From: Sinorhizobium fredii
GTDB lineage: Bacteria; Pseudomonadota; Alphaproteobacteria; Rhizobiales; Rhizobiaceae
Direction: 5' to 3'
NCBI RefSeq assembly: GCF_002944405.1
Contig: NZ_CP024310.1
Span: 372,001-436,000 of the forward strand
DNA length: 64,000 nt
Part shown: in pieces, positions 1 to 64,000 of the stretch
How the letters are laid out: the number at the start of each line of letters is the position of its first letter
Position numbering within the stretch: the stretch's first letter is position 1
The notes under the pieces: generated by a model
Told to the model about the DNA's origin: nothing
Seen by the model: the letters and a program-made list of their open reading frames with translations, nothing else
The model's database searches: none
Translations under genes and position numbers: made by a program

Positions 1-1044
1 CAGCAGCTCATCGAAATCGCCAAGGCGCTGACGCTCAATGCCCGCCTGCTGATCCTGGACGAGCCGACCGCGGCGCTCGGCGGCGAGGAAACCCAACTCC
101 TCTTCCAGCAGATCGAACGGCTGAAGGCGGACGGGGTGGGCATCATCTACATCTCGCACCGTCTCGAGGAAATCCGCCAGATCGCCGACCGCGTCGTCGT
201 CATGCGCGATGGCGCCAAGGTCAAGGAATTCGACAGCGGCGACGTGCCGATCCGCACCATCGTCGAGGCCATGGTCGGGCGCTCGCTCGAGCGCATGTTC
301 CCGGCCCTGCCAGCGCCTCGGGAAGAGGTGACGCTTGAGGTCCGCGATCTCACCTCGCCGACGAATGCATTCCGCAATATCAGCTTTTCAGTCCGGAAGG
401 GCGAGGTCTTCGGCATCGCCGGCCTGATGGGCGCCGGCCGCACCGAACTCGTGCGCGCCATCACCGGCGCCGATCCGATTTCCGGTGGCGAGATTCTGTT
501 GAATGGCAATGCCGTCACGCCGCGCTCGCCAATCGACGCGATTCGCAGCGGGATGGTTCTCGTGCCGGAGGACCGCAAGCTCCAAGGTGTCGTGCTCGAT
601 CATTCGATCGCGGAGAACATCGGCTATGCCAATCTCGGCGCAATTGCCCGCAACGGCTGGGTTTCCTCCCGGCGTCTGCAACAGTTCGCCGACGAGTGCA
701 TCAGGAGGTTCGGCGTGAAAGGCCGCGGCCACCAGAACGCCGGCGAGCTTTCCGGCGGCAACCAGCAGAAGGTGGTGCTCGCCAAGTGGCTGGCGCGAAA
801 GCCGCAGGTCGTTGTGCTCGACGAACCGACGCGCGGCATCGACGTCGGCGCCCGCTCGTCGATCTACGACCTCATCATGGATCTCGCCCGCCAGGGGGTC
901 GCGGTGATCGTGGTCAGTTCCGATCTCGAGGAGGTGCTCGGCGTCTCCAACCGGATCATGGTCATGGCCCAGGGCAGACAGACCGGCATCCTTGATCGCG
1001 AGGACGCAAACGACGTCTCGGTCATGGAACTCGCGACGATTTGA
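1..1044 (+). CDS. Sugar ABC transporter ATP-binding protein, 5'-truncated by the window edge
   Basis: C-terminal 347 residues of a duplicated-ATPase (RbsA/MglA-type) subunit that would energise monosaccharide import at the inner membrane. The reading frame is open from base 1, so the true start lies upstream. What remains of domain 1 shows Walker B (LLILDEPTAAL, about residue 17). Domain 2 shows the degenerate Walker A typical of the family (GLMGAGRTEL, about 141), the signature LSGGNQQK (about 250) and Walker B VVVLDEPTRGID (about 271). An SDR dehydrogenase follows after 15 bases in the same transcript, and a terminator closes the pair, so the unit probably imports and oxidises a sugar or polyol. 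The substrate cannot be read from the sequence. Confidence 0.93.
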   Translation, partial: QQLIEIAKALTLNARLLILDEPTAALGGEETQLLFQQIERLKADGVGIIYISHRLEEIRQIADRVVVMRDGAKVKEFDSGDVPIRTIVEAMVGRSLERMFPALPAPREEVTLEVRDLTSPTNAFRNISFSVRKGEVFGIAGLMGAGRTELVRAITGADPISGGEILLNGNAVTPRSPIDAIRSGMVLVPEDRKLQGVVLDHSIAENIGYANLGAIARNGWVSSRRLQQFADECIRRFGVKGRGHQNAGELSGGNQQKVVLAKWLARKPQVVVLDEPTRGIDVGARSSIYDLIMDLARQGVAVIVVSSDLEEVLGVSNRIMVMAQGRQTGILDREDANDVSVMELATI

Positions 1045-1059
1045 ACAAGGAAGAAATTC

Positions 1060-1848
1060 ATGTCTGAAATCACGCTCAACGCGCCGAAACTGTTCGATCT
1101 CTCCGGCAACGTCGCCTTCGTGACGGGGGCGGGCAGCGGCATCGGGCAACGCATCGCCATGGGGCTGGCGCAGTGCGGCGCCGACGTTGCGCTGCTCGAT
1201 CGCCGCACCGACGATGGACTGGCGAAGACCGCGGAATTCATCGCCGGCACCGGGCGCCGCAGCATCCGCATCGCCGCCGACGTGACCAATGGCGCGGCGC
1301 TCAACGAGGCGGTCGCCCGCACCGAAGCGGAACTCGGCCCGCTTGCCCTTGCCGTGAACGCGGCCGGCATCGCCAATGCCAATCCGGCCGAGGAGATGGA
1401 GGAAAGCCAATTCCAGACGATGATGGACATCAACCTGAAGGGCGTTTTCCTGTCCTGCCAGGCGGAAGCCCGCGCCATGCTGAAGAACGGCCGCGGCTCG
1501 ATCGTCAACATCGCCTCGATGTCCGGCGTGATCGTCAACCGCGGCCTCAGCCAGTGCCACTACAATGCCTCGAAGGCCGGCGTCATTCATATGACGAAGT
1601 CGATGGCGATGGAATGGGTGGGCCGCGGCGTCCGCGTCAACACGATCAGTCCCGGCTACACGGCCACACCGATGAACACCCGGCCGGAAATGGTGCATCA
1701 GACCAAGCTGTTCGAGGAGCAGACCCCGATGCAGCGCATGGCGACGGTGGACGAGATGGTCGGGCCTGCCGTCTTCCTTCTTTCGAATGCGGCAAGCTTC
1801 GTGACCGGCGTCGACCTCCTGGTCGATGGCGGCTTCTGCTGCTGGTAA
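1060..1848 (+). CDS. SDR-family NAD(P)-dependent oxidoreductase
   Basis: Classical short-chain dehydrogenase of 262 residues, usual family length. It has the cofactor motif TGAGSGIG near residue 22, NAAG in the middle and the catalytic Ser (IASMSG) followed by YNASK about 13 residues later. The C-terminus GVDLLVDGGFCCW resembles sorbitol/arabinitol-type dehydrogenases, which fits the sugar ABC ATPase gene immediately upstream. AAGGAAG lies 8 bases before the ATG at 1060. Polyol or sugar oxidation is an inference from context; the fold and enzyme class are clear. Confidence 0.9.
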   Translation: MSEITLNAPKLFDLSGNVAFVTGAGSGIGQRIAMGLAQCGADVALLDRRTDDGLAKTAEFIAGTGRRSIRIAADVTNGAALNEAVARTEAELGPLALAVNAAGIANANPAEEMEESQFQTMMDINLKGVFLSCQAEARAMLKNGRGSIVNIASMSGVIVNRGLSQCHYNASKAGVIHMTKSMAMEWVGRGVRVNTISPGYTATPMNTRPEMVHQTKLFEEQTPMQRMATVDEMVGPAVFLLSNAASFVTGVDLLVDGGFCCW

Positions 1849-1857
1849 ATATCACGG

Positions 1858-1886
1858 GGCCAGCCTGAGCTGGCCTCTTGCTTTTT
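1858..1886 (+). terminator. Rho-independent terminator of the sugar ABC/SDR unit
   Basis: Seven-base perfect stem (GGCCAGC / GCTGGCC, loop CTGA) followed by TCTTGCTTTTT, 9 bases after the SDR stop codon. It also separates that unit from the riboswitch leader that starts about 25 bases later. Confidence 0.8.
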
Positions 1887-1910
1887 GCCGGTGAAATTCC
1901 TTATCTACGC

Positions 1911-2054
1911 TTGTTCTCAGGGCGGGGTGAAAATCCCCACCGGCGGTATCCGGAGCGATCCGGGAGCCCGCGAGCGCTCCCGCCGATGCGGAAGGTCAGC
2001 AGACCCGGTGAGAGGCCGGGGCCGACGGTTACAGTCCGGATGGAAGAGGACAAT
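1911..2054 (+). promoter_or_regulatory. FMN riboswitch (RFN element) in the ribB leader
   Basis: The leader contains the conserved RFN blocks in order: AGGGCGGGGTGAAAATCCCC with CACCGGCGGTA after it, an AGCCCGCGAGCG segment, GGTCAGCAGACCCGGTGAGA, then GCCGACGGTTACAGTCCGGA and TGGAAGAGGA. These form the multi-helix FMN aptamer. About 110 bases separate the aptamer from the ribB start; a CCGCTC-N6-GAGCGG hairpin lies at 2066-2082 and there is no U-tract, so control at the level of translation is more likely than termination. This is inference. Confidence 0.95.
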
Positions 2055-2166
2055 GTCAGCAAACCGCTCCTTGTCGAGCGGCGCGGACTTGTTCGCCCAA
2101 GGGATGAATAGCGGCCGAAACGCCGCAGTTTGATGCCGAAGCTGGCTACCCTTGAAAGGCAATGGA

Positions 2167-2796
2167 ATGGCAATCTCGAAAATTGAAGACGCAGTCGTGG
2201 CCCTGGCGCTGGGCGGCATGGTCGTCGTCGTTGACGACGAGGACCGGGAGAATGAGGGCGACATCATCGTCGCCTCGGACGCGGTGACGCCCGAAACGAT
2301 CGCTTTCATGATGAAGCACGCCCGCGGGCTGATCTGCGTCGCGATGGAAGGAGAGCGTCTCGATGCGCTCGATATCCCGCTCATGGTTCCGCAGAACACC
2401 GAGCTCCATAAGACCGCATTCACGGTCTCCGTCGATTACCTGCCCGCGACCACCACCGGCATTTCCGCAGCCGATCGCGCCGCGACCGTCCAGGCGCTGA
2501 TGGATCCCGACGCGCGTCCGGCGGACTTCGCCCGGCCGGGGCATGTCTTCCCCCTGCGGGCGCATCCGAACGGCGTGCGCGGACGGCCCGGACACACGGA
2601 GGCGGCGGTGGAACTGGCACGCCTTGCCGGCAAGTCCGCATCGGGTGTCATTTGCGAAGTTGCCAATGACGACGGAACGATGGCCCGGCTTCCGGAGCTC
2701 GTGGTGTTCGCTGAAACGCACCGGCTTCCGCTGATCACCATCAGAGACCTGATCGCATTCGTCGAGCAGCCGGCCGGCGCGGCACGGGCCGCGTAA
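2167..2796 (+). CDS. ribB: 3,4-dihydroxy-2-butanone-4-phosphate synthase
   Basis: Converts ribulose 5-phosphate to the four-carbon precursor of riboflavin. The 209-residue protein is a stand-alone RibB with no GTP cyclohydrolase II domain. It carries the acidic loop DDEDRENEGD near residues 25-34, the TTTGIS segment and the RPGHVFPL and GHTEAAVEL motifs of the active site. The ATG at 2167 is chosen because GAAAGG precedes it by 7 bases; an upstream in-frame TTG at 2152 has no such site. The FMN riboswitch in its leader implies repression when FMN is abundant. Confidence 0.95.
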   Translation: MAISKIEDAVVALALGGMVVVVDDEDRENEGDIIVASDAVTPETIAFMMKHARGLICVAMEGERLDALDIPLMVPQNTELHKTAFTVSVDYLPATTTGISAADRAATVQALMDPDARPADFARPGHVFPLRAHPNGVRGRPGHTEAAVELARLAGKSASGVICEVANDDGTMARLPELVVFAETHRLPLITIRDLIAFVEQPAGAARAA

Positions 2797-2804
2797 CCTC
2801 ATCA

Positions 2805-2826
2805 GGCTGCCTGAAAACAGGCGGCC
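2805..2826. terminator. Probable bidirectional terminator hairpin
   Basis: Nine-pair stem (GGCTGCCTG / CAGGCGGCC, one G-U pair, loop AAAA) between the convergent ends of ribB and the TPR regulator. There is no long T-tract on either side, so function is only probable. Confidence 0.45.
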
Positions 2827-2847
2827 ATTCGCTTCGGCTCGTCGAGC

Positions 2848-4443
2848 TCACTCGGGCAGACCGGCCAGCCGCAGCCCATCCGCGAACCGCGCCAGATCTT
2901 CGGGTCGATGGATCGGGAGCCAGTCCTTGAGGTTGGAGAGGCGCAAGGACGGATCGAGCGTGCGCAGGCGCTGCATCGCATGCCCTGCTTCGTCGATGCG
3001 CCCGGCGAGCGCATGGCTTGCCGCCGCCAGGGCGGCTGCCGGAAGCAAGCTGGGCAGGTTCCCGAGCGCCTTTTCTGCCCAGGCCGAGGCGGGATCGAAG
3101 CGCCCGGCGAAGAAATTTGCCAGCGCCATGCCGACCTGCATGCGGAACATTTCCGGATCCAGCGGACTGAGGCGAACGGCATGCGTCAAGTGTTCTGTTG
3201 CAGCGTCCGTTTCGCCGCGAAGCGCGCGGAGCGCACCGCCGAGATACCAGGCGGGAGCGAGATTGGGATTGAGCAGGACGGCCCGGTCGATGAGCGCGAT
3301 ACCGCCGTCGAGGTCGCCGGTGAGATGGGCGAGCGCATGTCCGCCTCTCGTCAACGCCACCGCATCGTCGCGGCCGAGTTGGACGGCGAGCCGCGCTAGG
3401 CGGGCGCCCTCGGCGATCTCGCCCGGAGGATCGATCATCCAACCGTTCAACTTTCGCCAGAAATGGCACCAGGCGGCCATGCTGTAGGCGGACGCGAATT
3501 CCGCATCAAGCTCGGCCGCCTTGTAGAACAAGGGTAGCGCCGCCTCGATGGCCTCCCGGGTTCCGCTGTGCAGCTTCGCCATGCCGCGCAGGTAATAGTC
3601 ATAGGCGTCCAGGCTTTCCGTCGGCTTGCGCTTGGCGCGCTCGATCTCCGCCCGTTCGAGCTGCGGCGCGATCGCCCCGACGACGCTTTCGGCTATCTGA
3701 TCCTGCAATTCGAAGATGTCGTCGAGCGTGCCTTCGAAGCGCTCCGCCCAGAGATGCGTCCCGCTCGTGGCGTCGATGAGCTGCCCGGTGATGCGCACCT
3801 TGTTGCCGGATTTGCGCACGCTGCCTTCGAGCACGTAGCGCACGCCAAGCTCTTCGCCGACGTCTCTCGTATCCACCGTCCGGCCCTTGTAGGTGAAGCT
3901 CGAATTGCGCGCGATGACGAACAGCCAGCGGATGCGCGACAGGGCGGCTATGATGTCCTCCACCACGCCGTCGGCGAAATAGTCCTGCTCCGGGTCGCCG
4001 CTGAGATTCTGGAAGGGCAGGACGGTGATCGAGGGCTTGTCCGGGAGGACGAGCGCGGAAGGAGGCTCCCCCGTTTCGCTTGGCGAGTGTCCGACGATGC
4101 CCGGTCCGTCGGGGTGGCTCGGTTTTGCGATCTCGCCGGTCTCGATCACCCCTATGAAGCGGAAGCCCTTGCGGGCGACGGTGCGGACCAGGCGCTGCTC
4201 TTCACCGTTGTCGCCGATTGCCTTGCGCACCGCGTTGATGTGGCTGGTGATCGTCGATTCCGAGACGATCCGGCCGCTCCATACCGCCTGAAGCAGATCG
4301 TCCTTGCTGACGACGCGGTCGCGGTTCCTGACGAGATGCAGCAGCAGGTCGAAGACCTGCGGCCCGACGGTCACCACTTCCGAGCGCAGGGTAAGCTCCC
4401 GGCGCTCGGGGTCGAGCACGTAGTCTCCAAACACGAATTGCAC
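2848..4443 (-). CDS. Winged-helix / TolB-like / TPR transcriptional regulator
   Basis: 531-residue protein. Its first ~100 residues are an OmpR/ToxR-type DNA-binding winged helix (QVFDLLLHLVRNRDRVVSKD and the recognition region STITSHINAVRKAIGD). A TolB-N-like segment follows (SITVLPFQNLSGDPEQDYFA, AERFEGTLDDIFELQDQIA), then TPR-like repeats to the C-terminus. In the family this layout is often labelled adenylate cyclase-like, but no cyclase domain is present here. Start: the GTG at 4443 gives the usual VQFVFGDYVLDPERREL beginning and has GAGGGA upstream; a longer GTG start at 4539 adds 32 unlike residues. No receiver domain is seen, so the signal is unknown. The neighbouring gene, divergent at 4694, could be a target. 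Confidence 0.85.
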   Translation of the reverse strand: MQFVFGDYVLDPERRELTLRSEVVTVGPQVFDLLLHLVRNRDRVVSKDDLLQAVWSGRIVSESTITSHINAVRKAIGDNGEEQRLVRTVARKGFRFIGVIETGEIAKPSHPDGPGIVGHSPSETGEPPSALVLPDKPSITVLPFQNLSGDPEQDYFADGVVEDIIAALSRIRWLFVIARNSSFTYKGRTVDTRDVGEELGVRYVLEGSVRKSGNKVRITGQLIDATSGTHLWAERFEGTLDDIFELQDQIAESVVGAIAPQLERAEIERAKRKPTESLDAYDYYLRGMAKLHSGTREAIEAALPLFYKAAELDAEFASAYSMAAWCHFWRKLNGWMIDPPGEIAEGARLARLAVQLGRDDAVALTRGGHALAHLTGDLDGGIALIDRAVLLNPNLAPAWYLGGALRALRGETDAATEHLTHAVRLSPLDPEMFRMQVGMALANFFAGRFDPASAWAEKALGNLPSLLPAAALAAASHALAGRIDEAGHAMQRLRTLDPSLRLSNLKDWLPIHRPEDLARFADGLRLAGLPE

Positions 4444-4693
4444 GTCGGCATCCCTCGACCGAGCGGCTCGGCTTGCCAGCCGGAGCAGCGGCGACACTTC
4501 TGTCCATTGATAGCACGGCTCGCCGTAACGCGCTCGCACCTCTGCCGCAAGATGACCGACAACCCGCTTGGACGGATAACCAAGCTTTCCTCAAGGTCAA
4601 TTCAAGCCCGCGGCAAGGACTCCCGGCAAGCTTGCAGGCACTCTCCCCCCCGGATCGACGGCAAAGATGCGGTCGGCAGAAACGGAGAGAGCC

Positions 4694-5446
4694 ATGAAGA
4701 TCGTCGTCATCGGAGGCACCGGCCTCATCGGATCGAAACTCGTGAAGAACTTGACGGAGCGCGGCCATGAGGTGCTCGCAGCCGCCCCCAACACCGGCGT
4801 CAACACCATCACCCGCGAGGGCCTGGCCGAAGCGCTGGACGGGGCGGAGATCGTCGTCGACGTCGCCAACGCGCCGGTTTGGGAAGACAAGGCAGTCCTC
4901 GAATTCTTCGAGACGTCAGGCCGCAACCTCCTGGCCGCGGAAGCTGCCGCCGGCGTCCGCCACCATGTGGCCCTCTCGATCGTCGGCAGCGAACGGCTTC
5001 CCGACAACGGCTATTTCCGGGCGAAGGTCGCGCAGGAAAACCTCATCAAGGCGTCCGGCATTCCCTACACCATCCTGCGCGCCACGCAGTTCTTCGAGTT
5101 CGTCGGCGGCATTGCCCAGGCGGGCACGGTCGGTGACGAGATTCGCCTGTCGCCGGCGCTGTTCCAGCCCATGGCCTCCGACGATGTCGCGGCGGCGCTC
5201 ACCGATGTCGCGCTTGCGCCGCCGGTCAAGGGCACCGTTGAAGTGGCCGGTCCGGAGGCGATCCCGCTCGACGAGGGGGTCAGGCGCTTCCTCAAGGCAA
5301 CCAGGGACGCGCGCAAGGTCGTACCGGACGTGCACGCGCGCTACTTCGGCTCCGTCCTCGACGATCAATCGCTGACCCCCGGCAGCAATGCACGCATCGG
5401 CGCAATCCGGTTCGAGGATTGGCTCGCCCGGCAAGCCGCCCACTGA
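4694..5446 (+). CDS. NmrA/atypical-SDR NAD(P)-binding protein
   Basis: 250-residue Rossmann protein with the N-terminal motif GGTGLIGSKLV and no YxxxK active site, typical of NmrA-like or NAD(P)H-binding SDR-fold proteins. Such proteins act as redox sensors or as small-molecule reductases. GGAGAG 5 bases upstream supports the ATG at 4694 over an in-frame ATG at 4667. It is divergent from the TPR regulator and is followed by a perfect hairpin, so it is probably its own transcription unit. Substrate not recognisable. Confidence 0.85.
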   Translation: MKIVVIGGTGLIGSKLVKNLTERGHEVLAAAPNTGVNTITREGLAEALDGAEIVVDVANAPVWEDKAVLEFFETSGRNLLAAEAAAGVRHHVALSIVGSERLPDNGYFRAKVAQENLIKASGIPYTILRATQFFEFVGGIAQAGTVGDEIRLSPALFQPMASDDVAAALTDVALAPPVKGTVEVAGPEAIPLDEGVRRFLKATRDARKVVPDVHARYFGSVLDDQSLTPGSNARIGAIRFEDWLARQAAH

Positions 5447-5453
5447 ACCTCCG

Positions 5454-5481
5454 GCGGGCCGCCAAGACGAATGCGGCCCGC
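5454..5481 (+). terminator. Probable terminator after the NmrA-like gene
   Basis: Perfect 9-base stem GCGGGCCGC / GCGGCCCGC with a 10-base loop, 8 bases after the stop codon. Only a short CCTTTT follows 10 bases later. Confidence 0.5.
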
Positions 5482-5524
5482 TCGGCCCTGACCTTTTGAC
5501 AGTTATCCTCGAAGGAGAAATGCC

Positions 5525-5938
5525 ATGCTTGCACGATTTCTCTCGGCCGCTGCCTTCGCAGCGCTTTCGATCACCGCAGCTTCGGCCGCCGACAGCCCGG
5601 CGGGCAAGGTAACCGTCGTCTTCGACCACGCGCTTCCCAACGTCCCCGGCAAGAGCATGAAGGGCGTTCTCGTCGAATACGGGCCGGGCGGCGCGTCGCC
5701 GGCCCACACCCATCCGAAATCCGCCTTCATCTATGCAACCGTGCTTGAGGGCGCGATCCGCAGCAGCGTCAACGGCTCGCCGGAAAAGGTCTACAGAGCC
5801 GGCGAGAACTTCTACGAAGAACCGGGCTCGCATCACCAGGTAAGCGCGAATGCCAGCGATACGGAGCCTGCACGGCTGCTGGCGGTGTTTGTCGTCGATA
5901 CCGCCGAAACGGAGCTGACCACGCCCATCGGACAATAA
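5525..5938 (+). CDS. Secreted cupin-domain protein
   Basis: 137 residues with a clear Sec signal peptide (about residues 1-20, cleavage after ASAA) and one small cupin barrel. The cupin metal motif is visible as GPGGASPAHTHPKSAFIYAT and the later GENFYEEPGSHHQVS, giving the His/Glu ligands of motif 1 and the His of motif 2. GAAGGAG precedes the start. It is expected to act in the periplasm. Related proteins are found beside SDR and efflux genes as here, but no substrate can be assigned. Confidence 0.85.
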   Translation: MLARFLSAAAFAALSITAASAADSPAGKVTVVFDHALPNVPGKSMKGVLVEYGPGGASPAHTHPKSAFIYATVLEGAIRSSVNGSPEKVYRAGENFYEEPGSHHQVSANASDTEPARLLAVFVVDTAETELTTPIGQ

Positions 5939-6026
5939 CCAACGTCGCTCGATGCCCGCAGTCCCGGGAGGCGATCGCCGCCAGGGCTGCTTCCCGGGTC
6001 ATCGGCATCCAACAGGAACTGAGAAA

Positions 6027-7124
6027 ATGGATACGCTCGAGGACAAGATCGCCATCGTCACCGGCAGGAGCCCTGCGAAAAATGTCGTCGTGGCGCAATC
6101 CAAAAAGAAGAAGATCGCCGGCTTGGCTCTGTGCGTCGGCGCCGTCGCCGTCATGGCCGGCGGTTGGGCCTGGGCCAGTTCGGGCGGCGCAGCGTCGACC
6201 GACAATGCCTATGTCCGCGGCGACGTGACGTCGCTCGCGCCGAAGGTTGCGGGTTACGTCACGGCCGTGGCGGTTCAGGACAACCAGACCGTCCGAGCGG
6301 GTGACGTCCTGTTCCGGATCGACGATCGGGACTACCGTGCACGGCTTCAACAGGCCGTCGCCAATGTCGAAGCTGCCGAGGCTCGCCTCATCAATGTCGA
6401 TGCCGAGACAGAGCTTCAGCATGCGCTCATCCGCCAGGCCGAGGCCCAGAGCCGGTCGGCCGCGGCCGAGCTCGATCTGGCGACCAAGGCCTATGATCGC
6501 CGCCGCGAACTCATCCGCAGCAACACCGTCAGCCAGGCCCATGTCGATGAAAGCGATGCGGCACGCACCAGAGCCGAAGCGAACGTCTCGGCCGCCGCTG
6601 CGACGGTAGAGGCGCAGCAGCACCGCATCGCCGTCCTTGCCGCTCAGCGCGAAGCGGCCGTTGCTGCCGTCGCGCAGGCGGAGGCGGCGCGCGACCTCGC
6701 CCAGATCGATCTCGACAGCACCATCGTACGGGCGCCGGTCGCGGGCGTCATCGGCAACCGCCAGGTCCGCGTCGGTCGGCTTGTCGCGCCCGGCGCTTCC
6801 CTGCTCGAGATCGTTCCGGTCAACGACGTGTGGGTCGTGGCCAATTTCAAGGAAACCCAGCTCGAACATATCCGGCCCGGCCAGCGCGCCCGCATCACCA
6901 TCGACGGCTATCCGAACGGGGCGCTTGACGGCGTGGTGGACAGCTTTGCGCCGGGCAGCGGCTCTGCCTTCAGCCTGCTTCCCGCGGACAATGCGACAGG
7001 CAACTTCGTTCGCGTCGTCCAGCGCGTTCCGGTGAAGATCCGGCTTGCCAACAATCCCTCGCCCGGCCGCATCGTGCCCGGCCTGTCCGCGCGCGTAGAA
7101 ATCGCGCCGGGAGGCGGCTCATGA
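6027..7124 (+). CDS. HlyD/EmrA-family membrane fusion protein with an SDR-like N-terminal tail
   Basis: Periplasmic adaptor of a drug efflux pump, 365 residues. One membrane segment (about residues 32-50) is followed by the lipoyl half-motif STDNAYVRGDVTSLAPKVAG, a coiled-coil hairpin rich in Ala/Glu/Arg (about 105-220), and the beta-barrel region (LDSTIVRAPVAGVIGN, VWVVANFKETQL). The MFS partner overlaps by 4 bases (ATGA), so translation is coupled. Odd feature: residues 1-13, MDTLEDKIAIVTG, match the start of a classical SDR enzyme, not an EmrA, which suggests an in-frame fusion at the 5' end. The ATG at 6027 is the only start with a plausible leader; one at 5952 is far upstream. Confidence 0.9.
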   Translation: MDTLEDKIAIVTGRSPAKNVVVAQSKKKKIAGLALCVGAVAVMAGGWAWASSGGAASTDNAYVRGDVTSLAPKVAGYVTAVAVQDNQTVRAGDVLFRIDDRDYRARLQQAVANVEAAEARLINVDAETELQHALIRQAEAQSRSAAAELDLATKAYDRRRELIRSNTVSQAHVDESDAARTRAEANVSAAAATVEAQQHRIAVLAAQREAAVAAVAQAEAARDLAQIDLDSTIVRAPVAGVIGNRQVRVGRLVAPGASLLEIVPVNDVWVVANFKETQLEHIRPGQRARITIDGYPNGALDGVVDSFAPGSGSAFSLLPADNATGNFVRVVQRVPVKIRLANNPSPGRIVPGLSARVEIAPGGGS

Positions 7125-8725
7125 CCACGGTATTTACGGCCACGAGCCGCGACAGATCCACGGCCGGAACCATTCTTATTGCCGGCATCGTGCTTGCCAC
7201 TCTGACCGAAGCGATCGCCAGCACCGTCCTGTCGCTAGGACGCGGCGATATCATTGGCGACACCCATGCGACGCCGGACGAGTTCGCCTGGCTGGACATC
7301 GGTTATACCACGCTCAAGCTTATCGGATTCCTGGCCGCCCCCTGGCTGATGAACCGTATTCGTCCGCTGAACCTGGTGATCGGCGCAACCCTGGTCATGG
7401 GCATGGCTTGCGGCATTGCCGCCATGACGGATCGCCTTGACCTGATGGTCGCCCTCCGCATCCTCCAGGGCCTTTCCGGTGGCACTCTGCTTGTCGCCGG
7501 CCAGGCGATCATCTTTTTCGCCTATCCGCGATCCCGCCAGCCGATCCTGCAGGCCCTATTCGCGATGGGGGCCGTCGTCGCCCCCGCGACAATCGCGCCT
7601 GCCCTTCAGGGGTGGTTGATCGATAGCCAATCCTGGACATGGATCTTCTTCAGCGTCGTTCCGGTGGCGCTCGCGGCTGTCGGGCTGCTGTTGATCGCGA
7701 ACCCGCCGACAACGCCCGAGATCGTGCACCGTCCGTTCGATTGGATCGGCTTCGCGCTGATCTCGGTCGCGCTTTTCTGCTTCACCTACGTCTTCAGCCA
7801 GGGCAGCCGATGGGACTGGTTCGAGGAGCCGCGCATCCTGTGGCTGACGGTGATCGGCACAGCCACGCTGCTGGCATTTCTCGGCCAGCAGGTTCTGGCC
7901 AAAGGCCGGGGCCTCATCGATTTCACCCTGTTCGGATCGGAGGATTTTACCTTCGCCTTCATCGTCAGTTTCGTCGCCGGCGCCGCCCTGTTCGGCAGCG
8001 CGTTCCTGATTCCGTCCTTTGCCGTATCGGTCCTCGCATTCAGGCCTACGGACGCCGGCCTGCTCCTGTTGCCGAGCGGCGGGCTGTTCATCGCCGCCCT
8101 GCTCCTCGCCGCCTTTCTCTTCCAGGTACGCCGCGTTCCGCCCTTCGCCACGGTGCCGTTCGGCATCCTGATGATCATGGTCGCGATGTGGATGCTCTCC
8201 GGTTCGACCAGCGAGAGCGGTGCCGACGACATGATGGCGGCGATCCTGCTGCGTGGCCTCGGCCTTGGCTTCCTGTTCCTGTCGATCACGCTGATCGCCT
8301 TCGGCAACCTCAACAGCCGAAATCTCGCCTCCGGGATCGGTCTCTTCAATACAGGCCGCCAGCTCGGCGGGCTCGCGGGGGTCGCAGCGCTCCAGACGCT
8401 GATCGACCATAACCTCGTCGCCAATCTCGCCGTCCTCGGCGCCAATGTCACTGCCGGCAAGCCCGCGGTGATCGAGCGGCTGGCGACCACGGCGGCTATG
8501 CTTTCAGCAAAGGGGATGGACGCAGCCGCCGCCAGCCGAGCGGCAACCAGCCTTCTCGGCCGGACCGTGACAGGTCAGTCCAGCGTGATTGCCTTTGACA
8601 CGGCCTTCAATGCGGTCGCACTGCTGTTCGTCGTCGCCGCCCCGGTGCTGGTCGGCATCAAGATCGGACTCTCCAGGTACGCGAAAGCGCGCTCTGCCCG
8701 GCTGCTGAAGGCGAAGGCGTCGTAG
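7121..8725 (+). CDS. MFS efflux transporter, EmrB/DHA2-like
   Basis: 534-residue, highly hydrophobic protein with about 14 membrane segments, the length usual for DHA2 drug:proton antiporters. Visible landmarks are the conserved helices around LVIGATLVMGMACGIAAM and LQGLSGGTLLVAGQAI, and a C-terminal cytoplasmic KAKAS tail. With the fusion protein upstream it forms an EmrAB-type pump; an outer-membrane TolC-like partner is not in the window. The two AraC-type genes downstream are candidates for its control, but the 198-base gap and same orientation leave that open. Confidence 0.9.
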   Translation: MTTVFTATSRDRSTAGTILIAGIVLATLTEAIASTVLSLGRGDIIGDTHATPDEFAWLDIGYTTLKLIGFLAAPWLMNRIRPLNLVIGATLVMGMACGIAAMTDRLDLMVALRILQGLSGGTLLVAGQAIIFFAYPRSRQPILQALFAMGAVVAPATIAPALQGWLIDSQSWTWIFFSVVPVALAAVGLLLIANPPTTPEIVHRPFDWIGFALISVALFCFTYVFSQGSRWDWFEEPRILWLTVIGTATLLAFLGQQVLAKGRGLIDFTLFGSEDFTFAFIVSFVAGAALFGSAFLIPSFAVSVLAFRPTDAGLLLLPSGGLFIAALLLAAFLFQVRRVPPFATVPFGILMIMVAMWMLSGSTSESGADDMMAAILLRGLGLGFLFLSITLIAFGNLNSRNLASGIGLFNTGRQLGGLAGVAALQTLIDHNLVANLAVLGANVTAGKPAVIERLATTAAMLSAKGMDAAAASRAATSLLGRTVTGQSSVIAFDTAFNAVALLFVVAAPVLVGIKIGLSRYAKARSARLLKAKAS

Positions 8726-8922
8726 CGCCTGACACTGTTGCGCATCGATTTTGCCGGCCCTATGCTTTGGGCAGTTTCGCGCCACGGCTTCCGACGGTAG
8801 GGGAAGCATGCGACACCAGGAGGGAAATCCCCGCTGTCTGCGGGAGGACGCCGGCGAGGACGTGACGGGCACCCTTCCGCTGGGTCTGTCGTGGCGGCTT
8901 TGAGGGATGCAACCGGGGTCGC

Positions 8923-9948
8923 ATGTCGGATAACAGCGCTGCACAGGCATCGTTTCAGTTTCGCGGTTCGTCATTCGACAGCATGATCGAAACGCTCGGC
9001 GGCGCTTTCGGCACCTTCGCAGCGGAGCCGATCAGCCAGGCCCAGAGTTTCCGTTGGGGGATCGACCTTTCGGCCTGCGACAGTGCAGTATTGATCACCG
9101 GCTATCATCAAAGCGATTTCCAGTTCCACATCGAGCCGACCGCCGATACGGCGGAGTATCTGTCGATCGTCCTGCCTCGAAACGGCGGAATGGGCGTGAC
9201 CTACGGGCCGCGGACGGCGGAGGCGGGGCGAGGAGAGTTGCTCCTCTACAACAATTTCGAACCCAACAGCGTCATCATGCACGGGGAAGACAATGTCGTA
9301 GACGAGCTCCTGATCAACTGGTCCGTTGTCCTTCAGACATTGGGTCAGACCTTCGAGGCGCCCTTCGACGGATCCCTGAACCTGCTGCCGCAGGTGAGCT
9401 TGTCCACGCCGGCCGGCCAGTTGATCGGCAATCTTGCAGAAACGATCATGGGCGGCATACGCAACGGCGGTCCCTTGCTGCAGTCGCCAATCGCTATGGC
9501 GCACTTGACGCAGGCGCTTGCCGACGTGGTGGTGCGCCTGGTCCCCCACCGGCTATCGCACTTGCTGGACAAGAAGCCGTGCCTGATCGCCCCGCGCCAT
9601 GTCCGCCGGGCGATCGAGTTCATGCAAGCCAATATCAATCAGCCGATCACCATGCCTATGGTTGCCGAAGCTGCCGGCGTTTCCGTCCGAGCTCTGGAAA
9701 CCGGCTTCCGCGCCTTCCGGGATACGACGCCCGCCGCCTATCTCCTCAGGCTTCGCCTGCGCTCGGCACGCCAGGACCTCCTCGATCCCGAGAACAATCA
9801 GACCCTGAGAGCGATCTGCCTGAAATGGGGCTTCTTTCATTTCGGGCGGTTTTCCGCGGTCTACAGGGCGACCTATGGAGAAAACCCCTCCGATACAAGG
9901 CGGCGCGTCGGCGGTTCTGTTTTCACGGGCGCGGACGTCCTGCGGTGA
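8923..9948 (+). CDS. AraC-family transcriptional regulator (first of a tandem pair)
   Basis: 341 residues: an N-terminal ligand-binding domain of the AraC_binding_2/cupin_6 type (about 30-200) and a C-terminal double helix-turn-helix (about 226-330). The recognition regions are TMPMVAEAAGVSVRALETGF and LRAICLKWGFFHFGRFSAVY, followed by the family end YGENPSDTRR. It shares architecture and several phrases (HRLS, RHVRRAIEFM, LKWGF) with the gene at 10141, so the two are paralogues. Likely target is the efflux pair upstream or the downstream genes; not shown by sequence. Confidence 0.9.
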   Translation: MSDNSAAQASFQFRGSSFDSMIETLGGAFGTFAAEPISQAQSFRWGIDLSACDSAVLITGYHQSDFQFHIEPTADTAEYLSIVLPRNGGMGVTYGPRTAEAGRGELLLYNNFEPNSVIMHGEDNVVDELLINWSVVLQTLGQTFEAPFDGSLNLLPQVSLSTPAGQLIGNLAETIMGGIRNGGPLLQSPIAMAHLTQALADVVVRLVPHRLSHLLDKKPCLIAPRHVRRAIEFMQANINQPITMPMVAEAAGVSVRALETGFRAFRDTTPAAYLLRLRLRSARQDLLDPENNQTLRAICLKWGFFHFGRFSAVYRATYGENPSDTRRRVGGSVFTGADVLR

Positions 9949-10021
9949 ATGCGGCGTTCGGCGTGAAAGTATCTGCCGCGGGACACCTGCAACTCGGTGC
10001 ATCGAATGCAGCCTGTTGCAT

Positions 10022-10037
10022 TACAAGGTCCATTGTA
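10022..10037. promoter_or_regulatory. Candidate operator dyad upstream of the second AraC gene
   Basis: TACAA-GGTCCA-TTGTA, perfect 5-base arms, about 110 bases before the start at 10141 and between the two paralogous regulators. Function is a guess. Confidence 0.3.
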
Positions 10038-10140
10038 TGATGCTGTGCCGCCGCTGCGATGTATTATGGCATACCTTTCAGCGTGACGGCGCCACCCGCG
10101 GAATTCTGCTCATAGAATGTAAGCAAGGAGAAGAGTATCG

Positions 10141-11115
10141 ATGGCATTGGGGGATTCGGCGACGCGTCCGGACTGGGTGTCGTTCGAAGGGCGCGACCCG
10201 GACCGCCTTGCAGCAACGCTGACGAGTTGGGTCTCCAGTGTCGTCGTCCGGCCGCTTGGCAGGGAAAGCATCTACTACAATTGCGCCTGGGCGAATGCCG
10301 GCATTTTATCGATCGGCTGCACGCATATCGATGGGCGGATCCTCTTCGAGAGCGAGGCCGACGGTCAGCTGGTGCTGATCGTGCCGCTTCGTGGCGGTGT
10401 AGATCTTCGCATGGGAAGGCAGGCCTTTTGCACATCGCCGGGCCGGGGCGCAGTCATAGAAGGCGACCGCCGCATTGCTGCTCAATCCCTGAGCGCTCGC
10501 GAGCACATGTTCGTCGCTATCGATCGAGCTGCGCTGTTGCGCCAGCTCTGCGACATTGTCGAAATGCCGGTTTCCGGAGCCCTGGAGTTCTCGCCGGAAC
10601 TCGACCTGTTGTCGGGACCGGGAACAGCAATTGCCAGCATGGCCGAGACGCTGAGAGCGGGCCTTACTGGCGATGCACCGTTGCGCAGGTCGCCCCTCGC
10701 GCTGACAAACTTAAGTGAGGCCTTGATCCAGCTGCTCCTCGACACGGTGCCTCACCGCTTCTCGGAAAGAATGCGCCGCGCGGTTTCGCCGGTCCCGCGG
10801 CATGTGAAGAAGGCGGTCGATTTCATGATGGCCAACCTGTCGAGGCCGATTACCCTGGTAGAGGTCGCCGCCGCCTGCGGGGTCAGTTCGCGTACCCTCC
10901 AGCAGGGGTTTCGCCAATTCAAAATGACCACCCCGATGAGCTACCTCCAGGATCTGCGGTTGAAGGCGCTTCGCGAAGAGCTGACCCAGGCCTGGCCGGG
11001 GCAAAGCGTCGCCGACATAGCGCTCAAATGGGGCTTTACGCATATGGGGCGTCTGGCGACCGATTACCGCAACCGTTTCGGAGAGCTTCCATCCCAGACA
11101 CTCCGCTCCTGTTGA
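10141..11115 (+). CDS. AraC-family transcriptional regulator (second of a tandem pair)
   Basis: 324 residues. N-terminal sensor domain (about 15-200) with the pattern VPLRGGVDLRMGRQ, and a C-terminal AraC DNA-binding domain (about 222-322) with VEVAAACGVSSRTLQQGF and VADIALKWGFTHMGRLATDY. AAGGAGAAG lies 7 bases before the ATG at 10141. It is paralogous to the gene at 8923 but clearly diverged, so an old tandem duplication is likely. A dyad in the intergenic region may be its binding site. Confidence 0.9.
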   Translation: MALGDSATRPDWVSFEGRDPDRLAATLTSWVSSVVVRPLGRESIYYNCAWANAGILSIGCTHIDGRILFESEADGQLVLIVPLRGGVDLRMGRQAFCTSPGRGAVIEGDRRIAAQSLSAREHMFVAIDRAALLRQLCDIVEMPVSGALEFSPELDLLSGPGTAIASMAETLRAGLTGDAPLRRSPLALTNLSEALIQLLLDTVPHRFSERMRRAVSPVPRHVKKAVDFMMANLSRPITLVEVAAACGVSSRTLQQGFRQFKMTTPMSYLQDLRLKALREELTQAWPGQSVADIALKWGFTHMGRLATDYRNRFGELPSQTLRSC

Positions 11116-11227
11116 GCGGCCGGCCGGGACGGCTGCACCCCTCGCGCCCAATTGCCGGCGATCGCTCGAATTCGTCGAATCAGGTCCTATAAATAATGGG
11201 AACGACATCTAATGGGCGGAGCCGGAG

Positions 11228-11731
11228 ATGCGCGAACCCGAATGCATGAAATTCCAGCCGAGCGAATGGGTGCCGAACCACCCCAGGCTGCCGGTGCTTC
11301 TTTATCGTCAGGCTCTGTCCGCCGCGGAGAGCGATGCGGCGGCGTTCGAGCGGCGCTTTGCCGCGGCCGGTTGGCAGGGGCTGTGGCGCAACGGCGTCTT
11401 TTCCTATCAGCATTATCATATCGGCGCACATGAAGTCCTCGGCATCGCCGGAGGCAATGCGAAGCTGTTGATCGGCGGTCCGGACGGCGTGGTGCTGAAG
11501 GTGGGTGCAGGCGACTGTCTCGTCCTACCGGCGGGGACGGGTCACAGGAACCTCGGGTCGAGCGACGCTTTCCTCGTCGTCGGCGGCTATCCGCCCGGGC
11601 AGACGGCCGATATCCAGACGCGGGCCGCCAGCACGAGCGCCCTGCAAACGATCGCCAACCTGCCGCTCCCCGCAACCGACCCGCTCCATGGCGCCGACGG
11701 GCCCCTGACGCGTCTTTGGAAAGAGGCCTAG
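11228..11731 (+). CDS. YjlB-like cupin protein
   Basis: 167 residues of a conserved cupin family known in rhizobia and Bacillus (YjlB), biochemical role not established. The N-terminus has the family phrase WVPNHPRLPVLLYRQ, and the barrel has QHYHIGAHEVLGIAGG with metal-ligand His and Glu, then LPAGTGHRNLGSS for the second motif. It is cytoplasmic, with no signal peptide. GGAG precedes the start at 11228. It is followed by a convergent cyclase gene. Confidence 0.82.
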   Translation: MREPECMKFQPSEWVPNHPRLPVLLYRQALSAAESDAAAFERRFAAAGWQGLWRNGVFSYQHYHIGAHEVLGIAGGNAKLLIGGPDGVVLKVGAGDCLVLPAGTGHRNLGSSDAFLVVGGYPPGQTADIQTRAASTSALQTIANLPLPATDPLHGADGPLTRLWKEA

Positions 11732-11839
11732 GCTGCGGATTGGGGCGACGTCTTCGCTACGAACTGCGCGTTCGACGCTCGCGCTGCCGTGCCTCGGTGC
11801 GCCACCGGTGGCGGGGAGGGCGACGGACGACGTCCCCGA

Positions 11840-12898
11840 TCACCCCTCCGCCAGCGTAAACACGGCGCAGGGCGCGGCGATGCCGCGGAGCTCGTGGTCG
11901 CCGAGTGGCAGCAGCGGGCTTGAGGTTTCCTCGGCGACGGCGCCGGAGATCAGGACCGAGCGGCCGAGCGGGCGGCAGAGGCCCTCGAGGCGGCTGACGA
12001 GGTTGACGGCGGGGCCGATAGCGGTGAAATCCAGCCGGTCGACGGCGCCGATATTGCCCCAGAGGACGTCGCCGAAATGCAGTGCCGTACCGAAGGGGAG
12101 CGGCGGCAGCCCCTGGGCCTGGCGCGCGGCGTCAAGATGCGCCATGCCGGCGCGGGCGGCGACGACGGCGCGAAGGGCGGCCTCGCAGGCCTCGGCTGCC
12201 GAACCGGTCACAGGGAAGATCGCCAGCAGGCCATCGCCGATGAACTTCAACACCTCGCCACCGAAGGCGTGGATCGCCCCGGCGACGCGGTCGAACCAGG
12301 CGTCGAGCGACGCGATCATCTCGGCGGGCGGGGTTGCCTCGGAGAGCGCGGTGAAATTGCGCAGATCCGCATAGAGCATTACGGCGCGGATGGTCTCGCC
12401 GGTGCCGCGGGTCAGTGCGCCGGCCCGGACCCGTGCGGCACTGCGGCGGCCGAGATAGGCCTCGAGCAGCGCCGACAGCGCAGCCCGCTCGGCAAGCGCT
12501 GCCAGTGGCGCCGCGGCAAAGCGGGCCGCCTGGCGCAGCCGGCTCGCCTCGGCCGGGTCGAAGCCGCGTATCCCGGCCCAGGCGAGCACCGGTTTGTCGG
12601 GCGCCGCTCCGACCGTGTCCTCCAGAACCGGACCGAGTCCGGCCAGCCAGTCGCGCTCGGCATGGCTCGGCGGGCCGCCGGCGAAGCCTAAAGATTCGAT
12701 CACCGCCCCCGTCTCCGCGCGCCACAGCCAGGTGCGGCGGGCGATGATCGGATGCGGCACCGCGAGCGTCAGGGCGCCGCCGGCCAAGGGAAGACGTTCG
12801 GCCAGGAGCCGGCTGCCGAGCTCTGCGAGGAAACGGTCGGGGCCGGGCGAGGCGCCGGCCTCGTCCAGCAGCCAGCCGAGGGGTGCGGGCAGGTCCAT
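11840..12898 (-). CDS. Adenylate/guanylate cyclase domain protein
   Basis: 352 residues. An N-terminal sensor-like region of about 170 residues, seen in many rhizobial cyclases, precedes a class III nucleotidyl cyclase domain (about 180-350). Catalytic features are visible: the first metal Asp in YADLRNFT, EVLKFIGDG with the second Asp and the purine-selecting Lys, and the VNLVSRLE segment. It is soluble, with no membrane segment, and should form cAMP (or cGMP) as a homodimer. The ATG at 12898 gives the natural start MDLPAPLGWLLDEAG; an upstream ATG at 12934 adds 12 residues. Neighbours do not reveal the signal. Confidence 0.88.
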   Translation of the reverse strand: MDLPAPLGWLLDEAGASPGPDRFLAELGSRLLAERLPLAGGALTLAVPHPIIARRTWLWRAETGAVIESLGFAGGPPSHAERDWLAGLGPVLEDTVGAAPDKPVLAWAGIRGFDPAEASRLRQAARFAAAPLAALAERAALSALLEAYLGRRSAARVRAGALTRGTGETIRAVMLYADLRNFTALSEATPPAEMIASLDAWFDRVAGAIHAFGGEVLKFIGDGLLAIFPVTGSAAEACEAALRAVVAARAGMAHLDAARQAQGLPPLPFGTALHFGDVLWGNIGAVDRLDFTAIGPAVNLVSRLEGLCRPLGRSVLISGAVAEETSSPLLPLGDHELRGIAAPCAVFTLAEG

Positions 12899-13135
12899 GC
12901 GGGAAGCATAGCGCCAGGAGAGGCGGCCTGTCATCCGCGTCTGCGCGTGACCTCTCGAAGCGAAATTGGTGGAAAGAAATCACTTGCAGATCGATACTTA
13001 CACTCGTCTCGGGCGGGTCTGCTCGCGCGGGGCGTATTGGTGGTTTCGCATCCGGCGCCGAGGGGCTATCATTGGAACGGTCCCGATCCCGCCTGCCGAT
13101 CCGTCGCCGCAAGGGGGCAACCATGGGGGAGACCG

Positions 13136-13591
13136 ATGCAAGAGTCCCTCGTCGTCCGCCGTGAGACGCATATTGCCGCGCCGCCCGCGGCGGTCTTCGC
13201 GCTGCTGACCGACCCCGAGAAGATCCTGCGCTGGATGGGCACCGAGGCGGAGATCGAGCCGCAGCCGGAGGGGCTTTATCTGGTCAACGTCACCGGGGCC
13301 CGCTTTGCCCGCGGATCCTTCCGCGAGGTCGTGCCGGTGCACCGGCTCGCCTACAGCTTCGGCTGGGAGGGCAGCGAGGTCGTGCCGCCGGGATCGAGCC
13401 TGGTGGAGATCGACCTGATCGAACAGCCGGACGGAACGCTGCTGCGCCTGACCCATTCGGGCCTGCCCAGTGCCGAGCAATGCGCCGGCCATGCGGAAGG
13501 CTGGGCCCACTATCTCGACCGGCTGGCCGCGGCCGCAGCCGGGCGCAATCCAGGCCCTGATCCTTGGCACGGCCGCACGGGTAGCGACTGA
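13136..13591 (+). CDS. SRPBCC (AHSA1/START-like) domain protein
   Basis: 151-residue helix-grip protein with the start RRETHIAAPPAAVFALLTDP and the typical body FREVVPVHRLAYSFGWEG and LIEQPDGTLLRLTHSGLP. These proteins bind hydrophobic ligands and often pair with an ArsR repressor, but no ArsR gene lies next to this one. The ATG at 13136 is used because GGGGGAGA precedes it and upstream in-frame sequence reads as non-coding. Ligand unknown. Confidence 0.88.
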   Translation: MQESLVVRRETHIAAPPAAVFALLTDPEKILRWMGTEAEIEPQPEGLYLVNVTGARFARGSFREVVPVHRLAYSFGWEGSEVVPPGSSLVEIDLIEQPDGTLLRLTHSGLPSAEQCAGHAEGWAHYLDRLAAAAAGRNPGPDPWHGRTGSD

Positions 13592-13627
13592 TTTTAGAGT
13601 TTTGCCGCCGCGTGCGGTGGATGCCGG

Positions 13628-14719
13628 CTATCGCTTCAAGCCGGCCGCGCGAAGCGCATAATCGATGACTTTCCGGATCTTGTCGTCCGGTGACGACGAG
13701 CGATCCTCAGGCACGAGGCGGTCGGGAGGCGCCTTGGCCACCGATTTGCGCCGCCGGACCGTCGCGGGTTTTCGCGTCAGCCCCCAGGATTGGGCAATGT
13801 GTGCGGTGGAAGAGATGCCGACGTCGAGCATATAGGGACCGCTCTTCCCGTAGCCGTTCGCCACGTCGAGCGGCAGCCCATGTCCCATGTCGCGGATGGT
13901 GTAGAGCGCGATGCGGTCGCGTCCGTCGGCGTCCCTCCAGACCTTCCGCGTCTGGCCGTCCACGGCTTCGGTGACGGCCAGCGCCGAAGCGACGTCGTGA
14001 ACGCCGCGCCATTGTTCGACGATCGCCCGCGCATTCGCTTCGGCAACGGTGCTGTCCCCGGTTCCGTGCCACACGGAAAGCGTCGGCCAGGGTCCGCTGT
14101 GGAGGGAGGCGGCGCGAAGGCCGGCGCGCAGCTCCCGGCTCTTCGGAATGCCGTGCCCGCGCATCCGCTCGAATGCCCCCGAGACCGTAGACGCGGTTCC
14201 ATAGGGAAGGCCGGCAATGATCGCCCCGCCGGCAAAGACGTCCGGATAGGTTGCGAGCAGAACATTCGCCATTGCGCCCCCGGCGGAAAGCCCGGTGACG
14301 TATATCCTTTCGCTGGCAAGCTTGTGCCTCGAGACCATCGTTCCGATCATTTGGCGGATGGAGAGTGCCTCGCCCTTATCGCGGCCGATGTCGTCGAGGA
14401 GGAACCAGTTGAAACAGAGATTGCCATTGTTGTCGCGCACTTGCTGCGGGTAGAGAAGCGCGAAGCCATGCTCCTCGGCCATTTTCGACCAGCCCGAGCC
14501 GGCGTCGTAGTCGGCCGGGATCTGCGTGCAGCCGTGCAGGACGACGACAAGCGCCGGCTTCTTCGCGAGCCTTTTCGGCAGATAGCACTTGGCCTTCAGT
14601 GCTCCGGGGTTAGAACCGAAATTCGTAAGCGCGAAAAGCCTGTTGCGGAGTTGAGCAGGCTCGGCTTTGCCTGACTTGAGCCGCGTGATCCTTGCAAGCG
14701 TGTCGGGTACTGTTCTCAT
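13628..14719 (-). CDS. PHB-depolymerase-family esterase
   Basis: 363-residue alpha/beta hydrolase of the LpqC/esterase PHB family. Landmarks: oxyanion region VVVLHGCTQIPADYD (about 57), the nucleophile elbow GLSAGGAMA with Ser (about 150), an Asp in the segment GTGDSTV, and His in RDMGHGLPLD. The C-terminal 60 residues are basic and low in complexity. No signal peptide is apparent, so an intracellular or non-classically exported role is likely. Activity may be on polyhydroxybutyrate oligomers or on feruloyl/acetyl esters; the sequence alone does not decide. Confidence 0.85.
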   Translation of the reverse strand: MRTVPDTLARITRLKSGKAEPAQLRNRLFALTNFGSNPGALKAKCYLPKRLAKKPALVVVLHGCTQIPADYDAGSGWSKMAEEHGFALLYPQQVRDNNGNLCFNWFLLDDIGRDKGEALSIRQMIGTMVSRHKLASERIYVTGLSAGGAMANVLLATYPDVFAGGAIIAGLPYGTASTVSGAFERMRGHGIPKSRELRAGLRAASLHSGPWPTLSVWHGTGDSTVAEANARAIVEQWRGVHDVASALAVTEAVDGQTRKVWRDADGRDRIALYTIRDMGHGLPLDVANGYGKSGPYMLDVGISSTAHIAQSWGLTRKPATVRRRKSVAKAPPDRLVPEDRSSSPDDKIRKVIDYALRAAGLKR

Positions 14720-14959
14720 GAATGGATATCTCCTGCGTCAGCAGCCGGGGCGCCACCAAGCCATAACGTCGCCTAGCGGAATTAGTTGCTGCACTGCACA
14801 ATGAAATATCCGTGATAGGTCCTTCAAGATCTCCGGAGCGGCAAGGGCACCGATCGGCGGCGGCTCCTTTTCGGAGGAACGACGAGTTGGCTTGTGGCTC
14901 TGAGCCGCTGGTCAGTGCTCTCGAAGTAATCGGACGAACGACGATGTCAGTTCCTGACT

Positions 14960-15017
14960 AGACCTTGGTCGGATATCTGCCCCCGTCTTTCGGACCAGTC
15001 TCCAATGACAAAGGTCT
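14960..15017. promoter_or_regulatory. Shared dyad motif cluster, copy 1
   Basis: Within the 457-base gap before the gene at 15177 lie AGACCTTGGTCGGA (14960-14973, plus), AGACTGGTCCGA (14990-15001, minus) and AGACCTTTGTC (15007-15017, minus). The same words recur at 15608, 18471 and 45145. Nothing else was recognised in this gap. Confidence 0.55.
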
Positions 15018-15176
15018 AAGGAGGACGTTTCAGTGGAACGAAAGACCATGGAACCGCATAGCTGCCGTTGAGGTAGTGCCGGCTCGGCTGGCACGAGCGT
15101 GAAGGCTAGCGGCAATGCCGGCCGGTCTGACGCGGCGGGGATTTTACCTCGCGTCCCACACGAATGGAGATGCGCG

Positions 15177-15371
15177 ATGCGATACAGAATATCGGCCTAT
15201 CCGGAACGAGAAGCCCGCAGCGGAATACCCGTCGCATTGATGCTTGCGATGATCGCTGTGTTGAGCGCCTATCTGTTCGTCGGGGATTTGCTCACGGAGC
15301 CCCGCCAGCAAACCCGTGTCTATCCACCTGATGCCGTCACAATGGTCGAAAGCGCGGACAAGGCGCCATAA
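15177..15371 (+). CDS. Small single-pass membrane protein
   Basis: 64 residues: a short basic N-terminus, one membrane segment (about 17-36, IPVALMLAMIAVLSAYLFVG) and a polar tail ending SADKAP. I do not recognise the family. The ATG at 15177 is preceded by GGAGATGCG; the coding frame extends upstream but reads unlike protein. The shared dyad cluster lies 160-220 bases upstream, so it may be controlled with the Gly/Asn-repeat proteins and the two-component system next to it. Confidence 0.6.
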   Translation: MRYRISAYPEREARSGIPVALMLAMIAVLSAYLFVGDLLTEPRQQTRVYPPDAVTMVESADKAP

Positions 15372-15418
15372 CGAGTGGGGCCCTGTCGTGACCTGGACTT
15401 CCGCCGCACGGCGCATCG

Positions 15419-15663
15419 GCCCTTGGTCTGATCGGCACGCGCATAGGTCTGAGTGCTGAGGAGAAAAGGAACTTATAGGCGAAAGTGCTGTTCTTGACGC
15501 AAATCTTCGCGCAGCGCCGTCCCTTCCTGCGCGGGGGTCGAGCTCGCCGGTTCCATCCGGCGGGCTCTCTTTGTCGCTGCGGCCCGATGGCCAAGCCGAT
15601 CTCTTTCAGACCTTGGTCGGAAGTGGGCTGGGCGAATGTCCAGACGCGACGTGAGAAAGGTCC
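15419..15663. promoter_or_regulatory. Shared dyad motif cluster, copy 2
   Basis: The 453-base gap before the gene at 15825 contains CCCTTGGTCTGA near 15420, ATAGGTCTGA near 15441, AGACCTTGGTCGGA at 15608-15621 (plus) and GGACCTTTCTC at 15653-15663 (minus). The last two are about 44 bases centre to centre, as in copy 1 (45 bases). No other element was recognised here. Confidence 0.5.
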
Positions 15664-15824
15664 AAGAACACTCGTTAAGGCAAGCCGCGGGTTGACGATT
15701 GATTTGCGCCGTGGGCAAGGTATTGCGAGAAAGGCGAGCACGAAGATCGCCGGATCGGCTCGACTCCAATAAGCCGGCCTTTGCTCGTCATGCTGATAGC
15801 CACTGCCAGGCGAATGGTGCGCCA

Positions 15825-16289
15825 ATGATTTTTCTTAGCAGCAATGCCAAGACCAGCGGACGAAAGTTCGTGGCGGTCCTGTGCACCGTGACGATCGGCT
15901 TCGTCTTCGCAGGCCTGCCTTACAAGGCAACCCTGTCCGACTCCGCGCTCGAACTCTCGCTTCAATCCGCCCTCGCCAAGAATGGTGGCAATGGCGGCGG
16001 CAATGGCAATGGTGGCGGCAATGGCGGCGGCAACGGCAATGGCGGCGGTAACGGCAATGGAAAGGGCGGTTCGAACAGCAGCAGTTCGAGCAGCAGTTCC
16101 AGCGGAGCGAGGGTAAAAGGTGCGGCGGTCGGAACCTTCGGCTCGATCTTGAAAATTCGCCATGTCGAAGGAATAAGCGAAGAAATCAAAAACGGCCGCT
16201 ACATCATGAAAGACGGCCGCGGGCGCACCATTGTGAACCGGCGCGCGACGTCGGCTGACCAGAAGCGGCTGCTATCCCTTATTGACTGA
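15825..16289 (+). CDS. Secreted Gly/Asn-repeat protein
   Basis: 154 residues. A signal peptide or anchor spans about 14-34 (FVAVLCTVTIGFVFAGLPY). A low-complexity block of GGN/GNG repeats (about 50-85) follows, then a Ser run, then a C-terminal domain of about 50 residues (SILKIRHVEGISEEIKNGRY, RTIVNRRATSADQKRLLSL) that looks folded and basic. The repeats are in-frame GGC-GGC-AAT codons, so they are prone to length change. The gene converges on the response regulator at 16279 with an 11-base overlap. It shares the GGNGGG block with the protein at 18602 on the other side of the two-component genes. Function unknown; an extracellular or envelope role is inferred. Confidence 0.75.
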   Translation: MIFLSSNAKTSGRKFVAVLCTVTIGFVFAGLPYKATLSDSALELSLQSALAKNGGNGGGNGNGGGNGGGNGNGGGNGNGKGGSNSSSSSSSSSGARVKGAAVGTFGSILKIRHVEGISEEIKNGRYIMKDGRGRTIVNRRATSADQKRLLSLID

Positions 16290-16932
16290 GCGGGCGGTCG
16301 AGGGCGTCGCGCAGCACCATCGCCGCCTCGGTCCGGTTGGCGACGTCTAGCTTTGCCATGATCTGCGTCATGTGGTGCTTGATCGTCTTCTCGTGCAGAT
16401 TGAGCTTGCGAGCGACCTGCTTGTTGCTCATTCCTGATGCGACGAGATTGAGAACCTCTCGCTCCCGAGTGGTCAGGTCGTGGATCAGGTCGAACTTGCT
16501 TGCCGAGGGGGGTGCGCTGTTGGACAGGAGTTTGGCCGACAGTGTCGGAGCCACGTAGCTTTCGCCGGAGGCGACGGCGCGGATGACATCCGCCAGCGCT
16601 CTCGATCCGATCCCCTTGAGGATATAGCCCTTGGCGCCGCCCTGCAGGGCGGCCTTGACGTCGTCGCCTGCCTCCGAAACGGTGAGCATGACGATCTTCT
16701 GCGCCGGAGCGATCTGAAGAATAAGCGGCACCGCCTCGAGTCCGCTCCCGGGCATCGAGATATCGAGCAGCATCACGTCGGGCGCCAGGTTCTCGGCAAT
16801 TCTCAGCGCATCGTCGCGCGAGCCGCCTTCGGCTACAATTTCGAAGCCTTCGAGCTCCGATAGACTCCTCGTCACCCCCTCTCTGAACAGAGGGTGATCG
16901 TCGATCACCGCAACGCGAATCGCAGTCGTCAT
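16279..16932 (-). CDS. NarL/FixJ-type response regulator
   Basis: 217 residues: receiver domain (about 1-125) with the acidic pair in VIDDHPLFREGV, the phospho-acceptor Asp in MLLDISMPG, Thr in VMLTVSEAG and Lys in GYILKGIG. The LuxR-type helix-turn-helix lies at about 145-205 (LTTREREVLNLVASGMSNKQ and the recognition helix EKTIKHHMTQI). It overlaps the upstream sensor-kinase gene by 4 bases, so the two are cotranslated partners. The dyad motifs around 14.96, 15.6 and 18.47 kb are good candidates for its binding sites. Confidence 0.93.
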   Translation of the reverse strand: MTTAIRVAVIDDHPLFREGVTRSLSELEGFEIVAEGGSRDDALRIAENLAPDVMLLDISMPGSGLEAVPLILQIAPAQKIVMLTVSEAGDDVKAALQGGAKGYILKGIGSRALADVIRAVASGESYVAPTLSAKLLSNSAPPSASKFDLIHDLTTREREVLNLVASGMSNKQVARKLNLHEKTIKHHMTQIMAKLDVANRTEAAMVLRDALDRPLSQ

Positions 16933-18371
16933 AGCTGCCCCACCTCCTCGATGCCGAGCGACATCCGGACAACCGTGCCCGGAGCGGCGCCGTTCAGTTC
17001 AAATGTTCCGCCGAGACTTTCTATCCGCTCTCTCAGACCGGCAAGCCCGAGGCTCGTCGGCCTCACTTTGTCGGGATCGAAACCGGGCCCGCCATCGGCT
17101 ACCTCGATCCGCACCCTGTTGCCGTCCATGCTCTGCACGACACGCTGCCCAACGCCTCCGCCGTGTCGGTAGGCATTGTTCAACGCCTCCTGCACAAAAC
17201 GGTATATGCATATCTTCGCCGAGGGGGAAAGGTGATCCGGCGGACGGGACAGCGACAAATCCACAGCCGAGCCGGTTCGCTGCCGGTGGGCGTGGACACA
17301 GCGCTCGAGTATCTCTCGCAGGCTCGCCGTTTCGATCTGCGGCAGGACCAGCCCGTTGCATATGGTTCGGATCTCACGCATCGCCTCGTCGAGACTTGCC
17401 TTGATGGCGGCGACCTCGCGTTCGCGCTTGTCTGTCGGGGTCGCCGTGCTCATCAACGCCTCGCTATCTACCCTCAGCGAGGCATAGGCCAGCAGTTGAG
17501 CGGGGCCATCATGCAGGTCCGCACCGATCCGGCGCAGCATCTGTTCGTTGAGAGCCGTGGCCCGCTGCGACGCCTGCTGCAAGCGCCCGCGCAGCATCTC
17601 ATTCTGCTCAAGCAGTGCGGAAAGTTCCTCGACGCGCTGCTTGAGGGCGAGGCGCTGCTTGTCGATCGTCCTGCTGCCGCGCATCACGATTGCCGAAAGC
17701 ATGATGAAGAATGCAAGCGTAAAGCCCGCAACGGCCAGCCACGTCTGGATTCTGGCCCGGCCCAGGCTGAGCTCGAAATCATTGGCAATCTCATGAAACT
17801 CGGAGACGGCGACCACCTGTCCCGACCAGGGCTGCAGCACGGGATTGTAGATTTCGAGAAGCGGCTTGTTTGCTGCGCGCTCGGTCTCGCCATCGAGATC
17901 GTCTACCGGCGTGAACTGAGCCACGACGTCGCCGTCGAATGCCGCCTTCAGTTCAGGACTTAGCTCGAACCGTTTTCCGACCATGCTCTCTTCATTCGCG
18001 TAGAGGATGGTGCCGTCCGCCCGCCAAAGTCGAAACGCCAGCAAACGGCCACCGAGCGCGCCCTGGCCAAGTGTCTCGTCGAGCGCACGCGAAACGGTAT
18101 CGTCGAGAACTTCTGTCGTCTGCATGTCCGGCAGCAGAGGCGCAATCACGCTGTCGACGTAGAGCGCTGTCGTCGCCGCCGAGTTTCGGGTGACGGCGTC
18201 CTCGATAAGGCTCGTGACGAACGCGCCCACCACGATCATTGCCGTGGCGGCGACGATCCCGCCGGCCATCAGGAACTGCTTCGCCAGGGGCTGGGCGTTC
18301 CATCTTGTGATCAGGTCTTTGGCGCGCACGACAAATCTCGGGCCTGTCCGCTCGATTCGTTGGCGGCACAT
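16929..18371 (-). CDS. Membrane sensor histidine kinase (HisKA_3 type)
   Basis: 480 residues. Two membrane segments (about 23-46 and 245-265) bracket a periplasmic sensing domain of about 200 residues. A coiled linker (EELSALLEQNEMLRGRLQQA) follows. The phospho-acceptor His lies in RIGADLHDGPAQLLAY and the ATPase motifs are EALNNAYRHGG and VADGGPGFDP. Autophosphorylates and hands phosphate to the response regulator encoded 4 bases into its end. The ATG at 18371 is preferred; the frame runs upstream to 18512 with atypical residues. The promoter region is shared with the divergent repeat protein at 18602 and holds a dyad motif. Confidence 0.92.
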   Translation of the reverse strand: MCRQRIERTGPRFVVRAKDLITRWNAQPLAKQFLMAGGIVAATAMIVVGAFVTSLIEDAVTRNSAATTALYVDSVIAPLLPDMQTTEVLDDTVSRALDETLGQGALGGRLLAFRLWRADGTILYANEESMVGKRFELSPELKAAFDGDVVAQFTPVDDLDGETERAANKPLLEIYNPVLQPWSGQVVAVSEFHEIANDFELSLGRARIQTWLAVAGFTLAFFIMLSAIVMRGSRTIDKQRLALKQRVEELSALLEQNEMLRGRLQQASQRATALNEQMLRRIGADLHDGPAQLLAYASLRVDSEALMSTATPTDKREREVAAIKASLDEAMREIRTICNGLVLPQIETASLREILERCVHAHRQRTGSAVDLSLSRPPDHLSPSAKICIYRFVQEALNNAYRHGGGVGQRVVQSMDGNRVRIEVADGGPGFDPDKVRPTSLGLAGLRERIESLGGTFELNGAAPGTVVRMSLGIEEVGQL

Positions 18372-18446
18372 CGTTCGATTGATGCCGATATAACTACCGT
18401 CTCCTATAGGCGGGTCAATGGCACGCCACGTTTGCGCTGGTGGCTC

Positions 18447-18484
18447 GGACCTTTTGTGGCCCGTTCTGTCAGACCTAGGTCCGA
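18447..18484. promoter_or_regulatory. Shared dyad motif cluster, copy 3
   Basis: CGGACCTTTTGTGG (from 18447) and AGACCTAGGTCCGA (18471-18484) in the 230-base divergent region between the sensor kinase and the EF-hand-like repeat protein. The second word contains the palindrome GACCTAGGTC. Spacing of about 24 bases matches copy 4 at 45.15 kb. Confidence 0.55.
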
Positions 18485-18601
18485 GAAGCCAGCGCAATAG
18501 TCCGACAGCCATGGTGGCGCGACCCCGCTCAAGCTACCGTCGCCTTGGTAAGAAATCTGACGCCTCCAAGCATGAGGCAAGTGAAACCAAGGAGGCCGGC
18601 T

Positions 18602-19696
18602 ATGGCTATTTCCAAGACAATCGGAAGGAGCGTCCTTGCCCTGGCGATCGCGGTCGCTCCTCTTGCAACCGTGACCTTCGGCGCCTCGGGTGTTGCTTTT
18701 GCCAAGGGCGGCAATGGCGGCGGCAATGGCGGCGGAAACGGCGGTGGCAATGGCGGCGGCAACGGAGGCGGTCATGGCGGCGGCCAGAGCAAGTCGCATT
18801 CCGGCAGTGGCAAGCAGGACAAAGCGCGGTCTGGCAAGAGCCATGGCGACAAGACTCTGAAGTCGCTCTTTTCGCGCGGGACCAAGTCGAAGAAGACGAT
18901 CAAGGCAGCCAAGCCAGTGAAGTCTGGACACGTCGCGGCGGGCAAGCCGAAGACGGTTGAACCTGAAAAGGTAAAGCTTGGCTCGGGGTTCAGTTCTCTG
19001 AACCGGAACTATCACGCCTATCTCAACTCCAACGATCCACGCATGGCAGCGATCTCGGCTTATGCGATTGCCTATGCCGAGTTCGAAGCTGAGAACGGCA
19101 TCGACGCCATCCCCACCGATCCTGCCCTGAGCGACGAGGCGCTCCGCGAAGCACTCGAAAGCTTCGATAAGGACGGCGTCGTGACCGACGACGACCTTCT
19201 CGAGGTCAAGGAGATACTCGGCGTCGGGCCAGCAACCGGCAAGATCGACCAGATACGCGAAACGCTGCCTGACACGTCGGATACATTGGACACGTCGGAC
19301 GCCTCGGATAGTTCAGACCTTTCGGACACGGATCCGTTGGACCCGGATGAGGAACTTGAGAGCGCCGTGCGCGGTTCGGGGTTCAGTTCGCTGAACCGGA
19401 ATTATCACGCCTATCTCAACTCCAACGACCCGCGGATGGCCGCGATCTCCGACTATGCGATTGCCTATGCGGAGTTCGAGGCTGAGAACGGTTCCGACGC
19501 CATCGCGACCGATCCGGCCTTGAGCGACGAAGCGCTTCGCGAGGCACTCGAGAGTTTCAGCAAGGATGGCGTCGTAACCGACGACGATCTCGCCGAGGCT
19601 AAAGAGATACTCGGCGTCGGACCGGAGTTCGGCAAGATCGACGAGATACGTGAAACGCTGCCGGAAACAGCTGACGACCTGGGTGTTGCGGAGTAA
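18602..19696 (+). CDS. Secreted Gly/Asn-repeat protein with two EF-hand-like modules
   Basis: 364 residues. A signal peptide (about 1-35, ending GVAFAKG) leads into a GGN-GGG repeat block (about 36-60) and a Lys/Ser-rich basic stretch (about 60-125). Two near-identical modules of about 95 residues follow (about 127-222 and 258-353). Each begins GSGFSSLNRNYHAYLNSNDP and carries an EF-hand-like loop, S-F-D-K-D-G-V-V-T-D-D-D in the first and SFSKDGVVTDDD in the second. An acidic Asp/Ser linker joins them. The loop spacing fits calcium ligands at positions 3, 5 and 12 but lacks Asp at position 1, so calcium binding is possible, not certain. It is divergent from the sensor kinase. Likely surface or matrix protein. 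Confidence 0.78.
   Translation: MAISKTIGRSVLALAIAVAPLATVTFGASGVAFAKGGNGGGNGGGNGGGNGGGNGGGHGGGQSKSHSGSGKQDKARSGKSHGDKTLKSLFSRGTKSKKTIKAAKPVKSGHVAAGKPKTVEPEKVKLGSGFSSLNRNYHAYLNSNDPRMAAISAYAIAYAEFEAENGIDAIPTDPALSDEALREALESFDKDGVVTDDDLLEVKEILGVGPATGKIDQIRETLPDTSDTLDTSDASDSSDLSDTDPLDPDEELESAVRGSGFSSLNRNYHAYLNSNDPRMAAISDYAIAYAEFEAENGSDAIATDPALSDEALREALESFSKDGVVTDDDLAEAKEILGVGPEFGKIDEIRETLPETADDLGVAE
18983..19662 (+). repeat. Intragenic direct duplication of about 287 bases
   Basis: Bases 18983-19269 recur at 19376-19662, offset exactly 393 bases (131 codons), at roughly 90% identity by eye. They encode the two EF-hand-like modules. The spacer encodes the Asp/Ser linker only. Confidence 0.85.
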
Positions 19697-19763
19697 ACCT
19701 GAGTTCGGACGGTGCCGGCAGCAGCCGGCATCCGTCCGCAATCCGTTTGGGGCGGCTTGATCC

Positions 19764-20555
19764 ATGAATTTGCAGACACGCGACGACGCAACTTGCGGTG
19801 CTGTGCGGGCGATGCAGCACGGACGGATCGGGTTTTCCCTGCAACAGATAAACGCCGTCGCTGATCCAGGCGAGGTCCTCTATTCGAAATGCCTCGCGAG
19901 ATTCGTGGAGCCGGACGGTACGGTCAGAACCCGCGGAGAGTTCTCCGCTTTCCCCGGAGCGTCGCAGATCGCTCTGGCTTTCGGGCTCGATCTCCTCGAC
20001 CTGGCGTTTGAATGGCTCGCTTGCCATCCGTCGGACGTGCTCGGCTGCGACCTCTCGGCCGAGATCATAGCCGATGAGCGAAGCTGCATGGTGTTGCACG
20101 ACCTCCTCTCGCGGCACAGCGCCTTGGCGACCCGCATGGTTCTTGAGGTAACGCAGCCTCTGAAAACGCCCTTCGCCGCGAACTTGCTCGGCAGCGCCCG
20201 CGCGATGGGCTATAGAATTGCGATAGACAGGTTCGGGACCGGCAATGCGCTGTCGACCATCCCGGTCGATCTCGTGAAAATCGACGCATGTTTTGCGCAG
20301 CACCGCCTGGGTGATGCCGCGCCGATCCTGCGTGACCTGGTCGCTCTGGCCTCCTTTGCGGCATCGATTGTGGTTGTCGAAGGCATCGAAACATACGATC
20401 AGCTTGAGGCCGCCAGGTGCGCCGGAGCGACACATGTGCAGGGGTTTCTCCTTTCGGAGCCGACTCTGCCGCCCGTCTATTCGCGCAGCGCACGAGCATT
20501 CAAGCGAAGATTTCGCCCAGCCTCGCTCCAGCCGCATCTGCCGCAGTGCTCGTAG
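19764..20555 (+). CDS. Degenerate EAL-domain protein
   Basis: 263 residues covering one EAL fold. Cyclic-di-GMP phosphodiesterases need EALxR, a Glu in the ELTE-type motif, DDFGTG, KID and EGVET. Here the EAL position reads SKCLAR, the next motif reads EVTQ, DDFGTG reads DRFGTGN and the end reads EGIET. At least two metal ligands are gone, so the protein is probably a binding or scaffold protein, not an enzyme. No signal or membrane segment is seen. It follows the EF-hand-like gene by 67 bases on the same strand and may be cotranscribed, hinting at a link between second-messenger state and the surface protein. Confidence 0.8.
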   Translation: MNLQTRDDATCGAVRAMQHGRIGFSLQQINAVADPGEVLYSKCLARFVEPDGTVRTRGEFSAFPGASQIALAFGLDLLDLAFEWLACHPSDVLGCDLSAEIIADERSCMVLHDLLSRHSALATRMVLEVTQPLKTPFAANLLGSARAMGYRIAIDRFGTGNALSTIPVDLVKIDACFAQHRLGDAAPILRDLVALASFAASIVVVEGIETYDQLEAARCAGATHVQGFLLSEPTLPPVYSRSARAFKRRFRPASLQPHLPQCS

Positions 20556-20582
20556 CACCGTAGCGATCGAGAGCACATTCGA

Positions 20583-21530
20583 TTAGCAGGCGGTACCTGC
20601 GACATTTGCGATCTTCTTTTCCGACCGCGAGTCCGTCGGCCGCTTCGCGCAAATTGCCCGGACGCACGCCCGCAACCAACGATGCCCCGGGTCTGCCTCG
20701 AGGCGTGGATGCCAAAGCATCGACACGGTGATCTCCGGAATGGGGATCGGAATGGGAAAACTGAACAGATCGTCACGAAGGTTGCCGGTGTGGCGCTCGG
20801 GGACGGTGGCAATCATGTCGGAGTTTTTCGCCAGCGCCAGCGCGGGAGAAAAACCGCCAACGGTTGCGGTAATCTCCCGTTCGAGACCGAGCGCCTCCAG
20901 AGCGGCATCGATCGGCCCGTTATCTCTACGGTGGCGGGCGACGAGCACGTGCTGCCCGGCGGCATAGCGGGCGGGCGTGATCTCGCCCTGGCAGAGCGCG
21001 TGTCCGACACGCACGACGCCGACGAAGCGATCCTGGAACAAGGCCTGCGTGCGGATCTCCGGGCTCTGGCTCCCGCCTACGACGCCGGTCTCCAGGTCGA
21101 CACTGCCATCCCGTAGCGGCGTGCTGTCCTTGTCGAGTTTCGGGACGAAGCGCAGCCGCACGCCCGGTGCCTCGGCGCCGGCCTTGGAGATCAGGGCCGG
21201 CCCGAAATTCTCGACGAAGCCGTCGCTCGTGCGAAGCGTGAAGGTCCGCACGAGCCGGCCGAGATCCAAACGGTCGGCAGGCCTCAGCGCCGCCTCCGCC
21301 TCCTCGACCAGGTGGCCGACGCGCTCACGCAATTCGAGCGCGCGGGGTGTCAGGACGAGGCCGCGGCCGGCCCGCACTAACAGCGGATCGCCGGTCGTAG
21401 CGCGCAAGCGCGCAAGCTGCCGGCTCATGGCGGAGGGGCTCAGCCGCAACCTTCGGGCAGCGCCGGCGACGCTTCCTTCGGCAAGCAGCACATCGAGGGT
21501 GACGAGAAGATTGAGGTCCGGATGCGACAT
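20583..21530 (-). CDS. LysR-family transcriptional regulator
   Basis: 315 residues: winged helix at the N-terminus (DVLLAEGSVAGAARRLRLSP, SAMSRQLARLR) and a periplasmic-binding-like effector domain (about 90-300). The ATG at 21530 gives MSHPDLNLLVTLDVLL, the usual beginning; an in-frame start at 21572 is less likely. It is divergent, by 122 bases, from an MFS transporter, the classical LysR arrangement, so it probably controls that gene. Confidence 0.9.
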   Translation of the reverse strand: MSHPDLNLLVTLDVLLAEGSVAGAARRLRLSPSAMSRQLARLRATTGDPLLVRAGRGLVLTPRALELRERVGHLVEEAEAALRPADRLDLGRLVRTFTLRTSDGFVENFGPALISKAGAEAPGVRLRFVPKLDKDSTPLRDGSVDLETGVVGGSQSPEIRTQALFQDRFVGVVRVGHALCQGEITPARYAAGQHVLVARHRRDNGPIDAALEALGLEREITATVGGFSPALALAKNSDMIATVPERHTGNLRDDLFSFPIPIPIPEITVSMLWHPRLEADPGHRWLRACVRAICAKRPTDSRSEKKIANVAGTAC

Positions 21531-21652
21531 GCGGGTGACGATAGCATGAATTGATACTAGCGTCAGATGCATGAATGCAATGCAAATGGTGCGTCTTCCG
21601 CCATCTCCGGCAACGGTTTACCTCTCGAGCGACGCCGATGAGAGGAACGACG

Positions 21653-23083
21653 ATGACAAAATACCCGTATGACACGGTTGCTGCTGGCATGGAGCAGCCG
21701 ATCTCGGCCCGCTGGACACTGACCAGCCTTTCCCTTTCCATGCTGCTGGCCTCCTTGGGCGTGAGCATCGCCAATGTTGGCTTGCCCACCCTGACCCACG
21801 CCTTCTCCGCCTCGTTTCAAGAGGTGCAGTGGGTCGTCCTCGCCTATCTGTTGGTCATCACCACGCTGATCATCAGCGTCGGTCGGTTCGGCGACATCGT
21901 CGGCCGCCGCAAACTGCTGCTCGCCGGTATCGCCCTGTTCACGATCGCATCCGGCCTGTGCGGCGCCGCGCCGCATCTTTCCTGGCTCGTCGCGGCGAGA
22001 GCCCTGCAGGGGTTGGGCGCCGCAGCCATGATGGCGCTTGCCCTGGCCCTGGTCGGCGAGGTCGTCCCGAAGGAAAGGATTGGCAGCGCCATGGGGCTGC
22101 TCGGCACGATGTCGGCGATCGGGACGGCGCTCGGCCCCTCCCTGGGCGGCGCGTTGATCGCCGGCTTCGGCTGGCGGGCGATCTTCCTGGTCACGGTGCC
22201 GATCGGCCTGTTGGCTTTGCTTCTTGCCTGCCACGCACTGCCGACGGATCGTCCGGCATCAAGGGCGTGCCGGCCCGGCTTCGACCTCGCCGGTACGCTG
22301 ATCCTCGTCTTCACCCTCGGCGCCTACGCGCTCGCCATGACCATCGGGCGCGGCAGCTTCGGGGCGACCAACCTGGTTCTGCTGCTGGCGGCCGTCTTCG
22401 GCATGTGTGTCTTTCTATTAGTGGAATTTCGGACGGGGTCACCCTTGGTCGATTTCGCGATGCTGCATCAGCCGTCGTTTCGCTCGGGACTTGCCACGAG
22501 CATGTTGGTCGCTACGGTGATGATGGCGACGCTGGTGGTGGGGCCGTTTTACCTGTCGCGCGGTCTGGGGCTTGATGCGGCGCTCGTCGGCCTGGTGATG
22601 TCGGTCGGACCGGTCGTCTCGGCGCTGACGGGCATTCCGGCGGGGCGGCTCGTCGATCGCTTCGGCGTGTGGCGCATGGCCGCCGCCGGTCTTGGCGCCA
22701 TGACGGCCGGTTGCCTCGCACTCTCGCTCGTTCCGGAAGCGCTCGGCGTCGCCGGCTATGTCATGCCGCTCGTCATTCTCACCGGCGGCTACGCGCTGTT
22801 CCAGGCGGCAAACAATACCGCTGTGATGAAGGACGCGCGGCCCGAGCAGCGGGGCACCGTCTCGGGGCTCTTGAACCTCTCGCGCAATTTCGGGCTGATC
22901 ACCGGCGCATCGATGATGGGAGCGGTCTTCTCCTTCGCCGCGGCGAGGGAGACTGCGGCCGCCACCGCCACCGGCATGCGCGCCACTTTCGCCGTCGCCA
23001 CGGTTCTGGTGGTCATCGCGATCGCCGTCGCAGCGGCAAGCCGCGCTGTTGTGGTGAGGTCAAAATCCCAAGAGGCGCAGTGA
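21653..23083 (+). CDS. MFS transporter, DHA2 family
   Basis: 476 residues with about 14 membrane segments. The family loop signature is seen as VGRFGDIVGRRKLLLAGI (motif A) and the antiporter motif C region as GTMSAIGTALGPSLGGALI. Probably a drug or metabolite exporter driven by protons. AGAGGA 6 bases upstream selects the ATG at 21653; one at 21638 is also in frame. The divergent LysR gene is its likely regulator. Confidence 0.92.
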   Translation: MTKYPYDTVAAGMEQPISARWTLTSLSLSMLLASLGVSIANVGLPTLTHAFSASFQEVQWVVLAYLLVITTLIISVGRFGDIVGRRKLLLAGIALFTIASGLCGAAPHLSWLVAARALQGLGAAAMMALALALVGEVVPKERIGSAMGLLGTMSAIGTALGPSLGGALIAGFGWRAIFLVTVPIGLLALLLACHALPTDRPASRACRPGFDLAGTLILVFTLGAYALAMTIGRGSFGATNLVLLLAAVFGMCVFLLVEFRTGSPLVDFAMLHQPSFRSGLATSMLVATVMMATLVVGPFYLSRGLGLDAALVGLVMSVGPVVSALTGIPAGRLVDRFGVWRMAAAGLGAMTAGCLALSLVPEALGVAGYVMPLVILTGGYALFQAANNTAVMKDARPEQRGTVSGLLNLSRNFGLITGASMMGAVFSFAAARETAAATATGMRATFAVATVLVVIAIAVAAASRAVVVRSKSQEAQ

Positions 23084-23117
23084 GCCGGGGGCGGGTAGCC
23101 GTCCCGGCCCTTGCCGC

Positions 23118-24026
23118 TTAGCCCCTCAAGCAGCGTGCCAGGTTGTGGATGTGGCGAGCGCCGATGCCGCAGCAGCCGCCGACGATGGAGGCGCCGGCCT
23201 CGACCCAATCACAGGCAAAGCGTGAATAGCGGTCGGCGGTCAGGTCGGCGCGGGTGTGGTGAAGCGTCTCATTGGCAGCGCCCTCCGTCTCTTCCGCCTC
23301 GAAGGCGTTGGCATAGACGCCAATGCCGATAACCGCCTGCCTTTCCCTAAACGTTTGAGCCGCGACAGTGACGGCGCGCGCCATGACTTCCGGATGGCTG
23401 CAGTTGAACAGGAGCGCCTCGGCACCAGAGCCGGCCGCCCAGGCGGCGGCCGCGGCCACGGGTTCCCCGGATCGGAGCCTCGGCTCGTCGCCCTCCGGAG
23501 CTCCTGCATCGTCGGCCAGGGTGAACGAGATCCAGAACGGCTTGCCGGTCGCCGCAACTGCGGCGCGCACCGCATCGCCTTCGGCGATCAAGCTCAGCGT
23601 TTCGCCGAGCCAGACATCGACATAGGGCGCCAATCCCTCGACGAGGACCTTCAGATAGTCCTGCACGCGCGAGGGGTCGAAGCGCTCGGGCTCGTAGGAG
23701 CCGAAGATCGGCGGCAATGAGCCAGCGACGATGACCTTGCGATCGGTCCTCTCGTCGGCCGCATCCCTGGCGAGTTTTCCGGCCAATTCGATCAGCGTGC
23801 GTCCTTCGGAGCGGAAACGCTCCTCGCCGATGTGGAACGGCACCAGCGAATAGCTGTTGGTGGTGATCACATCGGCGCCGGCGTCGATGAATTCCCTATG
23901 GACACGCCCGACGATCTCCGGCGTTTCCATCAAGGCCAGCGCGGACCATTCCGGCTGCCTGAGTTCGGCGCCGAGCCGGATCAGCTCCCGGCTCATGCCG
24001 CCGTCGAGAATACGTATGTGGTTCAT
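23118..24026 (-). CDS. Homocysteine S-methyltransferase-family protein
   Basis: 302-residue TIM barrel of the MmuM/BHMT type. The N-terminus reads ILDGGMSRELIRLGAELRQP, and the zinc ligands are present: Cys in LLFNCSHPEVM and the Cys pair in IVGGCCGIGARHI. It transfers a methyl group, in relatives from S-methylmethionine, to homocysteine, forming methionine. It is the last gene of the run from 28626 downwards (ATPase, binding protein, two permeases, PLP lyase, this gene), which points to a role in sulfur-amino-acid use. The start at 24026 fits the family; a longer frame to 24263 is a shadow. Confidence 0.88.
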   Translation of the reverse strand: MNHIRILDGGMSRELIRLGAELRQPEWSALALMETPEIVGRVHREFIDAGADVITTNSYSLVPFHIGEERFRSEGRTLIELAGKLARDAADERTDRKVIVAGSLPPIFGSYEPERFDPSRVQDYLKVLVEGLAPYVDVWLGETLSLIAEGDAVRAAVAATGKPFWISFTLADDAGAPEGDEPRLRSGEPVAAAAAWAAGSGAEALLFNCSHPEVMARAVTVAAQTFRERQAVIGIGVYANAFEAEETEGAANETLHHTRADLTADRYSRFACDWVEAGASIVGGCCGIGARHIHNLARCLRG

Positions 24027-24138
24027 TGATGATCGACTCCAACTTTGCTGGTTCAGCGCCGGAGGGCCGCCGACGGCGCAAATGCCGTCAGCCGGTCCCG
24101 GGCGCTCGGGTGTTCGGTCGGGATTTTGTTGCGGGTCT

Positions 24139-25413
24139 TCATCGGAGCGCCTGATCGAGGTCGTCGATGATGTCCTCGACGGACTCCAGGCCGACCGACA
24201 GGCGGAACACGCCGTCGCCGGCAAAGGCGCGGTAATCGTCGAGCGGCGCTCCTTTGAGCCCATAGGTCGACTTCATCATCTCGTTGGTATCGAGAAGCAC
24301 GACGATGCTGCGCTGGTGGCCGACCGAGAAGGCGTAGTGCACCACCCGCAACCGGTCGGCGAGTTGGGCCGCCATTTTCTGCGCGTCGTCCGTCTGGAAT
24401 GTGAGGATGCCGCCGAAGGCATTCATCTGGCGCCGCGCCAGCGCGTGCTGGGGATGCGTGTCCAATCCGGGATAGGTGACCGATTTGACGCCCGGATGGC
24501 CGTCAAGAAAGCGGGCAAGCCGCAGCGCCGAATCCGATACTGCCCGCATCCTCGGAAAGAGCGTGTCGATGCCGCGCATAATGAGCCAGGCACTGTGGGC
24601 CGAGAGCGAAGCGCCGAGATAGACGCCGGCGCGCGAGCGGATTTTCTCGACAATCTGCTTGCGGCCGCAGACGATCCCGCCGAGCGCGTCGCCATGGCCG
24701 TTGATGAACTTCGTGAGCGAGTGGATCACGAGGTCGACGCCCAAGGCGAGCGGCCTTGTCGCGACCGGCGTGGCCAGCGTGGAATCGACCGAAACGAGTG
24801 CATCGCGCTGGTGGGCGAGTGCCGCCACGGCGGAAAGATCGGTCAATCGCAGGATTGGGTTGCAGGGGCTTTCGCAATGCACGAGCCGTGTGTTGGGCCG
24901 GAAGGCCGCGGCAACCGCATCCAGCCGCGACATGTTCACCGCGGTCACCTCGATGCCGTAGTCGGGCAGGATCCGGCGGGCCAGCTCGCTGGCGCCTGCG
25001 TAGCAGACATCGCTGATGATCAGGTGATCGCCGGCCTTGAGACAGGTCAGGAACATGGCGGCGATCGCTGCGAGACCGGTCGCGGCCGCGAGCGCGTCGT
25101 CGGCGCCTTCGAGTGCTGCCATGCGCTGCTCGAGCTGCCGCACGGTGGGATTGGTCCAGCGCGCATAGAGATATGGCAGCGCCGTCAGATCCTCGACGCC
25201 GTCGGCCGAAAAGGCGCCATCGCCCGGGGCAAGCAGATTGTTGACCGACATCGAGATATTGGGGGCGATCGCCTTCGTCGTCGGATCGATGACCAAGCCG
25301 CCGTCGAGCGCCAGGGTCTCCCAATGCAGCGGGCGATTGTCGGAATGCGGCCGGGCTCTCGCTTGGCTTCGGCGATCCGTTACGGCCTTGGTGCTCGATC
25401 GATTCAGGGACAT
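24139..25413 (-). CDS. Cys/Met-metabolism PLP-dependent enzyme (cystathionine gamma-synthase/lyase family)
   Basis: 424 residues, fold type I PLP enzyme. Visible: the family segment YARWTNPTVRQLEQRMAALE, the PLP-stacking region CYAGASEL, Asp in VSVDSTLATPVATRPL, and the Schiff-base Lys in HSLTKFINGHGDALGG. Family members make or split C-S bonds (cystathionine, methionine, homocysteine); the exact reaction is not readable. It lies between the importer permeases and the homocysteine methyltransferase, so a catabolic lyase or a sulfhydrylase acting on the imported compound is the likely role. Confidence 0.88.
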   Translation of the reverse strand: MSLNRSSTKAVTDRRSQARARPHSDNRPLHWETLALDGGLVIDPTTKAIAPNISMSVNNLLAPGDGAFSADGVEDLTALPYLYARWTNPTVRQLEQRMAALEGADDALAAATGLAAIAAMFLTCLKAGDHLIISDVCYAGASELARRILPDYGIEVTAVNMSRLDAVAAAFRPNTRLVHCESPCNPILRLTDLSAVAALAHQRDALVSVDSTLATPVATRPLALGVDLVIHSLTKFINGHGDALGGIVCGRKQIVEKIRSRAGVYLGASLSAHSAWLIMRGIDTLFPRMRAVSDSALRLARFLDGHPGVKSVTYPGLDTHPQHALARRQMNAFGGILTFQTDDAQKMAAQLADRLRVVHYAFSVGHQRSIVVLLDTNEMMKSTYGLKGAPLDDYRAFAGDGVFRLSVGLESVEDIIDDLDQALR

Positions 25414-25551
25414 GGAGGACCTTTCGAGATGCGTTCGACGGCGACTCTAGTGTTCTCCGAGTGTTTTTGGCCGCTCAGCGGCTGCCGATCCGCCGAGAAA
25501 AGGCGCGATGAGGACCTCGGGCGCCGCCAAATCGACGAAGCAGTCATCGCG

Positions 25552-26241
25552 CTAGCGCCGTACCGGCACTTGCGCTTCGACGACCTTGAAGGCGCGGGTG
25601 ATGATAAGCGTCAGGCAGACATAGAAGACGGTCACGACCATCAGCGGCTCGTAGACCAGCAGCGTGTCCTGCCTCACCTTGTAGGCCACCGCATAGAGGT
25701 CCATTACCGTCACGGTGAAAGCGAGAGGCGTTGCCTTCAATTGCAGCACGACTTCGCCGGCGATTGTCGGCAAGGCGATGCGGATGGCGCGCGGCAGCCA
25801 GATCCGCCTGAGCAGGGTCGAGGACGACATGCCGAAGGATCGGCCGGCCTCGAGTTCACCCTTGGGAACGGCAAGCAGCGCGCCGCGCAGCACCTCGGCC
25901 TCATAGGCCGCATAATTGAGGGTGAAGCTCACCGCCGCAAAGAAGAAACCTTCGCGCAGGAGCGGCCAGAGAAGGCTCGCACGCAGGCCGGGGATCATCG
26001 GCAGCAGCGAGCCGACGCCGTAATAGAGCAGCCACAGCTGAATCAGCAGCGGCGTGCCGCGCAGGCAGGTGCAGTAGCCGCGAGCGAAGAGCTTGAGCCA
26101 GCGCGGGCCGATCACCTGCGCGAGCGCGAGACCGATCGCCAGAATGAAGCCGAAGCCGACCGAAATCACGAGCAGGAGGACGGTCTGGACCGCGCCTGCG
26201 GCAAGCAGCGGCCAATAGGAAAAGATCCACGAGAAATCCAC
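25552..26241 (-). CDS. Amino-acid ABC transporter permease
   Basis: 229 residues, polar amino-acid (HisM/GlnP) family, five to six membrane segments. The EAA loop is visible as ELEAGRSFGMSSSTLLRRIW followed by LPRAIRIALP. It pairs with the permease at 26251 to form the membrane channel. Only 9 bases separate the two. Confidence 0.92.
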   Translation of the reverse strand: MDFSWIFSYWPLLAAGAVQTVLLLVISVGFGFILAIGLALAQVIGPRWLKLFARGYCTCLRGTPLLIQLWLLYYGVGSLLPMIPGLRASLLWPLLREGFFFAAVSFTLNYAAYEAEVLRGALLAVPKGELEAGRSFGMSSSTLLRRIWLPRAIRIALPTIAGEVVLQLKATPLAFTVTVMDLYAVAYKVRQDTLLVYEPLMVVTVFYVCLTLIITRAFKVVEAQVPVRR

Positions 26242-26250
26242 GTGCCCCTC

Positions 26251-26973
26251 CTATGCGGTCGTCGGCTGGCCGCGCCGGAGGCGGCTCTCGAGCGCCGCGA
26301 ACGCGACGTTAGAGATGAGCGTTATCGCGAGGTAGAGGGCGGCGGAGGCGAGGAAGAACAGGAAGTAGTGCTTGGTGTTGCCGGCGGCGATACGGGTCGC
26401 GAGCGCCAGTTCCTGATAGCCGACGACGGCAATCAACGCGCTGTCCTTGGTGACCGACATCCAGAGATTGGCTAGACCCGGCAGCGCATTCGGCATCAGG
26501 GCCGGCAGCACGATGCGGCGGAAGCGCAGCCGCGGCCGCATGCCGAAGGCGGCCGCCGCTTCGATCTGCCCGACCGGAATGGCGAGGATCGCCCCGCGAA
26601 ACACTTCGGTCATATAGGCGCCCTGGACAATGCCCAGCACCGCGACGGCGGCAACGAAGCCGTTGATCTCCACCGCCGGAAGCCCGAGTGCGGAGAGGAT
26701 GCGGTTCAGCCCGTCGGTTCCCGCATAATAGAGGCCGATGATCAGGATCAGTTCCGGGATGGCGCGGACGGCCGTCGTATAGAGATCGAGGACGAAGCGA
26801 ACCGGGCGATTGCCCTTCAGCTTGCCGATGGCACCGACGAGGCCGATGGCGATGCCGACGAGATAGGCGCCAAGCGAAATCAGCACGGTGGAGAGCGCGC
26901 CTGCAAGCAGCACGCCTCCCCAGCCGGGCGGATAAGGGGAGAGCAATTCCAGGAGCGATTGGCTGGACGACAT
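26251..26973 (-). CDS. Amino-acid ABC transporter permease
   Basis: 240 residues, HisQ/HisM family. The EAA loop reads QIEAAAAFGMRPRLRFRRIV then LPALMPNALPGLANLW, which docks the ATPase. A hairpin at 27004-27039 separates it from the binding-protein gene upstream, so its expression is probably below that of the binding protein. Confidence 0.92.
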   Translation of the reverse strand: MSSSQSLLELLSPYPPGWGGVLLAGALSTVLISLGAYLVGIAIGLVGAIGKLKGNRPVRFVLDLYTTAVRAIPELILIIGLYYAGTDGLNRILSALGLPAVEINGFVAAVAVLGIVQGAYMTEVFRGAILAIPVGQIEAAAAFGMRPRLRFRRIVLPALMPNALPGLANLWMSVTKDSALIAVVGYQELALATRIAAGNTKHYFLFFLASAALYLAITLISNVAFAALESRLRRGQPTTA

Positions 26974-27003
26974 CCGGGGCCTATCTGATCGAGTTCATAG
27001 GCA

Positions 27004-27039
27004 AAGGGCGATCGGCGCCTTCAGGCGCCGATCGCCCTT
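27004..27039 (-). terminator. Strong hairpin between binding protein and permease genes
   Basis: Perfect 16-base inverted repeat, arms AAGGGCGATCGGCGCC and GGCGCCGATCGCCCTT, with a 4-base loop. On the minus strand it starts 5 bases after the binding-protein stop. It is followed by only TTTG, so partial termination or mRNA 3'-end protection is more likely than full stop. Confidence 0.75.
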
Positions 27040-27043
27040 CCGG

Positions 27044-27811
27044 TCATTCGCCATAGGGATCGAAGTCGAAGTACTTCTTGGAGATTTCGGCATATTTGCC
27101 GCTCGCCCTGACGGCGGCGATCGCCGCGTTAAGCTTGTCGCGCAGTGCCGTGTCGTCCTTGCGCAGCCCGCCGCCGATACCCGTTCCGAGGATAGCCGGG
27201 TCGTCCTTGACGTTGCCCTTGTCCTCGCAGCAGTCCTTGCCGAAGTCCGACTTCAGGAACTCTGCCAGCGGAATGGCATCGCCGAAGACATAGTCGATCC
27301 GCCCGGCAGCCAGGTCCTGGAAGGCTTCGTCGAGCGTCGCATAGGTCTGTTCCGCTGCCTTGTCGGCGAAATACTTCTTGTAATATTCGGACTGGATCGT
27401 CGAGACCTGGATGCCGATCGTCTTGTCGGCGACGTCGTCAGGCGCTGCTCCTAACTTGCCGTCCTTGGCGCCGATCAGCTTGCTCGGGGTGTTGTAATAT
27501 TTGTCGGTGAAGTCGATCGTCTTCTTGCGCTCGTGGGTGATCGACATCGACGACCAGATGACGTCGAACTTCTTCGCCTCGAGACCCGGGATCAGGCCGT
27601 CCCAGGACATGTCCACGATGGAGCAGGTCTCCTTCATCTCGGCGCAGACCGCGTCCATCAGCTCGATTTCCCAACCGATCCATTTGCCGGACGGGTCCTT
27701 CGTGAAGAAGGGTGGGTAGGCTTCGTTCATGATGCCGAAGCGCACTTCCGCATTGGCCGCACCTGCAAGTGCGAAGGCCACGCCGGCCATCAGGATGGAC
27801 ATCAACTTCAT
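27044..27811 (-). CDS. Amino-acid ABC transporter substrate-binding protein
   Basis: 255 residues, SBP_bac_3 family, with a Sec signal peptide (about 1-21, ending GAANA). Typical opening FGIMNEAYPPFFTKDPSGKW and the Arg-containing binding region IGIQVSTIQSEYYKKYF are visible. It captures a polar amino acid in the periplasm. Given the PLP lyase and methyltransferase downstream, a sulfur amino acid is my best guess. The ATG at 27811 is used; the frame extends to 27853 without a signal-like start. Confidence 0.93.
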   Translation of the reverse strand: MKLMSILMAGVAFALAGAANAEVRFGIMNEAYPPFFTKDPSGKWIGWEIELMDAVCAEMKETCSIVDMSWDGLIPGLEAKKFDVIWSSMSITHERKKTIDFTDKYYNTPSKLIGAKDGKLGAAPDDVADKTIGIQVSTIQSEYYKKYFADKAAEQTYATLDEAFQDLAAGRIDYVFGDAIPLAEFLKSDFGKDCCEDKGNVKDDPAILGTGIGGGLRKDDTALRDKLNAAIAAVRASGKYAEISKKYFDFDPYGE

Positions 27812-27849
27812 TCGACTACCCCTTCTGTTTTCGTCGGAATGGAAACGGA

Positions 27850-28626
27850 TCAATGGCCGAGACTGCCGGTGAATTCGCGGCAGCGGGCGCTGAGCGGCGC
27901 ACCGAAGACCTGGGCGGGCGGCCCCTGTTCCTCGACGCGCCCCCCATCGAGGAACATCACGTGGCTGGAGACGTCGTGGGCGAATTTCATCTCGTGCGTG
28001 ACGAGAAGCATGGTCCGCCCTTCTTCCGCCAAGTCGCGGATGACCTTCAGCACCTCGCCGACAAGCTCGGGATCGAGTGCCGAGGTGGGCTCGTCGAACA
28101 GCATCACCGCCGGGTCGACGCAGAGCGCGCGGGCGATCGCGGCGCGCTGCTGCTGGCCGCCCGACAGGAACGCCGGATAGGCGTGCCGTTTGTCGTAAAG
28201 CCCCACCTTGGACAGAAGAGCCTCGGCCCGTTCAGTCGATTCCCTGCGGTTCTGCCGCAGCACATGAATTGGGGCCTCGATGACATTTTTGAGCACGGTC
28301 CTATGGGCCCAAAGGTTGAAGCTCTGGAACACCATGCCGAGGCCGGTGCGGATCCGTTCGATTTGCCGCCAATTGGCGGGATGGGCGCGCCCTTCGCGGC
28401 CCGGCTTCATCAGAACCTCTTCGCCGCCGAAGATGAAACGGCCGCGGTCGGGGATCTCGAGAAAGTTGATGCAGCGGAGAAAGGTGCTCTTCCCCGAGCC
28501 CGAGGATCCGATCAGCGAAATGACGTCGCCTTTTTGCGCCGATACCGATACGCCCTTCAGCACCTCGTGCTGCCCATAGCTCTTATGGACGTCTTCCACC
28601 AGCAAGGCGGCGGCGCTTCGCATCAT
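27850..28626 (-). CDS. Amino-acid ABC transporter ATP-binding protein
   Basis: 258-residue GlnQ/HisP-type ATPase: Walker A GSSGSGKSTFLRCI, Q-loop MVFQSFNLWAH, signature LSGGQQQRAAIARAL and Walker B VMLFDEPTSALDPELV. It is the first gene of the importer run. A 261-base divergent region with three operator-like dyads separates it from the Lrp-type regulator. Confidence 0.95.
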   Translation of the reverse strand: MMRSAAALLVEDVHKSYGQHEVLKGVSVSAQKGDVISLIGSSGSGKSTFLRCINFLEIPDRGRFIFGGEEVLMKPGREGRAHPANWRQIERIRTGLGMVFQSFNLWAHRTVLKNVIEAPIHVLRQNRRESTERAEALLSKVGLYDKRHAYPAFLSGGQQQRAAIARALCVDPAVMLFDEPTSALDPELVGEVLKVIRDLAEEGRTMLLVTHEMKFAHDVSSHVMFLDGGRVEEQGPPAQVFGAPLSARCREFTGSLGH

Positions 28627-28684
28627 TCCTGTCGTTCCTGGCGGTTTTTATGGTTATTTGGTTCGCGATAATATGGCCACGCGT

Positions 28685-28759
28685 TGCGGTTTTGCCGCAC
28701 ATTTGCCGCAGTGACGCGGATTTTCCGCAGAACACGCTAAAAGATGCGGACTTACCGCG
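28685..28759. promoter_or_regulatory. Three in-phase dyads, probable Lrp/AsnC operator
   Basis: TGCGGTTTTGCCGCA (28685-28699), GCGGATTTTCCGCA (28716-28729) and TGCGGACTTACCGCG (28745-28759) share the form GCGG-N6-CCGC. Their centres are about 30 bases apart, about three helical turns. An extra half site TTTGCCGCA lies between the first two. The array sits between the importer ATPase gene and the divergent Lrp-type gene. Phased sites suit the wrapping of DNA by an Lrp octamer. Confidence 0.75.
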
Positions 28760-28887
28760 CTTTCTGTCCTTGATTTTTTGAGAGATAGTGCGTTCGTGCG
28801 CAGGTGAAAGCTTCGGAAGCGGAAAGCGTGCTCACGACAAAGCTGCCTGAGATATTAGCTGCGGCAAATCACCAACACGAGGAAACC

Positions 28888-29361
28888 ATGACGGAGCCAG
28901 TGGATCAATTCGATCGGAAGATCCTCGAGATCGTGCAGCGCGACTGTCAGCTCAAGGCCGAGGCGATCGGCGACATCATCGGCCTGTCGGCGTCTGCCGT
29001 TCAACGCCGCCTCAGAAGGATGCGCGAGGACGGCATCATTTCCGCCGAGATCGCCCTCGTCGACCGCAAGGTCGCCGGAAATCCGATGACCTTCATCGCC
29101 GGCATGGAGATCGAGCGTGAGAACTACGATGCGCTCGCGAAATTCCGCACCTGGGTCGACAAGCAGGATCACATCCAGCAGGTCTATTACGTGACCGGGT
29201 CGGTGGATCTCGTGGCGATCATCACCGCCCAGGACGTCACCCAATATGACGAGATCACCGCGCAGATCATGTCGCAGAATCCTCAGATTAAGCGAATTCA
29301 CACGAATGTCGTGCTGAAGGATGTGAAGCTCGGGATGTTCGTTCCCGTGACTTCCGACTAG
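28888..29361 (+). CDS. Lrp/AsnC-family transcriptional regulator
   Basis: 157 residues: N-terminal helix-turn-helix (AEAIGDIIGLSASAVQRRLR) and a C-terminal RAM effector domain (VYYVTGSVDLVAIITAQDVT). CGAGGA before the ATG at 28888 decides the start over an upstream in-frame codon at 28804. It is divergent from the importer/PLP/methyltransferase run and should sense an amino acid and bind the phased dyads between them. Confidence 0.93.
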   Translation: MTEPVDQFDRKILEIVQRDCQLKAEAIGDIIGLSASAVQRRLRRMREDGIISAEIALVDRKVAGNPMTFIAGMEIERENYDALAKFRTWVDKQDHIQQVYYVTGSVDLVAIITAQDVTQYDEITAQIMSQNPQIKRIHTNVVLKDVKLGMFVPVTSD

Positions 29362-29382
29362 GGCCGATCAGAGTGGAGCGCC

Positions 29383-29610
29383 GAAAATCGGGAGAAGGGG
29401 TGTGTACCCCCTCTGCCCTGCCGGGCATCTCCCCCACACGGGGGGAGATCGGCAAGAGGCAATGTCCCGCCCATCGAATATCGATGCATGGACTTTGCAG
29501 GTGCGTTGACTTCGGCATACGCATGCTGGGGTTGGGGCAGATCGGCGTTTCCAGCCAACCTCCCTCCTTGTGGGGGAGATGCCCGGCAGGGCAGAGGGGG
29601 GTGCCTCCGA
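29383..29610. repeat. RIME-like intergenic palindromic repeat
   Basis: Arms at 29406-29439 and 29570-29602 are inverted copies (CCCTGCCGGGCATCTCCCCC and its complement, nearly perfect over about 30 bases) with a 130-base spacer. Words of this kind are common between genes in Rhizobium and Sinorhizobium. It fills the gap between the Lrp-type gene and the phosphoesterase and encodes nothing recognisable. Confidence 0.75.
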
Positions 29611-29643
29611 TCGCAGCAACGCTTTAACCGGAAAGCTGCCTAG

Positions 29644-30147
29644 ATGATCTATTTCACGAGTGACACGCATTTCGGCGAGCCGCGGGTGCTCAACATCGAT
29701 CGCCGGCCCTTCTCCAGCCTGGCGGACCACGACGCTGCGCTGATTGCCAACTGGAACGACACCGTCTCGCCGGAGGACGAGATCTGGCACCTCGGCGACT
29801 TCGCATCGAAGCAAAAGGGCTTTGCTGAAGATTTGCTTACGCGGCTGAACGGCAGGAAGCACCTGATCGTCGGCAACAACGATTCGCTGGCGACGGTCGA
29901 AGCCAGCGGCTGGCAGAGCATCCAGCATTATGCGGAACTCACCGTCGACGGGCACTTGCTCATTCTCTGCCACTATCCGTTTCGGACCTGGAATCAGATG
30001 GGAAAGCGATCGGTCAACCTGCACGGCCATTCCCACGGCCGTTTGAAACCGCTGCTGCCGCGGCAGTTCGATGTGGGCGTCGATGCCAGAGACCTGCGCC
30101 CGGTCAGCCTGCCCGATCTTCTCCCTCGGCTGCGCGTGAAGGCATAG
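29644..30147 (+). CDS. Metallophosphoesterase family protein
   Basis: 167-residue small calcineurin-like phosphoesterase. All metal motifs are present: SDTHFGEPRVLN, HLGDFASK, VGNND, LCHYPF and HGHSHGRLK. The length fits the YfcE-like or phage-type phosphoesterase group. Substrate unknown; phosphodiesterase activity on nucleotides is plausible. Confidence 0.88.
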   Translation: MIYFTSDTHFGEPRVLNIDRRPFSSLADHDAALIANWNDTVSPEDEIWHLGDFASKQKGFAEDLLTRLNGRKHLIVGNNDSLATVEASGWQSIQHYAELTVDGHLLILCHYPFRTWNQMGKRSVNLHGHSHGRLKPLLPRQFDVGVDARDLRPVSLPDLLPRLRVKA

Positions 30148-30446
30148 CGCTTGTGAATGTCAGGCGAGCGCGCCGTGGGCGACGTCGCCCTGCGAGGGCG
30201 ATAGGCGCGCATCGTTACTCGTAGACACCTTCGACGAGCGTGACGCCGCGCTCGACGCGCAGCATCCGGAAATAGGCGGAGATCCGCCCCGCCACTTATC
30301 CGGCTAGGTTTGCCAAAGCTTGCCCGAGGCAATTTCCTCCCTGACTCGTTTTTCTCCGCTATTTCATTTTATAATTATTTAATGCATGTTGTCTCGCAAC
30401 GGCCAGTAGGCTCGCCGTTCGTTTTCCATCCAGGAGGAGCAATCGC

Positions 30447-30640
30447 ATGCGTCATCTTCTGAAAACTGCGCTTTGCCTGGCTGCCTTGGCGGCACTGCCT
30501 TCTATCCGGCCATTTCGGCTGCCAGCGACCTCGAACTGACCATCACGGCGCCGGCCGGCGCGGGCGGCGGGATTCGGCGGCGCGCTCGCTGCAAGAGGCG
30601 ATGATGGCGACGGGTGAGGCCAAGAGCGTCCAGGTCGTTT
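30447..30640 (+). pseudogene. TctC-like tricarboxylate-binding protein, 5' remnant
   Basis: Starts with GGAGGAG and an ATG opening a signal peptide (MRHLLKTALCLAALAAL). The frame then shifts to SAASDLELTITAPAGAGGG and, after a further shift, SLQEAMMATGEAKSVQVV, matching the mature N-terminus of Bug/TctC receptors. Homology stops near 30640, so about 80% of the gene is missing. The rest of the 560-base gap holds a fragment on the minus strand ending RVERGVTLVEGVYE (30214-30290) that I cannot name. The GntR-type regulator follows at once. Confidence 0.7.
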
Positions 30641-30706
30641 GTAAACGCGTTGGCGAGTGCATAAATCGACGTTGAACGCGCTAGCGACCGAACCCTACGA
30701 CGACCC

Positions 30707-31591
30707 ATGGCAAGACAAAGCGTATCCCCGCAGATCACGGCAAGCATCCTCGAATTCGTGAAGACGAACGAGATGCGCGCCGGCGAGCATCTGCCCTGTC
30801 AAATGCTCGCCGATGCGTTTCGCGTCTCCCGCGCGCCGGTCAATGCCGCCTTGAAGAAGCTCGAGACGATGGGAATCGTGCGGGCGGAACCGAACCGCGG
30901 CTATTTCCTGACGATCGACGCGGCCAAGGTCGAGACAGGGAAACCCGTGGGCGAGCCTCGGCGCGAGGAGGAGGATCCGCTCTATTTCCGCATCGCCGAG
31001 GACCGCCTTGCCGGCAAGCTCGAGGAGCGCGTCAGCGAGAACGAGCTGATGCGCCTCTACGACGTCGCCCGCAGCCGGCTGTTGAAGTCGCTCCACCGGA
31101 TCGCCGAAGAGGGCTGGATCGAACGCCTGCCGGGCAACGGCTGGGCCTTCCGCGAGACACTGACATCGCGCAAGAGCTACGAGGAGGGCTACGTCTTCCG
31201 CGCGGTAATCGAGCAGCAGGCGATGCTCTTGCCCACGTTCCGCCCGAACGAGGAAGAATTCAGGAAGGCGCGCTCCGTGCAGACCGCCTTGGGAGAAGGC
31301 GGCTACGAGACCTGGTCGCGCGCCGAGATCGTCAAGGCGAACAACGAGTTTCACGAAATGCTCGTCGCCTGCTCACAGAACGATTTCTTCCTCGATGCAA
31401 TCAAGCGCGTCAACCGGCTGCGCCGCCTGATCGAGTACCAGATTAACATCGACCGGAGCCGGCTGCCCCGGCAGACGAGCGAGCACCTGCACATTCTCGA
31501 CCTCATCGAGACCGGTCGCCGGACAGAGGCGGCGGCCTTTCTCTACACGCACATCATGGGTGCGATCCGGATCAAGACGCCGCAGGTCTAA
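30707..31591 (+). CDS. GntR-family regulator with two winged helices and an FCD-like domain
   Basis: 294 residues. The first DNA-binding segment spans about 8-65 (CQMLADAFRVSRAPVNAALK). A second winged-helix-like segment lies at about 90-145 (ELMRLYDVARSRLLKSLHRI), and a helical effector domain follows (about 160-285, HEMLVACSQNDFF). The doubled N-terminus is unusual for GntR/FCD proteins but is known in rhizobia. It lies beside remnants of a TctC receptor and an aconitase, so it may once have controlled a tricarboxylate-use locus. Confidence 0.85.
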   Translation: MARQSVSPQITASILEFVKTNEMRAGEHLPCQMLADAFRVSRAPVNAALKKLETMGIVRAEPNRGYFLTIDAAKVETGKPVGEPRREEEDPLYFRIAEDRLAGKLEERVSENELMRLYDVARSRLLKSLHRIAEEGWIERLPGNGWAFRETLTSRKSYEEGYVFRAVIEQQAMLLPTFRPNEEEFRKARSVQTALGEGGYETWSRAEIVKANNEFHEMLVACSQNDFFLDAIKRVNRLRRLIEYQINIDRSRLPRQTSEHLHILDLIETGRRTEAAAFLYTHIMGAIRIKTPQV

Positions 31592-31805
31592 GAACGTGTG
31601 GCGGAACTGTTCTACAGCGGTGCGCGCTTGAAGACGCGCAAAGCCGTAGCGACTTCAAAAGCGGCTGCATGCTTCCTTAAATCGGCCAGGAATTGAGGAA
31701 GCAGGCAGAAGGCTTATTTTCCTCGAAGGCTATTCTGGCTTCCATGATCGGCGGACTGCGCCCGGTGCCGGCAATCGGTTGGCCGATTGGGTGTGAGCCT
31801 GCTTA

Positions 31806-31880
31806 TTAGCCCAAGCCAAAGAACGCCAAGATGGCGAGTACGACCACAACCAGTCCGACTAGGTAGATTATCTGATTCAT
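31806..31880 (-). CDS. 24-residue hydrophobic small protein
   Basis: Small ORF opening MNQIIYLVGLVVV and ending AFFGLG, with GAAAGGAG 7 bases before the ATG. Nearly the whole protein is one membrane helix. I recall very similar short proteins (MN-x-IIY-x-VGLVV ... FFGL) across Rhizobiales, which supports translation, but their role is not known to me. It lies alone in the 487-base gap between the GntR gene and the aconitase pseudogene. The rest of that gap shows nothing recognisable. Confidence 0.7.
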   Translation of the reverse strand: MNQIIYLVGLVVVVLAILAFFGLG

Positions 31881-32078
31881 GATTCACTCCTTTCATGAGC
31901 AATGAACGGAATTCTTCGCGGGTATGTTCCGAACCGCCTGCCAACATGTCGGCGCCGCTGCAAGAGGTGGACGTTCGTGCTTCTTTCGATGCGCGTGCAT
32001 ATTGCATTTTATAATCGCAATATGTAATTCGGGCCAAGACCTTAAGAGGCCCCACGTTCTCGAAGCGGTAGACAATCA

Positions 32079-33240
32079 ATGTCCGAGACAAAGCTAACAT
32101 CTCGGCGTTGACCGGGTTGACTATGCGATCGTGGACCTCCCTGCGGAGGCAGGCGAGGCGTTGCAGCGCCTGCCCTATACACATCGAATTCTTCTGGAGA
32201 ACGCGCTGCGCACCGGAGGTGACAACGCCGCGAGGGCGAAGGAGGCGATTCCAAGAGCGCGCCTTCGATGCGCTTGCCGGTCGCGGTGCTGGCGAGCCTC
32301 TCGAGATTGAGCGTGTGCATGATCCCGGTACCGGGCGGGTACACGCTAAAGCCGCTCAGCGTGTTTGTCGCCCATATCATGAAGCGATAGCGCTCGGCGT
32401 TGCGCTCGAACTCGCGCGCCATGTTCCTTTCGAGCGAGCCTGCCTGTGCGAAGAAATCGACGCCCACCGAATGATCCGTCGAGACGTCCACCGGTACGAC
32501 GGGATTGAGAAGAGCGGGATCGCCGCCGGCTTCCGCCAGCGCCGAGCGCATGCCGGCAATGTCGACCAGCGCCGGGCCACAGGTGGTGTCGTGCATGAGG
32601 ACTCGATTGGGGAGAAACGGGATTTCCTGCTCGCTCGTTCCGGTATGGAGCTAGGCCATGCGATGCCCGACACGCTGATCGGCACCGACAGCCATAGCCG
32701 ATGATCAACGACATCGGCGTGCTTGCCTGGGGCGTCTGCGGGCTCGAGGCGGAGAGCGTATTCTTCGGCATACCGGTGACGCTCCGCGTCCCGGAGGTCG
32801 TCGGGGTGAAACTCACCGGAGCATTGCAGAGCGGCGTGATGGCGACCGATCTGGCGCTCACCGTCACCGAAATGCTGCGCAAGCTCGACCTGCAGGACCG
32901 CTATGTCGAATTCTTCGGTCCCGGTGTGTCGACGCTGACCGCCGGAGACCGTGCCGTCGTTGCCAATATGACGCCGGAGTTCGGCGGCAACAGCGGTTAC
33001 TTCCCGATCGACGCCGAGACGCTCAAATACCTCGAAATGACGGGACGCTCGCGCGACCACGTCGCCTTCGTCAAGGCCCACGCGAAGCGCACCGGCCTGT
33101 GGTTCGATCCGCATATCGACCCGCGCTACACCGCCACCGTCGAACTCGAACTATCCACGGTCGAGGTCAGCCTTGCCGGACCGGCGCGGCCGCAGGGCCG
33201 TATCCCCGCCGGCGCGACGCTCCGGGCGATGAAGTTGATT
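32079..33240 (+). pseudogene. Aconitase pseudogene with an internal inversion
   Basis: Aconitase (AcnA-type) in pieces. Plus strand 32079-32253: start MSETKLTSRR, a +1 frameshift, then VDYAIVDLPAEAGEALQRLP and THRILLENALR. From about 32254 to 32640 the coding sense is on the minus strand: EQEIPFLPNRVLMHDTTCGP, VPVDVSTDHSVGV and PPGTGIMHTLNLERLAS. This is the next part of the protein, inverted in place. Plus strand resumes with PDTLIGTDSH, a frameshift and TGA at about 32700, then MINDIGVLAWGVCGLEAESV and GALQSGVMATDLALTVTEML to about 33240, where homology stops. The C-terminal half is missing. Not functional. Confidence 0.88.
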
Positions 33241-33270
33241 TCTCTGCCGTGCGAAGGCCGCAGAATGCCC

Positions 33271-33976
33271 ACGAGGTCCGATTCGCGATGAAGGCAGGGG
33301 TGCGCCAGGTCTACATTTCTTCCCTCGATGAGCTGCGCCGGCGATTGGATCTCCATGAAAGGCGAGTTGCTGGCGTGAGCGAGGATGATTTGCAGCAGAT
33401 CGCGCGTGTTGCGCCTTCTCCAATCGATGAGGATGAACAGCTGTTTGCCGGCCGTGAAGACGCAGGCGCCGCTGTCGACGATGACGATCTGGAAGTCGAC
33501 CAAGAGAAGCTGGATAGGAACAAATATGCCGGCATTCTCAAGCGCTAAGATCCTGTGCGCGAGAGAATGATTGCGCGCGAGGACGCCCCTCACACGCAAG
33601 TCATTCGATCACCCATACTTCGGAGGCAGGAGGTCCGCGAGACGTTTGGCAGTGACATTTCCGCGTTGAATAAGGTGATTTTCGACAGTGTGAATGCGGA
33701 GAATGAGATCAACGCGCCCGATCTAAACCAGCGACTTCAGGGAAGATGGCCGACGAGATTTCACGCGTTTGCCTAAGAGAATGGGTGGTTCCCTTATCCG
33801 AAGACGGGCGGCGGCTGAATGGTAGGTGGGAAATGCCTGGGGAAGGGCTGCCAGTGGCAATCAAAAGAAGGACGCCGACCCGCTTCTCAGTGCAAATCAA
33901 CACCCACGACGGTCCGATTCGGCATGAAGGCCGGCGTTCGCCAGATCTACATTACTTCGCTGGATGAGCTAGCGGC
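33271..33976 (+). repeat. Diverged direct repeat of about 70 bases
   Basis: Bases 33271-33340 and 33906-33976 are diverged copies (about 80% by eye), both containing GGTCCGATTC and an ATG. They open the peptides MKAGVRQVYISSLDEL (33288) and MKAGVRQIYITSLDEL (33924). The second frame stops after 23 codons. Confidence 0.6.
33288..33548 (+). CDS. Hypothetical acidic small protein (uncertain)
   Basis: 86-residue open frame starting MKAGVRQVYISSLDELRRRL, rich in Asp/Glu, with an Asp-rich stretch near residue 67 and the end YAGILKR. GAGG lies 12 bases upstream. I do not recognise it. The existence of a second, broken copy of its start at 33924 argues that the frame is or was coding, but the location inside decaying DNA makes it doubtful. 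The antisense frame is also open. Confidence 0.3.
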   Translation: MKAGVRQVYISSLDELRRRLDLHERRVAGVSEDDLQQIARVAPSPIDEDEQLFAGREDAGAAVDDDDLEVDQEKLDRNKYAGILKR

Positions 33977-34225
33977 ATCGAGAGCACGGCCATAGTCTAT
34001 AACCACCAGCCGATCGTCGACCATTTTCCGGCGGATCAATGCGGAAAGAATCATTGGAGCGATGACCATCAGGAATGTCGACCGGATCTACTTCTTCGAA
34101 TTCCAGCGCGTCGACGGACCTCGAAATGCGGGCAGCCGGTCATCATTTATCGCTCACCACCCGTATCGATGATCGCCTTGCCGAGCAGCTTGCGCACCGA
34201 GCAGTGCTGCTAGACCACCACGCGA
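33549..34225. other. Decayed DNA without a recognisable intact gene
   Basis: Only short frames and stop codons in all frames, apart from the second copy of the diverged repeat at 33906-33976. Plausible gene debris; no family recognised. Confidence 0.5.
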
Positions 34226-34417
34226 GATGCCTCCGATCTCGGCTGGGATGTCGATTTTGTCTCTGAAGCGACGCTGACATTCCCGATGACGCATGCCTCG
34301 GGTGAGACCTTCGATGCCGCGGCAATTCGTAAACGCACGGAACTGGTGCTCGCCGGCCGCTTCGCCCGTATCGCGACCGTTGAGGAAGCGCTGGGTAGCA
34401 GGGCGCTAGCTGCATGA
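34226..34417 (+). pseudogene. Isochorismatase-family hydrolase, C-terminal remnant
   Basis: The frame reads DASDLGWDVDFVSEATLTFP, then THASGETFDAAAIRKRTELV and the end ALGSRALAA, matching the last third of cysteine-hydrolase/isochorismatase proteins. The N-terminal two thirds, including the catalytic Cys, cannot be found in frame upstream. Its stop overlaps the start of the next fragment by 4 bases, as in an operon. Confidence 0.6.
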
Positions 34418-34617
34418 GCAGGTCTGGCCCGGCAGAGGAACCGCAGGTCATTCCGGTATTCACGCTGGTGCCGCTGGAGGCGCTGCTGATCGATATCGCC
34501 GGGCCGCTCGAAGTGCTGCGCTACACCAATCTCGAACAGCAAAGGCTCCGGTTCGACCGTCACTACATCGCCTCGACAGCCAGGCAGGCGACCTCGATCG
34601 GGCTCAGATCAAAATAA
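34414..34617 (+). pseudogene. GlxA-type AraC regulator, N-terminal remnant
   Basis: 67 codons with VPLEALLIDIAGPLEVLRYT and RFDRHYIASTA, matching the DJ-1/PfpI sensor domain of GlxA-like regulators. The frame stops at 34617 and the DNA-binding half is absent. A 150-base stretch with nothing recognisable separates it from the lactonase gene. Confidence 0.6.
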
Positions 34618-34768
34618 GTTGTTGGTCACGTCGCCGGCAGTATCCGAATTGCTGGCGAGGAACGGGAGGACTTGCGCGGCTTATCAACCCGCCATGGCCA
34701 GCCCCTCTGTGCCGGCGTCGTTGCCGCCGTTCTGGTTGAAATCATCCGCTACCATGAACTTCCCCTTC

Positions 34769-35680
34769 TCACGGTACCTGCGCGCCCGTCGCGGTCACAT
34801 AGATTGCGTAGAGCGACGTCGTCGCAGCGATGAAGAGGCGGTTCCGGCGGGGACCGCCGAAGGTGAGGTTGGCAACAGTTTGCGGCACGAGAATCTTGCC
34901 GATGCGCACGCCGTCCGGTGCGAAGCAATGCACACCGTCGCCGGCGCTCGACCAGAGATTTCCTCCCGTGTCCGTGCGGATGCCGTCGGGGATGCCCTTG
35001 TCGATCGTTGCGAAGACTCGGCCGTTGGCGAGCTGTCCGTCCAAAACATCGAAGGCGCGAATATGCCGCGGCAGGGCGTCGTCATGGCTTGCGCCGGAGT
35101 CGGCGACATAGAGGATGCTCTCGTCGGGCGAGAAGGCGAGGCCGTTCGGCTGGTTGAAGTCGGTGGCGACCGCGGCAAGCTCGCCGTTTTCCGGGTCCAG
35201 CCGGTAGACATTGCGGCTCTCCTGTTCCGGCTCCGCCCGATAGCCCTCATAGTCGGAAAGGATGCCGTAGGTCGGGTCGGTGAACCAGATTGTGCCGTCC
35301 GATCGCACCACCACGTCGTTCGGCGAATTGAGCCGCCGACCGCCAAAGCTTTCGGCGAGCGTCGTGATCGAGCCGTCGATCTCGGTCCGGGTGACGCGGC
35401 GCGTTCCGTGCTCGCAGGAAATCAGGCGTCCCTGCCGGTCTCGGGTGTGGCCATTTGCGAAATTCGACGGCTGCCGAAAGACAGAGACTCCGCCTTCCGG
35501 CGTCCAGCGCAGCATCCGCTGGTTCGGGATGTCGCTCCAGACGAGCTGGTTGGCATCGCTGAACCAGACCGGCCCCTCCGACCAGCGGCAGCCGGAATAA
35601 AGGTCATCGAGACGGGCGCTGCCGACGATCAGATGGGCGAAGCGCGGATCGTCGATCTCGTAGATTTGTTCCCTTCCCAT
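34769..35680 (-). CDS. SMP-30/gluconolactonase-family protein
   Basis: 303-residue six-bladed propeller. The metal site is visible: Glu in RWSEGPVWFSDANQLVWSD, Asn in NSPNDVVVRSDGTIWFTDP, Asn in NQPNGLAFSPDE and Asp in VADSG. Opens sugar lactones in the cytoplasm. As last gene of the sugar importer run from 40144, it probably acts on the lactone formed from the imported sugar. Confidence 0.92.
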   Translation of the reverse strand: MGREQIYEIDDPRFAHLIVGSARLDDLYSGCRWSEGPVWFSDANQLVWSDIPNQRMLRWTPEGGVSVFRQPSNFANGHTRDRQGRLISCEHGTRRVTRTEIDGSITTLAESFGGRRLNSPNDVVVRSDGTIWFTDPTYGILSDYEGYRAEPEQESRNVYRLDPENGELAAVATDFNQPNGLAFSPDESILYVADSGASHDDALPRHIRAFDVLDGQLANGRVFATIDKGIPDGIRTDTGGNLWSSAGDGVHCFAPDGVRIGKILVPQTVANLTFGGPRRNRLFIAATTSLYAIYVTATGAQVP

Positions 35681-35696
35681 GTGGTCCGTCCCCGAA

Positions 35697-36647
35697 CTAA
35701 CGCATGCCCGGCTGTCGGCCGCCTGCGAGCATGATGACGCTGATGATGATAAGCCCGGTCATGATCAGGCGGATGCCGGCGCCGAGGCCGTAGGTGTTGA
35801 GCATGGAGACCACCAGAAACATGAAGAGCGAGGCACCCCAGATTCCCGGCACGTTGGAATCGCCGCCGGCGACCGCGGTGCCGCCGAGAACGACGACGGC
35901 GATCGACATCAGAAGATATTCCGTGCCCATGTTGAGAGCCGCGCCCCCCGAGAAGCAGGCGAGGAGGTAGCCCGCGAGCGAGGCAAGAACGGCCGAGAGC
36001 ACGTAGGTGACGAAGCGTGTGCCGTCGACCGGAACGCCCGCCATGCGTGCCGCCGGCATGCTCTGGCCGATCGCGGAGATCCAGCGCCCGTAAACGGTCT
36101 TTTCGAGCAGGAACCACGCGGCGAGGGAAATCACCAGCGCCACGAGGGAAACGTTGGGCACGCCGAGCGTGGCCGATGTCGTGAATTCGGCCAGGAAGCT
36201 CGGCGGTTTGATGCGCAGGCCGCGATTGGTCCAGATGGCCGCTGACTGGATGATGAAGCTCATCGACAGCGTCGCGATGATCGGCGGGATGCGCAACGCC
36301 TTGATGAGCGCGTAGTTCGCGAGGCCGACACCGATGCCGATCAGGGTTGCGGTTATCAGCCCCGGCAGGATCATGGCGTTGTCCACTTCCATAAGCTTCA
36401 GCGCCACGGTGCCCGCGAGCGTCATGGTGGCGGGAATCGACAGGTCGATGTTGCCGGGACCGAGCGTGATGACGAACATCTGGCCGATGCCGACGATGAT
36501 CGAGAAGGCGGCGAAGGTCAGCGCCGCCTGGGAGAGGTCGAGCATGCTTGCGCCGCCCGTCACCATGATCGTCGCGAACCAGACCAGGAAGGCGGCGAAC
36601 CACGACCAGATCCAAGGCGCCCGCGAAAGACGGTCGACGACCCTCAT
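35697..36647 (-). CDS. Sugar ABC transporter permease
   Basis: 316 residues, RbsC/branched-chain-like permease family, 8-10 membrane segments. The ATG at 36647 overlaps the stop of the previous permease by 4 bases; the long frame extending to 37160 is a shadow upstream of this start. Family phrases include RFVTYVLSAVLASLAGYLLA and SIAVVVLGGTAVAGGDSNVP. Confidence 0.92.
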   Translation of the reverse strand: MRVVDRLSRAPWIWSWFAAFLVWFATIMVTGGASMLDLSQAALTFAAFSIIVGIGQMFVITLGPGNIDLSIPATMTLAGTVALKLMEVDNAMILPGLITATLIGIGVGLANYALIKALRIPPIIATLSMSFIIQSAAIWTNRGLRIKPPSFLAEFTTSATLGVPNVSLVALVISLAAWFLLEKTVYGRWISAIGQSMPAARMAGVPVDGTRFVTYVLSAVLASLAGYLLACFSGGAALNMGTEYLLMSIAVVVLGGTAVAGGDSNVPGIWGASLFMFLVVSMLNTYGLGAGIRLIMTGLIIISVIMLAGGRQPGMR

Positions 36648-37591
36648 CGCCGCTTCTCCTGATATTCGAGACGGTTGAGCAGCAGGCGCAAGGCGAGCAC
36701 GATGATCAGGATCGCGCCCTGCGCGCCGATCTGCCAGTCGGGCGAGATGCGCAGAAAAGACAGGAACGAACCGGCAAGCGTCAGCGTCAGAGCGCCGATC
36801 ACCGCGCCGATGGGCGAGACGCGCCCGCCAATGAATTCGCCGCCGCCGAGGATCACGCCGGCGATCGAGAGCAGCGTGTATCTGAGCGCTATGTTTGCGT
36901 CGGCCGATGTGGTGAGCCCGACGAGCGCGATGCCGGCGAGCACCGCGAACATGCCGGCAAGCCCGTAGGCCGCAGCGCGGGCGGCCAGAACTGACCAGCC
37001 CGCCCGCTCCACCGAGCGCTGGTTGCCGCCGATGCCGCGGATGAGCACGCCGAGCGAGGAGCGCGTCACGATCAGATGCGCGACGACGGCAATGACGATG
37101 CTGGCGACGATCGCCATCGGAGCGATCGGAGGCTTCATCGTCATCAGGCTTCGGACCCATTCCGGCGCTTGTCCGCCGGGCGCCGGCAGGAGAAGCACGG
37201 CAAGCCCCGCCCAGACGAAGCTCATGCCGAGCGAAACCACGATCGACGGCAGGCCACGGAGGTGAATGACGACGCCGAGCATGGCATAGACGGCAACGCC
37301 GCCGGCAAGGATCAGAATCCCGACAAGCGGCTCGTCACGCAGGAAGGTCGCCGTCACGCAGCCGACAAAGCTGACGAAGGTGCCCATCGCGAGGTCGAGG
37401 TCGTTCACCGACATGATGATCATCTGGGCGATCGTCGCGAGCGCGATCGGAACCGCGAGATTGAAGAGCAGGTTGAGGCCGATATAGCTCATCGCCCGAG
37501 GCTGCAGCCAGAAGACGGCTGCAAGAAGCACGGTGAGCGAAAGGGCGGGAATGGCGAGCCGGATCGCATCGGTCGAAAGCCTCAGCCTCAT
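36644..37591 (-). CDS. Sugar ABC transporter permease
   Basis: 315 residues, RbsC family. Phrases NLAVPIALATIAQMIIMSVN, DLAMGTFVSFVG and ILGGGEFIGGRVSPIGAVIG fit the family. Overlaps the ATPase gene upstream and the second permease downstream by 4 bases each, so all three are translationally coupled. With its partner it forms a heterodimeric channel. Confidence 0.92.
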   Translation of the reverse strand: MRLRLSTDAIRLAIPALSLTVLLAAVFWLQPRAMSYIGLNLLFNLAVPIALATIAQMIIMSVNDLDLAMGTFVSFVGCVTATFLRDEPLVGILILAGGVAVYAMLGVVIHLRGLPSIVVSLGMSFVWAGLAVLLLPAPGGQAPEWVRSLMTMKPPIAPMAIVASIVIAVVAHLIVTRSSLGVLIRGIGGNQRSVERAGWSVLAARAAAYGLAGMFAVLAGIALVGLTTSADANIALRYTLLSIAGVILGGGEFIGGRVSPIGAVIGALTLTLAGSFLSFLRISPDWQIGAQGAILIIVLALRLLLNRLEYQEKRR

Positions 37592-39030
37592 GCTGCCTCC
37601 CGCTTGAAGGACGTGGCAAGGATGTTCTCCTCGCTCACGGCGTCGCCGGCGAGTTCCGCAACGATCTCTCCTTCGCGGAAGACATAGACACGATCGCAGA
37701 GGCAGACCTCCTCCATCTCGGTCGAATACCAGACGAAGGTGCGGCCGCGCTGAGCCTCCTGCCGGATGATCTCGTATACCTCCTGCTTCGTGCCGACGTC
37801 GACGCCGCGCATTGGATCATCCATCAGCACCACCGGCGCCCTGGTCGCGAGCGACCTGGCGAATAGCACCTTCTGCTGGTTACCGCCCGAAAGCGACAGC
37901 ATGGGGTTGGCCAAGTCCGGCGTGCGGATATCGATGCGGCGCTTCCACTCTCCGGCACGCTCGGCCTCCGCCTCGGCGTTGACGACGCCGCGCAGGGCCA
38001 GATCGTGAAGCGTGGCGATGGAGAAGTTTTTCAGGATGCTCCAGAGTTCGAAGACGCCATTCAGGCGGCGATCCCCCGCGACGAAGGTCACCGCAGGCTC
38101 GCGGCGCGGCAGCCAGTCGGCGGTGCTCGCTGCATGAAGTTTCATCAGCATTCCCGTCTGGCCGTGTCCGGCGAGACCGGCGAGCCCGACGATCTCGCCG
38201 CGTCTGGCCTCAAGGCGCAGGCCGCGACCGGTCCGCGCGATTACCACGGGCTCATGGGCAAGGTCTCGCAGCGTGCGGCGATGCGCTTCGCCCTTGACGA
38301 CGCTTCCCATGGCCTCGACGAGGCCGTGCTCGGTCCAGGCATCGCCAGGCCGTTCGGCGACGATGCGCCCGTCCTTCATGACCGCGATCCGGTTCGCCGT
38401 GGCGAGGATCTCGTGGAGGATATGGGAAATCAGAATGACCGAACCGCCGCTCGCGACGAACCGCCGGACATGGGCGAGCATCTGCTCCGCGAGGCTCGCG
38501 TCGAGCGAGGACGTCGGCTCGTCCAGGATGATGAGCCGGGGCGCAATGCCGGTATCGGAGAAAGCCATGGCGATCTCGACCATCTGCCGTTCGGCGATGG
38601 AGAGATCCCCGACCATCCTGTCGCGTTCGATGCCGTGTCCGGGAAATATGGCATCGAGGCTTCGCTCAATCACGAGCCTTGCCCGCCTGCGCCAGCCGAG
38701 GCCTCCAAGATGGCGGTGCAGGACGCGGGTATTTTCGACCACGGTGAGGTTCGGGCAGAGCGAAAGCTCCTGGAAGACGCAGCGTATGCCGCGCGCTCTG
38801 GCCGCGTTGATGCCGTAGCGCTGAAGAAGCTCGCCGTCGCCTGAAATGTTGCCCTGCTGCGGCGTCAGACCGCCATTGATGACGCTGACGATCGTCGATT
38901 TGCCGGCGCCGTTATGGCCGACGAGACCCACGCATTCCCCCGGCCGGATGGCGAGCGTCACGCCGTCGAGCGCCCTGACCGCTCCGAAACTCACCTTGGC
39001 GTCGGCAACCTCGATTATCGCCTTCGACAT
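37588..39030 (-). CDS. Sugar ABC transporter ATP-binding protein (double ATPase)
   Basis: 480 residues. Domain 1 is canonical: Walker A GLVGHNGAGKSTIVSVI, and Walker B LIILDEPTSSLD with the signature region LSIAERQMVEIAMAFS. Domain 2 has the degenerate Walker A GLAGHGQTGML, a full signature LSGGNQQKVLFARSL and VVLMDDPMRGVDVG. This asymmetry is normal for RbsA-type proteins. The ATG at 39030 gives the usual start MSKAIIEVADAKVSFGAVRA; one at 39042 is also possible. Confidence 0.93.
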   Translation of the reverse strand: MSKAIIEVADAKVSFGAVRALDGVTLAIRPGECVGLVGHNGAGKSTIVSVINGGLTPQQGNISGDGELLQRYGINAARARGIRCVFQELSLCPNLTVVENTRVLHRHLGGLGWRRRARLVIERSLDAIFPGHGIERDRMVGDLSIAERQMVEIAMAFSDTGIAPRLIILDEPTSSLDASLAEQMLAHVRRFVASGGSVILISHILHEILATANRIAVMKDGRIVAERPGDAWTEHGLVEAMGSVVKGEAHRRTLRDLAHEPVVIARTGRGLRLEARRGEIVGLAGLAGHGQTGMLMKLHAASTADWLPRREPAVTFVAGDRRLNGVFELWSILKNFSIATLHDLALRGVVNAEAEAERAGEWKRRIDIRTPDLANPMLSLSGGNQQKVLFARSLATRAPVVLMDDPMRGVDVGTKQEVYEIIRQEAQRGRTFVWYSTEMEEVCLCDRVYVFREGEIVAELAGDAVSEENILATSFKREAA

Positions 39031-39087
39031 TCTGCCCGTCATTTGCCGCTATCTGTTGTACTGGGGATCGTTTGGCACGGGGTCTGC

Positions 39088-39112
39088 CGCGCGGTCCCGA
39101 GAGAACCGCGCG
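39088..39112 (-). terminator. Hairpin after the sugar-binding protein gene
   Basis: Arms CGCGCGGT and ACCGCGCG, loop of 9, 15 bases after the binding-protein stop on the minus strand, no T-tract. Same position as the hairpin at 27004 in the amino-acid importer. Confidence 0.5.
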
Positions 39113-39127
39113 ACATATGGAAGAACA

Positions 39128-40144
39128 TCATTCCGCGGATTCGATCACCTTGATCGCATCAGCCTGCGAATATTCGACATTGGCAACACCGCCTGCCTGG
39201 GTATTGGCGAGGTTCTCTTCCAGATTGTCCTGGTCGATGCGCAGGAAGGGCACGACGAGGTCCTTCTTGACTTCCTTGCCGTCGAGGATCTGCTGGGCGA
39301 CCCAGAATGCGAGCGTCGAGACGCCGGGCGCGATCGAGACAGACATGGTCTCATAGCCGCTGGCATCCTTCTGTTCCTTCCACCACTTCAGCTCGTCCTC
39401 GCGGTTTCCCATGATGATGATCGGCGTCGGCCGGTTGGCAGCCGCGAACGCCTGGGCGGCGCCGTAGCCGTCGCCGCCCTGGGTCACGACGCCGGCGATC
39501 TCGGGAAGGCTCGGCAGGATACCCGCCACGGCCTTCTGGGCGACATCCTGCGCCCAGTCGCCATGGACGGACCCGACGATCTTGAACTGCGGGAACTGCT
39601 TGACGCCCTCGTGGATGCCCGCCGAGATCTCATCGTCGACGAAAACGCCGGCAAGGCCGCGGATCTCCAGGAGGTTCCCGCCCTCGGGCAGCTTCTTCGA
39701 CAGATATTCGACTTCGCTGCGACCCATTTCCTTGAAATTGACGGCGATCCGCCAGGCGCAAGGCTCGCTCACCACGCCGTCGAACGAGACGACGATGATG
39801 CCTGCATCGCATGCTTCCTTGACCGCGCCGTTGAGCGCCGTCGGCGAGGCGGCGTTGAGGACGATCGCGTCATAGCCCTGCAGGATCATGTTCTGAATCT
39901 GCGCGGCCTGCTCGGTCGCCTGGTTTTCCGCCGTTGTGAAGGCATCGGCAGCAGCAACCACGCCAGCCTTGACGGCCTCTCCCGTCACCTTGTCCCAGCT
40001 CGTGAGCATCGCCTGCCGCCAGGAGTTGCCGGCATAATTGTTGGAAAGCGCAATCTTCTTGCCGGAAGTGTCGGCCAACGCGGAATTCGGCATTGCGGCG
40101 CACAGGACGACCGCTGATGCCAGAAGCATCTTGCGAAATGTCAT
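39128..40144 (-). CDS. Sugar ABC transporter substrate-binding protein
   Basis: 338 residues, periplasmic-binding-protein-like I (RbsB) family, with a signal peptide (about 1-24, ending NSALA). The mature part starts SGKKIALSNNYAGNSWRQAM and includes QNMILQGYDAIVLNAASPTA and ISAGIHEGVKQF. It captures a sugar in the periplasm. First gene of the run; the sensor kinase pair reads away from it across 221 bases. Confidence 0.93.
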   Translation of the reverse strand: MTFRKMLLASAVVLCAAMPNSALADTSGKKIALSNNYAGNSWRQAMLTSWDKVTGEAVKAGVVAAADAFTTAENQATEQAAQIQNMILQGYDAIVLNAASPTALNGAVKEACDAGIIVVSFDGVVSEPCAWRIAVNFKEMGRSEVEYLSKKLPEGGNLLEIRGLAGVFVDDEISAGIHEGVKQFPQFKIVGSVHGDWAQDVAQKAVAGILPSLPEIAGVVTQGGDGYGAAQAFAAANRPTPIIIMGNREDELKWWKEQKDASGYETMSVSIAPGVSTLAFWVAQQILDGKEVKKDLVVPFLRIDQDNLEENLANTQAGGVANVEYSQADAIKVIESAE

Positions 40145-40365
40145 GTTTTCCTCCCTCTGGACCCGGCTTCGACCGGATCGCCTCATCGGCCGCTCTCTAT
40201 GCGGTCGTCTGCAAATAGGACTTGCACTGAGCTTCCTCCTCTCAGTAATGGCAGGATGAGGGAGAATTTGCCGCCTGTATAGATCGTATGCGGCAATGCG
40301 TTTGCGGACTTTTGCATTACAGGCTGCGTGTTCGTGCAAGACGAGGACGCCCTGTCGAGCGCTTA

Positions 40366-41694
40366 ATGGAGCTGGCGGTCGCAGCGCCCGAAGGGACGGG
40401 CGCGATCGCGGGAGGAACTGCGGACATGCCGCTTCTGGCGCCGGCCGCATTGGTCGATCACTATCTTGGCATATCCCGGCTGCTTGCCGGCCAGCTCGAC
40501 TTCCGCTCGGCGATCCGCGCCGTCGCTGCGGAAGTGGCGCATATCATCCCCCACGATCATCTCGACGTCTGCATCCTGATGGTCGACGGTAACTATCACA
40601 CCGCCTACGAGACCGGCATGGACACCGCCTGGGGTGATGCCGCCTCGGCGCCGGTCGTCAACAGCCCGATCCGTTCCCTTCTCTGGGGCGAGGTCGATTA
40701 CCTGCTGACGGATGATGCTATCAACGATGCGCGTTTCCACTTCGAGGGCGCCTTCAAGCGGCCGATCATCGAACAATCGCTGCGCAGTCGTCTGCACGTA
40801 CCGATGAAGGTGCAGGGCAAGATCATAGCCGCGCTCAGCTGCTCCTCTCAGAACCCCGGCCTATACACGATGGAGGACGTCGGCCGGGCGAGGATCATCG
40901 CCGACCTGCTGGCACCCTATTTCTTCGCGCTGAGGGCCGCCGAACAGGCCCAGCAATCCGCCATCGTCGAGGCGGAGGCGCGTGCGCGCGAGGAGGGTTT
41001 GCGGCAGGGCGCGTTGAAGCTGACCGAGGCGCTCGAACAGGAGCGCCAGCGCATCGGCATGGACCTTCACGACCAGACGCTTGCCGACCTTACGCGGCTG
41101 TCGCGCCGCATCGACCGCCTGGCCCGCGGCTCGGAGCTGAGCAGCGAGGCACTGGAACCCGTTTCCCGCAGTCTCCATCATTGCATGCAGGATCTGCGGC
41201 AGATCATCGAGCAGGCAAAGCCGTCCGTTTTGCAGCTCTTCGGTCTTGCCCAGGCGATCGAAAACCACCTCGACCAGTCAGTACGCGACAGTGGGATGCC
41301 GATCGAGTGGGCTCTCGTCGACGAGAGCGGGGGCGCTCTAGACGGCCTCGAGCAGACGGTCAGCGTCGCGCTTTTCAGAATTGCGCAGGAGGCGATCAAC
41401 AATGCCGTCCGCCACGCCCAGCCCACGGCAATCATCGTCGGGCTTCGGCTCGAGGCCGGCGAGCTCGCCATTGAGATTTCGGACGACGGGCGTGGTTTGG
41501 CCAGAGCCCGCGGACGCATCGGTGGCGGTATCGACAATATGAAGACGCGGGCACGGCTCATTTCCGCGAAATTCGCGATTGGACTGGGAGACAAGAACCG
41601 CGGCACGACGGTCACAGTCCTGCTGCCGCGCGGAGAGCGCCGTGCGGACCTCGAGCCCCAGCCGCAAATAGCCATCAAGGAGGATCAGCGATGA
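40366..41694 (+). CDS. GAF-domain sensor histidine kinase (HisKA_3 type)
   Basis: 442 residues, soluble. A GAF domain (about 25-190) precedes the His-containing helix RIGMDLHDQTLADLTRLSRR (H about 260). The ATPase motifs are FRIAQEAINNAVRHAQP and EISDDGRGLARAR. Start ATG at 40366 is chosen; an upstream ATG at 40288 adds 26 Arg/Cys-rich residues that look non-coding. It overlaps the response regulator by 4 bases and is divergent from the sugar importer, which it may control. Confidence 0.88.
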   Translation: MELAVAAPEGTGAIAGGTADMPLLAPAALVDHYLGISRLLAGQLDFRSAIRAVAAEVAHIIPHDHLDVCILMVDGNYHTAYETGMDTAWGDAASAPVVNSPIRSLLWGEVDYLLTDDAINDARFHFEGAFKRPIIEQSLRSRLHVPMKVQGKIIAALSCSSQNPGLYTMEDVGRARIIADLLAPYFFALRAAEQAQQSAIVEAEARAREEGLRQGALKLTEALEQERQRIGMDLHDQTLADLTRLSRRIDRLARGSELSSEALEPVSRSLHHCMQDLRQIIEQAKPSVLQLFGLAQAIENHLDQSVRDSGMPIEWALVDESGGALDGLEQTVSVALFRIAQEAINNAVRHAQPTAIIVGLRLEAGELAIEISDDGRGLARARGRIGGGIDNMKTRARLISAKFAIGLGDKNRGTTVTVLLPRGERRADLEPQPQIAIKEDQR

Positions 41695-42416
41695 AGGTAC
41701 TGATCGTGGAGGACGATCCGCTTCACCGTTCGTACCTGCATGAGGCGGTCTGTGCCGCCCTGCCCGAATGCGACACCGTCATCGAGGCGGAGAACGGCGT
41801 CGCCGGCGAGCAGCTCGCGCGCGATCACAAGTCGGCGCACATCGTCATGGACCTGCAGATGCAGACCCGCAACGGTATCGAGGCGGCACGCACCATCTGG
41901 AAAGAGCGCCCGGAGACGCGCATCCTCTTCTGGTCGAACTACTCCGACGAGGCCTATGTCCGTGGCGTGTCGCGTATCGTTCCGGACGGGGCGGCCTATG
42001 GCTATGTGCTGAAATCCGCCTCCGACGAGCGGCTGAAGCTGGCGCTTCGCTCAATTTTCGTGGAGAGCCAGTGCGTGATCGACCGCGAGGTGCGCGGTTT
42101 GCAGCAAAGAAGCATCGGCCACGCGAACAGCTTCAGCGATTCGGAATACGAGATCCTCGTCGACATCGCACTCGGTCTGACGGACCGGACGATTGCCAAG
42201 CGCCGCAACCTGTCTCTGCGCAGCGTCCAGAACCGTTTGCAGCAGCTCTACGACAAGCTCGACGTCTACCAGGCCGTTGCCGAGGAACATTCTGACAGCC
42301 AATTTAACCTGCGCGCCCGCGCCGTGACAGTCGCTTTCCTTCGGAAACTGCTGAACTACAGCGCCCTGGAAAAAGCCGAAGCCGAGCTTCAGGAATGGCT
42401 GCAGGAACAGAAGTGA
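41691..42416 (+). CDS. Response regulator with C-terminal LuxR-like DNA-binding domain
   Basis: 241 residues. Receiver (about 1-125): acidic pair in VEDDPLHRSYL, phospho-acceptor Asp in IVMDLQMQTRNG, which has Gln in place of the usual Pro, and Lys in YGYVLKSASDE. The HTH is seen in DSEYEILVDIALGLTDRTIA and LRSVQNRLQQLYDKL. Partner of the GAF kinase encoded upstream. Target is probably the divergent sugar importer. Confidence 0.88.
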   Translation: MKVLIVEDDPLHRSYLHEAVCAALPECDTVIEAENGVAGEQLARDHKSAHIVMDLQMQTRNGIEAARTIWKERPETRILFWSNYSDEAYVRGVSRIVPDGAAYGYVLKSASDERLKLALRSIFVESQCVIDREVRGLQQRSIGHANSFSDSEYEILVDIALGLTDRTIAKRRNLSLRSVQNRLQQLYDKLDVYQAVAEEHSDSQFNLRARAVTVAFLRKLLNYSALEKAEAELQEWLQEQK

Positions 42417-43363
42417 ACCGAAGACGAGAAGGGATCCAACTCACCGCCAATTCCGAATCTGGGCAAGACCATCGAAGCAAGACGTAGTGCAGTGCCGCTA
42501 GACGTTATGACCGTGGTGTGAGCGGCGGCCGTCTGAAAGCAAACGGGGATTGGCGTACCGAGCCGAGCCCCAAGCATCGCTGGCGAATGGACGCGATTGT
42601 GCGCGCACCGAGCATGTCGAGGAGCTGACCGAGATTCTCATCCAGCACTTTGGCGGCAGCGGGGAGCAGCAACTGCTCAACACGCGCGTGCCGAGCAACG
42701 CAGGCTGATCTGAGAGGGGATGACGAGACCTTGACGAGGCGATGCGAACTGTGCATCGCCTCTCCATACTCGTCACCCCCATTCGCTGGTTGCGAGGCTC
42801 GATGTCTCGTTTGGGCCGAACCGAGCCATTCCTGTGCCGGATGTCGATGTCCGGATCGGGTGGAGAGCCGAAGTTCAATGCGATGGCGACGAACGATGAG
42901 CGCGGCGGATAGGAGGCAGACCCACACGATCCCTGACAATTACCGACCTCGATCTAAACAGCACTAAGCTCACCCGGATGGATGCTGGTCCAACTACAAT
43001 AGCAGGCAGTTTAGTGGGGTGCGAGTTTGCCAACCGACATCGCATGCACGAGCGCTCCACTCGATCACCTCAGCTGCTGACTCACAGTCCGAATGAAAGG
43101 CAGGTCATTTGTGGGCCTGAATTCGACGTGCAGACCGTTGGGCCGTTGGGAGTGGTGGGTTCCACCGCCTATGGCGTCTAGTCAGCAGAGTACTCCTCTC
43201 CTCCAGGCGGCTGCTGTCGGTCGATTTCCCGTTCCCCATAGTCGCAGGAGGGTCGAGGGGAGCCGTTCGTCATGAGCCCTGTGCACGGCTTGATTGCGAG
43301 GATGTACACTGTGGACGCAGCGCTACCTCCGTGAAAGTTCGACGCCGTTGCTGAATCACAAGC
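42417..43363. other. Gap of about 950 bases with no supported gene
   Basis: A short plus-strand frame (EHVEELTEILIQHFGGSGEQ, near 42607) reads like the end of a lost gene, but I cannot name it. Other frames are short and of atypical composition. Confidence 0.4.
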
Positions 43364-43386
43364 GCCCCTGCGTGATGAGCAGGGGC
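43364..43386. terminator. Probable terminator hairpin
   Basis: Perfect 8-base stem GCCCCTGC / GCAGGGGC with 7-base loop, followed by TTT on the plus strand, 33 bases after the minus-strand stress-protein stop. Confidence 0.45.
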
Positions 43387-43418
43387 TTTGCGAGGCGAGT
43401 GCCTGCTGAGGCAGGTGC

Positions 43419-44024
43419 CTATGGCATCATACTGCGATAGCGTTCGCGCTCGCGCCGAACCTGCTCCAAAGTATACGGGTCGGCACTGTCGTCAAACCGC
43501 GTCCATCCTTCCCCCGCGTAAATGCTCCTGCGGGCGGCAGGGTCGACGCGATTGCGTTGCTGCAGGATGGCCTCTGCTTTGAGGGCAAGACTGTCATCGA
43601 CTTTTGCGGTCACCAAGGTGCCGCCGCGGCGAACGCCCTCGGCATAGACATGGGCGTCTTCCTCATCGACGCCGGAATCCGTCAATGCACCGATCAACCC
43701 TCCGGCGGCGCCTCCAGCAACAGCCCCGGCTGCCGCCCCGGCCGCGGTAGACGCCAGCCATCCTGCCGCGACGACAGGGCCAACGCCGGGAATGGCCATC
43801 AAGCCAAGTCCCGTAAGCAGACCGACCACCCCGCCTCCTACGGCGCCGAGGCCGGCACCAGTTCCCGCGCCTTCGGCTGCGTCCGAGCCTTCGGTCGAGT
43901 AGCGGTCATCAGCATTGTTTGCAACGATGCTGATATCATCTGACGGCACGCCGGCGGCTTCGAGGTCGCTGACGGCGTCGCGGGCATCTTCGTAGTCGTC
44001 AAATAGCCCTGTTACGGTTCGCAT
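43419..44024 (-). CDS. General stress protein-type glycine-zipper protein
   Basis: 201 residues. The N-terminus VTGLFDDYEDARDAVSDLEA matches the general-stress-17M-like domain. The middle is a Gly/Ala-zipper hydrophobic hairpin (about 52-115, GAVGGGVVGLLTGLGLMAIP), and the C-terminus is charged. Related proteins are abundant under general stress in Rhizobiales. The upstream gene ends 36 bases earlier on the same strand, so the two are probably cotranscribed. Confidence 0.8.
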   Translation of the reverse strand: MRTVTGLFDDYEDARDAVSDLEAAGVPSDDISIVANNADDRYSTEGSDAAEGAGTGAGLGAVGGGVVGLLTGLGLMAIPGVGPVVAAGWLASTAAGAAAGAVAGGAAGGLIGALTDSGVDEEDAHVYAEGVRRGGTLVTAKVDDSLALKAEAILQQRNRVDPAARRSIYAGEGWTRFDDSADPYTLEQVRRERERYRSMMP

Positions 44025-44060
44025 TATCGTTCTCCTTTTGGTAAAGCACGTTTCGGGCGA

Positions 44061-44375
44061 TTACTGAGCTGTGACGTTGCCCTGATAATCGAGGGCGACG
44101 GCCACTGATTTGCCGTCCTTCATGGCAGTTGCCTGCCACACACCTTTATCGTCTAGCTTCAAGCCATTGACGCCGGTGTACCCGGCTTGTTCGATCCGCT
44201 CCTTCGCCTGAGCTTCGGTAAAGCTGTTGGCGCCTTCAACCGGCGCCGCCGGGTTCTGCGTGTCGGGAGTCGCGATCGCCGGCGTATTGCCCTCCGAAGA
44301 CGGAGTCGTTTGCGCAAACGCTGCCGTGGCCACAGCGCTCAGCAGCGCTGCCGCAGCAAAAGTCAGATTTTTCAT
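44061..44375 (-). CDS. Secreted small protein, PepSY-like
   Basis: 104 residues: signal peptide (about 1-21, ending AAFA), a Pro/Thr linker, and a C-terminal segment FTEAQAKERIEQAGYTGVNG with KLDDKGVWQATAMKDGK and VALDYQGNV, which resembles a PepSY fold. Periplasmic. Upstream lies GGAAC about 60 bases before the start, but the partner half for an RpoE2-type promoter is a poor match. Role unknown. Confidence 0.75.
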   Translation of the reverse strand: MKNLTFAAAALLSAVATAAFAQTTPSSEGNTPAIATPDTQNPAAPVEGANSFTEAQAKERIEQAGYTGVNGLKLDDKGVWQATAMKDGKSVAVALDYQGNVTAQ

Positions 44376-44788
44376 GTGTTTACCTCTTCCGAAGACCTGA
44401 ATTGATCCCCGCGCAAAGAACTCGTGGACCGGAGATTGGTTCCGGATTGCTCGTTCACAATCAGAGCACGGCCGTGAGCAGGTGCGGATTTCAGGTGGGG
44501 TTGAGCGCCTTCACGCGCCGTCGATCGTCAGCCTGGTAGTAGGCACGGGGGTGGTTTGGCAGTTGGGTAAAGGCGGGCGTCACGTCTCCCAGCGACCCGT
44601 AAGGATCAGCTCGCGAGCTGCTTCCCGGGTCTGGGAGCTTGAAGGGTCGCATAAATCAGATTGCAGGCAAAAATTAGTGACGCCGGCCCCCTGGGGTGTG
44701 ACCGCTACTGACGTCGCCAAAATAGAGCAGCATCTCTCCGAGGGGGCAGAGGATACCGCTCTCTTTTCCAAGTACTCTGCGGCACGGC
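44376..44788. other. Gap of about 410 bases with nothing recognised
   Basis: No frame with coding character, hairpin or motif stands out, apart from the promoter side of the PepSY-like gene. Confidence 0.4.
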
Positions 44789-45061
44789 TTAATAGTGGTA
44801 ATAACCGTAGATCGGCCGCGCGCGGCCTTTGCACTTGATTTCTTCCTTGTACCCGTCGTCGTCCCACTTGCGCTCGATCTTGCAGCGGCCGCGACGATAC
44901 TCTTCCTTGTAGGCTCTCCGCTCGTATCGGGGTTCGTCATAATAGCCGCGCCAACGCCAGCGGCCATGACCGCTCTCATCTTTCCAAGGATCGGCCAGTG
45001 CGGTCCCCGCACAGGCGGTCAATGCTATGCCGGCGGCGGCTAACATGGTCGCGATTTTCAT
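44789..45061 (-). CDS. Secreted Arg/Tyr-rich small protein
   Basis: 90 residues. Signal peptide (about 1-23, ending TALA) followed by a basic, aromatic mature part (GRWRWRGYYDEPRYERRAYK) with a Cys pair in GRCKIERKWDDDGYKEEIKC that could form a disulfide. I do not recognise the family. The ATG at 45061 is preferred as it begins the signal sequence. The shared dyad motif lies 84-116 bases upstream. Confidence 0.7.
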   Translation of the reverse strand: MKIATMLAAAGIALTACAGTALADPWKDESGHGRWRWRGYYDEPRYERRAYKEEYRRGRCKIERKWDDDGYKEEIKCKGRARPIYGYYHY

Positions 45062-45144
45062 GTTCAGTTTCCTTGCGCCAGGTGCCGGGTCAACGCTCAT
45101 GTGTTGAGTTGGTTTCTAAATCAGTCTGCCAACTCACATCCATA

Positions 45145-45177
45145 GGACCTTAGTCCGACTCCCAGGGGCAAAGGTCC
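45145..45177. promoter_or_regulatory. Shared dyad motif cluster, copy 4
   Basis: GGACCTTAGTCCGA (45145-45158) and, about 21 bases on by centre, AAAGGTCC (to 45177). Same words and spacing as copy 3 at 18.45 kb. It lies in the divergent region between two small exported or membrane proteins. Confidence 0.55.
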
Positions 45178-45276
45178 TGCGCCCATTGCGAGTGTTGCTG
45201 CTTGTTCCAGATACTGTCAGGAGCAAGGCCGCGAACGACGGCTGTCGATCAACTCGGGTCTATCGGGTCTTCCGCT

Positions 45277-45576
45277 ATGGCATCAAACACCGGATGGAAA
45301 CAACGCGTTTTAGAAACCGCTTGGCGCGCAATTTCGAGCCCCTTCACGATCGGCGTGTATATGGCGGTTGCGATCTGGATTGCTTTTCTTGCGAGCGCCA
45401 AAACGGGTATTCCGGCGTACATATTCATGGCCGCGGCGTTTTTGCTGGTGATATTCGTCGACCCGCCCGAGCGGCTAGCGAGATTTAGAGAACGTCGACG
45501 TCGATCAAGCCCGCTGTCTTCAGCAGCCCAGCGGCGGTCTGACGCTGTAACGGTTCGCGGGGGCGAGCACCGGTAG
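45277..45576 (+). CDS. Small membrane protein (uncertain)
   Basis: 99 residues with two hydrophobic segments (FTIGVYMAVAIWIAFLA and AYIFMAAAFLLVIFV) and an Arg-rich tail. Not recognised. The start at 45277 is chosen because upstream residues look non-coding, but the ribosome site is weak. It is divergent from the secreted Arg/Tyr-rich protein with the dyad motif between. Confidence 0.45.
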   Translation: MASNTGWKQRVLETAWRAISSPFTIGVYMAVAIWIAFLASAKTGIPAYIFMAAAFLLVIFVDPPERLARFRERRRRSSPLSSAAQRRSDAVTVRGGEHR

Positions 45577-46339
45577 CCGTCGCTACCGCGATGACCCCTT
45601 TGAGAGTCCGAGAGCAGCGCCTTTAAGTCCCTTCTGGGCAACTCTGGGACCTCAAGTTCTTGTCCGACTCGCCTTGTAAAAGGATGTCGTGATGTCCGGC
45701 AGAGACGATTATCATTATCGGCGTCCAGAGCGAAGTCCCTCCACTGGCTTCCGATATGCACTACCCTCCTCTCTGTGGCGTTCATTGCCGTTACTCGTCG
45801 CAGGCGCGTCCTTGGGCGACAAAGGCCGTGATCTCGCGGTTCACGATCCCGGCCCGCCGAAGCAATTCCAACTGGCGACTGACGAAAAACAGGCCGCCAA
45901 TGCCAAAAGCCGAAGCTGCGCTATTCGGCGGGCAAGCAGTCGAGCCAGGTGCGCTCGCTGCGGCGTTTTATGTCGGAGAGGCTGCTCGACAGAATTCTGC
46001 GCACGTTCAATGGCCTGCCTGCATAAGCGTGGTCGAACTCTGGAAGTCCGGATAGTCGCGACAAACTCTTTTGCAAAGTCCGCTTCGCTCCCCAATTGCG
46101 GTCATTCTATACACCTGCACATTTTGCCGACTTGGCCGGTTTCCGGACAGGCGGCTTCGGCAGCGCCACGAGGATAGCTCTCGGCGGTAGTGATCTTGTC
46201 GACTGCCGACGTCGCAGGCCGGCTTTCATCTTGAAACTGAGGTTGCCCGCAAGCGTCCGTTCGTGATCCTCCTTTTCGTGCCAAACCGAGCGCAGCATAG
46301 CGCGGTCGTCTAATTGGTATGGCCATGGAGGACAGGTCG
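45577..46339. other. Gap of about 760 bases without a supported gene
   Basis: Open frames on both strands are short and of odd composition. I saw no hairpin, repeat or conserved word that I trust. Confidence 0.35.
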
Positions 46340-47221
46340 ATGAAGATAGCGCTAGGCAACTACCATGCCCGGATGCAGCGGGTGCTAGACCATATAGACC
46401 AGCATCTGAACGACGAACTCGACCTGGAAACCATGAGTTATGTCGCGGCCTTCTCGAAATATCATTTCCACCGGCAGTTCATGGCGACCTTCGGACTGTC
46501 TGTGCATCGCTATGTCCAACTCGCTCGGATGAAGCGCGCTTCATATCAACTGGCATACAGGGACGCCCAAAGCGTCACAGACATAGCGATGGATGCCGGT
46601 TACGACGCACCGGACGCCTTCGCCCGCGTTTTTCGGCAACGGTTCGGGCAATCGCCTTCGTCGTTTCGGAAATCTCCCGAGTGGGAGCCGTGGCTTGCGG
46701 CCCTCGGGCCTCTCGACAACGCAAGGAGCAAGCTCATGCAGAAGACTTTTACGACTGAGGACGTGACGATCCGCGATGTGGCCCCGACGCCGGTGGCGAT
46801 CATGGAGCATCGGGGCGACCCAGCGACGCTCGCCGCCACTATCCAGCGGTTCATCGCCTGGCGCAAGACCGCTGGCCTTCAGCCCAAGACAAGCCCGACC
46901 TTCAACGTCTGGCGTTCCGAGCGGCGTCCTGCGTCGCCCGCCGATTATAGCGTGGATTTATGTGCCGGGACCGACCAGCCGATCGATCCAAACGACGAGC
47001 AGATCAAGGTCGGCGTGATCCCAGGGGGACGTTGCGCAGTCTTGCGTGTCGTCGGCAATACCGACAATCTGGAGCCGGCGGTGCTCTACCTCTATCGCGA
47101 CTGGCTGCCGGCAAGCGGGGAAGAGGCGCGAGATTTCCCGATCTACTGCCAAAGGCTCAGCTTCTTCCCGGAAGTGCCGGAGAATGAAACGGTAGCGGAA
47201 CTGTTCCTGCCATTGAAATAG
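46340..47221 (+). CDS. AraC-family regulator with a GyrI-like effector domain
   Basis: 293 residues. Here the DNA-binding domain is N-terminal (about 5-105): DLETMSYVAAFSKYHFHRQF and VTDIAMDAGYDAPDAFARVF. A GyrI-like small-molecule-binding domain follows (about 140-293, VTIRDVAPTPVAIMEHRGDP, GVIPGGRCAVLRVVG). This Rob/SbmC-like order is usual for multidrug-sensing regulators. GGAGG 8 bases upstream selects the ATG at 46340. Target not evident from neighbours. Confidence 0.9.
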   Translation: MKIALGNYHARMQRVLDHIDQHLNDELDLETMSYVAAFSKYHFHRQFMATFGLSVHRYVQLARMKRASYQLAYRDAQSVTDIAMDAGYDAPDAFARVFRQRFGQSPSSFRKSPEWEPWLAALGPLDNARSKLMQKTFTTEDVTIRDVAPTPVAIMEHRGDPATLAATIQRFIAWRKTAGLQPKTSPTFNVWRSERRPASPADYSVDLCAGTDQPIDPNDEQIKVGVIPGGRCAVLRVVGNTDNLEPAVLYLYRDWLPASGEEARDFPIYCQRLSFFPEVPENETVAELFLPLK

Positions 47222-47500
47222 TGATCCTAGACGGCGGCTCGTCCCTTCCGATAGCCGGAAGTCGACATGCCGCTTTGCGTCACGAGCCGCACCTTACCTA
47301 TCCAGCGGTCCGGCTTGTATTGCGTGGGCTGTTGGGAGCCGTGGCCCCATATCCGCAGTGGGTCGATCTTTCCGGTTGCCATCGAAACTTGCAGGGTGGA
47401 ATGTGGTCACCCAGCCAGCTAGGCGGCGACAACGGCCACGCGCCGAAAGCGGTCACCGCGCGCCCGGCTTACGTTGTGCCTCTGGGATAGGCGCGACAGG

Positions 47501-47794
47501 GATGTCGTCGCCGCGCTCGTCTATTCCTTCGTACGCGCAATTACCTCGATCAGCGCCGTCATCTTCCTCGTCAGCGCCGAGTACAACATGGCGACGTCCT
47601 ACATCGTCGGCCTCGTCGAGAACGGCGAATACGGCGTGGCGATCGCCTATTCCTCCATGCTGATCGTCGTGATGATCATCGTCATCACCGGCTTCCAGTT
47701 TCTCGTCGGCGAGCGGCGGCTGCGCCGCGAAAACCGCGTCGCCGGCCTCTCTCAAGCTTCACCCATTTCCGTCGGTCAGGAGAAAACCGCATGA
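47501..47794 (+). pseudogene. AfuB/FbpB-type ABC permease, C-terminal remnant
   Basis: About 97 codons matching the end of an iron/sugar-phosphate-type permease ([38 protein letters not shown]). The upstream 80% of the gene is missing; the 280 bases before it hold nothing recognisable. The last codons overlap the ATPase start by 4 bases, as in intact operons. Confidence 0.8.
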
Positions 47795-48852
47795 CCATCG
47801 TCAAACCCGGCTCCGTCGTTTTCGAGAACGTCCGCAAGAGCTTCGGCACCTTCACCGCCATTCCCGATCTGTCGCTCATCATCGAGCCCGGCACGCTGGT
47901 GACCCTGCTAGGCCCCTCGGGCTGCGGCAAGACCACGACGCTGCGCATGCTCGCCGGCCTCGAACACCCGACCTAGGGTCGCATCCTGATCGGCGGCAAG
48001 GACGTGACGATGCTGCCGGCCAATGCCCGCGACGTCTCGATGGTCTTCCAGTCCTACGCGCTCTTCCCGCACATGAGCGCGCTCGACAACGTCGCCTATG
48101 GTCTTGAGTCCTCCGGCCTGAGGAAGAGGCAGGCGCGATTGAAAGCGGATGACGGCCTGAAGCTCGTCGGCCTTGCCGGCATGGGCGAGCGCCTGCCAGC
48201 CGAGCTTTTCGGCGGTCAGCAGCAACGCGTGGCGGTTGCCCGCGCGCTGGTTCTTGAACCGCAGGTGCTACTCCTCGACGAACCGCTCTCCAATCTCGAT
48301 GCGCGGCTGCGTCGCAAGGTCAGGACCGACATCCGCGAATTGCAGCAGCGGCTCGGCTTCACCGCCGTCTATGTCACGCATGACCAGGACGAGGCACTCG
48401 CCGTGTCCGACCGGATCATCGTGATGAAGGATGGAGAGATCAGTCAATCCGGTACGCCGCGTCAGCTTTACGAAGCCCCGGCCTCGCCGTTCATCGCCGA
48501 TTTCATGGGCGAGGCGAATGTCGTTGCCTGCGAGATTGTCGGTACCGACGGCGAACAGACGATCGTGCGAGTCGGCGGTCTCGAACACCGCCTGCAGGGA
48601 CGCAACGCAAAGCCAGGCGCAGCCAAGCTCGCCATACGGCCGGGCGCAATCACGCTGGACGCCCAGAACGGGACGGGCATCAAGGGGCGCGTGTTGCATT
48701 CGGCCTATCTCGGCGATCATATCGAATACGAGGTGGAAACCGATGTCGGGTCCTTGTTCATCGTCGACCATGCCGTCGATCGTGGCTTTTCGCCCTACGC
48801 CGATGTCACGCTCGGCTTCAAAAACCGTGGCGTTGCGCTGATCACTGCGTAA
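47791..48852 (+). pseudogene. AfuC/FbpC-type ABC ATPase with an in-frame stop
   Basis: 354 codons in one frame, interrupted once: TAG at 47974-47976, in LEHPT-stop-GRILIGGKDVTML, just after Walker A ([14 protein letters not shown]). The rest is intact: Q-loop MVFQSYALFP, Walker B VLLLDEPLSNLD, TOBE domain (about 260-350). The signature is also altered, LFGGQQQRVAVARAL, with Phe replacing the Ser of LSGGQ, so two independent defects are present. A read-through or internal start at 48004 could not give an active ATPase. Confidence 0.85.
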
Positions 48853-48880
48853 ACTTCTCCCATTCGGAAGGAAAAATAGC

Positions 48881-49675
48881 ATGAGCATGGATGAAGCGGG
48901 GCTTGATCGGCGCTTTGCACTGGCGCAATCAATCGCCGAGGAAGCGGGAGCGCTCGCGCTCGACTACTTCAACAAGCGTGAGACGCTGGTGATCGAGACC
49001 AAGCGCGATCCGCAGGATGTCGTTTCGATAGCTGACCGCGATGTCGAGACGATGATCCGGAATCGCGTTGCCGCGGAGCTTCCTGAAGATGGCTTCCTCG
49101 GAGAGGAATCCGGTCATGCAGAGGGCGAATCCGGCTATACCTGGATTGTCGACCCGATTGACGGCACTGCACCCTTCGTCAACGGCATGTCGACCTGGTG
49201 CGTGTCGATCGCGGTGTTGCATGACGGCATACCGGTCATCGGGGTGATCCATGTGCCCTGCGATGGCGAAGTCTATGCTTCGGCTGCCGGTAGAGGCGCG
49301 AGCCTCAACGGGAGCAAATTGAGCCTTGATCCGTCTCGTACGATCCAGAACGCCATCATCGGAGTTAGTTGCAACAGCTATGTCGCACCAGAGCGAGTCG
49401 GCCAGGTTATTGCCGCGCTCCTCGGCATGGGCGGCAATTTCATCCGCAATGGCTCAGGAGCACTGATGCTCGCCTATGTCGCGGCGGGGCGACTCGTCGG
49501 CTACTACGAGCCCCACACCCGCGCCTGGGACTGCATGGCCGGTTTGTGCCTCGTCAAAGAAGCCGGCGGCGCCTACCTGTCCTTTCCAACCGAGCGCGAA
49601 TCGTTGCTGGAAGGTAATCCGGTGCTCGCCAGCAATCTGAGTGTCTATGCCGATCTGCTGGCGCTTCATGGCTGA
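48881..49675 (+). CDS. Inositol-monophosphatase-family phosphatase
   Basis: 264 residues with the metal motifs of the IMPase family: GEESGHAEGE, WIVDPIDGTAPFVNG and, near the C-terminus, RAWDCMAGLCLVKEAGG. Hydrolyses a sugar or inositol phosphate, or acts as a histidinol-phosphate phosphatase; the sequence does not decide. GAAGGA precedes the ATG. It follows the broken Afu-like ATPase by 28 bases. Since AfuABC-type systems can import sugar phosphates, it may have dephosphorylated the imported substrate. Confidence 0.9.
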   Translation: MSMDEAGLDRRFALAQSIAEEAGALALDYFNKRETLVIETKRDPQDVVSIADRDVETMIRNRVAAELPEDGFLGEESGHAEGESGYTWIVDPIDGTAPFVNGMSTWCVSIAVLHDGIPVIGVIHVPCDGEVYASAAGRGASLNGSKLSLDPSRTIQNAIIGVSCNSYVAPERVGQVIAALLGMGGNFIRNGSGALMLAYVAAGRLVGYYEPHTRAWDCMAGLCLVKEAGGAYLSFPTERESLLEGNPVLASNLSVYADLLALHG

Positions 49676-50005
49676 AGTACGCCTGTCGCTCGAACGGTTA
49701 CCAGCCACCTCACGGATCAGGTGACAAAATCAAACCCCGATCACCCTGCGGAGCGGTCGTCCACCCCGGAAAAAGGCCTGGATGACTCCAGTTGGTAGAG
49801 GTTAGCCGTTCCTCATCGCGGGATGCTCCCTTCTGCGCAAGAGATCGCGTGGTGCACCGATCGGGGCGCTCGGCGCATGCGAGAAGCGCGCCTCTTGCGG
49901 TGGGCGCCTTACAGCGGCTCTAATAGGCAGCGGGAACCGTCGGGTCCCTGGATGGAACGCGACGGTTCCAACAACTGAAGCGCGGAACATTCGCCGGAGC
50001 ATTGC
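49676..50005. other. Gap of about 330 bases with nothing recognised
   Basis: No coding frame of normal composition and no clear hairpin. Confidence 0.35.
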
Positions 50006-51118
50006 GTGAAACACATAGTCCTGTTTTCCGGTGGCAGCGCCTGTCGTGCCATCAACATTGCGCTCTGCGGTAAGGCTCACGTGACCCGCATTGTACCCGC
50101 CTGGGATAGCGGCGGAAGCTCCAAGGTGATTCGTGAGAGGATTGGACTCCTAGCCGTGGGGGATCTGCGCCAGGCGCTAATGACGATGGCGCACGGCGAA
50201 GGCCGCGCGGGAGACGTCGTAAAGATCTGCAACGCTCGCCTCTCAAGCAATCTTGGCCAGGAAGGTGCGTTATCGGAATTCCTCTACTATTCGGAGGGCA
50301 GGCATCCGCTTCTCGAGCGTGTGGAACCCGGGTTGAGAGGCGCTATTCTCAATTATCTAAAGACATTCGCCTCCACGGTCGGAAGGGATTTTGACTTTAG
50401 AAATGGAAGTATCGGCAACTTCATTCTCGCGGGCGCATGCTTAGCGCACAACGGCGACGTAAACACGGCCGTTTTTGTGTTTCGCAAACTCTGCAGCATC
50501 GTGGGCGACGTCTGGACCTCGTCTTTGGACAGCGACCTGGTGCTCAGCGCTACGCTCAAAGACGGCAAGATAATTGAGCGTCAGGATGCGATCACCAGGC
50601 TCGCTGACGAAGATGCGAAGATAGGCATTGCCGATGTGCAACTCTCGACAAAATCTGGGGCGCAACCGCGGGCAAATCCAGTGGTGCTCGAAGCCCTCGC
50701 CAACGCAGACCTCGTCGCCTTTGGACCGGGTAGCTTTTACACGAGTTTACTACCGCACCTGCAAATCGCAGGAATCGCCAAGGCCCTTTCGCATGTGGAC
50801 TGCCCCCGTGTCTGGATCGGGAATATCCTGCAATGCAAAGAGACAACGGATAGGACACTGGGCGATCTCCTGAATGCCGTTTCCGACCAATGGCACAAAG
50901 AGCAAACGTCCTGCCGCCCCCTCTTGACGCATGTCATGGCCAACCGCGTTTTCTTTCCATTTGAGAAGACCGTCGGGTTGTTCCCCTATCTCTCGCATGC
51001 GATGAACTCATCCGATCAATACAAGGTGATCACGGGCGAGTATGAGGACGCCTGGACCCGGGGCCAGCATGACGGCGAGGCCGTTGCAAGCGTGTTGCTC
51101 GACCTCGTCGGCGGATAA
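50006..51118 (+). CDS. CofD/YvcK-family (2-phospho-L-lactate transferase-like) protein
   Basis: 370 residues, GTG start. The family's phosphate-binding and carboxylate motifs are recognisable: FSGGSACRAINIAL at the N-terminus, PAWDSGGSSKVIRERIGLLA with VGDLRQAL, the NGSIGNFILAG segment (about 135) and FGPGSFYTSLLPHL (about 240). F420 synthesis is unlikely, as no other F420 gene is seen. The protein resembles the stand-alone CofD-related group more than housekeeping YvcK. It precedes a 44-residue ORF and a LysR gene. Substrate unknown. Confidence 0.8.
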   Translation: MKHIVLFSGGSACRAINIALCGKAHVTRIVPAWDSGGSSKVIRERIGLLAVGDLRQALMTMAHGEGRAGDVVKICNARLSSNLGQEGALSEFLYYSEGRHPLLERVEPGLRGAILNYLKTFASTVGRDFDFRNGSIGNFILAGACLAHNGDVNTAVFVFRKLCSIVGDVWTSSLDSDLVLSATLKDGKIIERQDAITRLADEDAKIGIADVQLSTKSGAQPRANPVVLEALANADLVAFGPGSFYTSLLPHLQIAGIAKALSHVDCPRVWIGNILQCKETTDRTLGDLLNAVSDQWHKEQTSCRPLLTHVMANRVFFPFEKTVGLFPYLSHAMNSSDQYKVITGEYEDAWTRGQHDGEAVASVLLDLVGG

Positions 51119-51162
51119 AACAGGCATCGTTACATGGTCGACAAGATGAGGACCCGAGGAAC

Positions 51163-51297
51163 ATGACCAGCAGGACGCCGAAGCGGGCGCTCAGCGAGCC
51201 GGTGAACCTGCATAGCGACGCGGATACGCGTCGCTATGCCAAGGAGGCGGTGCGGGTATTTCTGAAAGCCTATGGTAGCGGACCTTCAAGCCGATGA
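51163..51297 (+). CDS. 44-residue basic small ORF (uncertain)
   Basis: MTSRTPKRALSEPVNLHSDA then DTRRYAKEAVRVFLKAYGSG, with GAGGA 2 bases before the ATG and 44 bases after the CofD-like gene on the same strand. It could be a short protein coupled to that gene or the N-terminal scar of a larger one. Not recognised. Confidence 0.45.
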   Translation: MTSRTPKRALSEPVNLHSDADTRRYAKEAVRVFLKAYGSGPSSR

Positions 51298-51559
51298 ATG
51301 TCGGCGACTGTGCCTTTTCAGGCAAAAGCAGACGATCCCTTCTCCACCCATCTCAGGCAAAGGGAAAGCACTCGGCGGTGGCTGTCCCCGGAAGCTTGCC
51401 ATTAGCATGCTCAGGCCGGAGAAGTGTTCAACGATGCCCAGTTTCTTCCTCAGAGCAACGCGACCGGAACGGCAGGACGTATGGTTCAAATTTACATCGT
51501 TATCCCACAGTATTAAACAGAACCTGTCGTAAAGACGAAGTGCTTTGAAAAGGAATGAA

Positions 51560-52504
51560 ATGGGCCGCCAAAACACATTCGATGGTTTGTCCGAGTTTTT
51601 GGCTATTGCAAAGCGGCAGAGCGTCCGAAAAGCTGCGCTTGACCTTGAAGTGACGCCGGGCGCGATCAGCCAAGCGCTGCAGAAGCTTGAGCGGCGTCTT
51701 GGAGCCCCGCTCTTCCACCGCACGACACGGCGGATATCATTGACGGAGGCAGGGGAGACCCTGCTTGCGAAAATTGCCCCTGCAGCGCAACTCATCGAGA
51801 CGAGCCTGGGGGAGACGCTCCAGCATTCAAACGAACCGTCCGGCACCTTAAAACTTATTGTCGAGCGCCTTGCGTTGCCCCATGTCATAGAGCCGATACT
51901 ACCGGCTTTTCGCGAAGCCTGGCCGAACGTGAAGGTCGATATAACTGTAAGCAACACGCATGGTGACTTTATCGCCGACGGTTACGATGCGGGCATCCTC
52001 ATCGGATCATATATCGCCAAGGAGATGATAGCGGTGCGGCTTTCGCCGCCCTTCAAATGGGCGGTCTTCGGATCACCTGACTACTTCAGGGAAAATGGGC
52101 GCCCTCGGGTGCCGGGCGATCTTACGAAACATCAATGCGTCCGGTTTCGCCGGCCGGAGAAGGGCGACATCTATCGGTGGGAATTCCTCGAGGACGGACA
52201 AAATGTCCGCATAGAGCCGAACGGCCCTCTGACGGTGAATGACGGGGAGCTTATGCGGAAAATTGCATCGCAAGGCTTGGGCCTGATCTATTCGTCGACA
52301 TTTCACGCATCAAGAGAGCTTACAAACGGCCAGCTTGAACCGGTCCTGCTCGACTATTCACCAGGCAGCGATGGTCTCTTTCTGTACTTCACCAGGACAA
52401 CGCAAAACCAGCCAAAGCTGCGTGCGTTCATAGAGACCTGTTCCCAACTGAGGCGCTCATTGGCCTTAGCCAGCGGCAGCTCAACTGCCCACAAGCCCAA
52501 ATGA
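51560..52504 (+). CDS. LysR-family transcriptional regulator
   Basis: 314 residues: winged helix in the first 65 residues (SVRKAALDLEVTPGAISQAL, LGAPLFHRTTRRISLTEAG) and an effector domain (about 90-295) with the CrgA-like phrase GSPDYFRENGRPRVPGDL. AAAAGGA sets the ATG at 51560. It converges on the cytochrome c gene of the molybdenum-enzyme operon, which it may regulate although it is not divergent from the operon's promoter. Confidence 0.88.
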   Translation: MGRQNTFDGLSEFLAIAKRQSVRKAALDLEVTPGAISQALQKLERRLGAPLFHRTTRRISLTEAGETLLAKIAPAAQLIETSLGETLQHSNEPSGTLKLIVERLALPHVIEPILPAFREAWPNVKVDITVSNTHGDFIADGYDAGILIGSYIAKEMIAVRLSPPFKWAVFGSPDYFRENGRPRVPGDLTKHQCVRFRRPEKGDIYRWEFLEDGQNVRIEPNGPLTVNDGELMRKIASQGLGLIYSSTFHASRELTNGQLEPVLLDYSPGSDGLFLYFTRTTQNQPKLRAFIETCSQLRRSLALASGSSTAHKPK

Positions 52505-52530
52505 TGTAAGTTCTGCGCGGCGAGGCGGTC

Positions 52531-52905
52531 TTATGGGTAAGCAAGCGTTTTGAGATACGTGATAATGTCCGCCCGATCGTCAGGTCTCACAACGGTTAAG
52601 GTCATGCGCGTGCCCTGCAACATCCTGGCTGGACCAGACAAGTATGCATCGAGCGTGTCGTCGGTCCAGATTATGTTCGAATTCAGGATGGCCGTGGAAT
52701 AACGGTAGCTCTCTATCGCTCCGGCTTTCCGCCCGAACACGCCATTCAAAGTCGGTCCGGACCTGTTTTGGCCCTCGATCGAGTGGCATGCTGCACATCG
52801 ATTGAAGAGCTGTTTGCCGCGAATGGCGTCTCCCTCTGCAAACACGGAGGCGGAAGAGATGACAAGCACGAGCGGCGTTATGGTAAGGATAGGCAGGATC
52901 TGCAT
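52531..52905 (-). CDS. c-type cytochrome of the molybdenum dehydrogenase operon
   Basis: 124 residues with a signal peptide (about 1-23), one haem motif CAACH (about 38) and an axial Met in the segment QGTRMTLT (about 100). It is a cytochrome c2/c550-like electron carrier. It follows the Mo-subunit gene by 6 bases and should take electrons from it in the periplasm. Confidence 0.92.
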   Translation of the reverse strand: MQILPILTITPLVLVISSASVFAEGDAIRGKQLFNRCAACHSIEGQNRSGPTLNGVFGRKAGAIESYRYSTAILNSNIIWTDDTLDAYLSGPARMLQGTRMTLTVVRPDDRADIITYLKTLAYP

Positions 52906-52911
52906 CGTGCT

Positions 52912-55074
52912 CTAGGCCTTCCTCAGGTAATCGGTATTGACCGGTAGCGTTCGCACACGTTTCCCAGTTGCCGAAAAGATCGCGTTGGTGACGGCTGGAA
53001 ACACAGCTGCGGTCGCCGCTTCACCTATTCCTCCTGGCGGCTCGGCACTCGGGACAATATGGGTTTCAACGTGGGGTGCCTCATCGATGCGAAGCGGCAG
53101 GTAATTGTCAAAATTGCTTTGCTCGACGCGGCCGTCCTTGAGGGTAATCGCGCCATAAAGAGCAGCCGTGAGGCCGTACAAGGCGCCGCCTTCCATTTGG
53201 GCCGCAATCGTATCGGGATTTACTGTCAATCCGCAGTCTACAGCCGTGACGATACGTGTAACCCTGACCGCGCCGTCGCCGCCGACAGTGGCGTCGGCAA
53301 TCATTGCGAGATAAGTGCCGAATGCGAACTGCACGGCGACACCCCTGCCCTGCCTGGCGGGGAGCGGCTTGCCCCACTCCGCCTTCTCTGCTGCCAGTTC
53401 CAGCACCTTCAACGCACGAGGATTATCCGTCAAAAGTCGCGTGCGGTATCCGACCGGATCGACTTTCGCTGCAGCGGCCAGTTCATCGATGAAGCTCTCG
53501 ACCATAAAGACGTTGTGGGCGGGCCCGACACCGCGCCACCAACTGGTGAGCACACCTTGTGGCTCGACCTGGTTGAACTCGACCTGTATTGCCGGAAGCC
53601 TGTATGGTGGATGGACCGCCCCCTCGACGCCATCGGGATCCACACCGTTCTTCATTGCGGCTGGTGCGATGCGTGCAAAAATCGAAGATCCGGAGATACG
53701 GTGCCTCCACGCGACGGGGTTTCCCTGCTCATCAATCCCCCCTGACATTCGATCGTAGTAGTAGGGGCGGTAGTATCCGTGCTGAATATCTTCCTCGCGG
53801 CTCCAGATCACCTTGACCGGGCCGTCGACCTGCATCGCGACCTTGACGGCGTGGATGATCCCGTCGACTTCGAGGCGGCGGCCAAAACCGCCGCCGACGA
53901 TGTGATTGTTGATGGTGATCTTCTCCGGCGGCAGTCCGGTAACTGCCGCGGCCGCGAGCTTGGCTGCGGAGAGGTTCTGGGTTCCGACCCAAAGTTCGCA
54001 AGCATCTTTGCGCACGTGCACCGTGCAGTTCATCGGCTCCATCGCGGCGTGGGAAAGGAAAGGCAATTGATAAACGGCATCGATCCGCTGCGCTGCGCTC
54101 GCCAGCGCCTTCTCCACGTCGCCTTCGCTGCGTGCTATGGCGCCTGGCTTTACTGATTCCTGGTCCAGATGTCGTACGATTTCGGCGCTTGACACGTGTG
54201 CATTAGGACCGTCGTCCCACTCAATAGCCGCCGCCTCGAGCCCCTTCTTGGCCGCCCCGGTATGATCCGCGACGACCGCCACGGCGCTGTCCGTCAGCAC
54301 GACCTGGCGAACGCCCTTGATCGCGAGTGCGGCCTGCTCATTGGCCGACTTCGGCTTCCCGCCAAGAACCGGCGCGATTGCGATCGCTGCGATCTTGGTG
54401 CCAACAGGAAATGCGTCGATGCCATACTTGAGCGACCCGTTGACCTTGCCTGGCGTATCCAACCGCTTTGCGGACCTACCCAGGAGCTTGAAATGCTCCG
54501 GAGACTTGAGCACAACATCTTCCGGATCAGGAGCAGGAAGCGACGCAGCAATGTCGACCAACACGCCATAGGCTAGCTTCTTCGTGCCGTTCTCGTTGAG
54601 AACAAAGCCATCCTCGGCGCGCGTGGTTGCGGGATCGACATCCCACTCCTTTGCTGCGGCCCGAATGAGCAGGGTACGGGCCATCGCACCGGCCCTACGC
54701 AAGGGCGTCCAGAAAGCGCGTATTGACGTGGAACCACCCGTCATCTGACGCCCGAGCATTGGATGGGCGTACAGGGCCTCGTTAAGGGGCGCATGCTCGA
54801 GCTTTACATCATCAAGTGCAATTTCCAGCTCTTCAGCGAGCAGCATTGCTTGGGCGGTGTAGATGCCCTGGCCCATTTCCACTTGCGGCATGACCAACGT
54901 AACAAGGCCGTTCCGGTCAATGCGAATGAAAGCATTGGGAGCAAAATCCGCGGCGGCATTGGCAGAGAAACCGGGGCCGACAGCGAGATTGACGATGAGA
55001 CCACCTCCAGCCGCAGCGGTCGCTTTCAGGAAAAGGCGGCGGTTCAACTCTGGACCGGGAGCACTGTTTGACAT
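52912..55074 (-). CDS. Molybdopterin-dependent dehydrogenase large subunit (IorB/aldehyde dehydrogenase type)
   Basis: 720 residues, Ald_Xan_dh_C2/IorB family. A Tat-type signal is visible at the start (NRRLFLKATAAAGGG). Cofactor-region phrases include MPQVEMGQGIYTAQAMLLAE, VGGGFGRRLEVDG, GVGPAHNVFMVESFIDE and, near the end, GGIGEAATAAVFPAV, whose Glu aligns with the catalytic Glu. It oxidises an aldehyde or N-heterocycle in the periplasm. Partners are the 2Fe-2S subunit upstream and cytochrome c downstream. No XdhC-type insertion factor lies next to it. Confidence 0.93.
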   Translation of the reverse strand: MSNSAPGPELNRRLFLKATAAAGGGLIVNLAVGPGFSANAAADFAPNAFIRIDRNGLVTLVMPQVEMGQGIYTAQAMLLAEELEIALDDVKLEHAPLNEALYAHPMLGRQMTGGSTSIRAFWTPLRRAGAMARTLLIRAAAKEWDVDPATTRAEDGFVLNENGTKKLAYGVLVDIAASLPAPDPEDVVLKSPEHFKLLGRSAKRLDTPGKVNGSLKYGIDAFPVGTKIAAIAIAPVLGGKPKSANEQAALAIKGVRQVVLTDSAVAVVADHTGAAKKGLEAAAIEWDDGPNAHVSSAEIVRHLDQESVKPGAIARSEGDVEKALASAAQRIDAVYQLPFLSHAAMEPMNCTVHVRKDACELWVGTQNLSAAKLAAAAVTGLPPEKITINNHIVGGGFGRRLEVDGIIHAVKVAMQVDGPVKVIWSREEDIQHGYYRPYYYDRMSGGIDEQGNPVAWRHRISGSSIFARIAPAAMKNGVDPDGVEGAVHPPYRLPAIQVEFNQVEPQGVLTSWWRGVGPAHNVFMVESFIDELAAAAKVDPVGYRTRLLTDNPRALKVLELAAEKAEWGKPLPARQGRGVAVQFAFGTYLAMIADATVGGDGAVRVTRIVTAVDCGLTVNPDTIAAQMEGGALYGLTAALYGAITLKDGRVEQSNFDNYLPLRIDEAPHVETHIVPSAEPPGGIGEAATAAVFPAVTNAIFSATGKRVRTLPVNTDYLRKA

Positions 55075-55088
55075 GATCTTGTCTCCCG

Positions 55089-55547
55089 TTAGGCGCTTGC
55101 ACTTGCACGCTTGATGGCGGCGCGGACGCGCTGATACGTTCCGCAGCGACAGACGTTGCCTGACATTGCGTTGTCGATGTCGTCGTCGGTGGGCTTCGGG
55201 GTTTCGTTGAGTAATGCTGCGGCAGACATCAACTGCCCTGACTGACAGTAACCGCATTGGGGGACTTCAAGCTCGGTCCACGCATCCTGCAGTGCCTTCC
55301 CATGCGCGACAGTATGTAAGGCTTCGATCGTCGTGACCTGGCTTTCTCCGACGCTTTCTATGGAAGTGACGCAAGAACGAGCGGCCACGCCATCGACGTG
55401 GACGGTGCAGGCTCCACAAAGTGCTTGTCCACACCCGAACTTGGTACCTGTCATACCAAGCACGTCGCGAATCACCCAAAGGAGCGGGGTGTCGCCGTCT
55501 ACATCAGCAGTGTAACTGCGGCCGTTGACTTGGAGCGAAAATGTCAT
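55089..55547 (-). CDS. 2Fe-2S subunit of the molybdenum dehydrogenase (IorA type)
   Basis: 152 residues with two [2Fe-2S] sites: the plant-type site in [19 protein letters not shown], and the helical-domain site in [17 protein letters not shown] with [13 protein letters not shown]. It passes electrons from the Mo subunit encoded 14 bases downstream. Probably exported with its partner through the Tat signal of the large subunit. Confidence 0.95.
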
Positions 55548-55972
55548 TCGTCTACTCCGGGTTTTGACCTCGAGCGCTCTGCGAAGATTATAAACTTATT
55601 GGCCAAAATAAACGTTCAATCACTTTACTGAATGTATAGCTACGCTGAACAATCCGTTGGGATGCCCGAACGTCGACGAGGCAGCGAAATTTGCATTCAC
55701 CAATTTTGTGGGGACCTCTCCTGGAAGAGAAGCTGCAGTGGAGACAGGCTCGAACCCGTGCAGGTGCGTTTGTTATCAGAAACGACCGCCGCTATTTCTG
55801 GGTCCCTGCGCGGGAGAGTTGGCGTGCTTGCCAACCATTCGGTCCATCGAAGCTGGAACGCCGCGGGGGCGCGGAGCATGGGTGATCCGATTGGGCCACT
55901 TAGAAAAGGTCGCAGGAACCCTCGGTTTCCGGTGACAGCGGCGATTTTAGAGTTGGGATTCCAGAGGCGACG
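55548..55972. other. Gap of about 425 bases, promoter side of the Mo operon
   Basis: No coding frame of normal composition; AT-rich stretch near 55590-55640 likely holds the operon promoter. Nothing else recognised. Confidence 0.4.
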
Positions 55973-56599
55973 CTACCGATTTGACGTGGCAATTTTGACC
56001 GCTATCCCCACGAATACCACGCCAGCCGCGCGGTCGAGCCACAGTCGACTTTTTGAAGATCGCCGTAGCCAGCTGCTGAGGGACCCGGAGAGAACGGAAA
56101 TGAGCGCAAAGGAAGCGAACGCGCAAACGATGAACACACCTCCGAGCGCCAGCATCTGGAGGACAACGCTACCTCGCTCTGGCGCGGTGAATTGCGGTAG
56201 GAAAGCAAGGAAGAAAATCGCCACCTTAGGATTGGTGACGTTCATCATAACGCCGCGGGCGAACATCTGCCAAGCGGGCTTAGCTCGCCCTTTGATGCCC
56301 TCCGGTTCATCGGGCTTCGAGGTGAAGGCCTTGTAGGAAAGGTAGAGCAAATAGATCGCGCCTACAATCTTGAGGGCATCGAAAGCTGTCTGAGAGGTTT
56401 GGAAAATCGCCGCTACTCCGAGCGAGACAGCTACGGTGTGAACGATTAGGCCAGCGCAGAGACCAAGCGTGACGTATATTCCTACGGCCCTGCCAGAGAG
56501 AGCGGATTGGGTCAGCACAAAGAGATTATCGGGACCCGGCACCCAAGCCAGGAGAGTGGCAGCACCTACGAAGGTGAGGAGTGTCTCGAGCGATAACAT
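55973..56599 (-). CDS. LysE/RhtB-family amino-acid exporter
   Basis: 208 residues, about six membrane segments, normal family length. The family opening is FVGAATLLAWVPGPDNLFVL, with the conserved LGLCAGLIVHT and KIVGAIYLLYLSYKAF. It exports an amino acid or homoserine-lactone-like compound. No LysG-type regulator is adjacent. Confidence 0.9.
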   Translation of the reverse strand: MLSLETLLTFVGAATLLAWVPGPDNLFVLTQSALSGRAVGIYVTLGLCAGLIVHTVAVSLGVAAIFQTSQTAFDALKIVGAIYLLYLSYKAFTSKPDEPEGIKGRAKPAWQMFARGVMMNVTNPKVAIFFLAFLPQFTAPERGSVVLQMLALGGVFIVCAFASFALISVLSGSLSSWLRRSSKSRLWLDRAAGVVFVGIAVKIATSNR

Positions 56600-56994
56600 G
56601 TCTCCCCTTCACATGAGTTCAGCGGAATAGCAAGTTCTCAAACATTGAACAGTGTGTCTGCTTCACATTTCCTGATGAATGGTGGAGCGCCCAGGGCCGA
56701 GCTGTTTTGCCGCTTGGATGTGTTCTGGCCCCGATCAGCTTCATGGCAGCCTCGACTTTCTCTATCTCGGATGGCTGCTCCCGCGCCGTTAGCTTGGAAG
56801 GCAACGATGTGCCCTCGAAAAAAGGCCCTAGACAGGGCTTGAGGAGCCTCGACAATGTGGCTCAATGCTTATTCATCTCGCTCGGTAAAGTATGATTTAA
56901 TCGCAGTCCCCTGTAGGCTTCTATGATTGCAGGCGGCGCTGTCCACTCGTCTCAAGAGCCTTGAGCTATCTTGATCCTCCGCTTGGACGAGCAC

Positions 56995-57190
56995 CTACGG
57001 TACCCGGTCAGGTGCAACGATACCGCCTTCATTCTCAAGTATGTCGATACCTTTAGCGACAGATTTTGAGAATTTCAGCCGCACGCCGATGCCCCCGCCG
57101 TGTCAAGGATGAAGACGGCCCCGGCGCTTTCCAGGGCTGTTTGCAAGGCAAGCACTTCAACATCATCCGGTTTGTATCGGGCCGCCGATC
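56995..57190 (-). pseudogene. XRE-family regulator, C-terminal remnant
   Basis: The minus strand reads KPDDVEVLALQTALESAGAV and FILDT, then, after a frameshift, GIGVRLKFSKSVAKGIDILE and NEGGIVAPDRVP with stop at 56995. This is the typical tail of rhizobial XRE-type regulators. It is joined directly to the permease fragment above. The 390 bases between this and the exporter gene show nothing I trust. Confidence 0.6.
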
Positions 57191-57293
57191 TCGCGGCAAG
57201 ACGCGCCGCCCGCCGAAAAATACGGCGAAGATCACCAGCGTGATCAAGGCAATGAGCAATCTGCTCGCGACAAGGGAAGAGCCGGTTGTTCAC
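57191..57293 (-). pseudogene. Peptide ABC permease, N-terminal remnant
   Basis: GTG at 57293 with AAAGGGAG upstream opens VNNRLFPL, then a frameshift, then LLIALITLVIFAVFF, the usual start of a DppB-type permease. Homology stops after about 40 codons. It sits just where the first permease gene should follow the binding protein at 57377. Confidence 0.65.
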
Positions 57294-57332
57294 GCGTGCT
57301 CCCTTTCGCATAAAGCTAAAATCGTTAGGGTC

Positions 57333-57358
57333 GGGCTGCGGCGGCGCGGCTGCAGCCC
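57333..57358 (-). terminator. Hairpin after the peptide-binding protein gene
   Basis: Stem GGGCTGC / GCAGCCC with a 12-base loop, 19 bases after the binding-protein stop on the minus strand. Third case in this window of a hairpin directly after a binding-protein gene. Confidence 0.45.
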
Positions 57359-57376
57359 CAGCCCCTTTTCGCTTCA

Positions 57377-58987
57377 TCAGGCCTCGAGCCAGACATATTC
57401 CGCAAAGGCATAGCCCATCTGGCCGCCGAGCGGGTTGGGTTCCAGCCCCTTGAGCTTGGCGGTGCTCGCATCGACGTTGGAGATATAGGCCGGGATGATA
57501 GTGCCGGCTTCGTTGGCGACCATCACCTGCATCTCGTTATAGATCGCCTTGCGCTTCTGCTCGTCGAGCGAGCCGCGTGCCTCGATCAGCATCTTATCGA
57601 ATTTTTCCGACTTAAACTGGCTTTCGTTCCAGGGTGCTTCCGACGTGTAGAGCAGCGAGAACAGGATGTCCGGCGTCGGGCGCGGATTGATGTTGCCGAA
57701 ATGAACCGGCGCCTTGAGCCAGTAATTGTCCCAATAGCCGTCAGAGGGCACGCGCTCGACATCGAGCTTCAGGCCGATCTCGGCGGCGGAGGCCTGGATG
57801 ATCATCGCCATGTCGATCGATGAGGTTGCTGCCTCCGAGGCGATCACCGGAATCGATTGCCCGAGAACGCCCGCCTTCTCGAAGTGGAACCTCGCCTTCT
57901 CGGGATCGAAGGCCCGCGGCTTCAGGTCGGCATTATGATAGAAGTTGGCCGGCGAGACCGGCTGGTCGTTGCCGAGTTCGCCGAGGCCGCGGAGCGCCGA
58001 CTTGACGATTTGCTCGCGGTTGACGAGGTACTTCATGCCCTCGACGAAGTCACGCTTGCTGCCGGGCTCCATGTCCAGGCGCATGTTGAGGTTCGTGTAG
58101 TTGCCGGAGGTGGTCTTCGACAACACGAAGCCGTCGCCCTGGCTCTCGACAAGGCGCATGGAGCGCGGATTGATGTTGGCGGCCAGGTGGATGTCGCCGG
58201 AGAGCAGTGCATTGACGCGTGAGCTGTCGTCGCTGATCGCGAAATACTCGAAGGAATCGACGTGCGGGCCGGACTTCCAGTAGTTCTTGTTCTTGACGGC
58301 GACCGAGCGCACGCCCGGCTCGAAGACTTCTCGCACGAAGGCGCCGGTGCCGTTCCCCTTGGAGAAGTCGGTGGTGCCGTCGGCGACGATCATGAAGTGG
58401 TGCAGCGACAAGATGGTCGGCAGGTCGGCATTCGCGTCGGCAAGGGTAATCTCGACGGTCTGCTTGTCGACCGCCTTGAAGCCGGTCATCTGGGCCGCGA
58501 TCTTCGCGACCTTCGAGCCGACGGATGGATCGAGATGGCGCTTTAGCGAGAAGATCACGTCTTCGGCCGTCAGCGGCTTGCCGTCGTGGAAGGTGATGCC
58601 GCTCTTCAGCTTGATCGTCCAGGTCTGGGCATCCTTGGACTCGATCGCCTCGGCGAGTTCCATCTGCGGCGTGCCGCTTCTGTCGAGGAAGGTGAGGCGG
58701 TTGTAGAAGGAGCAGCAGCGGACGTAATCAGTTGAAAGCGAGGCCTTCGCCGGATCGAGCGTATCGGCGGTCGAAGAAGACCAACCGGCCGCCTTGAGCG
58801 CGCCGCCGGAGACCGGTGTTGCCGCAACCGCGTTACCGGCTCGGCCGAGCACGAGGCTGCCTGCCGACATCGCCACACCGCCCGCGAGCAGCAGCTGCAG
58901 CAGTTCGCGGCGGGTCGCGCCGCGACGAATGGCGTTTTCGACCATGGCGTCGTCGGAGCGGGTCCAATTGGTGATCTTGTCGTTCAT
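57377..58987 (-). CDS. Peptide/nickel-type ABC substrate-binding protein
   Basis: 536 residues, SBP_bac_5 family. A Tat-like signal (RRGATRRELLQLLLAGG) opens it; family phrases are LKSGITFHDGKPLTAEDVIF and the C-terminal NPLGGQMGYAFAEYVWLEA. It binds a peptide or modified amino acid in the periplasm. The FAD oxidase gene lies 147 bases upstream on the same strand and hydantoinase genes are divergent beyond it. The permease gene downstream is reduced to a scar, so the importer is now orphan unless other parts lie elsewhere. Confidence 0.93.
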   Translation of the reverse strand: MNDKITNWTRSDDAMVENAIRRGATRRELLQLLLAGGVAMSAGSLVLGRAGNAVAATPVSGGALKAAGWSSSTADTLDPAKASLSTDYVRCCSFYNRLTFLDRSGTPQMELAEAIESKDAQTWTIKLKSGITFHDGKPLTAEDVIFSLKRHLDPSVGSKVAKIAAQMTGFKAVDKQTVEITLADANADLPTILSLHHFMIVADGTTDFSKGNGTGAFVREVFEPGVRSVAVKNKNYWKSGPHVDSFEYFAISDDSSRVNALLSGDIHLAANINPRSMRLVESQGDGFVLSKTTSGNYTNLNMRLDMEPGSKRDFVEGMKYLVNREQIVKSALRGLGELGNDQPVSPANFYHNADLKPRAFDPEKARFHFEKAGVLGQSIPVIASEAATSSIDMAMIIQASAAEIGLKLDVERVPSDGYWDNYWLKAPVHFGNINPRPTPDILFSLLYTSEAPWNESQFKSEKFDKMLIEARGSLDEQKRKAIYNEMQVMVANEAGTIIPAYISNVDASTAKLKGLEPNPLGGQMGYAFAEYVWLEA

Positions 58988-59134
58988 GTCGTTCCCCTTT
59001 CTGTTGTTGGCGGGGTGCCCGTCTGCCAGCGGGCTTTCCCCAATCCGGTGTTGAAGTCAGTTGAGTGCGGCGCCGGTAGCACCGGAAGAGCCGGCAACGC
59101 GCAAAACATAGAAACACTCACTCATCGCCTCATC

Positions 59135-60286
59135 CTATTGCTCCATGCTCTGTGTGCGATCGCCGGCCCGAGCTTCGGCGCCGGCAAATCGTTCGATCCG
59201 GAAATCGTTCAGCGGTGTGTCGGTTTTTCCTGTGGCGATCATCTCCGCCATGACGTCTCCGACGCCCGGTCCGAGCTGAAACCCATGGCCGGAGAAGCCA
59301 AAAGCGTGAAAAAGCCCCGGCGTTGTGGCCGATGGGCTCATCACCGGTAGACCATCGCCGACATAGCCCTCGCAGCCCGACCAGGTGCGTATCACGGTAA
59401 GATTCGCGAGCGCCGGAAGGATCGGCAACAGGGACAGGAGCTGCCCCGGCAGGCGGGCCGGGTCAGCCTTGGCATGACCGGCCTCCAGCGAAACGTCCGT
59501 GCGCTCCGCGCCGCCGCCAAAGACGATGTTGCCGCGCTCCACCTGTCGCAGATAGCCGCCGCCATGGTCGTGCCCCCAGACGCCCACGACGGGAGAGATG
59601 CGATGGGGTAGCGGTTCGGTCACCCCCATCTGCGGACCCTTGGCGGCGATGGGGACGCTTTCGCCGAACTGTGCGGCGATCCTGGCGCCCCACGCGCCGG
59701 CCGCATTGAGCAGGACCTGCGCCGCGTGGCGACCTTTCGACGTCGTGACTTCGAAGCCGGAAGCTGTCTTCGTAATGGCGCCGACGCCGGCCTCCTCCAC
59801 GATCGTGACACCGAGGCGGCGAGCCGCTTCGGCAAAGGCAGGAGCAACAAGGCGGGGATTTGCGCTGCCATCCTGGGGGGAGAAGGATGCCGCGACGGCC
59901 CTGCTCCCGAGGCCGGGGAAGCGCGACTTGAAGTCTTTCGGCTCCAGTTCTTCGAGATCCAGGCCCCAGGGCTTCGCGGCCTTTGCGAATGTCCGCATTT
60001 CGTTCACGGCTTTTTCCGTGAATGCGAAGCGCAGGTGACCCGTCGCGCGGAATTCGACATCGCGGCCGAGCAGACTCGCCGCCTGTCCCCACAGTTGCAG
60101 AGAACGATAGGCGAGGGGAAGCTGCGGAAGGTAGCGGCCGCTGCGGCGGATGTTCCCGAAGGAAGCGATCGTCGCACCCGTTCCGACTCGGTTGCGCTCG
60201 ATCAGGGTCACCCGGATGCCGCGCCGGGCCAGAAAAAATGTCGACGCGGCTCCCATGAGCCCACCGCCCAGAACAATTGCATCCAT
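59135..60286 (-). CDS. FAD-dependent amine/D-amino-acid oxidase-family protein
   Basis: 383 residues, DAO/glycine-oxidase family. The FAD-binding start is MDAIVLGGGLMGAASTFFLA; other landmarks are RSGRYLPQLPLAYRSLQLWG and the C-terminal FSGHGFQLGPGVGDVMAEMI. Oxidises a secondary or D-amino acid to imino acid. Divergent from hydantoinase A across 214 bases; the set suggests catabolism of a cyclic or D-configured amino-acid derivative. Confidence 0.9.
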   Translation of the reverse strand: MDAIVLGGGLMGAASTFFLARRGIRVTLIERNRVGTGATIASFGNIRRSGRYLPQLPLAYRSLQLWGQAASLLGRDVEFRATGHLRFAFTEKAVNEMRTFAKAAKPWGLDLEELEPKDFKSRFPGLGSRAVAASFSPQDGSANPRLVAPAFAEAARRLGVTIVEEAGVGAITKTASGFEVTTSKGRHAAQVLLNAAGAWGARIAAQFGESVPIAAKGPQMGVTEPLPHRISPVVGVWGHDHGGGYLRQVERGNIVFGGGAERTDVSLEAGHAKADPARLPGQLLSLLPILPALANLTVIRTWSGCEGYVGDGLPVMSPSATTPGLFHAFGFSGHGFQLGPGVGDVMAEMIATGKTDTPLNDFRIERFAGAEARAGDRTQSMEQ

Positions 60287-60500
60287 TCGATCTGTCCAGT
60301 CCTGCGCTTGTCAGTAGCCGAGCCTTCACGATTTAAGGGCCGGGGTCAAAGTCGAGTTCGACGCATTCCCATAAGTCCGGCCTATGGGATCGCCGCCGTC
60401 CAGGGGTATAAGCAAACCTTATGGGGGGCGGTTTTTTCGCTCTTGGACCTCACAGCCGCATCCGTGCCAGCCTTGTGTCAATTTAATGAGAGGATACGAC

Positions 60501-62585
60501 ATGGGACGTGAGGCGGCGCTCAAAGAGCATGAGCGCAAACAGCAAGACTGGAAGATTGGCGTCGATATCGGTGGAACGTTTATCGACTTCTGTGCACTAG
60601 AAACGCAAAGCGGGCGCGTCGCGTCCCTCAAGGTTCTCACGACGCCGGACGATCCTGGCGCGGAATTGATGACCGGGCTCTCCCTCCTCGCCGATCGCGA
60701 GGAGCTCGACCCTGCTGCGATAAGTCGGTTCGTGCACGGCACGACCGTGGGCATCAATACGGTGATCCAACGGCGGGGCGTGTCGCTCGCCCTCCTTACG
60801 AATGCCGGTTTCGAAGATGTGCTGGAACTCGCACGGCTCCGCATGCCCGACGTGTATTCACTTTTCTGCTCACGTCCGGATCAATTGATCGCGCGTGACA
60901 TGATCTTCGGAATTCCCGCCCGTCTGCGGGCGGATGGAACCGAGGCGCTGGCGCCGGATCTTTCGGCCGTCGCTCGCGCTGCCGCCCGTGCCAAGTCCAA
61001 GGGCGCGGCGGGTGTGATCGTTTCCCTTCTCCATTCCTGGCGCAACGACGCCCAGGAAGAGGCCGTCCGAGCGGAAATTGAGAGGGTTGCGCCCGAGCTC
61101 TTCGTCTTCACCTCCTCGGAGGTCTGGCCGGTCATCCGTGAGTATGAGCGAACCACGACGGCCATTCTCAACGGTTATGTCCATCCGCGCGTGGCGGGCT
61201 ACCTGACTGCGCTTGAACACAAGCTCGCCTCGCGCGGCGTGACGGCGCCGGCACTGCTGACCAAGTCAAACGGCGGCGTGATGGATGCGGCCGAGGGCAA
61301 GCGCTCCTGCGTTCAGATGCTTCTGTCGGGAACGGCTTCCGGCGTGATCGGCGCCGCCTGGCTTGCCCGCCGCGCGGGAGAAAGACATATCCTGACACTG
61401 GACATCGGCGGGACGTCCGCCGACTTTGCGCTCATCATCGACGGCGAACCCCAATTCGGTACGGGCGAGTTGATCGGCGAATTCCCGCTGCACATCCCAT
61501 CGGTTTCCGTCAGCTCCATCGGGATCGGCGGCGGCTCGATCGCCAGTGTCGATGCCCATGGCGTGCTGCGCGTCGGGCCGGAATCGGCCGGATCGACGCC
61601 CGGGCCCGCCTGTTACGGGCGGGGAGGCCAACATGCGACCGTCACAGACGCCATGGCGGTCTGCGGTTGGCTGGGGCATAGTCAGATGGCCTATGGACAG
61701 CTGCAGATCGACGTTTCGCTCGCTAGGGCTGCCGTTGCGTCGCTCGCCGAACAGATCGGCCGAACGCCCGAGCAGGCGGCCCAGGCAATCCTCGACGTGG
61801 CGATCTCCGAAATGTTTGTCGAGGTGGAAAAGCTCGCCTCGCGTGCGGGCGTCGATCTCAGAGAGTTCACCCTGATGCCCTTCGGCGGCGGAGGTCCGAT
61901 GCTCGGCGCTTTCCTTGCCCGGGAGTTCCGAATGGCGAAAGTCATCGGCCCGCCGCGGCCGGGCGTCGTTTCCGCGCTTGGTGGTCTGGTGGCTGATCTG
62001 CGCGGCGATTTCATCCGGACCGTCTTTACAGAACTCACGCGCGACGCCCTGCCGCTCCTGCAAGGTTCGCTCGATTACCTGTCGGTCGAGGGACGGAGCT
62101 GGCTGGCCAAGCAGGGGCATGTCGGATCGGCGACGCTCAATCTGGCCGCCGACATGCGTTACGTCGGGCAGAGCTTCGAGATCGAAGTGCCCATCCTGGC
62201 TAGCTGGCTTGAAGAGGGGGATATCGACGCCATCGAACAGGCATTCCACGCAATGCATGCAAGGCTTTATGACTTCCACGATGCGGACGGCGAAATCGAA
62301 ATCGTCAACCTGCGCCTTGCCGCGATCGGTGCCGGACCGATGCTGGAGCTTGCGGTCGAGGCTCAGGTCGAAGAAGCGGAGATGAAGCCGGAGAGGCACA
62401 TTCCAGTCTTCATAGGCAAGGCCATCGCGGACATCGGGCTCTACCGGCGCGATCGTCTTCGTCCGGGCGGGCACTTTTCGGGTCCGGCCATCGTGGCGCA
62501 GGAAGACACGACGTTTGCTATACCCCCAGGCACTGAGGTCAAAGTCGACAGGCACCTCAACCTGCAACTGACCTTTCCGGAGTAA
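60501..62585 (+). CDS. Hydantoinase/oxoprolinase A-type subunit
   Basis: 694 residues of the HyuA/acetone-carboxylase beta family. ATP-binding motifs are visible: IGVDIGGTFIDFCALE at the N-terminus (about 18) and LTLDIGGTSADFALI (about 300). GAGAGGA 6 bases upstream sets the ATG at 60501. It forms an ATP-dependent ring-opening enzyme with the B subunit encoded 6 bases on. Substrate may be a hydantoin or 5-oxoproline-like lactam. Confidence 0.93.
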   Translation: MGREAALKEHERKQQDWKIGVDIGGTFIDFCALETQSGRVASLKVLTTPDDPGAELMTGLSLLADREELDPAAISRFVHGTTVGINTVIQRRGVSLALLTNAGFEDVLELARLRMPDVYSLFCSRPDQLIARDMIFGIPARLRADGTEALAPDLSAVARAAARAKSKGAAGVIVSLLHSWRNDAQEEAVRAEIERVAPELFVFTSSEVWPVIREYERTTTAILNGYVHPRVAGYLTALEHKLASRGVTAPALLTKSNGGVMDAAEGKRSCVQMLLSGTASGVIGAAWLARRAGERHILTLDIGGTSADFALIIDGEPQFGTGELIGEFPLHIPSVSVSSIGIGGGSIASVDAHGVLRVGPESAGSTPGPACYGRGGQHATVTDAMAVCGWLGHSQMAYGQLQIDVSLARAAVASLAEQIGRTPEQAAQAILDVAISEMFVEVEKLASRAGVDLREFTLMPFGGGGPMLGAFLAREFRMAKVIGPPRPGVVSALGGLVADLRGDFIRTVFTELTRDALPLLQGSLDYLSVEGRSWLAKQGHVGSATLNLAADMRYVGQSFEIEVPILASWLEEGDIDAIEQAFHAMHARLYDFHDADGEIEIVNLRLAAIGAGPMLELAVEAQVEEAEMKPERHIPVFIGKAIADIGLYRRDRLRPGGHFSGPAIVAQEDTTFAIPPGTEVKVDRHLNLQLTFPE

Positions 62586-62591
62586 CCGTCC

Positions 62592-64000
62592 ATGTTCGAC
62601 CCTATGAACCTTCAGGTGTTCGCCAACCACACCCGAGCGGCGGCCGAGAACATGGCCTACACCCTTCAAAGGACCGCCCATTCGGCCTTCGTCAAGGAGA
62701 CCGAAGACTTTACTGTCATGCTGATCAACCATCGTGGCGATACGTTCGGCATCCCGATGGGGCTAGGCGCGACCTGGTATCCGGGCCTTACCTATACCCG
62801 CGCGATCGACATGGTCGATGGCTACAAGCCGGGCGATGTCGCCTTCACCAACGATCCCTATTCATGCTTCGTGGCGACCCATGCGCCCGATACCCATCTC
62901 TGGAAGCCCGTCTTCCACGACGGCGAGATCATCGCCTGGACAGGCGGACACATCCACAACACCGATATGGGGGGGGCCGTCCCGGCATCGCTGTCGCGGG
63001 CGCTTACCGAAATCCACCAGGAGGGCATTCGCTTCCCGCCGATGAAGCTGGTGAACGAGGGCGTCTTTGACGAGGACATCCTCAAGATCATCACGACCAA
63101 TGTCCGGAAGCCCGACCTTAATATCGGTGACATCAAGGCGCTGGTCGGCGCTCTCAATACCGGCGAGCGCAAGATCCTCGCGATGGTCGACAAGTTCGGC
63201 AAGGAGGCCTTCCTCGCCGGGACCGAAAGGCTGCTCGACCATGCCGAGGCCCAGGCTCGCGCGTTGCTCCGCTCGATGCCCGATGGCACCTGGGAATTCG
63301 TGGATTATGCCGACGAGGACTCTGTCGAAGCCAATCCATGCCGACTGAAACTCACCCTGACGATAAAGGGTGACGAGGCGATCCTCGATTTCACCGGCTC
63401 GGATCCACAGCTTGGTTCGTCGCTCAACGTGCCGTCCGGCGGCGATCCCCGGCACACGATTTTGCTCGTCGGCGTCTATTACGTTCTCTACACGCTCAAT
63501 CCGAAGATCCTGCTCAACACCGGGCTGACACGACCCTTTACCTGCATCGCGCCGAAGGGCAGCGTCCTCAATCCGGTCTCCCCCGCCGCCGTTGGCATGC
63601 GCTCGCTGACATGCGCGCGTCTACGCTCGGTCGTCTTCGGCGCCTTCTGCCAGGCAGTGCCGGACAAGCTGCCGGCAGCGCCGGCCGGCAACAATTGCAT
63701 CGTGAACGTGATGACGACGGACGAACGGACCGGACGGACCGTGATCGCCGCCGTCAATCCGGTTGTGGGCGGCGGAGGCGGCATGCCGCATCGCGACGGC
63801 ACGAATGGATCCGGTGCCGACGCGGCCTATCTGAAGAACACGCCGATCGAGATCACCGAGACCGAAGTCCCGATCGAATTCGTCAAGTATGGCCTTGCAA
63901 GGGATAGCGGCGGGGCGGGGCGCTGGCGCGGCGGACTCGCGACCGAAATGGCGTTCCGCGTCTTTTCACCCGGCAGCCGCATCACGGCGCGCAACCGTGA
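62592..64000 (+). CDS. Hydantoinase/oxoprolinase B-type subunit, 3'-truncated by the window edge
   Basis: 469 complete codons, open to the last base. Family phrases are AENMAYTLQRTAHSAFVKET at the start, VAFTNDPYSCFVATHAPDTH (metal-ligand His and Asp), GGHIHNTDMGGAVPASLS and RDSGGAGRWRGGLATEMAFR near the end. About 60-100 residues should follow outside. Partner of the A subunit immediately upstream. Confidence 0.93.
   Translation, partial: MFDPMNLQVFANHTRAAAENMAYTLQRTAHSAFVKETEDFTVMLINHRGDTFGIPMGLGATWYPGLTYTRAIDMVDGYKPGDVAFTNDPYSCFVATHAPDTHLWKPVFHDGEIIAWTGGHIHNTDMGGAVPASLSRALTEIHQEGIRFPPMKLVNEGVFDEDILKIITTNVRKPDLNIGDIKALVGALNTGERKILAMVDKFGKEAFLAGTERLLDHAEAQARALLRSMPDGTWEFVDYADEDSVEANPCRLKLTLTIKGDEAILDFTGSDPQLGSSLNVPSGGDPRHTILLVGVYYVLYTLNPKILLNTGLTRPFTCIAPKGSVLNPVSPAAVGMRSLTCARLRSVVFGAFCQAVPDKLPAAPAGNNCIVNVMTTDERTGRTVIAAVNPVVGGGGGMPHRDGTNGSGADAAYLKNTPIEITETEVPIEFVKYGLARDSGGAGRWRGGLATEMAFRVFSPGSRITARNR

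Follow-up and report, generated by a model that had tools for sequence, protein, structure and literature searches.

Phased GAC-N4-GTC dyads as predicted binding sites of a NarL/FixJ-type response regulator in Sinorhizobium fredii and related genomes

In the analyzed window (64,000 nt of Sinorhizobium fredii contig NZ_CP024310.1), a dyad word recurs before several small genes and before a sensor kinase gene that adjoins a response regulator gene, which raises the question of whether these sites mark a common set of promoters and whether the adjoining regulator could act on them. The original prediction placed the word AGACCTWRGTCSGA at 14960, 15608, 18471, and 45145. It is exact at the first three positions, whereas the copy at 45145 has one mismatch (first letter G). 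All four sites are intergenic and have a partner half-word beside them, as claimed, and the proposed spacings of 44–45 and 21–24 bp were right within about one base (46, 44, 24, 21, and 21 bp were measured). The reading favored here, to which a probability of roughly 0.8 is assigned, is that phased GAC-N4-GTC pairs or arrays mark a promoter set including that of the kinase, and that the regulator encoded at 16279 is predicted to bind them and to switch the genes on. The features are listed in Table 1.

Table 1. Sites, promoter boxes, and genes of the predicted promoter set (positions in the window).
Feature	Position	Strand	Support or remark
Distal dyad GACCTTGGTC before gene 15177	14961..14970	+	Word match, genome pair scan
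Proximal dyad GACAAAGGTC before gene 15177	15007..15016	+	Genome pair scan
64-residue protein, one hydrophobic span	15177..15371	+	No Pfam family matched
Weak dyad pair GCCCTTGGTC / CGCATAGGTC, 21 bp apart	15419..15449	+	
Candidate small RNA, two hairpins, second terminator-like (15540-15567)	15480..15574	+	Fold z = -3.10, conservation
Distal dyad GACCTTGGTC before gene 15825	15609..15618	+	Exact word
Middle dyad GGCGAATGTC, 22 bp downstream of distal	15631..15640	+	Relatives mostly GACGAACGTC-like
Proximal site GAGAAAGGTC, another 22 bp on	15653..15662	+	
Conserved TTGACG, -35-like, 29 bp past proximal site of 15825	15692..15697	+	
Gly/Asn-rich, exported-looking protein	15825..16289	+	
NarL/FixJ-type response regulator, Response_reg + GerE	16279..16932	-	Pfam, PDB, and NCBIfam matches
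Sensor histidine kinase with HisKA_3 + HATPase_c; one predicted extracytoplasmic PAS-like domain between two spans	16929..18371	-	
TTGACC, -35-like box of kinase promoter, 29 bp past proximal site	18413..18418	-	
Proximal half-site facing kinase, ACAAAAGGTC	18448..18457	-	
Central dyad GACCTAGGTC, common to two divergent promoters	18472..18481	.	
Proximal site facing 18602, CGCAATAGTC	18493..18502	+	13-bp gap fixed in 40/50 loci
Gly/Asn-rich, exported-looking protein, duplicated C-terminal segment	18602..19696	+	
Distal dyad GACCTTAGTC before gene 45277	45146..45155	+	One-mismatch word, genome pair scan
Proximal dyad GGCAAAGGTC before gene 45277	45167..45176	+	Genome pair scan
TTGCGA + GATACT, -35-/-10-like boxes at genus-typical geometry	45186..45215	+	
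Small protein of the largest target family, with hydrophobic spans	45277..45576	+	

At up to two mismatches, AGACCTWRGTCSGA gave seven matches in the window, two of them being both strands of one palindrome, against a mean of 1.73 in 100 shuffles, none of which reached seven. The 13-mer GACCTWRGTCSGA has four exact matches in the 6.56-Mb genome, and all four are located inside one 30-kb stretch of the window; since the word was built from those very sites, this clustering is partly circular and was not used as proof. As a genome-wide signature, the lone 13-mer was rejected: its 38 matches at up to one mismatch do not exceed the 42 of the reversed control, so the single word is uninformative. 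When the whole genome was scanned, as the original prediction suggested, it was therefore not the word but the pair that proved special, with eight paired dyads found against none in the control. A relaxed pair pattern gave five places in the same genome (control, 0), four already known and one uncertain (C1:1936106), and a half-site followed by TTGC gave five matches (control, 2), two of them already known. In the genus, at least one pair was present in 29 of the 30 genomes scanned. By our own summation, these contained 200 pairs, and the reversed control gave 61. This control overstates chance for the pair too, since it yields 61 matches in 30 genomes, yet only 1 of 149 analyzed rows lies outside the gap blocks described below.

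The gaps between partners are quantized, 148 of the 149 rows falling at 14–18, 25–29, or 38–40 bp, and the centre-to-centre classes are about 21–22, 32–33, or 43–46 bp. The gaps fit best to a period of ~11.25 bp, not to one of 10.5 bp. Beyond the proximal site, a -35-like box clusters at ~9, 19, 29–30, and 40 bp. The common form has TTGC at offset 9 (58 of 122 sites) and CATA at offset 31 (37 of 122), and in the promoters of the kinase and of 15825 the -35-like box is two turns further off. On the kinase side, which could be parsed in 37 of 50 loci, TTGAC is located at 28–31 bp in 30 loci, at 9 bp in four, and at 40 bp in three; on the 15825 side (21 of 50 loci parsed), the box is at 29–30 bp in 16 loci and at 19 bp in five. 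In the alignment of sites from the S. fredii genome itself, none lies over the start region.

As for the individual promoters of the window, the two dyads before 15177 are 46 bp apart from centre to centre with a partial site, GACCAGTC, at 14993 between them, and clear -35 and -10 boxes, looked for at the usual offsets in the own-genome alignment, were not found. Elsewhere in the genome, a paralogue of the 15177 protein also adjoins a pair. The four-turn spacing claimed for 15825 is present, since the outer sites are 44 bp apart, but the promoter actually holds a three-site array with an extra dyad halfway (centres at 15613.5, 15635.5, and 15657.5). The putative small RNA listed between these two genes is a further candidate member of the regulon. 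Consensus scans of 14700–19100 returned two terminators (3.8 in shuffles, i.e., not above chance) and no sigma-70 promoters (0.9 in shuffles); as neither count is above the shuffles, these lists support nothing by number.

The central dyad at 18472 has a partner on either side, 24 bp away on the kinase side and 21 bp on the 18602 side, the former retaining the right half only (AAAAGGTC). The original prediction likewise had one site facing the sensor kinase at 18371. Of 52 loci, 41 have a strict dyad no more than 200 bp upstream of the kinase gene (mean in shuffles, 0.095), and the other 11 have none there. Equal frequency inside genes, or lack of conservation in orthologous promoters, had been named as evidence against the motif. 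Instead, the dyad is conserved in those promoters, and its strict form was counted 41 times across 10.4 kb of DNA upstream of the kinase, compared with a single occurrence in the 107.6 kb coding for kinases and regulators. Before 45277, the centres of the two dyads are 21 bp apart. The leftward gene 45061, also proposed as a target, is probably not one: both the strong partner and the -35/-10-like boxes are oriented toward 45277, and no strong partner or boxes face 45061, which leaves that link unsupported. The genes preceded by sites are thus those at 15177, 15825, 18602, and 45277, whose products look secreted or membrane-bound.

A downstream family was assignable at 84 of 127 sites, and the other 43 have none. 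Of the 84, 58 stand before families that appear membrane-bound or exported and 26 before families that appear soluble, so the term "envelope regulon" fits the majority only; the set also reaches beyond the window. In the Pfam search, all small proteins of the window scored below the cut-off, and the DUF1236 target alone passed among the targets.

According to the Pfam analysis, the product of 16279 carries a receiver domain (PF00072, 75.1 bits, cut-off 30.2) and a LuxR/GerE DNA-binding domain (PF00196, 72.3 bits, cut-off 23.5), a combination that places it, by sequence, among NarL/FixJ-type response regulators. Its recognition-helix segment EKT[IV]KHHMT is kept in nearly all rhizobial orthologues among the matches listed. 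The kinase contains HisKA_3 (PF07730, 30 bits, cut-off 24) and HATPase_c (PF02518, 36.2 bits, cut-off 26.4), and the conserved His (H287) is invariant in the 26 kinases compared, in line with its predicted assignment to the HisKA_3 histidine kinases. NarL/NarP provided the best PDB match (1a04) and the best NCBIfam model for the regulator, with identical domain order, and the score against the NarL equivalog NF007935 (159.9 bits) was below the cut-off of 250; the NarX/NarQ models match the kinase core alone. The FixJ equivalog NF006900 gave 56.5 of the 255 bits needed. The rhizobial MctS/MctR system ranked second for the regulator and first for the kinase core, and scores far under the cut-offs (NF052445, 142.1 of 300 bits; NF052443, 98.9 of 700 bits) rule out identity with it. 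RpuS, a related kinase from S. fredii, is presumably the same protein as MctS. RpuS is described as fused to a symporter (PMC9100948), whereas the kinase analyzed here has two spans flanking one predicted PAS-like domain.

Since Foldseek results for the whole kinase were dominated by kinase cores, the sensor part was modeled separately (mean pLDDT 71.9). Its best match was WalK (YycG; E 1.6e-7, TM 0.52–0.65), followed by KinD, DctB, and CitA. Identity with WalK is ~13%, and the present protein differs in having a HisKA_3 core and a NarL-type regulator; the modeled likeness suggests a shared fold and gives no sign of the same signal.

The regulator is also related by sequence to DevR/DosR of mycobacteria, a member of the NarL subfamily (PDB 3c3w, 1zlk), whose box we take to be of the GAC-N4-GTC form. 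The kinases of that system, DevS/DosT, carry haem GAF domains, whereas the kinase here is predicted to have one extracytoplasmic PAS-like domain. DevR/DosR promoters are described as having close boxes, the proximal of which overlaps the -35 box, and a secondary site that is filled cooperatively (PMC3029386). The common promoter form found here, with at least two close boxes and the proximal one at or near -35, is DevR/DosR-like in this respect, and its spacing leads us to predict similar cooperative filling of primary and secondary sites. Unlike in the mycobacterial system, the inner bases, flanks, and targets are others, and the spacing occurs in two-, three-, and four-turn forms.

The following mechanism can be proposed. 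The kinase would sense something beyond the inner membrane via its PAS-like domain and then phosphorylate the regulator, the predicted binder of the dyads as side-by-side dimers. The strong distal dyad would be occupied first, and contact may then assist binding at the weaker proximal site (often G-N-C-AAAG-GTC). With distances this near to whole turns, the regulator and sigma-70 polymerase may share one face of the helix, where a contact between them would compensate for a weak -35 box (TTGCCG-like). Feedback on the kinase's own promoter would strengthen the response.

A different LuxR-type regulator might bind the dyads, the two-component pair being merely among its targets. Genome search indeed returns many related candidates (76 in genome G000 at first look), and recognition helices of the NarL type can resemble each other. 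In the family survey of 151 genomes, the regulator was encoded in 41 and the strict pair occurred in 12, all of them with a 16279-type regulator; simple counting gives a probability of 4e-8 for this co-occurrence, a value that ignores kinship, which confounds and can inflate it. The strict pair was not found in 29 of the 41 genomes having a regulator relative. In 10 of the 12 genomes with it, a pair is no more than about 3 kb away from the regulator gene. Outside the genus, the distance is at most ~3.1 kb in seven of nine, at regulator identities down to 46%, and the pair is on another contig in two of nine. The original assignment of the sites to the LuxR-type regulator is thus backed by co-occurrence and by sites near its gene in other genera. 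Together with the frequent strict dyad before the kinase, these data make a different regulator unlikely.

Binding by the 16279 regulator mainly for repression, with arrays that hold polymerase off until a signal arrives, is also improbable, if marginally less so; the divergent layout and the several sites per promoter would also suit it. Against it, the commonest form places both sites ahead of a weak -35-like box, at distances that increase in steps, and no site covers the start region in the own-genome alignment, for which reason the promoter geometry, the sole basis of this choice, suits an activator. An origin of the words as a dispersed structural repeat or as chance palindromes, with no regulator involved, could be argued from the lone word being no commoner than its control; pairing, discrete gaps, position before orthologous genes, and boxes at fixed offsets are not expected of a repeat, and the flanks of the sites differ, which makes this explanation very improbable.

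Activation by the 16279 regulator may be part of a wider scheme, namely an undescribed Rhizobiaceae surface regulon with one whole-turn rule, under which the regulator sites are two, three, or four turns apart and the -35 box follows after zero to three additional turns. Such a rule would let the regulator recruit lineage-specific small membrane proteins, and a small RNA near S. fredii and S. americanum, with the kinase loop fixed; we put forward this scheme tentatively, at slightly less than even odds. Among the matches listed from openly licensed literature, no description of the motif or regulon was found by title or abstract start, which is weak evidence of absence, and no openly licensed paper was found to contain two of five literal forms of the word, or one of them alongside a mention of rhizobium. 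The available part of an S. meliloti start-site study reports three de novo motifs, none of which is this dyad by description (PMC3616915).

Since the majority of products with an assigned family resemble small membrane or exported proteins that lack a known function, the response would likely serve in remodeling or protecting the cell surface. The genus Sinorhizobium includes model nitrogen-fixing symbionts, and surface responses matter in soil and root infection. The phase rule, drawn from 137 distinct natural site pairs, offers a ready series for studying regulator–polymerase cooperation at varied distances. Several small-protein families without a known function may now be approached through a candidate regulator and through rules for its sites and promoters, as a way to ask what their role is.

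The original prediction took a shared word at 14960, 15608, 18471 and 45145 as the mark of a LuxR-type two-component envelope regulon, and all four positions were located correctly, the one at 45145 with one mismatch. As a genome signal, the lone word is weak (38 matches of the 13-mer with up to one mismatch in the S. fredii genome versus 42 for the reversed control), whereas the pair of a distal GAC-N4-GTC dyad and a weaker proximal site is strong. The pattern GACYTWRGTC-N12-42-AARGTC gave eight matches, namely, the four places in the window and four elsewhere, and none in the control. Summed over 30 genomes of the genus, pair matches numbered 200 versus 61 control matches, with at least one match in 29 genomes.

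According to the analysis of 149 of the 150 pair matches listed, the gap was 14–18 bp in 111, 25–29 bp in 19, 38–40 bp in 18, and 35 bp in one. The best-fitting period over 137 distinct sequences was approximately 11.25 bp; a period of 10.5 bp fits somewhat worse. The proximal site had the form G-N-C-AAAG/AAAA-GTC in 59 of the 111 two-turn cases (GCCA 29, GGCA 16, GACA 9, GTCA 5), so that in many cases it amounts to a weaker version of the GAC-N4-GTC dyad. The 44-bp spacing before gene 15825 was resolved into three sites 22 bp apart, the middle one being kept in most of 25 aligned rows.

The strict dyad was found within 200 bp before the kinase gene in 41 of 52 loci (shuffled mean 0.095; one further locus, cut off, was left out); in the coding DNA of the kinases and regulators, 107.6 kb in all, its word occurred a single time. 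This upstream region lacked a strict dyad in 11 of the 52 loci (L050, L063, L065, L069, L071, L072, L074, L076, L077, L078, and L080). A strict pair was present in 12 of 151 family genomes and a regulator relative (E-value 1e-40 or better) in 41 of the same genomes. All 12 fall among these 41, the other 29 containing no pair under the strict pattern. By simple counting, the probability of this co-occurrence is 4e-8, or 2e-6 for the nine genomes outside the genus, kinship making both figures too small. The proximity of pair and regulator gene appears more telling than this probability: a pair lies within approximately 3.1 kb of the regulator gene in seven of the nine (G063, G099, G101, G103, G131, G156, and G160) and likewise near it in all three strict-pair genomes of the genus. 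Genomes G095 and G172 have a strict pair, with none inside this distance. The recognition-helix segment EKT[IV]KHHMT is common to nearly all rhizobial orthologues shown and absent from enterobacterial relatives.

By its domains, the regulator is a member of the NarL/FixJ family; it scores below the cut-off of every NCBIfam equivalog shown, including NarL, FixJ, and MctR. The 64-kb window sits on a 1.70-Mb replicon (contig C4) of the 6.56-Mb genome (G000). The regulator shows 97% identity to its counterpart in Sinorhizobium americanum CFNEI 156, an identical protein is encoded on a plasmid entry for Sinorhizobium sp. CCBAU 05631, and large plasmids of S. fredii NGR234 and S. meliloti likewise carry it. 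In S. meliloti RCAM1115 plasmid p_2 (L112), the two-component genes have minCDE on one side and a stretch with an L,D-transpeptidase and an EAL protein on the other, which is consistent with a surface or division context. The kinase model contains two membrane-span-like helices flanking one extracytoplasmic PAS-like domain, followed by a HisKA_3/HATPase core. Modelled separately (mean pLDDT 71.9), the extracytoplasmic domain matches the sensor domains of WalK, KinD, DctB, and CitA; these matches suggest that the signal is periplasmic.

In sites spanning 30–47 bp, TTGC starts 9 bases past the proximal GTC in 58 of 122, and CATA occurs at offset 31 in 37 of 122. Among the 37 of 50 loci with a parseable kinase promoter, 30 had TTGAC 28–31 bp past the proximal site, four had it at 9 bp, and three at 40 bp; among the 21 of 50 with a parseable 15825 promoter, the distance was 29–30 bp in 16 loci and 19 bp in the other five. 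Successive distances differ by roughly ten bases, which approximates one helical turn. In Rhizobium loci L055, L057, L061, L073, and L075, the -35-like box of the 15825-type promoter stands approximately 11 bases (one helical turn) nearer to the proximal site, and the boxes are kept. The central dyad at 18472 appears to serve two divergent directions, and the gap to its partner toward 18602 is fixed at 13 bp in 40 of 50 loci. A sigma-70 scan of 14700–19100 reported no promoter; the boxes are thus weak by the usual consensus.

The pair and regulator searches gave 127 distinct sites across all loci, and a downstream family was assigned for 84 of them, leaving 43 without assignment. Membrane- or exported-looking targets, judged by hydropathy and N-termini, accounted for 58 of the 84. 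These frequencies are not independent, since the sites were chosen for bearing the pair, many are mutually orthologous, and the families were drawn from the same sites.

Features of the window and target families downstream of the dyad pairs
Feature	Window position (strand)	Assigned sites (of 84)	Remark
Hydrophobic small proteins	45277-like	25	
88–91-residue family		9	soluble-looking
DUF1236-type proteins		8	
Gly/Asn-rich proteins	15825-like	6	
Sensor histidine kinase	16929–18371 (-)	6	
One-span proteins	15177-like	5	
68-residue protein		4	may resemble ribbon-helix-helix proteins; no match in Pfam search
193-residue family		4	exported-looking
Short Gly-rich proteins		4	
Four small groups		13 together	soluble-looking
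Response regulator	16279–16932 (-)		
Gly/Asn-rich product	18602–19696		segment around SLNRNYHAYLNSNDPRMAAIS in two near-identical copies; no Pfam family above cut-off
FMN riboswitch	1909–2055		ordinary; RF00050, 113 bits

Word-based searches, which miss the paralogues found by family assignment, returned nine proteins for 45277, including itself (those with a named source came from Bradyrhizobium sp. BRP14, Ensifer mexicanus, and S. medicae), and six for 15177, the named ones from Sinorhizobium; these relatives bear generic or automatic names only. Elsewhere in genome G000, paralogues of both proteins adjoin pairs at L119 (G000:C4:512994) and L114 (G000:C1:2187898); at L114, the 15177 paralogue is divergent and the pair faces another small gene. 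At L113 (G000:C1:592378), a gene for a 68-residue protein begins 123 bp past a pair; the place also fits a relaxed pair on the opposite strand, so a double promoter is possible. A pattern limited to the half-site and TTGC matched at C1:602634, C1:1858424, and C2:164777 of this genome.

The DNA between 15177 and 15825 contains a further, weaker pair with sites at 15419 and 15440, 21 bp from each other. This pair is followed by a block that is conserved in L031, L034, and L035, with a shorter part in L032; the block also occurs in nine plasmid records, each from Sinorhizobium. Within what was searched, the whole stretch at 15413–15574, weak pair included, was confined to Sinorhizobium/Ensifer records. 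L035 keeps the block at 83% though the 15177 gene has no match in that locus. The segment 15480–15574 folds into hairpins (z = -3.10; 1 of 200 shuffles folds equally well) and may be considered a candidate small RNA; an Rfam search found no matching family there. Its last hairpin is terminator-like, the terminator predictions in the scan being not above chance in number. The penultimate hairpin has a 12-nt loop with UCCCUUCC, which could pair with ribosome-binding sites.

The pair, its phase, placement, conservation, and link to the regulator can be read from sequence comparison. Mechanistically, the kinase would phosphorylate the regulator, which would fill the sites cooperatively, distal then proximal, and touch sigma-70 polymerase on the same DNA face; the site in the kinase promoter would give positive feedback. 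The closest mechanistic parallel is DevR/DosR, whose box resembles GAC-N4-GTC. According to a DevR/DosR study, its promoters commonly have boxes close together, the proximal one overlying the -35 box, and a secondary site is filled cooperatively (PMC3029386). On sequence grounds, the gene set marked by the dyad pair is a real and widespread two-component regulon of the known NarL type, undescribed as far as literature searches go. It follows a clean helical-phase rule, with small surface-type proteins as its main predicted targets.
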